Below are positions 1 to 39,526 of a stretch of DNA of 39,526 nt, one piece after another. A program made the translations under genes and the position numbers. Origin of the DNA: Planctomycetota bacterium (GTDB lineage Bacteria; Planctomycetota; UBA8108; UBA1146); NCBI GenBank assembly GCA_012960845.1, contig DUAN01000049.1, forward strand, positions 1 through 39,526. Reading direction: 5' to 3'. The notes under the pieces were generated by a model. It ran no database searches, was not told the DNA's origin, and saw only the letters and a list, made by a program, of their open reading frames with translations. Position 1 is the stretch's first letter. Each line of letters begins with the position of its first letter.

Positions 1-104
1 AGGGTCGGACCTTCCCATTCATGACTAACATGCATGGCTGTTCAGGCATAACTATTATTCATTTATAGGAAATACGATAAGCGGACAATCACGACATTAC
101 TCAG

Positions 105-133
105 TTGACATTGGGTGTCTTGTGTTGTCTGAT
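105..133 (+). promoter_or_regulatory. Sigma-70-type promoter candidate before the secreted-protein array
   Basis: A perfect TTGACA (105-110) is followed after 17 bases by TCTGAT (128-133), which matches TATAAT at four of six positions. It would start transcription near 140 and give a leader of about 200 bases before the gene at 337. The rest of 1-336 holds no convincing gene. Called by eye against the E. coli consensus. Confidence 0.45.
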
Positions 134-138
134 AGCCC

Positions 139-154
139 TGTGACCAAGATCACA
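139..154. promoter_or_regulatory. CRP/FNR-type operator palindrome
   Basis: TGTGACCAAGATCACA is a perfect TGTGA-N6-TCACA palindrome, the classic half-site pair of CRP-family regulators. It begins six bases after the candidate -10 element and so would cover the predicted transcription start, a position usually associated with repression. No regulator gene of this family is in the window. The match is seen directly; the function is inferred. Confidence 0.5.
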
Positions 155-336
155 CGTTACATTATCAGTAGTATGCCGTTGCCTTCATGGTCTTGGGAAA
201 AGGAGTTGTGTATTGCGGAACGGCAAGCAAGTTGGTGGTTAGTATGTGAAAGGACCGCCAAGCGTTAAACCTGTTTACAAGTTATTCAAAGTGTTTGTAT
301 TTAGTGGCTCTTACATTATGACCAAGGGAGGAGATC

Positions 337-2232
337 ATGTATCTCACGAAAGCAGTCTTCAAGGTGCGCGCGTTGACGTGGATCATTGTCGCTCTGGTAC
401 TCTCAAATTCTGTGTTCGCTGGTGGAGGGCAATCGCTCAACATCAGTAGCTCCAGTACACAAGGCCTGGCTCCGGCAACTCTGTCGATATCGCTCGATTC
501 GACCGATCCGACCGAAGGCTTTGTCATCGCTGTCGCATACGACGACTCGATGGCAGCAGTTACAGACCTGTCGACTGCTGGAACAGCAACAGAGAGCGCA
601 AGTGCCGAGCTGATAGTTCCGGAAATCCTTTCCGGTGGATTTACGTTAGGCGTCGTCGTTGACTCTGACCCCCCATTTGACGGCCATGCGATCCCTGCGG
701 GGACTGGCCAATCTCTCGCCATGGTGACCGTCACCCCGATGGCGATCGTCTCGGTAGAGACCGACATTGATTTTTCATTCTCTGACAACACCCTCAACAA
801 CCCACCGCTGTCGAACATTCTCGTTCAGGGTGGATTGTCTGTGGGAGCCGGCGCTGGACTGGGACTCAACGGGGGCACATTGACCCTTCTGGTTCCTCCT
901 CCAGCCACGATGAGAATCGAGGATGGTTCGGCAACCGCGGATGGTACCGGTTCCACTGGTGATGCCCGAATCTTGCTCGACAACAGCCTGGGCGGTGTTC
1001 AGGGTTACGTGACCGCGATCACTCACGATCCAACCATGATCACCCTCGAGGGGATTTCCACTGGTGCCGACGCGAGTGCTGCCGGTGCTGAGTTCGAGAT
1101 CTCGAATACATATCCCAACGGCGGAACTTACGGAGTAGTCCTCGATTTTCAGTCGCCCTTCGATGGGCAGACGATTCCCGAGGGAAATGACACTCACATC
1201 GCCACCTACACGTACTCTTGCAACAATGCAAATATTTACGTCGAAGGTGAGCCGACCCCTGCCAGTGAGTCCAGTGCTTTGACACTCAGTGACGGAACGC
1301 TTGGATCTCCGACCCTCGACAATGTGATCGTGGTCAACGGACTTTCGGTGGCGCCGTTACACGAAAATGGCACATTCACCTGCGATCCGATCGCCTATCC
1401 CGCCGAAGACACCATCCTCTGGATGGAAACTGCCTTCGACGAGGGCGCCGGGAACTACGCCTACCACGGCCAGACCGGTGACCTGTGCTTCTACTACTCT
1501 GACGAAGACGATTACATCCAGGGTTTCACCTTCACCGTCTGTTACGACTGTAACCTGACGATTCACGAGGACTCCTGGGAGTTCAACGGCTCGATCCTCG
1601 ATCAGGTCGGTGTCGAGTACACCGCCGTTCAGGTCGATGACGATCCCGACGACGGAGACGGTTGCGAGTTGATCGTGGCACTTCTGCTCGACGCTCTGCC
1701 GCCCTTCGAGGGCCAGACCTTGCCCCAGACGATGGCCACCTCCGGTGACGGAGCGGATGGACGTCTGTTGATCGGTAAGATGCGCGTCACCGTCGATATG
1801 GATGCCGAGTGCAACGAAGATCAACTGATCGAGTGGTGCAACGACATCAACGGTAATGGCGACGTGACACTCTACAACAACGTGGTCATCGACTTCGATT
1901 CGCTCCAGATCTACGAGCGCAACGACACCCTGGTGCACGTTGTTCCCGAGGAGATCTTCCAGCGTGGTGATTGCAACAGTGACGACAAGGTCGACCTGGC
2001 TGACTCCGCAACGATGCTTGCGAACCAGTTCAACGGTCTTCCGATCCTGTGTCCTGACGCTTGCGACGCCAACGACGACGGCTACCTGAACATGGCGGAC
2101 TCTGTCTACCTGCTCAACTGGTTGTTCAAGTTCGGGGATGTTCCGACGGCACCAGGCCCGTTCAACGATGGTCCAGATGCGACCACCGACGACACGTTGC
2201 CTGTTTGTGATAGTGACGATACAAATTGCTAA
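337..2232 (+). CDS. Secreted cohesin-like/dockerin-like protein, type A, three modules
   Basis: A 631-residue exported protein. A basic N-terminus and hydrophobic core end in SNSVFA-GG, giving signal peptidase cleavage near residue 28. Three beta-rich modules follow at about 29-188, 189-350 and 356-540. The first two share GVVxDxxxPFxG(Q/H)xIP; the third has EDTILWMET, GDLCFYYSDED and DALPPFEGQTLPQ. A dockerin-like tail from about 542 has two Ca-binding loops (DCNSDDKVDLAD and DANDDGYLNMAD). The chain ends in CDSDDTNC. The start has a strong GGGAGGAG ribosome site. Upstream lie a promoter-like element and a CRP-type palindrome; the type B gene at 2280 follows after 47 bases, probably in one transcript. 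No catalytic domain was recognised. A structural or adhesive surface role is inference; Pfam assignment is by eye. Confidence 0.85.
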   Translation: MYLTKAVFKVRALTWIIVALVLSNSVFAGGGQSLNISSSSTQGLAPATLSISLDSTDPTEGFVIAVAYDDSMAAVTDLSTAGTATESASAELIVPEILSGGFTLGVVVDSDPPFDGHAIPAGTGQSLAMVTVTPMAIVSVETDIDFSFSDNTLNNPPLSNILVQGGLSVGAGAGLGLNGGTLTLLVPPPATMRIEDGSATADGTGSTGDARILLDNSLGGVQGYVTAITHDPTMITLEGISTGADASAAGAEFEISNTYPNGGTYGVVLDFQSPFDGQTIPEGNDTHIATYTYSCNNANIYVEGEPTPASESSALTLSDGTLGSPTLDNVIVVNGLSVAPLHENGTFTCDPIAYPAEDTILWMETAFDEGAGNYAYHGQTGDLCFYYSDEDDYIQGFTFTVCYDCNLTIHEDSWEFNGSILDQVGVEYTAVQVDDDPDDGDGCELIVALLLDALPPFEGQTLPQTMATSGDGADGRLLIGKMRVTVDMDAECNEDQLIEWCNDINGNGDVTLYNNVVIDFDSLQIYERNDTLVHVVPEEIFQRGDCNSDDKVDLADSATMLANQFNGLPILCPDACDANDDGYLNMADSVYLLNWLFKFGDVPTAPGPFNDGPDATTDDTLPVCDSDDTNC

Positions 2233-2279
2233 ACCATATTATTAGTAAGTGGATGTTGGAATACCTGGAGGGATTCGAC

Positions 2280-3071
2280 ATGAGAAAATTATTTCAAACG
2301 ATGGCGCTGCTCCTTGTGGTTATCACCGCAAACTTTGCAGTCGCACAAGATTACGTAATGACGATTTCGAGTGGAACCATGAATGTTGGTGGGAGTGGTG
2401 ACTTATCCATCACTCTCGACAATAATGGCGGAAATGTGCAAGGCTGGTCCTATGGAGCCTGCAATGACACTGCCATGCTCACCTGCACAGGTGCGGCCGA
2501 TGGATCCACCACGGCCACCGTGAAGAATGGCGACCCGCCTGACTTCAACCAGATCTCCGTTTTTGACGAGGGATTTACCTGTGGTGTGGTGATCTGTTTC
2601 GTCGGGTGTGCCACCCTTGCTCCTGGAACTGGCTACGAACTGAATGTGGCCAGTTATTCCTGCACAGCTGAAGGATCCACCAGCGTGTCGTTCTGCGACA
2701 GTCTTGGATCACCAGCTGTGGCTACAGTGGTGGTGGTTGACGGAGCGTCGGTGCCGCCGGAGCAAAACTCCGGAACCGTCATGTGTCAGATTCTGGTCAC
2801 CAGTGACTGGGTCCGTGGAGATGCCAACGGTGATTCCACGGTCAACATTGGCGACGGAATCTGGATCATCAGTGAGTTGTTTTTGGGCGGGGCTGCGAGT
2901 TCGTGTGCCGTTGCTCGGGATGCCAATGATGATGGAAATGTGGATGCTGCGGATGCAGTACACATCTTCAGTTACCGCTTCCTCAACGGACCGATGCCTT
3001 CGGCTCCTTTCCCCGGTTGTGGGCAAGTCTCGGGCCAGACTCCTGAAGACTGTGAAGGATCCGGCTGCTAG
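2280..3071 (+). CDS. Secreted cohesin-like/dockerin-like protein, type B, single module
   Basis: A 263-residue exported protein, the shortest in the array. The open frame runs back to 2226, but ATG 2280 is chosen because GGAGG (2267-2271) lies nine bases upstream and it opens directly into a signal peptide (cleavage near NFAVA-QD, residue 22). One type B module (about 23-172) contains QGWSYGACND, CGVVICFVGCATL and FCDSLGSPAV, with several cysteines suggesting disulfides. A dockerin-like tail from about 178 has loops DANGDSTVNIGD and DANDDGNVDAAD, then a Cys-rich end (TPEDCEGSGC). Other type B members have two modules, so this one lacks the second. It pairs with the type A gene at 337 and is followed by a strong terminator hairpin. 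Confidence 0.85.
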   Translation: MRKLFQTMALLLVVITANFAVAQDYVMTISSGTMNVGGSGDLSITLDNNGGNVQGWSYGACNDTAMLTCTGAADGSTTATVKNGDPPDFNQISVFDEGFTCGVVICFVGCATLAPGTGYELNVASYSCTAEGSTSVSFCDSLGSPAVATVVVVDGASVPPEQNSGTVMCQILVTSDWVRGDANGDSTVNIGDGIWIISELFLGGAASSCAVARDANDDGNVDAADAVHIFSYRFLNGPMPSAPFPGCGQVSGQTPEDCEGSGC

Positions 3072-3106
3072 AGATTCTTGATGTAGTCAAAATTTGAGCC
3101 ACTAGA

Positions 3107-3144
3107 AGCCATCTTGTCGTACTGACGACAGGGTGGCTTTTTTT
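3107..3144 (+). terminator. Rho-independent terminator after the first A-B pair
   Basis: AGCCATCTTGTCGT pairs with GACGACAGGGTGGCT across a short loop, with some G-U pairs, and a run of seven T follows. It lies 36 bases after the stop at 3071. Confidence 0.85.
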
Positions 3145-3167
3145 CATCTTCCTCGGTGGGCTCCAAT

Positions 3168-3263
3168 CGTCAGAGCCCTCTACCGTCAGAGCCCTCTACC
3201 GTCAGAGCCCTCTACCGTCAGAGCCCTCAATCGTCAGATCCCTTTACCGTCAGACCCCTCAAA
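3168..3263. repeat. Six tandem 16-bp repeats in the intergenic gap
   Basis: The unit CGTCAGAGCCCTCTAC occurs six times without spacers (starts 3168, 3184, 3200, 3216, 3232, 3248). The first three are identical; the last three carry a few substitutions. It lies just after the terminator at 3107. An 86-codon open frame through it is a translation of the repeat rather than a gene. Confidence 0.95.
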
Positions 3264-3888
3264 TTTTCATGAGTCCGGTTTCTTGAAAAAGAAATTGCCA
3301 GTTCGCCCTTGTCAAATCCACTCAAAAGCGGGTGTGGTCGAGTGGTGGATTGGGGATAAAGGACCATTATTAAACAGGTTAAGGTCGCGGTAGTGGGGGG
3401 GATGGGAGCGTCTTTTCGCTGCTTGTTTCACTCCTGCAGTCGAAAATAAGTCAATTGTGAAGACCGATAAATGCGTCTATCGTTAGAGATGTGCAGGAAA
3501 GACAGTTCAGTCACGAGGAAGAGTGTTGGTCACGCTGGGGTGGATTCGTCACCCGCAAGCGGGACCGATAATCCGAGAGATTTGAGTGGTCCTTGCGAAG
3601 AACAGCGCCTAGAAGCCAACGGGTAACCAGGCCTTATTTTTGAACAGTGTGGTGTGGGAGTGGGTGTGTGGAGGAGATGTGGAAATGTTGGGCCGAATTT
3701 ATCGGCACTTACATTCCAACGCTTCTAATCGGTTGCGATCCCGAGAGTTCGGGATCGTTGGGCTGAGTAAATAACAATTTGGACTTTTGAAGAAATGGTC
3801 AGTTCGCTGATTTCTCGATCGCTTCGAATCTGAAGCGGAGACGGAATTGGCAAGTGGCCTCATGAAATTCCTTGAGGAGGGAAACTCG
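3264..3888 (+). other. Long non-coding leader region before the second type A gene
   Basis: No believable gene on either strand. Together with the upstream repeats it forms an 817-base gap, the longest in the array. Short complementary segments are visible: GGGTG/CACCC (3538-3554) and CCCGC/GCGGG (3552-3563), which share CCC and could be mutually exclusive. A larger palindrome is listed separately. I could not match any known riboswitch. Confidence 0.4.
3736..3757. promoter_or_regulatory. Nine-bp inverted repeat, operator or leader hairpin
   Basis: CGATCCCGA-GAGT-TCGGGATCG is a perfect 9-bp inverted repeat with a four-base spacer, 132 bases before the ATG at 3889. No T-tract follows, so an operator or leader hairpin is more likely than a terminator. 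Confidence 0.5.
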
Positions 3889-5748
3889 ATGACAATTTTC
3901 AAGTTACCGAAAGCAATTCTAGTCACCCTGGTTTGCGTGGCCAGCCTTGGTGTGGTCCATGCTGATAACTGCTTCACCGTTACCGGTGGGGGTCAATCGG
4001 TGCAAGGATTGGGCAGTGCTACATTCGGGGTCGAGATGACCAACGACCAAGAAGTCGAAGGCTTCGTCGTGGCCATCAGTTACGACAACTCGGCCGTGGC
4101 CATCACCGATCTGTCAATTGTTGGAACCGTCACGGAGAGCTCCGGGGCTGAACTGGTGGTTCCAGAGATCCTCGGAAGTGGCTTCACGCTGGGAGTGGTT
4201 CTGGATGCTGCGGCACCCTTCGGTGGTCAAACGATTGCTGTCGGTTCGAACCAGAGTATCGCCAATTTCACTGCGCAGTCAGTCGTCGTTCTGAGCCAGG
4301 GAGACCCCGTGGTGACCACCGGCTTCGATTTTGTCGATGGTGCGTTTAACTCCCCGGCGCTCGACAACATCATGGTTCAAAATGGCCAAGCAGTCGGAGC
4401 GAACAATGGTCTGTGCCTCAATGGGGCCACCACAGCGATGAGTATCGGAGCCCCTCCACCGGCGACTCTGACCATCGAGGACACCACCGCCGATGCGAAC
4501 GGCAATGGATCGGTGAGAGTGCTGCTGGAGAATTCAGGGGAGACCCAGGGCTTTGTCCTCTCGATCACCCACGTGGAGACCGAGATCGCTCTCGGATCTA
4601 TCGACCTCAGCGGATCGGCAACCGACGCTGCTGGCGCGGAGTTCACCGCGATCAATACCTACAGCAACGGGGGCACCGTGGGAGTGGTCCTCGACTTCGT
4701 GGCGCCCTTCGACGGGCAAACGATCGCTGCGGGTGTAGACACTCACATTGCCAACTTCAATTACTCTGATACCGTTGAGATCTACATCGAAGGGGATCCG
4801 ATTCCTGCGGACCAGGTCGCCAATCTCACCTTCGACGATGGGGCGTTCGGAACCCCTCCACTCAACAACATCGTGGTCTCGGGTGGTCTTTCCATAGTGC
4901 CCGATGTGGTGAATGGTGCCTTCACGACTCCACCATCAGCGGTTCCTTCAGAGGATACAGTGCTCTGGATGGAAACTGACTTTCCCGATTCGATGGGGTA
5001 TGCCGGAGAAACGGGTGCCCTTTGCTTCTACTACGCTGATCCGACCGACAACATCCAGGGTATGACGATGACCGCTTGTTTCAACTGCGACGCAACTGTG
5101 GATCCACTCTGGAGTTGGGGCGGTTCCATCGTTGAAGCAGTAGGAGTCGAATACCTTGCGGTTCAGACTGACAACTCGGATACCGATGGAGATGGGTGTG
5201 AACTGGTAGTGGCCATCCTGCTGGATGCCTTGCCGCCCTTCGATGGACAGACTCTTCCGCAGACTGGGGTTCTTGACCGTTTGCTGATCGGTTGTCTCCC
5301 GGTCACCATCTCCGAAACCGCTGCTTGTGAGGATATTCTCGAGTTCAACTGGTGCAACGACATCAACGGAACCGGAAGCGTCAACCTCTACAACAACGTT
5401 GTCATCAACTTCCAGTCGATTCAGGAGTATGAGCGAGACGACACCGTCATCGTGGTGAAATCGGCTAAGTCATTCAAGCGTGGCGATTGCAACGACGACG
5501 ACAAGACAGACCTCGCGGATGCGGCCGCGATGCTGGCCAATCAGTTCGGAAGCTATGATGTCAACTGTTCCGATGCCTGCGACACCAACGACGATGGCCT
5601 GTTGAACATGGCAGATCCCGTGTTTCTGCTGAACTGGCTCTTCAATTTTGGAGACGTCCCGGCAGGTCCAGGTCCATTCGATGAGGGTGAGGATCCGACC
5701 GGTGATTCGCTGCCCGATTGTGACGGCGGCGATACGAATTGCGGATAA
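3889..5748 (+). CDS. Secreted cohesin-like/dockerin-like protein, type A, three modules
   Basis: A 619-residue exported protein, co-linear with the protein at 337. The frame is open back to a TTG at 3847, but ATG 3889 has GAGGAGG (3874-3880) in front of it and opens a signal peptide cleaved near VVHA-DN (residue 25). Cohesin-like modules lie at about 26-190, 191-350 and 353-528, with GVVLDAAAPFGGQTI, GVVLDFVAPFDGQTI and DALPPFDGQTLPQ. The dockerin-like tail from about 531 has loops DCNDDDKTDLAD and DTNDDGLLNMAD and ends CDGGDTNCG. It opens the longest unit of the array, since the next clear T-tracted terminator is at 11831. No enzyme signature was seen. Confidence 0.85.
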   Translation: MTIFKLPKAILVTLVCVASLGVVHADNCFTVTGGGQSVQGLGSATFGVEMTNDQEVEGFVVAISYDNSAVAITDLSIVGTVTESSGAELVVPEILGSGFTLGVVLDAAAPFGGQTIAVGSNQSIANFTAQSVVVLSQGDPVVTTGFDFVDGAFNSPALDNIMVQNGQAVGANNGLCLNGATTAMSIGAPPPATLTIEDTTADANGNGSVRVLLENSGETQGFVLSITHVETEIALGSIDLSGSATDAAGAEFTAINTYSNGGTVGVVLDFVAPFDGQTIAAGVDTHIANFNYSDTVEIYIEGDPIPADQVANLTFDDGAFGTPPLNNIVVSGGLSIVPDVVNGAFTTPPSAVPSEDTVLWMETDFPDSMGYAGETGALCFYYADPTDNIQGMTMTACFNCDATVDPLWSWGGSIVEAVGVEYLAVQTDNSDTDGDGCELVVAILLDALPPFDGQTLPQTGVLDRLLIGCLPVTISETAACEDILEFNWCNDINGTGSVNLYNNVVINFQSIQEYERDDTVIVVKSAKSFKRGDCNDDDKTDLADAAAMLANQFGSYDVNCSDACDTNDDGLLNMADPVFLLNWLFNFGDVPAGPGPFDEGEDPTGDSLPDCDGGDTNCG

Positions 5749-5766
5749 TGGACTTGAGTTGGGTCT

Positions 5767-5797
5767 CCCAGGATTCACCGAAGTCGTGAATCCTGGG
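5767..5797 (+). terminator. Strong stem-loop without T-tract after the gene at 3889
   Basis: CCCAGGATTCAC and GTGAATCCTGGG form a perfect 12-bp stem with a 7-base loop, 18 bases after the stop. No T-run follows, so it may be a partial terminator, an RNA-stabilising 3' end or a processing site rather than a full stop. Confidence 0.5.
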
Positions 5798-5924
5798 GGC
5801 ACTAACCCCGCAACAAGTTGTGGCGGAGGAAGAAATTCAGCTCAGGAAAATCAGTTTGGGAAATGTAATTGTAAGTGGGCCAAGGCGAGGAAGAGTCGCC
5901 TCTAGCATCGAAAGTGAAGAGATA

Positions 5925-7268
5925 ATGAGGAGACTTGTATTTTTGTGTCTACTACTGGGTCTCTGCTGCTATTCGGTGGATGGGGTGCTTGCTGGTGGCG
6001 GTGCGACCTACAACATGAGTAGCGATGCGACTGCTGCTGGGGGGACGGTGAATCTATCTGCCACCCTCGACAACGGTGGCGGCGATATCAGCGGATGGTC
6101 CTGGGGACTTTGTCACGACGAGGCGGTGGCGACCGTGTCGAACATCGGGGATGGCGGTGGTGCTGCCAATAGCACCTCGACCGTCAGCAATGGCGACCCG
6201 GCGAGTTTTAACGAGTCATCCATCTATCCTGGCGGCTGGACGCAGGGCGTGGTGATCGATTTCATCGGTTGCTGTGTGGTTGCGAGTGGGACCACTGGAT
6301 TTCTGATGGCCACTGCGGATTACACCGTCGCTGGCGCTGTTGCACCAGGTGACTATTCTGTTGAGTACTGCGGTGGGGTCCTTGGATCACCGCCGGTTGC
6401 GAATGTCGTGGTGGTCAACGGCGGATCGGTCCCCCCTGCTGCGGAGAACTCGGGGACGATCACCGTGGTCGATGTCCCCGATCCGGAGTGGAACTACCTG
6501 GGGGGAAATTCCTCGGGCAATAACTATCCCGCTGGAGCTGGAATCGGTGGCCTCTCGGTGGCGGTTGGCTTCTCCATCCAGGAGAAGGATAACAGTTCCC
6601 AGGGCGCAAATTTCCCCAATGAGACCCAGGGATTCTCGATGGGGTGCGGGAATGACGGGGCGCTGATCACTCCGACAGCCGTCACCACCAGCCTTGGATT
6701 CGAGCCTGATTTTGCAGAATCGAACCTCTACCCGGATGCCTGGACCCTGGGAGTGGTGTATTCATTCGCCGGTTCCCAGACCGCCTTCTTCGACGTCGCC
6801 ACCGAGGTGATTTCTGTTGAATATGACGGGACTTCGACGGCCCTCGCCGGGGTCGAGGGTGCCACGACGACACCTTTGGTGTGGAACAATTCCACCGGCA
6901 GTCCGCCGGTTTCGAACGTGGTGGTCTTTGGGGGTGGAAGTTATGCGCCCAATTTCACCGATGGGTCGATCGAATTCGTCGGCACCGTGACCAACGCTTT
7001 TCAGCGTGGCGATTCAAATGATGACGGCGTGATCAACATTGCAGACATCATCTGGATGCTATCCGAGATGTTCGGGGGTGGGGCTGTCACCGATTGTGCC
7101 ATCGCGGATGATTCAAATGCGGACGGATTGAACGATGCTGCAGATGCCGTGTACACCGCAACCTATATTTTTCTCAGTGGTCCTGCACCTGCAGCACCAT
7201 TTGGAAGTTGCGGTAGCGGAGCCGAGCAGACGCCTGCGGATTGCGTGAGTTTTAACAGTTGTCCTTGA
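5925..7268 (+). CDS. Secreted cohesin-like/dockerin-like protein, type B, two modules
   Basis: A 447-residue exported protein. The frame is open from 5820, but ATG 5925 begins the signal peptide (cleavage near GVLA-GG, residue 23) and has a modest GAAGAG site upstream. Two type B modules (about 24-185 and 186-355) carry SGWSWGLCHD, GVVIDFIGCCV and GSPPVANVVVVNGGSV, then TQGFSMGCGND and GSPPVSNVVVFGGGS. The dockerin-like tail (from about 360) has loops DSNDDGVINIAD and DSNADGLNDAAD and ends in a Cys motif (TPADC...NSCP). It is the most diverged type B member in module one. Spacing to the next gene is 118 bases with no terminator, so co-transcription is likely. Confidence 0.85.
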   Translation: MRRLVFLCLLLGLCCYSVDGVLAGGGATYNMSSDATAAGGTVNLSATLDNGGGDISGWSWGLCHDEAVATVSNIGDGGGAANSTSTVSNGDPASFNESSIYPGGWTQGVVIDFIGCCVVASGTTGFLMATADYTVAGAVAPGDYSVEYCGGVLGSPPVANVVVVNGGSVPPAAENSGTITVVDVPDPEWNYLGGNSSGNNYPAGAGIGGLSVAVGFSIQEKDNSSQGANFPNETQGFSMGCGNDGALITPTAVTTSLGFEPDFAESNLYPDAWTLGVVYSFAGSQTAFFDVATEVISVEYDGTSTALAGVEGATTTPLVWNNSTGSPPVSNVVVFGGGSYAPNFTDGSIEFVGTVTNAFQRGDSNDDGVINIADIIWMLSEMFGGGAVTDCAIADDSNADGLNDAADAVYTATYIFLSGPAPAAPFGSCGSGAEQTPADCVSFNSCP

Positions 7269-7386
7269 CGAGGATTTGTATCCAGGTGACCAGTATCAGG
7301 GTCTGGAAGTGCCGACTTCAAGTTGGGCGTTTCTGGAAAAGCTTGGAACGGTATTGAAGGTGTAATATTGAGAGAGGTGGAGAAAG

Positions 7387-8787
7387 ATGCGAGTTATTGA
7401 ACAGAGGAGTGTGCCCAACATTATTGCAGTTTGTTTCGCAATGGTGCTGAGTAGTTCGGTCTCCTTGGCGGGAGGCACGGGTGCATCCTTCACTGCCGAG
7501 AGCGTATCTGCGCCTTCGACAGGTGGAAGTGCAGTCCGGGTGCTGGTCGATAGTTCAGCGGATGTCCAGGGATTCGTGATCTCGATGTCCCATGATCCGG
7601 CAGCGATTACCCTCAGTGGAGTGGATATCACTGGAACGGACACCGAACTGTCGGGTGCAGAATTTGTGGTTCCTGCTGTCTACGCAGATGGCGGGACCAT
7701 CGGAGTCGTACTCGATTTCAATGCGCCATATGATGGTCAGGTGATTCCTGCGAGCGCAGAGATTCATGCGGCGAATTACAATTACAATTGTAATAGTGCT
7801 GTGCTGTATTTCGAAGGGGACCCAGTTCCTCCGTCGGAGACCACGGCACTGACCTTCATCGATGGCATATATGGGTCTCCGGCTCTTTCCAACGTTTCCG
7901 TTTCCGGCGGATTGTCAGTCTGGCCAGCTTTCAATGATGGAACTTTCACCTGTGATCCAGTGGCCATTCCATCCGAGGATACGATTCTCTGGATGGAGAC
8001 TGAGTTTGACAACTCCGAGGGTAATGCGGCATTCCATGGCCAGACAGGGTCGCTCTGTTTCTACTATGCGGACGCGGATGACAACATCCAGGGAATGACG
8101 ATGACGGGCTGCTATGACTGCGATCTGACCGTGGGATCCGATTGGGATTGGAACGGATCGATCGTTGAGGAGATTGGCGTCGAGTATCTCGCTGTCCAGA
8201 TCGACGATGATGCTTCGGACGGCGACGGCTGTGAACTGGTCGTGGCATTCCTGCTCGATGCGCTGCCTCCATTTGAAGGTCAAACGATGCCGCAGACTGC
8301 CGATCTCAATGCGGGTCGGCTGCTGATCGGATGTTTGTCAGTGACTGTCGATGACAGCGCAGAGTGCGATGTCGCCCAGGAAATCAACTGGTGCAACGGG
8401 ATCAACGGTACCGGCTCGGTCAACCTCTACAACAACGTGGTCATCGAGTTCCAGTCGATCCAGATCTACGAGCGGAATGACACCTCGGTCATGGTGGTGC
8501 CGGAAGAGATCTTCCAGCGCGGCGACTGCAACAGTGATGACCAGACGGATCTGGCGGATGCCGCCTCGATTTTGGCCAATCAGTTCGGTAACTATGAGAT
8601 CTTGTGTTCCGATGCCTGTGATACCAATGATGATGGTCTGTTGAACATGGCTGATTCAGTCTTCCTGCTCAACTGGCTCTTCAAGTTCGGGATCAGCCCA
8701 GCGGCTCCAGGCCCTTACAGTGACGGAGCGGATCCGACCGATGATTCTCTGCCTGTTTGCGACAGTGACGACACAAATTGTGGGTAG
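7387..8787 (+). CDS. Secreted cohesin-like/dockerin-like protein, type A, two modules
   Basis: A 466-residue exported protein with signal cleavage near VSLA-GG (residue 28) and a GGAGAAAG ribosome site. It lacks the first module of the other type A proteins: after the signal it goes directly into the equivalent of module two (about 29-195; GVVLDFNAPYDGQVIP) and then module three (about 196-375; EDTILWMET, GSLCFYYADAD, DALPPFEGQTMPQ). The dockerin-like tail starts near 378 (loops DCNSDDQTDLAD and DTNDDGLLNMAD) and ends CDSDDTNCG. Its third module and tail are closest by eye to the protein at 337. Confidence 0.85.
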   Translation: MRVIEQRSVPNIIAVCFAMVLSSSVSLAGGTGASFTAESVSAPSTGGSAVRVLVDSSADVQGFVISMSHDPAAITLSGVDITGTDTELSGAEFVVPAVYADGGTIGVVLDFNAPYDGQVIPASAEIHAANYNYNCNSAVLYFEGDPVPPSETTALTFIDGIYGSPALSNVSVSGGLSVWPAFNDGTFTCDPVAIPSEDTILWMETEFDNSEGNAAFHGQTGSLCFYYADADDNIQGMTMTGCYDCDLTVGSDWDWNGSIVEEIGVEYLAVQIDDDASDGDGCELVVAFLLDALPPFEGQTMPQTADLNAGRLLIGCLSVTVDDSAECDVAQEINWCNGINGTGSVNLYNNVVIEFQSIQIYERNDTSVMVVPEEIFQRGDCNSDDQTDLADAASILANQFGNYEILCSDACDTNDDGLLNMADSVFLLNWLFKFGISPAAPGPYSDGADPTDDSLPVCDSDDTNCG

Positions 8788-8930
8788 GGTGTTGAGTTCA
8801 GAATAGGTGCCATGCTCGAGCGATGTTGCTGGAGTACTGCTGCGGATTTGATTCTTGACGGAATTTTGTTTTCATATAACTCGCACGCTTGCAGGGTATG
8901 CGGCGTGTTCAGAATAAAGGTGGATAGATC

Positions 8931-10223
8931 ATGCGACATCTTCTTGTGACATCGTTTCTGATGGTGTTGGTGCTGATGACAACCGGCGTATTCGCGCAGG
9001 ATTATGTCCTCACCGTCTCCAATGGCAGCATTCCCAATAACGGTAGCGGAGACCTCACGGTCAATCTCGACAACAATGGTGGAGAGTTGCAGGGATGGTC
9101 CTATGGAGCCTGCAATGACACCGCCTTCCTCACCTGTACCGGTGTGGTGAACGGATCGACCGTGGCCACAGTGAATGATGGCGGTACCCCCGACTTCAAC
9201 CAGATGGCCGTTTTTGACGAGGGATTCACTGCGGGTGTCGTGATCTGCTTCATCGGCTGCGCCACCTTGACAAACGGAACCGGATACGAGTTGAACATCG
9301 CCACATATGACTGCACCGCTGAGGGGAGCACCTCCGTCTCCTTCTGCGACACCCTGGGTTCACCTGCGGTGGCCACGGTGGTGGTGGTCGATGGCGCTTC
9401 GATCGTTCCGGTGCAGAACTCAGGTGATGTCGAGTGCATCGGTGTCCCCGATCCGGAGTACACCTACGCCGCTGGAAACGCCTCTGCCGGCTACAACCCG
9501 GCGGATGGTAACGCCTCCACTTCAGTCGATATCACCATCGCCGAGACCGACAACAGCGGATTGGGCGCACCTTTCCCCAACGATACCCAGGGCTTCTCGA
9601 TGGGGCTGGGCAACAGTTCCGAGGTGGTCGCCACCGCAGTGAACCTGACGTTACCTTTCGAGGCGGACTTTGGCGAGACCAGCATCTACCCCGAAGGGTG
9701 GACTGCAGGAGTGGTTTACAGCTTCACTGGTGGCGCGGTGCTGGCGTTCCCTTCAGCGACGACGGTGATCTCGGTCGACTACGAGACTGGCGGCAGCATG
9801 GCGGGCAATGAAGACGGCGCGATCGCTTCACTGACCTGGGATGACGGCCTCGGTTCTCCAGCAGTGGCCAATGTCGTGGTGGTCGGTGGTGGGTCGCTGA
9901 CTGCGGCCCAGTCCAACGGGAGCATCGCTCTCAACCCAGTGGTCACCAGCGACTGGATCCGCGGAGATGCCAATAGCGATAGTGTGGTCAATATTGGCGA
10001 CGTGATCTGGATGATCTCGGAGTTGTTCACCGGAGGAGCCGCGAGTAGTTGCAGCATCTCCAGTGATGCCAATGATGATGGGTCGCATGATCTCGGGGAT
10101 CCGTCCTATGTCATCCAGTACCGTTTCATCGGTGGACCGATGCCGGTCGCTCCTTTCCCTGGTTGTGGTCAAGTCGATGGGCAAACACCGGAAGATTGTG
10201 AAGGATCGTCCTGCTCTGGTTAG
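8931..10223 (+). CDS. Secreted cohesin-like/dockerin-like protein, type B, two modules (duplicate 1)
   Basis: A 430-residue exported protein with signal cleavage near GVFA-QD (residue 22); AAAGGTGG precedes the ATG. Module a (about 23-170) has QGWSYGACND, GVVICFIGCATL and FCDTLGSPAV; module b (about 173-335) has TQGFSMGLGN, GVVYSFTGG and GSPAVANVVVVGGGS. The dockerin-like tail begins near 342 (loops DANSDSVVNIGD and DANDDGSHDLGD) and ends TPEDCEGSSCSG. It is a recent duplicate of the next gene: both module regions are nearly identical in DNA, whereas the signal peptide and dockerin-like part differ more. The second Ca loop (SHDLGD) looks less canonical than in its relatives. Confidence 0.85.
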   Translation: MRHLLVTSFLMVLVLMTTGVFAQDYVLTVSNGSIPNNGSGDLTVNLDNNGGELQGWSYGACNDTAFLTCTGVVNGSTVATVNDGGTPDFNQMAVFDEGFTAGVVICFIGCATLTNGTGYELNIATYDCTAEGSTSVSFCDTLGSPAVATVVVVDGASIVPVQNSGDVECIGVPDPEYTYAAGNASAGYNPADGNASTSVDITIAETDNSGLGAPFPNDTQGFSMGLGNSSEVVATAVNLTLPFEADFGETSIYPEGWTAGVVYSFTGGAVLAFPSATTVISVDYETGGSMAGNEDGAIASLTWDDGLGSPAVANVVVVGGGSLTAAQSNGSIALNPVVTSDWIRGDANSDSVVNIGDVIWMISELFTGGAASSCSISSDANDDGSHDLGDPSYVIQYRFIGGPMPVAPFPGCGQVDGQTPEDCEGSSCSG

Positions 10224-10360
10224 AGTGAATGAGATGGGGCTCCGCGGCCAAAGTGGGGTCGCACCCACTGGAAGTTGGATCGGCGGAGCGATGGGATTCA
10301 GTTGTAAATGGCGGCTCATAGCGGTCATAGATGACATTCCTGTACTCGAGGTCGAGATTC

Positions 10361-10403
10361 GGGCGAGGCTTTTGTCGCATTGCTTGCAACGAAGGCTTCG
10401 CCC
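10361..10403 (+). other. Imperfect leader stem-loop upstream of the gene at 10502
   Basis: GGGCGAGGCTTTTG pairs with CGAAGGCTTCGCCC using a few G-U pairs, around a loop of about 15 bases. There is no T-tract. It sits about 100 bases before the ATG, between the two duplicated genes. The remaining sequence 10224-10501 shows nothing else clear. Confidence 0.35.
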
Positions 10404-10501
10404 ATTCATTATGAGTGAGAATGAGTATTCCAATCACATTTGCGCGACACTCCTGAGGTGTTTCTGATGGCTGTGCTTCGCCAACTCGTTGAAAGAGAGT
10501 C

Positions 10502-11776
10502 ATGAGAAATCTTTTAGTAACAGCATTCCTGTTGGTCGCGACCACCGTTTCTGCGCAGGATTATGTCCTCAGCATCTCCAGTGGCAGCATTCCAAATAAC
10601 GGTAGCGGAGACCTCACGGTCACTCTTGACAACAACGGTGGAGAGATGCAGGGCTGGTCCTTCGGAGCTTGCAATGACACCGCCTTCCTCACCTGTACCG
10701 GTGTGGCGGACGGATCGACCGTGGCCACCGTGAATGATGGAGATACCCCCGACTTCAACCAGAGTTCCGTCTTTGACGATGGATTCACTGTTGGTGTCGT
10801 GATCTGCTTCATCGGGTGCGCCACCTTGTCAAACGGTACCGGATACGAGTTGAACATCGCCACATATGACTGCACCGCTGAGGGGAGCACTTCCGTCTCC
10901 TTCTGCGACACCCTGGGTTCACCCGCGGTCGACACGGTGGTGGTGGTCGATGGCGCTTCCCTCGTTCCGGTGCAGAACTCCGGTGATGTCGAGTGCATCG
11001 GTGTCCCCGATCCGGAGTACACCTACGGTGCTGGAAACGCCTCTGCCGGCTATAACCCGGCGGATGGTAACGCCTCCACTTCAGTCGATATCACCATCTC
11101 CGAGACCGACAACAGCGGATTGGGCGCACCTTTCCCCAACGATACCCAGGGCTTCTCGATGGGGCTGGGCAACAGTTCCGAGGTGGTCGCCACCGCAGTG
11201 AACCTGACGTTACCTTTCGAGGCGGACTTTGGCGAGAGCAACATCTTCCCCGAGGGGTGGACCGTCGGAGTGGTTTACAGCTTCACTGGTGGCGAGGTGC
11301 TGGCGTTCCCTTCAGCGACGACGGTGATCTCGGTCGACTACGAGACTGGTGGCAGCATGGCGGGCAATGAAGACGGCGCGATCGCTTCACTGACCTGGGA
11401 TGACGGCCTCGGTTCTCCAGCAGTGGTCAATGTCGTGGTGGTCGGTGGTGGGTCGCTGACTGCTGCCCAGTCCAACGGGAGCATCACCCTCAATCCGGTG
11501 GTGACCATCGATTGGCTCCGGGGAGATGCCAACGGTGACTCCCAGGTGAATGTCGCCGATGCGATCTGGATCATCAGCGAGTTGTTCGTTTCTGGACCCG
11601 CCAGTAGCTGCGCGATTGCGCGCGATGCCAATGGAGACAGCAAGTACGACATCGCAGACCCGACCTACATCGTCCAGTATCGCTTCATCAGTGGCCCGAT
11701 GCCTTCTGCTCCTTTCCCCGATTGTGGACAGGTCGATGGCCAAACTCCTGAAGATTGCTCCGCTTCCGGCTGCTAA
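10502..11776 (+). CDS. Secreted cohesin-like/dockerin-like protein, type B, two modules (duplicate 2)
   Basis: A 424-residue exported protein with signal cleavage near TVSA-QD (residue 18) and a GAAAGAGAG site before the ATG. Module a (19-168) and module b (169-330) are almost the same as in the gene at 8931, including an unbroken identical stretch (11100-11237 against 9541-9678). The dockerin-like tail (from about 338; loops DANGDSQVNVAD and DANGDSKYDIAD) is clearly different from its duplicate and ends TPEDCSASGC. The pattern suggests duplication followed by conversion of the module part or faster change in the tail. A terminator follows 55 bases downstream. Confidence 0.85.
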   Translation: MRNLLVTAFLLVATTVSAQDYVLSISSGSIPNNGSGDLTVTLDNNGGEMQGWSFGACNDTAFLTCTGVADGSTVATVNDGDTPDFNQSSVFDDGFTVGVVICFIGCATLSNGTGYELNIATYDCTAEGSTSVSFCDTLGSPAVDTVVVVDGASLVPVQNSGDVECIGVPDPEYTYGAGNASAGYNPADGNASTSVDITISETDNSGLGAPFPNDTQGFSMGLGNSSEVVATAVNLTLPFEADFGESNIFPEGWTVGVVYSFTGGEVLAFPSATTVISVDYETGGSMAGNEDGAIASLTWDDGLGSPAVVNVVVVGGGSLTAAQSNGSITLNPVVTIDWLRGDANGDSQVNVADAIWIISELFVSGPASSCAIARDANGDSKYDIADPTYIVQYRFISGPMPSAPFPDCGQVDGQTPEDCSASGC

Positions 11777-11830
11777 CGGAGAAGAGTGGAGACTCTTCAG
11801 ACGGCAATGTATCAGCGGTGAAAATAGCAG

Positions 11831-11867
11831 CCAGTTCCTCGAGTTTGTCGGGGAACTGGCTTTTTTC
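11831..11867 (+). terminator. Rho-independent terminator ending the 3889-10502 unit
   Basis: GCCAGTTCC pairs with GGAACTGGC around a loop of about 12 bases, followed by a run of T. It lies 55 bases after the stop at 11776. Confidence 0.85.
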
Positions 11868-11868
11868 A

Positions 11869-12143
11869 TGGTGGATCCGGTGGTTCGAGGGAAGGGAAAG
11901 AGATCGATCCCTCTCGAGGGCATGGGAGCGGTTCTTTACAAACTGCTTGTCATGAAAAAAAGGGTCCAAGATAGGTGCAATTTCATGGCTGCACCGAGGT
12001 CGATTGCCCCTTACGATGACATCTTGGATCTGCAGGAGGGTCCACTCTCGGGTCTTGAGTTGCTGAACCGGGTGATGGCTTCACTTGAAGGTGTGACCCT
12101 GGAATTCCCGGAGTATCAAATCAAGACCAGAGGTGCTGTCTGA
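11869..12143 (+). CDS. Possible small unknown protein, about 91 residues
   Basis: An open frame fills most of the gap between the terminator at 11831 and the gene at 12250. Its second half looks protein-like by codon choice (GC-rich third positions; acidic segment PYDDILDLQEGPLSGLELL). Against it: the first ATG abuts the terminator T-tract, no good ribosome site is visible at that or the internal ATGs, and no family is recognised. The frame also continues upstream out of frame inside the preceding gene. It could be a gene remnant or chance. Confidence 0.25.
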
Positions 12144-12200
12144 ATCATCCTATCGGCCCACGAGTGTGGCGTTCGTGATGGAGAATAGAGTCTCAATAGA

Positions 12201-12222
12201 GTGGCCAGGGGACCATGGCCAC
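12201..12222. promoter_or_regulatory. Seven-bp inverted repeat just upstream of the gene at 12250
   Basis: GTGGCCA and TGGCCAC are perfect inverted copies separated by eight bases. The element ends 27 bases before the ATG and just upstream of the ribosome site (GAAGAGAAGGA, 12231-12241). Operator or leader hairpin; which one cannot be told from sequence alone. Confidence 0.4.
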
Positions 12223-12249
12223 CAACACTAGAAGAGAAGGAACCCGCCC

Positions 12250-13542
12250 ATGTACAAGTTGATCTGCCTGTTCACGACGATCTTGCTGATGACCACCAGT
12301 CCGCTGGGGGCACAGGATTTTATCCTCTACGTCTCCGGACCGGCAACCGCCACCCTGGGAGAGTCATTTGATCAATCCACGATGCTCGATGTCAATCAGG
12401 ATGTCCAGGGTTGGTCCTTCGGAGCCTGCCACGACTCGACCCTGATGACTCTCGACACGGTAGCGGATGGTGCGGCCACCGAGATCGTCAACAATGGGGA
12501 TACGCCCGATTTCAATCAGGTCAATGTGCTCGCCGATGGTTTCACCGTGGGAGTCGTGATCTGTTTCGTCGGGTGTGCAGTGCTCGAGGCTGGGACCGGT
12601 TATGAGATCCATGTTGCGAGCTACACCGCGGATGCGGAAGGCGTCTCTGCCACCGATTTCTGCGACACCCTGGGTGCACCTCCCGTGGAAACGGTGATCG
12701 TGGTCAACGGGGCGTCAGTGGCCCCGGAGCAAATCTCGGGTTCGGTCGAGATTCTCGCAACTCCCCCGGTTCCAGATCCAGAGTTCATCTTTAGCGCCGC
12801 GACGGAGACCATCAATTACGATGGGAACTCGGGATCCGCCTCGTTCAGCGTCTCGGTCCAGATTTCAGAAACGGATAACAGTGCCAGCGGAGCAGATTTC
12901 CCCAATCAAACGCAGGGCTTCTCGATGGGAATGGCCAACGATCCCGCGGTGATGGAGTGCACCGGTGCGGATGTCTCTCTTCCCTTTGATGCAGACTTTG
13001 CTGAGGGGGGAGTCTCAGCAGGAGGCTGGACGATGGGTGTGGTCTTCAGTTTCGCCGGTGGGGTGACCTTGGCCTTCACCGAGCCCCTCGATGTGGCAGT
13101 GGCCGATTATTCGACGGTGGCCGGCGCCCTGTCGGGGACGGGCACCACCGAGACCGCATTGACCTGGTCGGAAGACCTTGGATCTCCTCCGGTGGCCAAT
13201 ATTGTGGTGGTCAATGGATCTTCACTGACTCCCGAGAAGGTCGATGGATCCATCACCTTCCAGCCGGTTTTCGACCAGCCGTTCCTACGAGGCAACTGTA
13301 ACGGGAATAGCGGCGTCGACATTTCGGACGGGATCTGGATGCTTCAGGAACTCCACCTGGGAGGTCCCAGCGGAACCTGCGCCGAGGCTTGTGACGCCAA
13401 CGGCGACAGTGTCTACGATATAGCGGATCCCATGTACGTGATTTACTACCGCTTGCTCGATGGCCCGGCTCCGACCTCCCCATTCCCCGATTGTGGGGTT
13501 GAGGTCGGTTCCGATTGTGATGCCACCAACTACTGTCCATAG
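12250..13542 (+). CDS. Secreted cohesin-like/dockerin-like protein, type B, two modules
   Basis: A 430-residue exported protein with signal cleavage near SPLGA-QD (residue 21) and an AGAAGAGAAGGA ribosome site. Module a (about 22-172) carries QGWSFGACHD, GVVICFVGCAVL and FCDTLGAPPV; module b (about 175-340) carries TQGFSMGMAND, GVVFSFAGG and GSPPVANIVVVNGSS. The dockerin-like tail starts near 347 (loops NCNGNSGVDISD and DANGDSVYDIAD), with the first loop using Asn at its first position, and ends in DCDATNYCP. It is bounded by terminators on both sides, so it is probably transcribed alone. Confidence 0.85.
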   Translation: MYKLICLFTTILLMTTSPLGAQDFILYVSGPATATLGESFDQSTMLDVNQDVQGWSFGACHDSTLMTLDTVADGAATEIVNNGDTPDFNQVNVLADGFTVGVVICFVGCAVLEAGTGYEIHVASYTADAEGVSATDFCDTLGAPPVETVIVVNGASVAPEQISGSVEILATPPVPDPEFIFSAATETINYDGNSGSASFSVSVQISETDNSASGADFPNQTQGFSMGMANDPAVMECTGADVSLPFDADFAEGGVSAGGWTMGVVFSFAGGVTLAFTEPLDVAVADYSTVAGALSGTGTTETALTWSEDLGSPPVANIVVVNGSSLTPEKVDGSITFQPVFDQPFLRGNCNGNSGVDISDGIWMLQELHLGGPSGTCAEACDANGDSVYDIADPMYVIYYRLLDGPAPTSPFPDCGVEVGSDCDATNYCP

Positions 13543-13593
13543 ATCAGTCATCGATCGTCGGTAGATTTGTTTCCTGCCCCCCTGTCGATCCTG

Positions 13594-13630
13594 AAGCGGG
13601 CCCGAAGCCAGTAGGCTTCGGGCCCGCTTT
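13594..13630. terminator. Long perfect hairpin terminator after the gene at 12250
   Basis: AAGCGGGCCCGAAGCC and GGCTTCGGGCCCGCTT are perfect inverted repeats of 16 bases around AGTA, 51 bases after the stop. Only a short T-run follows on the + strand. Confidence 0.8.
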
Positions 13631-14198
13631 GTATCTCCATCTTCCTGTCCTCCTCCTCTTCTGCTGACCCCCAGCATCGTCAGCCGGCAATTCCAATCGA
13701 GACTTCGCCGAATTGTTGGCGGACCGCCGTGGTGTGGGTCGGTGCTGTGGGTCCGTGGTGAAGGAAGTAATGCTTGCCGGAATACGGCACTTGTTGCCGG
13801 AAATCACGGTGATTCTGGTGAGCCGTCTTCGTCACGAGTGGTGCGCTAGTCTGCAGCGCCTCTTTGTTAACTCTTTTGTATATAGACATGTTTGACAATG
13901 AGTGATACGGTCGAGACTCGAAGACAGGAGTCCCGACACGACTCCCCAGCAGATCCGGGTTCACGCCTGGTCAGTTCTACCTCTTCCTAGCGCCACATAA
14001 CCGGCAATTGTTGTCGGGTAGATACTGGATTCGGTTCTCCCCTGGACCGGCTCCTGGGTCTTCCTGACTTGTTTACTACATTTTTTGTTAATCCCCATTT
14101 TATCGGAGTCATTCCGAGAAGTCAGGGTCCGGGTAGGAAGGCCCCCCTTGACCGATTGGAATTTCCGAAGTGTCCCCTGGAGACGAGGAGAGAAAGTG
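13631..14198 (+). other. Non-coding gap before the type A gene at 14199
   Basis: I see no supported gene. Short open frames on both strands here lack ribosome sites and recognisable protein character. The segment 14065-14110 is AT-rich and could hold the promoter for 14199, but no element pair with proper spacing stands out. Confidence 0.4.
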
Positions 14199-16031
14199 AT
14201 GAACCGGAGTCTTATGCGCCTTCGCAGCGCACTTCTCGCGGTACTTTTTGCCGCGATCGGCACCCATGCCTTCGCTCAGAATTCACTGACCATCACCGAT
14301 GGTCAATCGGCAGGACTCGCATCCGAGACATTAAGCGTTCTGATGGACGCTGATGCATCGGTTGAGGGATTTGTTCTTGCCATAACCTTCGACAACGGAC
14401 TGTTGTCGGTAACCAATGTCGTTGCAGGATCTGCGACGACTGCAGCTTCTGCAGAGTTAGTCGTGCCGGAAACTCTTCCCGGTGGATTCACTCTCGGTGT
14501 TGTTGTGGATGCCAGTGCGCCTTTCGACGGCCAGGAAATTCCTGCCGGGTTGGGCCAGGAGATTGCAGCATTCACACTGACTCCTCAGACCATCGTGACC
14601 ACGGACACCCAGAGTGCCCTTGAGTTCTCTGACGGTGTTCTGAACAACCCGCCCTTGTCCAACCTGCTGGTGCAGAATGGGCAAAGCATTGGTGCCGCCA
14701 ATGGCCTCGGGCTCAACAACGGCACCATGACGCTTCTTCCGCCTCCACCCGACAGCATGCGTATCGAGTCGATTGAGTTCGATTCCGATTCCAGTGGTGC
14801 TGCGCGTGTCCTTCTTTCAAACTCCAGCGGAGCTGTCCAGGGATACGTCCTGGCGGTGGCTCATGACTCGGCTCTCGTGTCCCTTCAGGGGATCACGCTG
14901 GGTGCAGAGACTCTCGCTGCAGGTGCTGAACTGGTGGTTCCGGAGTTGTACTCCAACGGAGGAACTCTGGGAGTGGTGCTCGATTTCGAGAGCCCGTTCG
15001 AGGGTCAGAGCATCGCAACCGGTGCTGACAACCACATCGCCAGTTTCACCTACTCGTCCAATCAGGTCATCGAAAACCCTGATCAGCCCATCACGACCGC
15101 CATCGAACTGGTCAATGGCCAGCTGGGCAGCCCCGCGCTCGATAACGTGATCGTCGTTGCAGGACTGTCGATCAGTCCCGCTCTCGAGGACGGAACCTTG
15201 ACGTTGCTGGATATCGTCATTCCAGTCAACGATACGGCGTTCTACATCGGGCAGCGCGATTTCCCGGAGACCGGCACCAATGGTGGCCTCGGCTTCCCCG
15301 GCCAGGAGATCGAGTTTTGCTTCTTTTACAGTGATCCTAACGACAACATCCAGGGTATTCAGATGGCCGTCTGCTACGACGACCTTCTTCTGATCGACGG
15401 TACTTTCACCATCGAAGGTTCCATCGCTGACGAGCTGGGTGCTGAATTCGTCAACTACCAGATCGATAATGACGACAATGACGGCGATGGCCGTGAGTTG
15501 GTCGCCGGTATCCTGATGGACGCTCTTCCACCCTTCGAGAACCAGCAGCTGCCTTCAACGAGCGAGCCGCTGATGATCGCATGTGTGCAGGCTGAAGTTG
15601 ACGCTGGAGCCGCCTGTGGTGATTCCTTCACCATCGATTTCTGCGACGGAATCAACGGTAACGGCATGGTCCCGATCAACAACCTGGTTGTTATCGAGTA
15701 CCAGTCGATCCAGTCGTTCGAGCGTTACGGTGCGACCTACGAGATCATTCCAGTCCCCGCCTTCCAGCGTGGTGACTGCAACACGGATACCAAGGTCGAC
15801 CTGGCGGATGCCGCCACCGTGATCGCCAGTCAGTTCCAGGGCTACGGGGTCGGCTGCCTCGACGCCTGTGACGCCAATGACGACTCCGTGATCAACCTTG
15901 CGGACTCAGTCTTCTTGCTCAATTTCTTGTTCAAGTTCGGGCCTCCGACACCAGCGCCAGGCGCTTACACGCCGGGTGCCGATCCCACTGAGGACGACCT
16001 TGACTGTGCTTTGCCGGCCTCGTGTAACTAA
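14199..16031 (+). CDS. Secreted cohesin-like/dockerin-like protein, type A, three modules
   Basis: A 610-residue exported protein. The frame is open from 14085, but ATG 14199 has GAGGAGAGAAA just upstream and begins the signal peptide (cleavage near HAFA-QN, residue 26). Modules lie at about 27-182, 183-340 and 343-520, with GVVVDASAPFDGQEIP, GVVLDFESPFEGQSI and DALPPFENQQLP. In module three the usual EDTILWMET is replaced by NDTAFYIGQRD, so it is the most diverged type A member. The dockerin-like tail (from about 523) has loops DCNTDTKVDLAD and DANDDSVINLAD and ends DCALPASCN. The type B gene at 16080 follows after 48 bases with no terminator, again forming an A-B pair. Confidence 0.85.
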   Translation: MNRSLMRLRSALLAVLFAAIGTHAFAQNSLTITDGQSAGLASETLSVLMDADASVEGFVLAITFDNGLLSVTNVVAGSATTAASAELVVPETLPGGFTLGVVVDASAPFDGQEIPAGLGQEIAAFTLTPQTIVTTDTQSALEFSDGVLNNPPLSNLLVQNGQSIGAANGLGLNNGTMTLLPPPPDSMRIESIEFDSDSSGAARVLLSNSSGAVQGYVLAVAHDSALVSLQGITLGAETLAAGAELVVPELYSNGGTLGVVLDFESPFEGQSIATGADNHIASFTYSSNQVIENPDQPITTAIELVNGQLGSPALDNVIVVAGLSISPALEDGTLTLLDIVIPVNDTAFYIGQRDFPETGTNGGLGFPGQEIEFCFFYSDPNDNIQGIQMAVCYDDLLLIDGTFTIEGSIADELGAEFVNYQIDNDDNDGDGRELVAGILMDALPPFENQQLPSTSEPLMIACVQAEVDAGAACGDSFTIDFCDGINGNGMVPINNLVVIEYQSIQSFERYGATYEIIPVPAFQRGDCNTDTKVDLADAATVIASQFQGYGVGCLDACDANDDSVINLADSVFLLNFLFKFGPPTPAPGAYTPGADPTEDDLDCALPASCN

Positions 16032-16079
16032 CCCCGAATCAGGAACCCAAAGAATAAGGACTTCCTTCAGGAAGTGAGT

Positions 16080-17387
16080 ATGAAAATGAAAAGTACAAAA
16101 ATCGCTTTCACCCTTGCCTTAGCGCTCCTGCTCGGAGCCCCGGCATTCGCGCAATACGATCTGTCGCTGAGCAGCGCAGCAGGAGCACCAGGCTCCAGCG
16201 CCGATCTGCAGGTCTTGCTAGACAACAATGGAGACCCAATCCAGGGTTGGTCCTTCGGAGTCTGTCATGACGGTCTGGCGCTCAGCCTGACGGCCGTCAT
16301 CGATGGAGCTACCACTTCGACCGTGAAGAATGGAGAAGATCCAGACTTCAACCAGGTCAACGTGGTCTCTGACCAGGGCTTCACCGTTGGAGTCGTGATC
16401 TGTTTCGTCGGTTGCGCAACGCTGCCGACAGGTACTACAGGTAACGAGTTGAATATCGCTTCCTACGAGTTACTCGGCGAAGCCGGTTCTTCCACGAGTG
16501 TTGACTTCTGCAACACTCTCGGAAACCCAGCAGTTGAGATCCTCGTGGTGGTTGGTGGACAATCAATTCTGCCCTCGACCAGTTCCGGAACCATCGAGAT
16601 GGTTGCAGGACCACCTCCCTTCGACTTCGCAGTCGCCGACCAAACCATCTCCTACGATGGTCTCAGTGGAGAAGCTACCTTCACGGTGACTCCGACCATT
16701 CAAGAGAATCCGGATAACTCCGGTTTCCCCAGCGAGACCCAAGGTGTCTCGATGGGAATGGCACATGATTCCTCCTTGTTGACCGCCAACTCGGTCGCCT
16801 GGAACATGGATACTGGAATCGATCCGGACTTCGCGGAAGGGAACGCCTATGACGGCGGATGGACCATTGGAGTGGTTTACAGTTTCACCGGTCAAGCGAC
16901 CTTGACTTTCGAGACAGCCACACCGGTTCTGCTCGTCGAATACAGCACTGTCGCTTCGGCACTTGCTGGACTCGAGACCGACACGATGACAGCATTGGCC
17001 TGGTCGAATGAGCTTGGATCCCCCCCGGTTGTGAACATTGTGGTAGTGGGTGGAGGAAGCGTCGATCCGTCTTTGACTGACGGTTCGGTGACTCTGAGCC
17101 CCTCCTACGCTCCGCCTGACCTTCCATTCGTCCGTAGTGACTGCAATGGAGATCAGGTCGTGAATATTGCTGACGGAATCTGGATCCTCAACGAGATGTT
17201 CCAGGGCGGACCTGCCGGCACTTGTGCCGAGGCTTGTGACGCCAACTCCGACGACCTAGTCGACACTGCGGATGCGATCTTTTTGATCAGCTACCGGTTG
17301 CTCAGCGGCCCGATGCCCAGCGCTCCATTCCCGGAGTGCGGTACCGAAGAAGGAGCGGACTGCGAATCTGCCTCAAACTGCCCCTAA
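16080..17387 (+). CDS. Secreted cohesin-like/dockerin-like protein, type B, two modules
   Basis: A 435-residue exported protein. A GTG at 16074 is in frame, but ATG 16080 has AGGAAG (16068-16073) at the right distance. Signal cleavage falls near PAFA-QY (residue 24). Module a (about 25-175) has QGWSFGVCHD, GVVICFVGCATL and FCNTLGNPAV; module b (about 178-345) has TQGVSMGMAHD, GVVYSFTGQ and GSPPVVNIVVVGGGS. The dockerin-like tail (from about 350) has loops DCNGDQVVNIAD and DANSDDLVDTAD and ends DCESASNCP. It closes the array and is followed by a strong terminator. Confidence 0.85.
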   Translation: MKMKSTKIAFTLALALLLGAPAFAQYDLSLSSAAGAPGSSADLQVLLDNNGDPIQGWSFGVCHDGLALSLTAVIDGATTSTVKNGEDPDFNQVNVVSDQGFTVGVVICFVGCATLPTGTTGNELNIASYELLGEAGSSTSVDFCNTLGNPAVEILVVVGGQSILPSTSSGTIEMVAGPPPFDFAVADQTISYDGLSGEATFTVTPTIQENPDNSGFPSETQGVSMGMAHDSSLLTANSVAWNMDTGIDPDFAEGNAYDGGWTIGVVYSFTGQATLTFETATPVLLVEYSTVASALAGLETDTMTALAWSNELGSPPVVNIVVVGGGSVDPSLTDGSVTLSPSYAPPDLPFVRSDCNGDQVVNIADGIWILNEMFQGGPAGTCAEACDANSDDLVDTADAIFLISYRLLSGPMPSAPFPECGTEEGADCESASNCP

Positions 17388-17416
17388 GAGCGAGATTGCT
17401 CCAGGACACACGGGAA

Positions 17417-17451
17417 GGTCCGATGCGGTTCGCCGCATCGGACCATTTTTT
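17417..17451 (+). terminator. Rho-independent terminator at the end of the array
   Basis: GGTCCGATGCGG and CCGCATCGGACC form a perfect 12-bp stem capped by a TTCG tetraloop, followed by A and six T. It lies 29 bases after the stop at 17387. Confidence 0.95.
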
Positions 17452-17505
17452 GTGTGTGGGGCGGTAAGGATGTCCGGAAGAGGCCGATGGGAGCAGCGCA
17501 CGGGA

Positions 17506-17533
17506 TTGACTGCCGAGGAGTTCCCGATACGAT
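17506..17533 (+). promoter_or_regulatory. Sigma-70-type promoter candidate for the large lipoprotein
   Basis: TTGACT (17506-17511) and TACGAT (17528-17533) are separated by 16 bases. This lies between the terminator at 17417 and the ATG at 17731, giving a leader of about 190 bases. Nothing else is evident in 17452-17730. Confidence 0.4.
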
Positions 17534-17730
17534 GGAGTTAGCCTCGGGGATCACGCAACCGCCGGGTCTGGCCTGAAAATCCTTCCGGAAGCTCCATCGT
17601 CGACGACCCGTCGAGACGGTCTGTATTGCCGTGCTTAACTGGTCGTCTGAAGCTGGTTTCACTGTTGAAACCGGAGAACCACTGGAGTCAGCGAACGCTG
17701 ATTTCCGAGAATGACGATGGAGGCCGATCG

Positions 17731-20700
17731 ATGAAGATCGCCCTGAAAACACAATCGATGTTGACCGTGCTTGGCTTACTGCTGGCGCTGGTCGGTTGCA
17801 CCAATCCTCCCTCGGTGCCGTACACGACTCCTGCCCATGGAGCATCCAATGTTCCCGTGAGCTCGACGATCGAGGTGGCATTTACCACTGCGATGGATCC
17901 AGGGTCTGCCACGGACCCCAGCAATTGGAGTATCCAGGGTTCTCTCTCGGGAGCCCACACATCCATCGGGGCGCTGGATACAGACCAGAGAGTTCTGACC
18001 CTGACCCCGGATGAGCCCTTTGATCAGGGAGAAACGATCACCGTCACCATCACGGATGGGGTCAAGACTGCGGCCAACATCCCCATCGATGCGATCACCA
18101 TCCAGTTCACGACTGAAGGTTCAGGAGCTTCATCGGGAGATTTCGAAACCGCCGATGATGAATTCAGCCTTTACCAGTTGAGTCCGTTGACCGGCACACA
18201 GTCGATTCCTCTTCGCCCATCGGTGACCGCAAGTTTCGATCTTCCCTACCAGACTTCCAGCGCTACGCAGTCGGTCACCCTGCAGGGTACGAGAACCGGC
18301 TGGAGAGATATTCAGTTGGCCCATCCGGGTCAACACTCGGGAGTCGCGGATTCCCTTCAACTGTTGATTCCAGGGAACACGCCCCAGTTACATCCGGGAG
18401 AATGGCTGCAAGTGGTCTTCTCCAACGAGCTGCTCTCGGAGATTCAACCGGATGAGGATGAACCCCGATTCCTCAATCCATATGTGGCCCGATTCAGGGC
18501 GCGGCTCGGTCATGCCACTGGGGGCCTGGGTCCCCGTGAATCGCTGATCGCTGGCGGAACCGACCCGGTGCTGCTGGCAGAACTGGGGGAGTTCCTTCCC
18601 TACAGTGGCCTCGAGATGCTGGTGGTGGGGAGTTCCGGCGATCTACGTCTGCTGAGAAGTGGAAGTAGCGGCGAAGCCTCCACGTGGACGGTCCATTCCC
18701 AGATGCAACTCGATTCAATGCCGGTGGCAGGACTGCTGGTGGATATCGATGCAGATTCCCGCACCGAAGCGCTGATCTCCTGTGTCGATGGCACCATCCG
18801 GATCGTCGGAGTGCAGGGGCAGGACCTCATCGAAGAGCAAGATCCTGTCGATCTTCAGGGAGTTGTCGCCGAGGCTCTGGCCTGGACCGAACTCAATGGA
18901 GATGGTTTGCCTGATCTATTGGTCGGAGCAGCGGACGGATTGAGAGTGCTGCGTCTGATCACCGTCATCGATCCAGCCACCTTTGAAGTCACCGAAGAAT
19001 TGACGGTCACTGGCCTGATGCCGCTGGGCGGCCCGGTACAGTCGATCTCCATCGCCGATTTTGATCGGGATGGAAAGATCGATGCTCTGGTGGTTGCCGG
19101 AGATGGATACCTGCTTCGCGGAGCAGGAAATGGATCGTTCCTGGAGGCAGCGCTGCTCTCCCCGGCACCGCAGGGTGAAGTGGCCCTGGGCGATGTCGAT
19201 GGAGATGGTTGGATGGACGCTGTGGCGGTGGCTGCCACCGGTCTGTCGATTCACCTCCATCCTGGCACTCTTCCCGAGGGTACCTGGGAGGGGATCCCAT
19301 TCCTCACAGGAGGACTGGTTCAGGATCTTGCGGTCGGGGAAGTCGATGGCGATCCGGTCAACATCGACGATATCGTGGTGCTGCAATCGGGCACCACTGA
19401 CCCGTTGACCCTGATCCGTCGCCTCTCTTCAGACCTGGGAGACTCCAGCATCACTTCGCTGGAATATCCCGACAACCCTGCCAGCGGAACGCTGTTGCTG
19501 GTCGATAGCGATGGAGATCGTGGGACCGATGTTTTGCTGCACCTGTCAGAATCCGCAGGATCCGCGTCGTTGGCCCTGTGGAGATCGTCAGCGGTGGTCA
19601 GTGCCGACGAATCGCTGCTGTCTTACGGCCTCCCTTCTCAGATCACCGTCGGTCCAGGAGAATCCCAGATCGAGATCCCGCTCACTGCGGAATTCGAACA
19701 AGATGTCTCCCGCTTCAACCTCGCCATCGAGTTCGATCAAGAATTACTACAACTGACGAGGATCGAGGCGGATCCAGCGACCTTCCCCTTCGGATCGGTC
19801 GAGGTGATCGAACACATCGATCAGCAAAACGGAGTGGCTGCGGCAGAACTGGTGATCAATGGATACCTCCCGGCGGGGAGTGGGTTGCCGATCGCCCGCT
19901 TCGTCTTCCAGCCCCAGCCGAGTTTGCTCGGAGAGGCGGCATACCAGCTTGCAGATGGACTGCTGATCGATGGGGTGCCCTGGTCCAACCAGGCCATCCT
20001 CGAGGTGGACGGAGCTCTCATCGGGGCCGAAATTTCTGCCGCACAGGGGGTCGTCTCCATCGAATCGACGACACCATCTCCTGAGGGACTGACCTGCCAA
20101 CCTTCGGCGGTGGGTGGTGTCGATGGAGTGCTCCTCGAGTGGACCAATCCGATCACCTACGACAGCCTCGGCGGTCTTGAGATCTACAAGAATGGTGTTC
20201 TCCTCGTAGCCCTTACAGGGACCTCGACCAGTTTCACCGATAGCAATACCACCCAAGGAACCATCGATTACACCCTCATCGGGTTGTCGTCGGGAATCGA
20301 ATCGGTGCCTGTCCAGTGCCAGGTGACGGTCATCCCGGTCCCCGACCTGCTATGCCAGAGGCTGGTGAGCTTGCCCCAGCGGGTGTTCTTGTCGTGGGGT
20401 TTTGTCAGTGGAACCATCAGCTGGGAATTGCGTCGAGATGGAAACCTGATCGCCCAGTTCGGCTCCACCCTGCTCTCCTACAACGATGATACCGATCTGA
20501 ACGCTCATGATTACCAGTTGAAGTCGATCCAGTCGGGATCCCAGAGTTCTGCGGGTGCCCCGTGCAGCGTCACGGATGCAGGCGGCGGAGCCACGGTTCC
20601 ACCCTCCGATGTGAGTGCCGCTCTGATCGGAGATGACGATGTACGAATCAGCTGGTTCAATGGTGAATCCTATGACCAGCTGCAGCTGCTGGCCGATGGA

Positions 20701-22761
20701 GTACTGGTGACCAGCCTGGCCGGAGATGAGACCGAATTTGTGGCGAACGATCAGTTCCCCGGTCTGGTCGTCTACTCGGTGCAGGCGTTCGGAGACGGCG
20801 GAGCCAGTAATATCAGCAATGCTCCTGAAGTGAATGTTCCGCTGGCACCTCCGACCAACCTTCAGTGCTCTGGCTCCGGTGCCAGCGTCGAGTTGACCTG
20901 GCAGAACGGGCCCACTGCCTTCGACTACGATGAGATCATCGTGGAGCGCACTGGATCGCTCGGAAGCATCGAGTACTTCCTTCTTGAAGGTACCTCGACC
21001 AGTTTTGCTGATCTTGCGGGTGCCGGAGAGTGGACTTACACCGTCGTGGGGGATTACTTCAACCAGGGCCTCCATCACCCGGCGCCATCGGCGGCTTGCG
21101 CCGTCTCTCTCACCGAGAGAGTTTTCTATGATTCTGCAACCGTAGTCGTCGGTCGTCCCTTCAGCATCGACCTACAGGGTCAGTTGCTGGAGCAGACTTC
21201 TGGCTGGTCCTTGGTGGTCGATTACGATTCGACCCGACTGCAGGATCTCTCGGTCTTCGTGCCAGGAGTATCTCCGACGGGGATCTCGACCACCGATGAG
21301 CCTCTGGGAACCTTCGCCGGACTCCGCCGCCTGACGCTTCAGGTGGAGGGTGCATCTGCGGCCCCTTCCAACTCCGCCATCTTGGCCACCCTTTCTGGGA
21401 ACATCCCGGCAGACTTCTCACTCCTTGGATCGGCGCTCTGCCACATCGTGTCGGCGACCCTGCAACCTGCAGCCGGCGGCCCCAGTACCGAGCCGGCACT
21501 CCTCGACGGTGGAGTCAGCGTTTCGGGTAATGCACTCTTCATCGAACCCGCAGTGCTCAATCCTGGTGAGGAAGTGGTGGTGTGGGCGCGCGGCGCCTGG
21601 CAGCAAGATCTGACCGGCTACAGTGTGGTCTTGCAGTGGGATCCAGCGATCCTGACTTGTCTCGAGGTCAGCAATATCGGCACCGTGGGTGAAGACCTGA
21701 GTGGGCCCTTCGCCGCGTTCTTCTCCGGAATCGATGCCTCTGCGGGAACCGCATTTGGATCGGTGATCTCTGCATTCAGTAGCATCCCCTCGTCGCTCGG
21801 AGCGGAACTGGGTTACTTCCGATTCATGGTCTCTCCCGGAGCTCCCCAGGGGCTCTCGACAGAGGTGGTTTTCGGCGAACACCTGACGGCGAATTCCTCG
21901 GTCACCAACATCTTCGTCGATGACCAGGCGACCTCCATCGATCCTGTCACCATCGGAGCAGAGTTCGTGGTGCTTTCCGATCCTCAGCCGCCGACCCTGT
22001 TGTCGATCGATCCGACCACGGGTCCGGTCGCCGGCGGCACTGATGTGCTGTTCAATGGAACTGGCTTCACCGTGGATACGGATGTTTTCTTCGGCGACCA
22101 ACCCGCCTTGACCGTGATTGTCGTCGATACCGGAACCATTCTCGCCACCACACCTCCAGCCGCTTCTGGCGCGACGGGAAGTGTCGATGTTTCGATCTTC
22201 ACCCAGTATGGATCGGCAACCCTCCCCGCAGGGTTCAGTTACTACCTGACCAGCATCGATGGCTACGATCCCGCCCAGTCACCACTTTGTGGTATGGCCG
22301 AGATGACGGTCACCGGAGCCGGACTTCCGCCAGGATTGGGAGTGCTCTTCGGTGATCAAGCCGCCACTTCGGTGGTGGTGAGCCCGGATGGCACCAGTGC
22401 GACCGTGGTGATCCCTGCTTCCTATCAGCCGGGAGTGGTGGACCTGATCTTTGTCGACAACTTCGGATCGGTTCTGCAATCGTTCCCTGGCGGATTCAAC
22501 TACATCGATGATGGGATATTCCTCCGTGGAGATGCCACCTGTGATGGATCGGTCAACATTGCGGATGTCGCTGCGATTGCCGGCTACGTCGCGGGAGCCG
22601 GATCGACTCCGGTGATTCTGGATTCGGCAGATGTCGACGATAACGGAGTGGTTCACATCGGAGATGCGGTGCTACTGGCGAGTTTCCTCTTCTCCGGTGG
22701 TGCTCCACCGGCGATTCCTTTCCCCGATGCAGGGACCGATCCGACTCCCGACGGTCTTTGA
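17731..22761 (+). CDS. Giant multi-domain lipoprotein with cohesin-like modules and dockerin-like tail
   Basis: A 1676-residue protein. The frame is open from 17626, but ATG 17731 follows GGAGG (17719-17723) and opens a lipoprotein signal with lipobox LVGC, so the mature chain should be lipid-anchored. In order, by eye: a Big_5-like domain (about 28-130) and a related segment; an FG-GAP/VCBS-like region with acidic loops such as DFDRDGKID and DVDGDGWMD (about 385-605); a cohesin-like module (630-783); several FN3-like repeats (787-1128); two more cohesin-like modules (1130-1413); two IPT/TIG-like domains (1418-1595); and a dockerin-like tail (loops DATCDGSVNIAD and DVDDNGVVHIGD). The end, PFPDAGTDPTPDGL, resembles the type B tail without its terminal cysteines. 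Probable role: cell-surface anchor or scaffold; this is inference. Confidence 0.85.
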   Translation: MKIALKTQSMLTVLGLLLALVGCTNPPSVPYTTPAHGASNVPVSSTIEVAFTTAMDPGSATDPSNWSIQGSLSGAHTSIGALDTDQRVLTLTPDEPFDQGETITVTITDGVKTAANIPIDAITIQFTTEGSGASSGDFETADDEFSLYQLSPLTGTQSIPLRPSVTASFDLPYQTSSATQSVTLQGTRTGWRDIQLAHPGQHSGVADSLQLLIPGNTPQLHPGEWLQVVFSNELLSEIQPDEDEPRFLNPYVARFRARLGHATGGLGPRESLIAGGTDPVLLAELGEFLPYSGLEMLVVGSSGDLRLLRSGSSGEASTWTVHSQMQLDSMPVAGLLVDIDADSRTEALISCVDGTIRIVGVQGQDLIEEQDPVDLQGVVAEALAWTELNGDGLPDLLVGAADGLRVLRLITVIDPATFEVTEELTVTGLMPLGGPVQSISIADFDRDGKIDALVVAGDGYLLRGAGNGSFLEAALLSPAPQGEVALGDVDGDGWMDAVAVAATGLSIHLHPGTLPEGTWEGIPFLTGGLVQDLAVGEVDGDPVNIDDIVVLQSGTTDPLTLIRRLSSDLGDSSITSLEYPDNPASGTLLLVDSDGDRGTDVLLHLSESAGSASLALWRSSAVVSADESLLSYGLPSQITVGPGESQIEIPLTAEFEQDVSRFNLAIEFDQELLQLTRIEADPATFPFGSVEVIEHIDQQNGVAAAELVINGYLPAGSGLPIARFVFQPQPSLLGEAAYQLADGLLIDGVPWSNQAILEVDGALIGAEISAAQGVVSIESTTPSPEGLTCQPSAVGGVDGVLLEWTNPITYDSLGGLEIYKNGVLLVALTGTSTSFTDSNTTQGTIDYTLIGLSSGIESVPVQCQVTVIPVPDLLCQRLVSLPQRVFLSWGFVSGTISWELRRDGNLIAQFGSTLLSYNDDTDLNAHDYQLKSIQSGSQSSAGAPCSVTDAGGGATVPPSDVSAALIGDDDVRISWFNGESYDQLQLLADGVLVTSLAGDETEFVANDQFPGLVVYSVQAFGDGGASNISNAPEVNVPLAPPTNLQCSGSGASVELTWQNGPTAFDYDEIIVERTGSLGSIEYFLLEGTSTSFADLAGAGEWTYTVVGDYFNQGLHHPAPSAACAVSLTERVFYDSATVVVGRPFSIDLQGQLLEQTSGWSLVVDYDSTRLQDLSVFVPGVSPTGISTTDEPLGTFAGLRRLTLQVEGASAAPSNSAILATLSGNIPADFSLLGSALCHIVSATLQPAAGGPSTEPALLDGGVSVSGNALFIEPAVLNPGEEVVVWARGAWQQDLTGYSVVLQWDPAILTCLEVSNIGTVGEDLSGPFAAFFSGIDASAGTAFGSVISAFSSIPSSLGAELGYFRFMVSPGAPQGLSTEVVFGEHLTANSSVTNIFVDDQATSIDPVTIGAEFVVLSDPQPPTLLSIDPTTGPVAGGTDVLFNGTGFTVDTDVFFGDQPALTVIVVDTGTILATTPPAASGATGSVDVSIFTQYGSATLPAGFSYYLTSIDGYDPAQSPLCGMAEMTVTGAGLPPGLGVLFGDQAATSVVVSPDGTSATVVIPASYQPGVVDLIFVDNFGSVLQSFPGGFNYIDDGIFLRGDATCDGSVNIADVAAIAGYVAGAGSTPVILDSADVDDNGVVHIGDAVLLASFLFSGGAPPAIPFPDAGTDPTPDGL

Positions 22762-22792
22762 TCCCGACGGCAGTCCACATCCGGTCCATGGA

Positions 22793-22826
22793 GGGCCCGG
22801 CAACCCTATCGGGGGCTGCCGGGCCC
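22793..22826. terminator. Hairpin after the lipoprotein gene
   Basis: GGGCCCGGCA and TGCCGGGCCC form a perfect 10-bp GC-rich stem with a 14-base loop, 31 bases after the stop. The T-run is poor (TTCATCAT), so it is a weaker terminator call. Confidence 0.6.
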
Positions 22827-22857
22827 TTCATCATCCCGGGTCTGCTGGGAGGGCTCA

Positions 22858-23808
22858 TTGAATCACTCATTGGATGAATCAGTGGATGAATCAGTGGATG
22901 AATCAGTGGATGAATCAGTGGATGAATCAGTGGATACGCGTAGATGTTCTTCCCCGCAGTGGCAAGCGACGGGCATCGATTCCATTCAACTCGAAAGCAA
23001 AGATGTCGAAAGCAAAGATGTCGAGAGCATAGATGGTGAGATTCAGACGATGCGATCGAGCAGAAGAGGTGGGAGTGGTGACCTCGCTTCACCGCTTCGC
23101 CACCGCTACCCCGCAACTGACGAGACCACTACCGAGAAGATCTTCAGCGGTGAGGTGAGTTCCCTTTCCGATACCCGGTTGTTACAGGTGCTAGGAATAC
23201 GACCGGCAGTACCCGCGGTCGCCAGCAGTTCTGTCGCTGCGGCCAGCGATGATGACCCCGAGTCCTCGGCGGCCGTCATCGATCGGTTGGGGGCCGCAGA
23301 CCCCATCGATTTTCTCAAGTTACAGGGTGTTGGGCGGCAACGGGCGGTACAACTGGCGGTCGCAGTCGAGGTGGGGCGACGAGCGACTCTTCCTCGGTGG
23401 CGCACCGGCAGTTTCTTTCACGACCCTCAGCAAGTCTTCGACCACTGCTCTCGACGCCTTTCGGGGGAAAAGAGAGAGTTCTTCATGGTGATCATGCTCG
23501 ATTCGAGAAATCGGCTGCTGGGTGAAAAGATCATCTCCATCGGATCCCTCGCCAGCAGCATCGTTCATCCGAGAGAGGTCTTTCGAGGAGCCATCCGGCT
23601 GGCTGCCGCTTCCATCTTGGTGGTGCACAATCACCCCTCTGGAGACCCCGGACCGAGCGACGAGGATCTGGCAGTGACCCGTAGGCTGCACCAATGTGGC
23701 TTGTTGCTCGGAATCCAGCTGGTGGACCATATCATTCTGGGTCGAGGAGAGTGGCGATCGTTGCGCAATCAGCGGTGTGGCCCCTGGTCCGGGGGGCAGG
23801 CCCGCTAA
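22858..23808 (+). CDS. radC: RadC-family JAB/MPN-domain protein with a repeat-built N-terminus
   Basis: A 316-residue protein of the RadC (UPF0758) family. The C-terminal domain carries the JAMM metal site HNHPSGDPGPSDED (H257, H259, S267, D270), preceded by a helix-hairpin-helix-like segment LKLQGVGRQRAVQLA. Family members are usually near 225 residues; the extra 65 or so here are five DESV repeats, then ESKDV repeats. TTG 22858 is chosen because GGAGGG (22848-22853) sits at proper distance; the next in-frame ATG is 23050, after the repeats, and is the alternative. The cellular role of RadC is not settled; a repair role was proposed from old genetics. It is preceded by a hairpin and has no operon partner immediately upstream. 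Confidence 0.85.
   Translation: MNHSLDESVDESVDESVDESVDESVDTRRCSSPQWQATGIDSIQLESKDVESKDVESIDGEIQTMRSSRRGGSGDLASPLRHRYPATDETTTEKIFSGEVSSLSDTRLLQVLGIRPAVPAVASSSVAAASDDDPESSAAVIDRLGAADPIDFLKLQGVGRQRAVQLAVAVEVGRRATLPRWRTGSFFHDPQQVFDHCSRRLSGEKREFFMVIMLDSRNRLLGEKIISIGSLASSIVHPREVFRGAIRLAAASILVVHNHPSGDPGPSDEDLAVTRRLHQCGLLLGIQLVDHIILGRGEWRSLRNQRCGPWSGGQAR
22873..22932 (+). repeat. Five tandem 12-bp repeats in the radC 5' coding region
   Basis: GATGAATCAGTG occurs five times in direct succession and encodes Asp-Glu-Ser-Val each time. Because the unit is 12 bases, copy-number change would keep the radC frame. Each unit also contains an in-frame GTG. Confidence 0.95.
22993..23037 (+). repeat. Three tandem 15-bp repeats in the radC 5' coding region
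   Basis: GAAAGCAAAGATGTC occurs twice exactly, then once with changes (GAGAGCATAGATGGT). It encodes ESKDV, ESKDV, ESIDG in frame. Confidence 0.9.
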
Positions 23809-23952
23809 ACAGCCGGGAAAGCGCTGCTGTGGGCCGAGAAAATCCTCGCTGCGCTCACCAGGGGGTGGTGGAAGTGCGAGATTCTGCTCTGGAGTTCAAC
23901 TACTGGCTTCGCTGGATCCAGCGAATCGAGCGGTTAATATCCTGGTTGCCCC

Positions 23953-23973
23953 CTGTCGAACAGATTTCGACAG
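23953..23973. promoter_or_regulatory. Eight-bp inverted repeat upstream of the phosphoesterase gene
   Basis: CTGTCGAA and TTCGACAG are perfect inverted copies separated by five bases, 33 bases before the ATG at 24007. There is no T-tract. An operator is possible. Confidence 0.4.
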
Positions 23974-24006
23974 GATCGGCCTCGACCAGTCGGAATCAGG
24001 GGGACG

Positions 24007-24759
24007 ATGCGCACTGCCATCATCAGCGATATCCATGCCAACCTGCCCGCTCTGGAGACTGTTCTCGCGGATATCGAGAGCGCCGGGGTCGATCGAATCT
24101 TCTGCCTGGGCGATGTGATTGGCTACGGTCCTGAACCGCGTGAGTGCCTCCAGTTGAGTCAGAAGTTCGAGATCAACCTGCTCGGTAACCACGAGGAAGC
24201 CGTGCTGTTCGATCCGATCGGGTTCAATCCGCGGGCCAAGGCGGCGGTCGAATGGACCAAGCAGCAATTGATGAGTTCCGATCGACCTCGAGAAGAGAAC
24301 GCAGCGCTGTGGAAGCATCTGGATTCGATGAAGCAGACCCATGAAGAGGGAAATATCTTCCTCGCTCATGGCACACCGCGTGAACCGACTCGCGAGTATC
24401 TGTTCGTTCAGGATTGCAAAGATGATCCAGCCAAGGTGAATGAGTTGTTCGAGAGTTACGGCCCCTCCACTGCCTTCGTCGGTCATACCCATGTCGCTGG
24501 AATATTCGCAGAGGGACCTCGATTTCTCACACCCAAAGAAGTGGGCGGGAAATATCAACTGGGGAGCGGGAATTCGATCATCAACGTGGGATCGGTCGGA
24601 CAACCCCGTGACGGTGATCCCAGGGCCAGTTACGTGATCGTCGAGCAGGACCAGGTGGAGTTTCGCAGAATCGCTTATCCGGTCGAGGAGACGATGAGAA
24701 GATTCAAGAGAACACCTTTGCCAGAAAACCTTGCACTGCGTCTCACCGAAGGGCGCTGA
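24007..24759 (+). CDS. YfcE/MJ0936-type metallophosphoesterase
   Basis: A 250-residue calcineurin-like phosphoesterase. The metal-binding motifs are all present: SDIHAN (D8, H10), GDVIGYG (D36), GNHE (N61, H62), a lone H121 in AHGTP, and GHTHVAG (H160, H162). Such proteins hydrolyse phosphodiesters or phosphomonoesters; the substrate cannot be told. No signal peptide, so cytosolic. The ATG has a GGGGGA site and a perfect inverted repeat upstream. yidC begins 14 bases after its stop, so the two are probably co-transcribed. It takes the place where rnpA is found in the common rpmH-rnpA-yidC-mnmE order. Confidence 0.9.
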   Translation: MRTAIISDIHANLPALETVLADIESAGVDRIFCLGDVIGYGPEPRECLQLSQKFEINLLGNHEEAVLFDPIGFNPRAKAAVEWTKQQLMSSDRPREENAALWKHLDSMKQTHEEGNIFLAHGTPREPTREYLFVQDCKDDPAKVNELFESYGPSTAFVGHTHVAGIFAEGPRFLTPKEVGGKYQLGSGNSIINVGSVGQPRDGDPRASYVIVEQDQVEFRRIAYPVEETMRRFKRTPLPENLALRLTEGR

Positions 24760-24773
24760 GGAGAAAGACCCTG

Positions 24774-26696
24774 ATGGACAAGAGATTCCTCCAAACGATG
24801 TTGATCTGTTTTGCCATCTCGTTCATCTACATGGACTGGATCCGGCCGCCGAGTTCCTCGATGACAGAGGATCCTGCGAAGGTCGGTACCAATGCTACCC
24901 AACCTGCTGCGGAGACCCCCGGGACCCCTGTCGTCGATGGTAGCCTCTCCCAAGCACCGGACCCAACCGCAGTCGATTCCCCGACCGAGTTGCTGGAGGA
25001 GGAACTCTTCTCCCTTTCCAACGAGGTGCTGGTTGTCGAACTGAGCAGTCGTGGTGCGGCCCTGACCCATGCGATCCTTCCCGAATATCGCGAGGAAGTC
25101 GGGTCCGAGGATCCGCTGCACTTGATCTCGCCAGCGTTGAAGTCAGGAATCGCGCTGGAGTTGCAGGTCCCTTCATTGGGAGTGGATCTGGCCGAAAAAA
25201 TCTGGCAGGTGGTCGAATCGACCGACAACTCTGTGACCTTTCGCACCGGTCTTCCGGCGGGACGAAGTGTGATACGCAGCTATTCGCTGCCGATCGAAGG
25301 ATACGAGTTGTTGACCTCGGTGACCTTCGAGGGGGACTGGCCCTCCGCCACCGATATTCGCTATGAGTTACTCGGGGCGGAGCGCATTCGCTACGATGTT
25401 TCTGGGCGGGCTGCGGCCTATCCCAACCAGTGGGTGGCGGCGACTCGCACTCGCGATGGTCAGATCGGAGAGGTCGATCATCAAGAGGTGGAGGCGATCG
25501 AATCGGGAGAAATTCGTAGAGATGGCATCGCCTGGGTGGGGCTCGAGAGTAACTACTTTGCTCAGGTGATTCGGCCTCTGGCTGCGACCCAGGATTCTCC
25601 TGCTCCAGCACTGGGTCTGCTGGCAGTTGGAGTTCGTCCTGGTGAACGGACAGCAGAGTTCGAGGCCCTCGCCAGCGATGGCATCGACGGGCGCCCATTG
25701 CAGGGGTGGCCGTTGCAAATCGGATATCGACGCAAAATTGAGTCGGCGACCCCCCACGAGTATGCGGTGTTTCTCGGACCAAAATCTCCTGTCGTTCTGG
25801 ATCAGCATGGTTCCTGGAGCGCCACGAAATTGATCGACTACGGTTTCTTCGGCTGGCTGGTCAGTCCATTCCTGTGGTTGCTCCGAACCTTCGATGGCCT
25901 GGTCGGGTCGTGGGGTCTGTCGATTGTCCTGCTCACCTTCTGTATCCGGGGAGTCCTGCATCCGGTCAACAAGAAGAATCAGCGCCAGATGCAGATTCAG
26001 CAGCAGGGAATGGCTCGGCTGAAGCCACAGATGGATGAGATCAAGGAGCGCTACAAGAACGATGCCCCCAAACAACAACGTAAGATTCAGGAACTGTTCA
26101 AGAGTGAAGGGGTGAATCCTGCAGCGATGTTCGGCGGTTGCCTCTTCATCTTCCTCCAGTTGCCGATCTGGTTGGCATTGATCAACACCTTCACCATCGC
26201 CATCGAATTGAGGCAGGCCAGTTTTCTGTGGATTGACGATCTGACTCGACCGGACATGCTGGCGATGATGCCGTTCTCCTTGCCGTTCCTCGGCAACTTC
26301 TTCAACCTCCTTCCAATCCTCTACGTGATCGTCACCCTCGTGAATCAGAAAATGATGCCGCAATCCGAAGATCCTCAGGCGCAGGCCCAGCAGAAGATGA
26401 TGTCGTTCATGATGATCGCCTTCGGATTCATCTTCTATTCCTTCGCCGCGGGGTTGATGGTGTACTTCATCACTTCTGCGTTGATTGGAATCTTCGAGCA
26501 GAAGATGATTCGCCGCGATTTACGTGCTGCCGGAATCCTCCCGGCGACCGGTACCTCGGGTGGAGAATCGGCAACCGTTGGCTCCACTGATCCGCTGCGT
26601 GGCCCGGCGGGGCCTGGATCGGGAGGCCATGGATCGGCAGGTCATGGGTCCAAGGGACCCGGTCGTCCTGGCAAGGGCAAGGTGAGCCATCGCTGA
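24774..26696 (+). CDS. yidC: Membrane protein insertase YidC/Oxa1
   Basis: A 640-residue inner-membrane insertase that integrates and folds membrane proteins with or without SecYEG. A first membrane helix (about 5-22) is followed by a large periplasmic domain (about 60-340), as in Gram-negative YidC. The core then shows the conserved helix-loop CIRGVLHPVNKKNQ with the essential arginine, a cytoplasmic coiled coil (KPQMDEIKERY), and further helices including MFGGCLFIFLQLPIW and FIFYSFAAGLMVYF. The C-terminal tail is rich in Gly, His and Lys, like the ribosome-binding tails of some homologues. A GAGGAGAAAG site overlaps the upstream stop. mnmE starts 10 bases downstream. Confidence 0.95.
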   Translation: MDKRFLQTMLICFAISFIYMDWIRPPSSSMTEDPAKVGTNATQPAAETPGTPVVDGSLSQAPDPTAVDSPTELLEEELFSLSNEVLVVELSSRGAALTHAILPEYREEVGSEDPLHLISPALKSGIALELQVPSLGVDLAEKIWQVVESTDNSVTFRTGLPAGRSVIRSYSLPIEGYELLTSVTFEGDWPSATDIRYELLGAERIRYDVSGRAAAYPNQWVAATRTRDGQIGEVDHQEVEAIESGEIRRDGIAWVGLESNYFAQVIRPLAATQDSPAPALGLLAVGVRPGERTAEFEALASDGIDGRPLQGWPLQIGYRRKIESATPHEYAVFLGPKSPVVLDQHGSWSATKLIDYGFFGWLVSPFLWLLRTFDGLVGSWGLSIVLLTFCIRGVLHPVNKKNQRQMQIQQQGMARLKPQMDEIKERYKNDAPKQQRKIQELFKSEGVNPAAMFGGCLFIFLQLPIWLALINTFTIAIELRQASFLWIDDLTRPDMLAMMPFSLPFLGNFFNLLPILYVIVTLVNQKMMPQSEDPQAQAQQKMMSFMMIAFGFIFYSFAAGLMVYFITSALIGIFEQKMIRRDLRAAGILPATGTSGGESATVGSTDPLRGPAGPGSGGHGSAGHGSKGPGRPGKGKVSHR

Positions 26697-26706
26697 GAGG
26701 CGTGCC

Positions 26707-28065
26707 GTGGAAGAAGTGATCTTCGCCCTCTCCAGCCCTCCTCCACCGGCACCGCTGGTGCTGCTTCGACTCGATGGCACCGAAGCCACCGCTAGATTCA
26801 TCGACCTGATGGTCGAATCTCCACCTCGGCGAGCCGAAGACCTGCTGCCGAGGATTCCGCTACGGGTGAATCTGACCTGGGATGCGGATGCTCCTCCGAC
26901 TCCCGCAGTAGCCGTGGTGTGGAAACGTGGTTCTTCATGGACTGGAAACGAAGGTGTCGAGGTGGCACTGCCGGGAACTCCGGCGATCCTCGATGGAATC
27001 CTGGCGCGGCTCGAGCAAGTTGGCGCACGGCCTGCGACTCCCGGAGAGTTCACGCGACGCGCATTTCTCAATGGTCGCATCGATCTGAGTCGTGCTGAAT
27101 CGGTGGCGGCATTGATCGAGGCGGAGGACCGCACAGCAGTGGCTGCGGTGCGAAGGGTTCTCGAAGGGGAGATGGCCCGTCAGATCGGGTCGGCTGCGGC
27201 AAAACTCCTCGAAGTCCTGGCGATGCTGGAAGCGGGGCTCGATTTTTCCGAGCAAGAGGTGGAATCTCCTGGATCTCAACAGGCGCGGGTGCTGCTTGAA
27301 CCGGTGCTGGCGGATCTTGATCAGATGCTGGGAGCGAGGTCAGCGGGTTCGGTCGCTGGAGCGATTCCGCGGATCTTGCTGTGGGGACGGCCCAATGCGG
27401 GGAAATCTTCACTGCTCAATGCCCTCACCGGAGAAGCACTGGCCATCGTCGATGCTGCTGCAGGGACCACCACAGATGCGGTCCGTGGGCTCCTGATGGA
27501 GTCCGGGCGAGAAGTCGAGATCCTCGATTTACCCGGTGATCGGGAGGCGCAGGGGGAGGTCGAGAGTCGCGCGCTGGAGCGAGCCAGGGATGTGGTCGAT
27601 GCGGACGATCCGATCGTGTGGGTGATCGATGGCTCGCGAGATGCTGCCGAGATCGAGCAGGAACGGGCGAGTTTGCCTGAGGAGTGGCGTTCCAGGGTGC
27701 GCCCGGTATTGACGCAGTGTGATCGGGAACGATTTGTCGATCCGCAGTTTCTGCCAGAAGCTTCCAGGGTCAGTTCGAAAAGCGGCGAGGGGATCGATGC
27801 GTTACGTCAGCATCTTGTGGCCTGGAGCGCACGCTCAGCGGGACAGCAACGAAGCGATGCCTTGCGATTCAATGCTCGCCAGTGGCAACTGGTGTCGACC
27901 TGCCGAGATCGGCTTTCGGTCGCCATCGTCCAGGCGGATGCGGGCCCTGAATTGCTGGTCGAGGATCTGAAAGATGCTCTCCGCCATCTCGAGGAGGTGA
28001 CGGGAGAATCGACACCCGAAGATGTACTGGACCTGATATTTTCACGCTTTTGTCTGGGAAAGTGA
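26707..28065 (+). CDS. mnmE: tRNA modification GTPase MnmE (TrmE)
   Basis: A 452-residue protein of normal family length, starting at GTG with GAGAGG upstream. With MnmG it installs the aminomethyl-type group on the wobble uridine of certain tRNAs. The N-terminal folate-binding domain ends in PGEFTRRAFLNGRIDLSRAE. The inserted G domain has G1 GRPNAGKSS (about 226-234), but other motifs depart from the norm: GTTTD for GTTRD, DLPG for DTAG and TQCD for NKxD. The glutamate after G3 used for GTP hydrolysis appears kept (GEVES). The C-terminus FCLGK retains the conserved cysteine. It follows yidC by 10 bases, the usual pairing. Confidence 0.93.
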   Translation: MEEVIFALSSPPPPAPLVLLRLDGTEATARFIDLMVESPPRRAEDLLPRIPLRVNLTWDADAPPTPAVAVVWKRGSSWTGNEGVEVALPGTPAILDGILARLEQVGARPATPGEFTRRAFLNGRIDLSRAESVAALIEAEDRTAVAAVRRVLEGEMARQIGSAAAKLLEVLAMLEAGLDFSEQEVESPGSQQARVLLEPVLADLDQMLGARSAGSVAGAIPRILLWGRPNAGKSSLLNALTGEALAIVDAAAGTTTDAVRGLLMESGREVEILDLPGDREAQGEVESRALERARDVVDADDPIVWVIDGSRDAAEIEQERASLPEEWRSRVRPVLTQCDRERFVDPQFLPEASRVSSKSGEGIDALRQHLVAWSARSAGQQRSDALRFNARQWQLVSTCRDRLSVAIVQADAGPELLVEDLKDALRHLEEVTGESTPEDVLDLIFSRFCLGK

Positions 28066-28268
28066 CTCGGACCTGCCGAACGGACTATTTCTTACCATCC
28101 GCTCAGCGTTGAGAGCCCCCCCGGAGTCGGATATCATGAGTGCGTTGTCGGTCCAGGGGATTCTGATCGGCGGCGAGGCTCACTGGGAAGAGATATCGGC
28201 TGCAGAACCTGCTTACACTTCCAGGGCCAGTTCAATATACGCCGTGTTGGCGGGAGGAGTTCACTCCG

Positions 28269-28817
28269 GTGAAATGCCCATACTGCTCAGTGGATGATGA
28301 CAAGGTCGTCGATTCTCGGACCACCTCCGAGGGGAGAGCGGTTCGCAGACGCCGTGAGTGCAACGGTTGTCAGCGACGCCTCACCACCTATGAGCGGATG
28401 GAAGAGGTCACTCGGCTGGTGGTGAAAAAGAACCAGGTCCGCCAGGAATTTAGCCGAACCAAGGTGCTCGATGGATTGATCACCGCGTGTCAGAAGCGTC
28501 CCATCTCGATGGAGCAGATGGAGAGTGTCGTCGATGAGGTGGAGAAGCAGATTCGCGAGAGATTTGATCGTGAGGTGCCCTCGGTGTTCATCGGAGAGAC
28601 GGTCAGCGAGCAACTCAGGGAACTCGATCCTGTCGCATATGTGCGCTTTGCTTCGGTCTATCAGGAATTCGCCGACGTCTCGCAGTTCTTGCAAGAGTTG
28701 ACCCCGTTGATGGAGAATCGAGGGTTGGAAAAGCGCGAGACCGAGAATCGCGAGACCGAGAATCGAGAGACCGAGAATCGAGAGACCGAGAATCGAGAGA
28801 CCGAAGATGCCCTCTGA
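28269..28817 (+). CDS. nrdR: Transcriptional repressor NrdR with a repeat tail
   Basis: A 182-residue protein. The zinc ribbon (C3, C6, C31, C34) and the ATP-cone domain (about 48-140; RLVVKKNQVRQEFSRTKVL) identify NrdR, which represses ribonucleotide reductase genes in response to bound ATP/dATP. The GTG start has GGAGGAG (28253-28259) in front. Family length is about 150-160; the extra C-terminal part is ETENR repeated about four and a half times, from a 15-bp tandem DNA repeat. The gap from mnmE is 203 bases, with no terminator seen. The stop overlaps the start of the next gene by 11 bases. No ribonucleotide reductase gene is in the window. Confidence 0.95.
   Translation: MKCPYCSVDDDKVVDSRTTSEGRAVRRRRECNGCQRRLTTYERMEEVTRLVVKKNQVRQEFSRTKVLDGLITACQKRPISMEQMESVVDEVEKQIRERFDREVPSVFIGETVSEQLRELDPVAYVRFASVYQEFADVSQFLQELTPLMENRGLEKRETENRETENRETENRETENRETEDAL
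28737..28811 (+). repeat. Tandem 15-bp repeats at the nrdR 3' end
   Basis: The unit GAGACCGAGAATCGA (third-base C in early copies) occurs four times, followed by a partial fifth copy changed to GAGACCGAAGATGCC. It encodes Glu-Thr-Glu-Asn-Arg in the nrdR frame. The last copy carries the ATG (28807) and a purine-rich site for the next gene. Confidence 0.95.
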
Positions 28818-30078
28818 ACCTCGCCGTGGAGACTTGCCGCTAGAGCGGAGAATTCGAACGATTCTCCGAACCGTTTGCCGGCGCAATCCCGATCCCACCA
28901 TCGAGAAGTTGCTGGTCGCCGATGTGAAGAAGGCACTCGGTAGCGAAACCGTGACCTGGCACAGCCATCAACTCCTCGACACTCTTCATTGCGTAGCCAG
29001 CGGTCGAGGGGAAAGACAGATTGCTGCGGCCATCGATGATTTGATCTGCTGGCCGGAGGTCAACGATGTCGATCACGAGAGCCTCGTGTGGATGTCCGAT
29101 CGCATCGCTCAACTTGGAGATCCACAAATTTTCGAGACGGCAGTTGCCAGTTCATTTCTGACTCCTCACTGGCCAGTTCGAGATGGACTGATTCCCTCTT
29201 CACCCTTTCGGATTCTCGAGCGACGGATCACCGTAGAAAGTCTGTCGGGGCGAGAAGTTGCTTTGCGTCACATCGGGAATCGTGTCGCCACGGAACTTCC
29301 CTGGGTGGTGGGCAGATTGGTCGTGGCTGGTGCCCTCGACGACATCTCCGAGTTGCCATTTCAAGAAGCTTGCAGGCGCTGGGATCTGCTTCAGGCTCGT
29401 ATCGAAGGAGTCCTCCAGATGCTGCCTCGGCCCCCCGAGGTGGTGTGGGAAGTCCCGGGACAGCCAGCGCCTCTCGAGGGGCAACTGTTCGTCGACCCCG
29501 ATCTGCAGGAGAGGCATCAGGGATTCATCCTGAGGGGGTGTGAGGAAACTCCAGTCACGGCGGGACGATTGGCGATTCAGGTTCCACTACCGATCCCCAC
29601 GGCGGCCAGAATAGTGTTCTCCCGCGGACTCAGGAGCCCGAATCCACCGGAGATTCACTGGCAGGAGTCCGCCCAGCTGGCGCTGCTGGGAGGGCGTCTA
29701 CATTCCGATCCACTCGGATTGACGGCCATCTTGCAGCGGACGCAGGCGTTCGACCAGATGGTACGGTCGATGGTCGAGATCCCCTGGGGTAAGGACTGGC
29801 TCCACGCCGAGAAGTCCTCCTTACCGTTGTGGATCGCCAGCGAGAATTCAAATCCTCACCGGGCCATCGAGGTTCTGAGGAGGAATTCCACCGATCCCTT
29901 GAGGATTCCGGTGATCGGCATCGAATCCTGTGAGACGGAGAAGGCACGTCGGGATGCAAAAAAACTGATCCTGAAGATTTCACGGCGCCGAGGCGGGGGC
30001 TGGGAACGCCTTGAGGAGTTACTTCGAACTGCGGCGATCTCACCAAGACTGCTGGCGTCCACCAGCGATCACCCCTAG
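28807..30078 (+). CDS. Unrecognised 423-residue cytosolic protein between nrdR and smc
   Basis: Not recognised. No signal peptide, membrane segment or nucleotide-binding motif is visible. The first 50 residues are strongly basic (RRGDLPLERRIRTILRTVCRR), the middle has mixed alpha/beta character, and the C-terminus is again Lys/Arg-rich (KKLILKISRRRGGG). The codon use matches its neighbours and it overlaps nrdR by 11 bases, with smc starting a few bases after its stop, so translation is probably coupled. The ribosome site lies within the nrdR tandem repeat (GAGAGACCGAAG). Possible roles in chromosome or nucleotide metabolism rest only on position. Confidence 0.75.
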   Translation: MPSEPRRGDLPLERRIRTILRTVCRRNPDPTIEKLLVADVKKALGSETVTWHSHQLLDTLHCVASGRGERQIAAAIDDLICWPEVNDVDHESLVWMSDRIAQLGDPQIFETAVASSFLTPHWPVRDGLIPSSPFRILERRITVESLSGREVALRHIGNRVATELPWVVGRLVVAGALDDISELPFQEACRRWDLLQARIEGVLQMLPRPPEVVWEVPGQPAPLEGQLFVDPDLQERHQGFILRGCEETPVTAGRLAIQVPLPIPTAARIVFSRGLRSPNPPEIHWQESAQLALLGGRLHSDPLGLTAILQRTQAFDQMVRSMVEIPWGKDWLHAEKSSLPLWIASENSNPHRAIEVLRRNSTDPLRIPVIGIESCETEKARRDAKKLILKISRRRGGGWERLEELLRTAAISPRLLASTSDHP

Positions 30079-30101
30079 GGTTTGTGGATCGAAAGGTAAC
30101 C

Positions 30102-33100
30102 TTGCACCTCAAGAGAATATTTCTATGCGGATTCAAGTCCTTCGCAGACCCGATCGAGTTCGATTTCGATCGAGGAACCAGTGCCATCGTTGGTCCCAAC
30201 GGTTGTGGCAAGTCCAATGTCGTGGACGCATTTCGCTGGGTTCTGGGAGAGAGATCTGCCAAGGGTCTCCGCGGCACCGAGATGCTGGATGTGATCTTCA
30301 AGGGGACCAGGTCGAGGCCTGCAGTTGCACGAGCTGAGGTGCGGCTACTGTTCGACAATGAAGATGGTCTGCTCCCTGTCGATGCCGCAGAAGTGGAGAT
30401 CGGCAGGATCCTTCTCAGAGATGGAACCAGTGAGTACCAGGTCAATCGAAAGCGTTGCCGCCTCAAGGATGTGCTGGCCATCTTCGCAGATACCGGCATC
30501 GGAGCCGATGGGTACTCGGTGCTGGGCCAGGGCAAGGTCGATACCTTTCTCAATTCAAACGCCCAGGAACGGCGCCGGATCTTCGAGGAAGCGGCGGGAA
30601 TCTCCAGTTTCAGGAAGAAACGCTCCGAGGCTGAAAACCGCCTCGCTCGAGGTGAACGGGAGTTGATCAGGGTCAATGATCAGTTGGCCGAGATCGAGCG
30701 CAGGATCCGATCACTGAAGATGCAGGCGGGGAAAGCTCGTCGATTCATCGAGGACCGCGATCGTTTCCAGATGATCAGTTCCGTGCTCTCTTCTGAAGAG
30801 GTGGTTGCTCTGCGCCAGGAGAGAGAGCGGGTGACATTTCGGTTGCAGTGGAGAAACACCCTGCGCGAGATGCTCTCCGATCTGTCGGCATCTCTCGAAA
30901 CGGAACTGGATGAAGTCAGAACTCGGCTCGAGGATGTTCATCGAGAACTTGAAAACACGAGGCAGCAAGAAACGGAAAGACGGGTCGCTCTCGAGGGTAT
31001 CGACGCCCGTCGAATCCAGTTTGAAGAGCAGGCTCGTCACTCGAGCGAACGCAACGAGGAGCGCAATCGTCAGCAACTACATCTGATCGAGGTGGAACAA
31101 CAGTATCAGGTGAGGCGTACGGAAGTTCGCAACCGGCTCAAGGTGACAATCTCTGAGTTACGTGAGTACCGTTCAGATCTTGAGGTCCAGGATAAAGTGC
31201 ATCGCTCGCTCTTCTCCGATAGAGATCTGCTCGACGAGGGTATCCGCAATCAGAAGGATCGCGATCTTGAGCTGGTCTTTGAGGAGACCCGTCTCCGAAA
31301 CACCGTCGCGGCACTGACCGGAGACTTGCGGGGGCAGGATTCCATCCGAGATCGCCGTACCGCTGAGGGGCAGGAGTTCAGGGCCCAGCAACTGGAACTG
31401 GAAGAGATCTCGCAGCGCCACGATGGCCAGATCCTCGAGGCGATCGAAATGGAGCGAGATAGCCTCTCCTCCGCAGAACTACTCGGCGAAGAGGTCGATC
31501 AGAGGATTGCTGTGCTCGACCAGGCGAGAGGGCATCTGGCAGCATTGAGATCGGATAACGAGAGTAGTGAGGGTCGACTGCGCTTCCTCGTCGAACTGGA
31601 GGAGAGTCTCGATGGACTCGGTAAAGGCACCCAGCGGTTGATCAACTCGAGCGAGCCCGCAGCGGGGGACATTCGAGGACTGTTGGCGCGCCTCATCGAA
31701 GCGGATCCCGACACCGCCCGGATGGTCGATGCAGTGCTGGGACGGGTTCTGGAGACGGTGGTGCTGCAAGGACGCACTCCGCTCGAGAACCGGATTCGTG
31801 CACTGGAGAAAATCCTCGCCGGGGAATCCGCATCGATCGTTTCCCTGGAAGATGAGGTCATGGGGCAGAAGCCCAGATCGGCAGCTCCCGATGGATTGGA
31901 GACGCTTTCGAATCGAGTTCAGTGCGAGTCGATCTGTCGACCGGTCGTCGACGCCTTGCTAGGTCAAGTACTGGTCGCTCGCGATCTCGAGGAGGCCATC
32001 TCTTATCACCGATTGAATCCTGGGTATTGCGTGGTGACCACGGATGGCACCGTCATCGAGCCATGGGGTGCGGTGCGTTTACCGGCTACCAGCAAGGTGG
32101 GACTGGTTTCCCGAAGAGTGGAGATGACAAACCTGAAGCAATCGATGGACGAGATCCGATCTCGTCTAGAAATGATGTCAGAGCAGGAAAGCGCCCTGGA
32201 AGAATCGATCTCCGCAAGACGTGGAGAGATTCAGAGGCTCGAGCAGGAAGCTGGCCGCGCACACATCGAGGCGGATCACTCCCGCAGAGAAAAAGAAAAG
32301 ACTCGAGAATCCTTGCGAAGGTTCAAGGAGAGAATCGAGACCCTCGAAACGGACATGGAACAGGCCCAAGGTCATCATGTCGAAATCACTTCACTGAGAG
32401 ATATTGCAAGAGTCAACCTGAAGAAGGTCGGTGAGGAACGTGCGGTGATCGAGCAGTTCCTTGAGGAGCATGAGCAGCGGATTGGACCTCTCGATGCGCA
32501 GCTGGGAGACCTCGACGAGGATTTGCAGCGCATCCGCCTGGTCGCTACCAGAACACAAGAGCGGATCGCTTCCGACTGGAGAGAGCAACGGCGTCTGGCG
32601 GAGGAAGTGGATCAACGGATCCAGCAGCGCCAGAACATTGCCCAGCAACTCACCCAGGAAAGTCAGCGTTGTGAGGAGATCCTCGAGAAGATCGTGATCC
32701 TCGCCGAGGAAGAGGTCTCCTATCGTGGGGAGTTGGAGAAGATCGCCTCGAGTCGTGACGAACAGGATCGGCGGCTCGAATCGTGCCGGCTGGAGCGTTC
32801 CGCTGCGGAGAAGAGGCAACGGGAGTGTCGATCCCAGGGGGATCAGATCCAGAAGGGTCGGGAAGATGACCTGCTCTCTGCCAACGAATGCCAGGTTCGC
32901 ATCGAAGGGATTCGCAAGCGGGTGAGTGAGGATCTGGAGATGTCCCTCGAGGAGGCTCCCATCGAGGAGTGGCGAAACACTCTGTTGGAAGGGATCCCGC
33001 AAGGGAAGGACCTGACGGATGTCCTGAGGCCGGAGTACCAGGAGATCCAGGCCAGGATGCGGCGTAATTCGAATGTGAATCTGCAAGCGGTGGAGGAACT

Positions 33101-33821
33101 GGAGACGGAAGAAACCAGGCATTCCGCGATCGCAGAGGAAATGGCAGATCTTACCCGCTCCAGGGATCTGATCCGCGAGGCGATGGAAGCTCTCGATAAT
33201 CAGTGTCGGACCCGCTTCCTCGACTCCTTCGAGGAGGTGCGTAAGAACTTCCAGGAGATCTTCAGTCTGATGTTCGGCGGGGGTGTTGCCGACCTCGAAC
33301 TGGAGGAGGGCGAAGATCCGCTGGTGGCGGGAATCAAGGTAAAAGCTCGTCCACCAGGAAAGAGAATCTCAAGTCTCGAACTGCTGTCCGGAGGCGAAAG
33401 AGCGCTGGCGGCCATCTCGGTGATCTTTGCACTGTTCAAAGCTCGTCCCAGTCCCTTCTGTATCCTGGACGAAGTCGATGCCCCTCTCGATGAGCAGAAC
33501 ACTCGCCGCTTTGTTCGGGTACTGCAGGAGTTCGCCAAGACCTCGCAGTTCCTGATCATCACTCACAGCCGCATCACCATGACCGAGGCGGAGCGCCTCT
33601 ATGGCGTGACGATGGAGGAGGAGGGTGTCTCCTGCCGCGTCGTCGTCAAGATTGCCGAGGCCAACCGCTGGGTCGAAGAGAAGATTCCCGCCCAACAGCG
33701 CGCAACTTCGGCGACCTCTTCGGCGGGATCTCCTGCTGCGAGGGATCCGTTCCTGGATCGTGGGACGACGAAGCGTGGCATCACCGTGGATGTCGACGAA
33801 AGCACTTCTCCGCAGTCCTGA
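30102..33821 (+). CDS. smc: Chromosome segregation ATPase SMC
   Basis: A 1239-residue SMC protein that, with ScpA/ScpB-type partners, organises and compacts the chromosome. The N-terminal head has GFKSFAD and Walker A GPNGCGKSN (about 31-39). Two long coiled-coil stretches flank a hinge near 520-690 (GDIRGLLARL). The C-terminal head has signature LLSGGERALAA (about 1093) and Walker B FCILDEVDAPLDE (about 1120). TTG 30102 is chosen because AAAGG (30092-30096) lies five bases upstream and the start then aligns with typical SMC N-termini (M-x-LKR-x5-GFKSFA). GTG 30084, six residues earlier, is the alternative but its AGGG is too close. No scpA or scpB is in the window. Confidence 0.95.
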   Translation: MHLKRIFLCGFKSFADPIEFDFDRGTSAIVGPNGCGKSNVVDAFRWVLGERSAKGLRGTEMLDVIFKGTRSRPAVARAEVRLLFDNEDGLLPVDAAEVEIGRILLRDGTSEYQVNRKRCRLKDVLAIFADTGIGADGYSVLGQGKVDTFLNSNAQERRRIFEEAAGISSFRKKRSEAENRLARGERELIRVNDQLAEIERRIRSLKMQAGKARRFIEDRDRFQMISSVLSSEEVVALRQERERVTFRLQWRNTLREMLSDLSASLETELDEVRTRLEDVHRELENTRQQETERRVALEGIDARRIQFEEQARHSSERNEERNRQQLHLIEVEQQYQVRRTEVRNRLKVTISELREYRSDLEVQDKVHRSLFSDRDLLDEGIRNQKDRDLELVFEETRLRNTVAALTGDLRGQDSIRDRRTAEGQEFRAQQLELEEISQRHDGQILEAIEMERDSLSSAELLGEEVDQRIAVLDQARGHLAALRSDNESSEGRLRFLVELEESLDGLGKGTQRLINSSEPAAGDIRGLLARLIEADPDTARMVDAVLGRVLETVVLQGRTPLENRIRALEKILAGESASIVSLEDEVMGQKPRSAAPDGLETLSNRVQCESICRPVVDALLGQVLVARDLEEAISYHRLNPGYCVVTTDGTVIEPWGAVRLPATSKVGLVSRRVEMTNLKQSMDEIRSRLEMMSEQESALEESISARRGEIQRLEQEAGRAHIEADHSRREKEKTRESLRRFKERIETLETDMEQAQGHHVEITSLRDIARVNLKKVGEERAVIEQFLEEHEQRIGPLDAQLGDLDEDLQRIRLVATRTQERIASDWREQRRLAEEVDQRIQQRQNIAQQLTQESQRCEEILEKIVILAEEEVSYRGELEKIASSRDEQDRRLESCRLERSAAEKRQRECRSQGDQIQKGREDDLLSANECQVRIEGIRKRVSEDLEMSLEEAPIEEWRNTLLEGIPQGKDLTDVLRPEYQEIQARMRRNSNVNLQAVEELETEETRHSAIAEEMADLTRSRDLIREAMEALDNQCRTRFLDSFEEVRKNFQEIFSLMFGGGVADLELEEGEDPLVAGIKVKARPPGKRISSLELLSGGERALAAISVIFALFKARPSPFCILDEVDAPLDEQNTRRFVRVLQEFAKTSQFLIITHSRITMTEAERLYGVTMEEEGVSCRVVVKIAEANRWVEEKIPAQQRATSATSSAGSPAARDPFLDRGTTKRGITVDVDESTSPQS

Positions 33822-33865
33822 TCGCGGTTTGAGGCCATCCTGACCCCACTCACATCTGGTCCCGT

Positions 33866-33893
33866 TTGACGAATTCTGCGATCGCAGGATAGT
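33866..33893 (+). promoter_or_regulatory. Promoter candidate with a perfect palindrome in the spacer
   Basis: TTGACG (33866-33871) and GATAGT (33888-33893) are separated by 16 bases. The spacer contains the perfect 12-bp palindrome CTGCGATCGCAG (33876-33887), placed where a repressor would block polymerase. It lies 45 bases after smc and about 116 bases before the operon starting at 34010. Confidence 0.4.
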
Positions 33894-34009
33894 CTTCGGA
33901 GACAACGACCTTTTCCACCCTCTTCGGAGGGCTAGACCTCTCCAGCACTGGCGGCCTCTGGCCGAAATCGGGAATTCCACACCTTACGAGGTGCGGTTGG
34001 GAGAGTGCC

Positions 34010-34831
34010 ATGTTTGCGACAGATCGCTTTGATCCAATCGTGGGGAACAGCGAGGTCATCCATGACCTTCGTTCCTTCGTGATCGAGATGAGCCTGGAGA
34101 AAGGGCCACTGCTTCTCACCGGACCGACCGGCGTTGGGAAGCGGCTCGCTGCCAGAAAGATCCATGCGGCCGGGGGCATCCCTGCCGCTCGATTGCTGTT
34201 TGTATCGGGACAAGACTTCGAGATCCAGGACCTGTATCCGACCGAGGATCAGATTCCTGCGCTGGTCCAGATGGGAACGGTCTACATCAACTCTGCGCAG
34301 CAGATCGATCCACAAGTGGCACAGCAGTTGAAGGAACTGATCCAGTCCGACTCGAGTGAGATCCCCAGGATCATTCTCGGAGTGGATGTGACCGACGATG
34401 GTGGATTGAAACTGTGGACCTCCACCAGCCCCCTTTCAAAACTCGAATTCAGGGGCTCGTTCTCGATCCCAGCACTGGGGGAGAGACCCGAAGACATCAG
34501 CGCCATCGCTCGATACCAGATCTGGACGTCTGCACGCCCCGAAGATTTTGAGTCGAGGTGGATGGAGTTCACCCGCAGCAAATTGGGAGAACTACTGGTT
34601 CGACCGTGGAATGGCAATGTACCGGAACTGATGGAAGTGGTTCAGTCGTTCTGCTCGAAAGAGGCCGCACGGTCGGAAACTGCACTTCTGGGAAGCATGA
34701 CAGAGTCCGTTTCAGCGCACTGGTTGCAGGAACAGATCGATCGGATGCACGAGAACCTGATGGAGCGGTGGAATTTCGAGGGCTCTCTCCAGAGCGGTGG
34801 GACAGCAGACGAGCAGGAGACTCTCCGATGA
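34010..34831 (+). CDS. Degenerate AAA+ protein related to sigma-54 activators
   Basis: A 273-residue protein starting at ATG with GGGAGAG upstream. It resembles the central domain of NtrC-type activators: Walker A GPTGVGKR (38-45), an alpha/beta core, and a C-terminal segment LLVRPWNGNVPELMEVV like the W(P)GN(V/I)REL motif. However, the segment that holds the GAFTGA loop is missing: the chain passes from FVSGQDF (about 64-70) to GTVYINSAQQID (about 89-100) without it, and the Walker B acidic pair is replaced by Ile-Asn. It should therefore neither contact sigma-54 nor hydrolyse ATP normally. Its stop overlaps the start of the response regulator by four bases. A role as a regulator or partner of the activator at 35799 is inference. 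Confidence 0.7.
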   Translation: MFATDRFDPIVGNSEVIHDLRSFVIEMSLEKGPLLLTGPTGVGKRLAARKIHAAGGIPAARLLFVSGQDFEIQDLYPTEDQIPALVQMGTVYINSAQQIDPQVAQQLKELIQSDSSEIPRIILGVDVTDDGGLKLWTSTSPLSKLEFRGSFSIPALGERPEDISAIARYQIWTSARPEDFESRWMEFTRSKLGELLVRPWNGNVPELMEVVQSFCSKEAARSETALLGSMTESVSAHWLQEQIDRMHENLMERWNFEGSLQSGGTADEQETLR

Positions 34832-35802
34832 GCCTGATGGATCTGAAAATTCTGGTGGCAGATGATGATCCCGGAGCGCGGGAATTGATCTGCGCGATCT
34901 TGAATGCCGAAGGATGGCCTTCTCCGACCACTGTCGAGGACGGTGAAGTCGCATTGGAGCAGATCGGAGATGGTCACTGGGACATCCTGGTGACCGATCT
35001 GGATATGCCCCGGATGCGCGGTGACGACCTGGTGGTGCAAGCCCTCGAAATCGATCCGGATCTGAGCATCGTGGTCACCACCGGCGACGGCACGGTGGGT
35101 AATGCGGTGGATCTGATCAAGAAGGGCGCCACCGATTTCATACCGAAGCCGTATGACGTCGATGATTTCCTCGCTTCGATGGAAAGAGCCAAGACCAGGG
35201 CTTTCGGCATCCACGAGGTGAAGGGTATGCGACAGACGGTGGAAGCTCTGCTGGTAGCCCTGGAGAGCAAGGATCGATACCTCAATGGTCATTCCGCCAG
35301 GGTCAGGGACATGGCCGTCAAACTGGGCGAGATCGCCGGTCTCGATCGTGGCCAGGTGAGATCGCTCTCTCATGCTGCCCTGCTTCACGACATTGGAAAG
35401 ATCGGCGTTCACGAAGATGTGCTCAACAAAAATGGGCCTCTGACCGACGAAGAATACGATCTCATCAAGAAACACCCGGGAATATCGGCTGACATCATTG
35501 CGCCGATTCCATTCCTTCAGGCCAGCTTGGCGGGTGTTCTTCATCACCATGAAAAATGGGATGGCAGCGGATATCCAGATGGTCTCGCAGGGGAACAGAT
35601 TCCCCTGATGGCCAGGATCATCGCTGTCGTCGATGCCTTCGATGCGATGACGAGTGATCGCTCCTACCGGGGAGCGATGACTGTCGATGAAGCCGTGGAG
35701 AGGATCCGCGGGGGATCCGGTAGTCATTTTGATCCTCGAATCGCAAATCTATTTGATCAACACAAGGATGAAATTCTCGAGAGTGAGGGAGTGACCCAAT
35801 GA
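34828..35802 (+). CDS. Response regulator with HD-GYP c-di-GMP phosphodiesterase domain
   Basis: A 324-residue protein. The receiver domain (1-125) has the acidic pair DDD near the start, the phospho-acceptor D57 in VTDLDMPRM and lysine in PKPYD. The HD-GYP domain (about 140-320) has H187-D188 in LLHDIGKIG, HHHEKWDGSGYPDGL with G248-Y249-P250, and VDAFDAMTSDR. Such proteins break down cyclic di-GMP when phosphorylated. ATG 34828 overlaps the upstream stop (ATGA), and its own stop overlaps the next start in the same way, so all three are translationally coupled. The frame continues upstream, but that part is a shadow of the previous gene. No histidine kinase is in the window. Confidence 0.93.
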   Translation: MSLMDLKILVADDDPGARELICAILNAEGWPSPTTVEDGEVALEQIGDGHWDILVTDLDMPRMRGDDLVVQALEIDPDLSIVVTTGDGTVGNAVDLIKKGATDFIPKPYDVDDFLASMERAKTRAFGIHEVKGMRQTVEALLVALESKDRYLNGHSARVRDMAVKLGEIAGLDRGQVRSLSHAALLHDIGKIGVHEDVLNKNGPLTDEEYDLIKKHPGISADIIAPIPFLQASLAGVLHHHEKWDGSGYPDGLAGEQIPLMARIIAVVDAFDAMTSDRSYRGAMTVDEAVERIRGGSGSHFDPRIANLFDQHKDEILESEGVTQ

Positions 35803-36848
35803 ATTCACCACTAGCAGAGTCGGGTATGACCCAGAAATCAGTTCTACACCTTCCTGTCTTCAACGAGTCGGGTGGGAAAGACATCTTCGTGGCCGGAAAT
35901 GATCCCAGAACCCTACGGGTTTTGAGAACTCTTTCTGCCGTGGCTCCCACCGATTCCACCATCTTGGTCGGAGGAGAGAGCGGCACCGGTAAGGACTTGA
36001 TCGCACGACTGGTCCACCAGACCAGTGCTCGTCGCGATGGCCCATGGGTGGCGGTCGACTGCGGTTCCATCCCCGGTTCGCTGATTGAAAGTGAACTGTT
36101 CGGAGCGATGAAGGGCTCATACACAGGGATCGATCGAGATAAGATCGGGCTGATTGAGAGTGCTTCCGGCGGAACCCTGTTCCTCGATGAGATCGGCGAA
36201 TTGCCGATGGAATCTCAGGCGAAGTTACTGCGAGTACTTCAATCGGGAAGAATTCGTGCCGTCGGTTCCAATGAGGACAAGGCCGTGGATGTTCGCATCA
36301 TCGCTGCGACCCATCGAAACCTTCGTGACGAGGTGGCCGCTGGTCGTTTCCGCCTCGATCTCTTCTACCGAGTTCATGTGGTTCATGTCGAACTGGCCCC
36401 TCTTCGCGAGCGCGAAGCTGAACTGCCTCACATCGTTGAGTCGGTGCTGAATCGTCTTCGAGGCCGTGGAATCACGGTGCCGTCGCTGACCTCCAGTGCG
36501 GTCGAAGTCTTGATCCAGCACAACTGGCCCGGAAATATCCGTGAACTGGAAAATGTCCTCGAGCGTTCCGTTCTTCTGAGCGGTGGCGAAGAAGTGGATG
36601 GTGAGATGATCCGGGAGCAGATCGCTGCAGCACCGATACAGGTGATCCCGGCGGAGGAGCAGGTCGGACTGAATGGGACCGGATACCCGGTCGACATGAC
36701 CCTCAAGGAGGTCGAGGACTTTCATATCGAAAAGGTTCTCAACTACCACGGCGGAAATAAGACTCGTGCAGCGCGAGACCTGGGAGTCAATGTGAAGACG
36801 ATTTACAACAGGACGGTAGCCTGCAAGAAGTCCACTGATCCACAGTAG
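35799..36848 (+). CDS. Sigma-54-dependent activator, receiver-less, with atypical GAFTGA loop
   Basis: A 349-residue enhancer-binding protein. The AAA+ domain (about 28-262) has Walker A GGESGTGKD (58-66), Walker B GTLFLDE (125-131), an arginine-finger region (RFRLDLFYR) and NWPGNIRELENVLERSVLL. The loop that contacts sigma-54 reads GSYTGI (106-111) in place of GAFTGA. A Fis-type helix-turn-helix closes the protein (NKTRAARDLGVNVKTIYNR). There is no N-terminal receiver domain, so control probably comes from partners such as the two upstream proteins. It starts in an ATGA overlap with the response regulator. The stop TAG lies within the first copy of a 16-bp tandem repeat. Confidence 0.93.
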   Translation: MNSPLAESGMTQKSVLHLPVFNESGGKDIFVAGNDPRTLRVLRTLSAVAPTDSTILVGGESGTGKDLIARLVHQTSARRDGPWVAVDCGSIPGSLIESELFGAMKGSYTGIDRDKIGLIESASGGTLFLDEIGELPMESQAKLLRVLQSGRIRAVGSNEDKAVDVRIIAATHRNLRDEVAAGRFRLDLFYRVHVVHVELAPLREREAELPHIVESVLNRLRGRGITVPSLTSSAVEVLIQHNWPGNIRELENVLERSVLLSGGEEVDGEMIREQIAAAPIQVIPAEEQVGLNGTGYPVDMTLKEVEDFHIEKVLNYHGGNKTRAARDLGVNVKTIYNRTVACKKSTDPQ

Positions 36849-36916
36849 GTCTGATCCACAGTAGTTCTGATCCACAGTAGTTCTGATCCACAGTAGGTCG
36901 AATCAGCAGTGAATCT
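36837..36916. repeat. Tandem 16-bp repeats overlapping the activator stop codon
   Basis: GATCCACAGTAG(G/T)TC(T/G) occurs four times (starts 36837, 36853, 36869, 36885), with a decayed fifth copy to 36916. The first copy encodes the last residues and stop of the activator. The array fills the gap between two convergent genes, where no clear terminator hairpin is visible. Confidence 0.95.
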
Positions 36917-36940
36917 GGCCCGTAGGGAGGTGTGTTTTCC

Positions 36941-37510
36941 CTACAGTGGTGGATCGATGACGAGCGCGATGGGGGAGCCCCTGCGCTCGATCTCGATCAC
37001 CACAGGATTCCCTGAAGTCAGACGGGTGAGACTGTTTCCGTGGGCATCGAGACATTCTCCGATGGCATTGAAGTCGAGCGTGATTCCGTTCACCGAGCGC
37101 AAGATGTCGTTTTCTCTCAAGCCGACTCTTTCGAGCAAGCTTCCCCGCTGGATACCAAAGATCTTCAATGAGCCATCCTCCTGAACCTCGCTCGAAGCAT
37201 TTTGCAATTCGCGGCGACATTCGTTGAGGTTGCCCATCCGATCGAGGAGAGGTTTGTTGATCTTGTAGACCTCGGATTGGGGACGGCGTCTCGAACCGGA
37301 TCCTTCCGAGGTGGCCTTGGTGAGGATCGCGGTCAGCTCCTGTCGTTGCTCTGCGGTGATCTCGGTCATGTATTGTTGCTCGGAGATCTTCTCGGAATGC
37401 ATCGAGATGGAGGGGACGGTACTGGGGAGTCCCACCAGTGCTCCCCAGACGATGGCAGCCAGGATCAGCAGGATGAACACTCCTGACAGTAACTTCTCGA
37501 ACAGATTCAT
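36941..37510 (-). CDS. Membrane-anchored PDZ protein, GspC-like
   Basis: A 189-residue protein with one N-terminal membrane helix (about 8-28) and a C-terminal PDZ-like domain (about 112-189; LKIFGIQRGSLLERVGLREN, then DILRSVNGI). This layout (short cytoplasmic start, one helix, linker, PDZ end) and the GSLLERxGLxxxD pattern resemble GspC, which links the inner-membrane platform and the secretin of type II secretion systems. The usual HR domain of GspC is not clear here, and no other gsp genes are in the window, so a different PDZ protein remains possible. An AGGAGG site precedes the ATG. It is the last gene of the minus-strand group, 123 bases after nnrE. Confidence 0.7.
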   Translation of the reverse strand: MNLFEKLLSGVFILLILAAIVWGALVGLPSTVPSISMHSEKISEQQYMTEITAEQRQELTAILTKATSEGSGSRRRPQSEVYKINKPLLDRMGNLNECRRELQNASSEVQEDGSLKIFGIQRGSLLERVGLRENDILRSVNGITLDFNAIGECLDAHGNSLTRLTSGNPVVIEIERRGSPIALVIDPPL

Positions 37511-37633
37511 CCGGGTTTCCTCCTGGTCTCTCGATCGACCATCTGGTCTGGCCTGGTGGTGTGGCTCGACCCGATCGTCGATCCGGCTACCACACGCCCT
37601 CCATCATACCGGATCGAGGCTTCTTCTACATCG

Positions 37634-38365
37634 TCACTGCTCGAGGGAGATGGGATTTGCCGGTAGGGGGCTCGCTCTTGGCGGGAATACCGGGGCATTG
37701 GGCGGGAGCAATGCTGCGGGAGCCCCGATGGGGCAGATCCACAGCTGTCCTGCATGGCCGGGGCCCTCTCCCTGCAACAACCCCAGGTGAGGTATGCACA
37801 GTGTCACGGTCAAGGACGCCTCGACCACGGCTCCCGGAGCCTCGCCGTTGTTGGCCACCAGCCCCGATGGCAGGTCGATCGAGAGCACCGGCAACGATTG
37901 TCGGTTGATCCACTCGATGGCACGATCGATCGGGTGGCGCGGGGCACGGTCGGTGCCACTCCCCAGCAGGGCATCGATGATCAGATCGGATGGTGTCGCC
38001 GGATCGACGTCGGGGATCGATTCGATCGGTGTCATCCCGAGTGCCATGCAGATCCTGCGATTGGTCTGGCGATCGGCATGGCCCGAGTCGGGAGCCAGGT
38101 CATGGATGGCGACATCCCAGCCCGCTCCGTGGAGGTGTCGAGCGACGGCGAATCCATCTCCGCCATTGCCGCCTGGCCCACAGACAATCGTCACTCGCCA
38201 GGAAGGGGCTGTCGAGGTTGCGGATCCCAGCAGAGCGATGGCTCGCTCTGCGATTCCAATCGACGCGTGCTCCATCAGGATCAGGCCTGGAATGCTGAAC
38301 TCCTCCAGTGCTTTCCTGTCGATCTCTCGAATCTTCTCTCGGGTGCAATCTTCAGGCTGAAACAT
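37634..38365 (-). CDS. nnrE: NAD(P)H-hydrate epimerase
   Basis: A 243-residue stand-alone YjeF N-terminal domain. It interconverts R and S forms of damaged hydrated NAD(P)H so that the partner dehydratase can repair them. Diagnostic motifs are VCGPGGNGGDGFAVARHL (from residue 61), DLIIDALLGSGTDR and LSIDLPSGL. Unlike E. coli YjeF (NnrD-NnrE fusion), no dehydratase domain is attached and none is in the window. AGGGAG precedes the ATG. It starts nine bases after the stop of the upstream minus-strand gene, so the two are probably in one operon. The C-terminal 30 residues are Pro/Ala-rich and unlikely to be part of the fold. Confidence 0.92.
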   Translation of the reverse strand: MFQPEDCTREKIREIDRKALEEFSIPGLILMEHASIGIAERAIALLGSATSTAPSWRVTIVCGPGGNGGDGFAVARHLHGAGWDVAIHDLAPDSGHADRQTNRRICMALGMTPIESIPDVDPATPSDLIIDALLGSGTDRAPRHPIDRAIEWINRQSLPVLSIDLPSGLVANNGEAPGAVVEASLTVTLCIPHLGLLQGEGPGHAGQLWICPIGAPAALLPPNAPVFPPRASPLPANPISLEQ

Positions 38366-38374
38366 CGGCTCCCT

Positions 38375-39526
38375 TCACCGATCACGGGGAGTGCGGGCGA
38401 TGCCCAGCCGAAGGTGAATCGGAGTGTAACGAAAGTAGGATTCAAAAGTCAGCACTCCGAGAGCGGTCTGGGCGACCCTTCCGCCGGCCGCTCCGATCCA
38501 GTTTGGATCGGGATCCCATGATCCTGCGGCATCGGATCCGGCGGCATCGGTGGAGTTGTGCTGAAGCGGCAAGACCATCCGTTGCAACTGCTGGTTCCAC
38601 CGTTCCCAGGGTTCTCCACCCACATGAAACAGCGCCAGTGTTGCGGTGTACCAGTAGTACATCGATTGAGGGTGCTGGTCCCACTGTTTTCGTAGCTCCG
38701 GTCGAGGAGGATGGTCGGCGATGCGGCGAGCACACTCGAGGCTACGTTGAGATACCGGAGAGTGGCCCAGCGCCAGCAGCGAGAGCAAGCCCACCGCATC
38801 GATTCCGATTCCCTGGCGACCTCTGCCGCGACCCCGATCCGAGTAGGTCGCTCTGCCCTGCGGGTCGATGGCTCGCTGGAGGTATCTCTCGATCGAGGCG
38901 ATGGTCTCCCGGCTCGGCAAGATTCCCGCCTCGATGCCGGCATGGATCGCTAGCATCTGCCAGCCGGTGATGGAGAGATCGTTTCTCAGAGAGATCGCCG
39001 GAGTGTAGTCCCATCCGCCTCCCGTTTGCTGACTGGCCCCGAGGAAGGAGAGTGCCCGTCGAGCCGCCCCATCGATTTCGGGATCGGAGGTCCACTGGGC
39101 AGCCTCACACAGGGCAAAGGTGGCGATGCCGTGGTCATACAAGTTTCTCGTTCCACTCGAGCGGTCGGTGCGGATACAACCGCTCGGGTCCTGGTGCTGC
39201 AATAACCAGTGAAGGGCACGATGAGTCGCATCGTCCAGAGGGTCGTGGTCTTGTCGGGGTAGGTGGCCATCTCCTAGCAGTGCCAGCAAGGAGAGAGCGG
39301 TGATCCCTGCCCGATGTTCCCGATAGCCGGCCCCCGAGCAGGGACTTACCCGATCGCTACAGTGCTTGTCGAATCGATCGGGAGACCAGCTGCCATCGCT
39401 GTCCTGGTGGCGCAGAAGCCAATCGAGTCCCGCTTTCACCGCTCTTTCTGTCGCACCATTCCCACCCTGTTGAGCCAGCGACCGCTGACGAGCGGCGCCA
39501 CTTCTACGACTTCCCTCGGATCCCTG
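38375..39526 (-). CDS. Prenyltransferase/squalene-cyclase-repeat protein (5' end outside window)
   Basis: At least 383 residues. An in-frame GTG exists at 39439, but the frame stays open to the window edge and the upstream residues (GGNGATERAVKAGLDWLLRH) look like a natural continuation, so the true start lies beyond 39526. Repeated alpha-helical units carry QW-like motifs (HQDSDGSWS, HQDPSGCIR, QQTGGGWDY), as in squalene-hopene cyclases and prenyltransferase beta subunits. The cyclase catalytic DXDD motif was not seen in the visible part, so an enzymatic role is unproven; similar non-catalytic repeat proteins are frequent in Planctomycetota (from memory). It is followed by nnrE after nine bases. 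Confidence 0.8.
   Translation of the reverse strand, partial: QGSEGSRRSGAARQRSLAQQGGNGATERAVKAGLDWLLRHQDSDGSWSPDRFDKHCSDRVSPCSGAGYREHRAGITALSLLALLGDGHLPRQDHDPLDDATHRALHWLLQHQDPSGCIRTDRSSGTRNLYDHGIATFALCEAAQWTSDPEIDGAARRALSFLGASQQTGGGWDYTPAISLRNDLSITGWQMLAIHAGIEAGILPSRETIASIERYLQRAIDPQGRATYSDRGRGRGRQGIGIDAVGLLSLLALGHSPVSQRSLECARRIADHPPRPELRKQWDQHPQSMYYWYTATLALFHVGGEPWERWNQQLQRMVLPLQHNSTDAAGSDAAGSWDPDPNWIGAAGGRVAQTALGVLTFESYFRYTPIHLRLGIARTPRDR

Follow-up and report, generated by a model that had tools for sequence, protein, structure and literature searches.

A conserved array of cohesin-like and dockerin-like secreted proteins in an uncultured marine planctomycete: candidate adaptor scaffoldins of a non-cellulosomal display system

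The analysed window, a stretch of 39,526 nucleotides from a contig of an uncultured marine planctomycete, carries on its plus strand ten open reading frames at positions 337-17387, in the order A B A B A B B B A B, followed by an eleventh gene, X. Start codons of the array frames were our own choice.

337..2232, + strand: A1 (631 aa), signal peptide, cohesin-like modules at residues 33-190 and 191-352, followed by a divergent third module (353-540) and the dockerin-like tail (541-625)
2280..3071, + strand: B1 (263 aa), signal peptide, single cohesin-like module (24-166), dockerin-like tail (175-263), Dockerin_1 over cut-off
3889..5748, + strand: A2 (619 aa), architecture as A1
5925..7268, + strand: B2 (447 aa), a pair of cohesin-like modules followed by the tail
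7387..8787, + strand: A3 (466 aa), A-type protein that lacks the first module, with one cohesin-like and the divergent module
8931..10223, + strand: B3 (430 aa), module and tail layout as B2
10502..11776, + strand: B4 (424 aa), 85% identical to B3, a later duplicate
12250..13542, + strand: B5 (430 aa), module and tail layout as B2, with a degenerate first Ca loop
14196..16031, + strand: A4 (611 aa), two cohesin-like modules and divergent third, the A member of the A-B-X core, with orthologues across genera
16074..17387, + strand: B6 (437 aa), module and tail layout as B2, the B member of the A-B-X core
17731..22761, + strand: X (1676 aa), Big_5, FG-GAP, weakly cohesin-like stretches, TIG and dockerin-like tail

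All-against-all BLASTP sorted the ten array proteins into two types, A (n = 4, 44-64% identity to one another in best local alignments) and B (n = 6, about 40-85%), and all ten passed a home-made signal-peptide rule, in agreement with a sequence-only reading of the window that had described ten secreted proteins in this order. Modules number two plus the divergent third in A1, A2 and A4, one plus the divergent module in A3, one in B1 and two in B2-B6, the second modules being assigned by homology. Conserved cysteines are present in proteins of both types. That reading had also found no recognisable enzyme or carbohydrate-binding domain in the array, and Pfam detected none in the ten proteins, returning Dockerin_1 and otherwise sub-cut-off matches only; NCBIfam, run on five of the ten, gave nothing of note.

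The first and second modules of both types (Am1, Am2, Bm1 and Bm2) are mutually homologous, and deeper alignments bring the divergent A module into this group as well (E 1.3e-12 to Am1). In structural models, as distinct from solved structures, the B1 module (Z 17.6, rmsd 1.9, 134 aligned) and A1 module 1 (Z 18.2, rmsd 1.7, 139 aligned) are predicted to adopt the cohesin beta-sandwich fold, which the remaining modules would share by homology; the earlier claim of one to three cohesin-like modules per protein holds on this footing. For B1, all 50 Foldseek matches listed and 48 of the 50 VIA matches listed were cohesins or cohesin-bearing scaffoldin complexes by title, the other two being a GH84 'protein-protein interaction module' and, in the last row, a CLIPPER adhesin domain (Z 11.5); for A1, the first 43 VIA matches were likewise cohesins or cohesin-bearing scaffoldin complexes. 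Whole-chain Foldseek of A1 put integrins first, but with query-normalised TM values of 0.13-0.21, which we read as chance matching of strung beta-sandwiches.

Pfam Cohesin (PF00963) matched none of the ten array proteins at E<=1, an outcome that measures the reach of the profile and not the fold. Among relatives it matched 9/53 B and 7/36 A proteins at E<=0.1 (best 9.6e-6), and the genome as a whole gave nine matches, one of them over the cut-off. No cohesin was found by sequence search of the PDB with the B profile (best match a dockerin, E 0.0061) or the A profile (an unrelated type VI effector, E 0.025, and a dockerin, E 0.081); cohesin identity was therefore reached via the fold and not via PDB sequence. 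The third A module has as its best structural alignment the pilin EbpB (Z 10.9, rmsd 3.0). This would suit modules that are outward-facing adhesin domains fixed to the cell by the tail, the array being an adhesin repertoire, as would the FG-GAP, lectin, PKD and HYR domains found among the tail-bearing proteins of the genome and the proposal, in the part of the report covered, of non-cellulosomal dockerins as adhesins in Omnitrophota (PMC10066038). A1 module 1 and the B1 module are nevertheless far closer to cohesins (Z 17-18), and we consider an adhesin repertoire highly improbable.

A dockerin-like C-terminal tail is present on 10/10 array proteins. Nine of the ten tails carry D-x-N-x-D in both loops, while in B5 both D positions of the first loop are occupied by N, so that the pair of Ca loops previously described at the C-terminus stands for nine tails and is degenerate in the first loop of B5. 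With this exception, the tails show the duplicated two-loop pattern of type I dockerins and their loops are predicted to bind Ca. In the B1 model (pLDDT 90.4, pTM 0.65), helices of the tail span residues 190-201, 210-213 and 223-234, and the protein's own tail is without confident docking; the structure-search rows for B1 and A1 were taken up by the cohesin part, so none is informative on the tail fold. Dockerin_1 (PF00404) was over its cut-off in B1 and X, and below it or absent in the other nine array proteins. At E<=0.1, PF00404 matched 46/53 B and 21/36 A relatives; weak Dockerin_1 matches also occurred in 9/14 control genomes, two of them over the cut-off.

Downstream of the array, X is a probable lipoprotein, with Gly-Cys at residues 22-23 in 7/7 aligned sequences. 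Its weakly cohesin-like stretches (near 625-775, 1124-1263 and 1264-1415) come from pairwise profile comparison, in which they score weakly (best E 8.4e-7, 0.0016 and 3.8e-4), and are absent from the genome-wide list of module-profile matches; NCBIfam added a choice-of-anchor Z repeat, barely over the cut-off, and nothing else of note. Elsewhere in the genome, two He_PIG proteins end in a cohesin-like module without a tail and are also probable lipoproteins. A scripted lipobox rule accepted one of these three candidate anchors, the other two being judged by eye. A HYR protein ends in a cohesin-like module.

Within the window, alternation of the two types is weak evidence taken alone, because 35 of the 210 possible orders of four A and six B genes have no adjacent A pair (own arithmetic); it goes beyond chance because relatives repeat the A-then-B order. 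Across 24 loci, which share ancestry and are not independent trials, 34/34 A genes with a further match in the locus have B next, at most 700 bases away, upholding the A-B pairing anticipated for related genomes; five more A genes are without a next match, two at an edge and three with room. A, B and X are adjacent in 16/16 genomes of the host's family, and in another family A-B is followed by a large tail protein. Quick trees, some with long branches, place orthologues from different genera with A1-A4 and with several of the B positions, on which ground recent tandem amplification of the array is rejected except for B3/B4. Decay of the array is unsupported, with dN/dS of 0.07-0.33 for its genes (own counting script).

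Profile searches revealed at least 145 tail and at least 71 module matches in the genome, 52 of the 71 on contigs other than that of the array; the tail count is a lower bound, with 150 of 187 candidates scored, and the window's own rows, from which the profiles were made, match by construction. After the four weakest of the 134 tail matches outside the array contig were left out of the ORF set, a related tail was located on 127 other ORFs. A signal-peptide-like start was found in 105/114 of those with an uncut 5' end (13 cut ORFs excluded), against 3/73 interior segments and 3/13 other genes as controls of the rule. The tail-bearing enzymes include S8, M9, M4 (two) and M12B peptidases, an endonuclease I, an esterase, a single LPMO_10, a phosphatase, MauG, DHOR, GSDH and arylsulfotransferases, and one tail-bearing frame reaches 3946 aa. 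Both M4 peptidases carry a B-type module as well as the tail; scattered single genes with fused enzymes, which the earlier reading had named as evidence against its proposal, are in this way partly present outside the array, while the array itself is kept as an array.

Pfam was run on 114 upstream parts, those of the 13/127 ORFs whose tail starts before residue 120 being left out. Lists at 1e-3 gave the best 25 of 60 families for 73 members and the best 25 of 42 for 40 members, and a 3856-aa upstream part was scanned apart from its batch. Complete lists, from which 20 of the 73 members were left out (8 of these 20 being scanned singly), covered 93/114 upstream parts (53 at 1e-6, 40 at 1e-12); by our count at most 16/93 have an enzyme family match, and neither the 93 nor ten parts scanned singly yielded a glycoside hydrolase family, which confirms that this is not a usual cellulosome.

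The 129 tails of these other ORFs conserve D (120/127), N (114/128), D (110/128) and a last D (129/129) in loop 1, and D (125/128), N (108/128), D (113/128) and a last D (128/128) in loop 2, with strict D-x-N-x-D in both loops of 79/129. In helix positions the classes diverge: A tails have A at column 19 (35/36) and Q at column 25 (28/36), B tails have W at column 20 (46/53), E at column 24 (40/53) and R at column 58 (39/53), both sets family-wide, and the other tails have I or V at column 19 (119/129) and L at column 58 (98/128). Class-specific residues kept across the family are expected if the tail classes have different partners; since the array tails have residues of their own class, sharing of sockets between the array and the other proteins is not implied.

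In 119/127 ORFs no more than 60 residues lie between the end of the tail and that of the ORF. The tail also has a conserved extension rich in Cys and Pro (C 93/127 and C 108/110), which is not known from classical dockerins. A C-terminal, genome-wide element with such an extension could be a Ca-stabilised sorting or secretion tag for another machine, the cohesin-fold modules then being structural or ligand-binding domains that do not bind tails, and PF23759, a galactose-binding-like family named after its T9SS association, occurs in 4/73 and 4/40 members. Against this, the candidates for another surface-sorting system, Por_Secre_tail, sortase and exosortase, had no match at E<=0.01 in this genome, which is about 91% complete, and modules and tails occur together across the class: module matches were found in 29/29 class genomes and 0/30 outside, with a profile from the host's family that may miss unlike cohesins there, and at least 59 tail matches in each of the 29, with one match each in 3/30 others. 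These class-wide counts are lower bounds, at most 90 tail and 65 module candidates being scored per genome, and here too the profiles derive from window rows. We regard a sorting tag as quite unlikely.

The sequence-only reading had suggested that A and B could chain together as a Ca-dependent surface layer or matrix. In the form weighed here, they would do so by means of their own tails, with little or no binding of clients. The presence of module and tail on every array protein, the A-B pairs conserved in relatives and the class-specific residues of A and B tails would all suit mutual A-B binding, and the conserved cysteines could contribute disulfides. However, the 127 other tail-bearing ORFs, several of them enzymes, the 52/71 module matches outside the array contig and the existence of tail-less lipoprotein-type cohesins argue against an array sufficient to itself; that claim is not sustained, and a matrix of this kind seems unlikely.

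We favour, with a probability of roughly 60%, the reading that the array encodes adaptor scaffoldins, parts of a cohesin-dockerin display system that is non-cellulosomal and resembles the hypothetical planctosome. This adaptor reading builds on two module folds by model, tail anatomy, gene order, counts and co-occurrence. Secreted A and B proteins would each present one to three cohesin-like sockets and one dockerin-like plug, while X and the two He_PIG proteins, as probable lipoproteins, would hold sockets at the membrane through lipid anchors, perhaps on the outer membrane. A and B could plug into these sockets or onto each other, tail and module being the presumed binding partners, with partner choice possibly following tail class. 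Free sockets would then capture the products of 127 or more other tail-bearing ORFs, most with a signal-peptide-like start, including peptidases, a nuclease, an esterase, an LPMO and oxidoreductases, and assembly would require Ca2+. A broader version, which we advance tentatively and at less than even odds, extends this to a whole class of Planctomycetota, for which cohesin-dockerin docking would be the general means of surface display, in place of the sortase of Gram-positives or the T9SS of Bacteroidota. More than 100 secreted proteins would bear a standard Ca-dependent plug, the sockets would be lipid-anchored, and the A/B adaptors would form an old and conserved array, with at least three plug classes setting the order of assembly.

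If the adaptor reading is right, uncultured marine planctomycetes would keep a large share of their extracellular proteins by non-covalent docking, with bearing on how they process particles and organic matter in the sea. The planctosome, hypothetical so far, would gain a list of parts that can be tested, and protein engineers and others would have a new set of cohesin-dockerin pairs to study, in which the tails fall into at least three classes.

A literature search, with subscription papers mostly beyond its reach, found no description of the A/B array, and the sources compared below are taken from the parts covered. With cellulosomes (PMC12484212) the system shares cohesin-fold modules, a dockerin-like tail, proteins with both and probable anchored cohesins, and its tail repertoire lies within the range of the 166 dockerin-bearing components of Pseudobacteroides cellulosolvens. 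It differs in that its scaffoldin-like proteins are small, with one to three modules each, in the fusion of cohesin and dockerin to peptidases, in the lack of a sortase match, and in that the dockerin-fused glycoside hydrolase, of which a cellulosome has at least one, was found neither in the complete lists of 93 members nor in the ten single scans. Ca. Stygibacter (Cloacimonadota) likewise has C-terminal dockerins on peptidases and other secreted proteins and a non-catalytic cohesin protein, but its scaffoldin is one large 3,755-aa protein that bears CBMs and, at its C-terminus, a conserved domain for attachment (PMC8542988), whereas here there are many small proteins and no Por_Secre_tail match. 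Frequent dockerins in huge planctomycete proteins have already been reported, in likeness to the 3946-aa frame, with no array, cohesin partners or tail classes described in the part of that paper covered (PMC11573180).

The favoured reading lies close to the planctosome, a hypothetical system of freshwater Nemodlikiaceae drawn with one anchoring and one adaptor protein and including a 2,210-aa anchor and M14 peptidases (PMC6461901). Both occur in Planctomycetes and combine cohesin and dockerin modules without sign of cellulose breakdown; its P-domain, HYR, lamin-tail (LTD) and M12B peptidase proteins are of kinds that bear tails here, and the HYR protein ending in a cohesin-like module adds to the likeness. 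The M14 peptidase is absent among the tail-protein Pfam matches listed here, and the present system differs further in its ten adaptor-type genes in a conserved array with X, at least 145 tail matches and lipoprotein-type anchors.

Between 337 and 17387 of the window, ten open reading frames (ORFs) succeed one another on the forward strand. BLASTP among the ten together with two alignments sorted them into four A and six B proteins, bearing out the order A B A B A B B B A B proposed by the sequence-only reading. A signal-peptide-like N-terminal segment was recognised in all ten by a home-made rule, which was also positive for 3/73 interior control segments and 3/13 other control genes (YidC, a membrane protein, among the three).

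Features of the window
337-17387, forward strand: array of ten proteins (A1-A4, B1-B6) with cohesin-like modules and a C-terminal dockerin-like tail
3168-3260: 16-base tandem repeat run, 5.8 copies, between B1 and A2
17731-22761, forward strand: X, tail-bearing probable lipoprotein of 1676 aa directly after B6
22867-22935: 12-base in-frame tandem repeats (DESV) at the start of a RadC-like ORF
28713-28804: 15-base in-frame tandem repeats (ETENR) at the end of an ORF that we take to be NrdR-like
36835-36899: 16-base tandem repeat run, 4.1 copies
38375-39526: ORF running off the end of the window, squalene-hopene cyclase C-terminal-type match

The cohesin-like nature of the modules was upheld by the folds of the B1 and A1 models and, weakly, by sequence: Pfam (E ≤ 1) returned no cohesin match in the ten array proteins, and Cohesin matched 9/53 B and 7/36 A proteins of relatives at E ≤ 0.1. 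Profile comparison revealed that the first two A modules and both B modules are mutually homologous, joined with deeper alignments by the divergent third A module (E 1.3e-12 against the first). For the AlphaFold2 model of B1 (53 sequences, pLDDT 90.4, pTM 0.65), the best 50 Foldseek rows were all, by title, cohesins or cohesin-bearing scaffoldin complexes. So were 48 of the best 50 VIA-align rows (Z 17.6, rmsd 1.9 over 134 residues), another being titled only as a protein-protein interaction module and row 50 being the CLIPPER adhesin domain (Z 11.5). In the A1 model (36 sequences, pLDDT 82.9, pTM 0.51), the first module reached Z 18.2 with an rmsd of 1.7 over 139 residues; rows 1-43 were again all cohesins or cohesin-bearing complexes by title, followed by a match of the third module to the pilin EbpB (Z 10.9). 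Foldseek on the whole A1 chain placed integrins on top, with a query-normalised TM of 0.13-0.21.

The C-terminal pair of dockerin-like loops, also claimed from the sequence, carries D-x-N-x-D in both loops of nine of the ten proteins, the first loop of B5 departing from this motif. Pfam Dockerin_1 exceeded its cut-off in B1 alone among the ten. Across this draft genome (243 contigs), Dockerin_1 gave 99 matches at E ≤ 1, but it also matched in 9/14 control genomes, two of them above cut-off. A profile built from the eleven tails of this contig, applied to 150 of 187 candidates, matched at least 145 times at E ≤ 0.01, counting the eleven themselves. Outside the contig, 94 stretches of the genome yielded 129 tails on 127 ORFs, lying no more than 60 residues from the ORF end in 119 of them and accompanied by an A- or B-type module in 35. 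Single loop positions, three cysteines and a Pro-rich C-terminal extension are all strongly conserved in these tails, the strict motif occupies both loops in 79/129, and 105 of the 114 ORFs with an uncut 5' end have a signal-peptide-like start.

Pfam analysis of 114 parts upstream of tails (73 + 40 + 1) revealed, among the matches listed, peptidases (S8, M9, M4, M12B), endonuclease I, esterase, LPMO_10, phosphatase, arylsulfotransferases, MauG and DHOR peroxidases and GSDH, as well as FG-GAP, P-domain, PKD, HYR, lectin and galactose-binding-like domains; a multicopper oxidase also matched (E 1.4e-5). In the complete lists, covering 93/114 parts, enzyme families were counted by us in at most 16 members and no glycoside hydrolase was found. 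In one 3946-aa frame (L115:3076-14913), the tail is accompanied by FG-GAP repeats and by 33 HYR stretches. A single chain in this genome can unite module, tail and enzyme, as observed in the following loci.

Chains combining module, tail and enzyme match, each with a galactose-binding-like domain
L095:80-4540: tail-bearing M4 peptidase, one or two B-type modules
L107:248-5071: tail-bearing M4 peptidase, one or two B-type modules
L100:242-4654: sub-cut-off trypsin-like match, B-type module(s) and tail

Helix residues at positions presumably near the recognition positions of classical dockerins differ among A tails (column 19 Ala 35/36, column 25 Gln 28/36), B tails (column 20 Trp 46/53, column 24 Glu 40/53, column 58 Arg 39/53) and other tails (column 19 Ile/Val 119/129, column 58 Leu 98/128), within rows that share kinship and with 35 module-bearing ORFs among the 129 others. 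Each set is conserved across the family, and we infer at least three partner specificities among the tails.

On the socket side, the module profile gave 71 matches in the genome, 19 of them in the window contig (18 being rows used to build it), and Pfam Cohesin gave nine at E ≤ 1, one above cut-off. A HYR protein on contig C145, its N-terminal side cut by the stretch, ends in a cohesin-like module and has no tail. Two neighbouring proteins of another contig are candidate anchors.

Candidate anchors on contig C8
He_PIG-repeat protein, 1531 aa: lipoprotein-like start, cohesin-like module at the end
He_PIG-repeat protein, 473 aa in the stretch analysed: same build

The tail profile matched neither of them, and the longer has full-length orthologues in three compared genomes (G001, G002, G004). 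X carries Gly-Cys at residues 22-23 in 7/7 aligned proteins, a tail and three stretches with weak resemblance to cohesins (best E 8.4e-7, 0.0016 and 3.8e-4), which are absent from the genome-wide module profile matches. A scripted lipobox rule accepted one of these three lipoprotein candidates; the other two were judged by eye. Our preferred reading, with a probability of about 0.6, is a cohesin-dockerin display system that is non-cellulosomal: the array would encode its adaptor scaffoldins, the sockets would probably be lipid-anchored, and more than 100 plug-bearing proteins would be its clients.

The expected A-B pairing recurred in related genomes: across 24 loci (the window and L011-L033), a B gene lay within 700 bases after the A gene in 34/34 cases having a next match, five further A genes being without one (two at an edge, three with room). 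By coordinates, A, B and X are consecutive in 16/16 family genomes (X partial in G005, G007 and G015), and G002 carries the complete order A B A B A B B B A B X. In a second family of the class, A and B stand consecutively with a tail protein of 2261 aa (L132), and in a third family they are accompanied by two tail proteins (L134, L135); L136-L138 hold A-like genes with B undetected. Since A1-A4 and several B positions cluster in trees with orthologues from different genera, the array is old by phylogeny, B3/B4 being a later pair; dN/dS ranges from 0.07 to 0.33. A second, divergent array (L069, C78:16440-24940 of this genome) joins one tail protein and one of A-like type to three whose modules are of the B or A type; two related genomes show a similar order (L017, L019). 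The A and B genes on three contigs (L012, L013, L024) of a MAG labelled Bacillota fall among planctomycete ones in trees, and that label is probably wrong.

The module profile matched 29/29 class genomes, our own included, and 0/30 others; the tail profile matched at least 59 times in each of the 29 and once each in 3/30 others. As both profiles were drawn from this family, their counts fall short for distant members, and cohesins of a different kind may occur in other genomes. First-look tail candidates reached 780 in one class genome, among G026 and others, of which 90 were scored, so the tail counts of other class genomes may be far higher.

Docking may be a general display route of this planctomycete class, for which the absence of Por_Secre_tail, sortase and exosortase matches in this genome leaves room; against it counts a Pfam family named after its T9SS association, matched by 4/73 and 4/40 tail-bearing members. 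Our literature search found no description of this A/B array. Dockerins are proposed as possible adhesins in Omnitrophota (PMC10066038) and reported in huge planctomycete proteins (PMC11573180), one PVC member is named with a two-cohesin scaffoldin (PMC11557425), and further comparison is offered by the cohesin-dockerin complex of Ca. Stygibacter (PMC8542988) and by cellulosomes with adaptor and anchoring scaffoldins (PMC12484212). The closest described idea is the planctosome (PMC6461901), itself hypothetical and repeated in PMC11840708.
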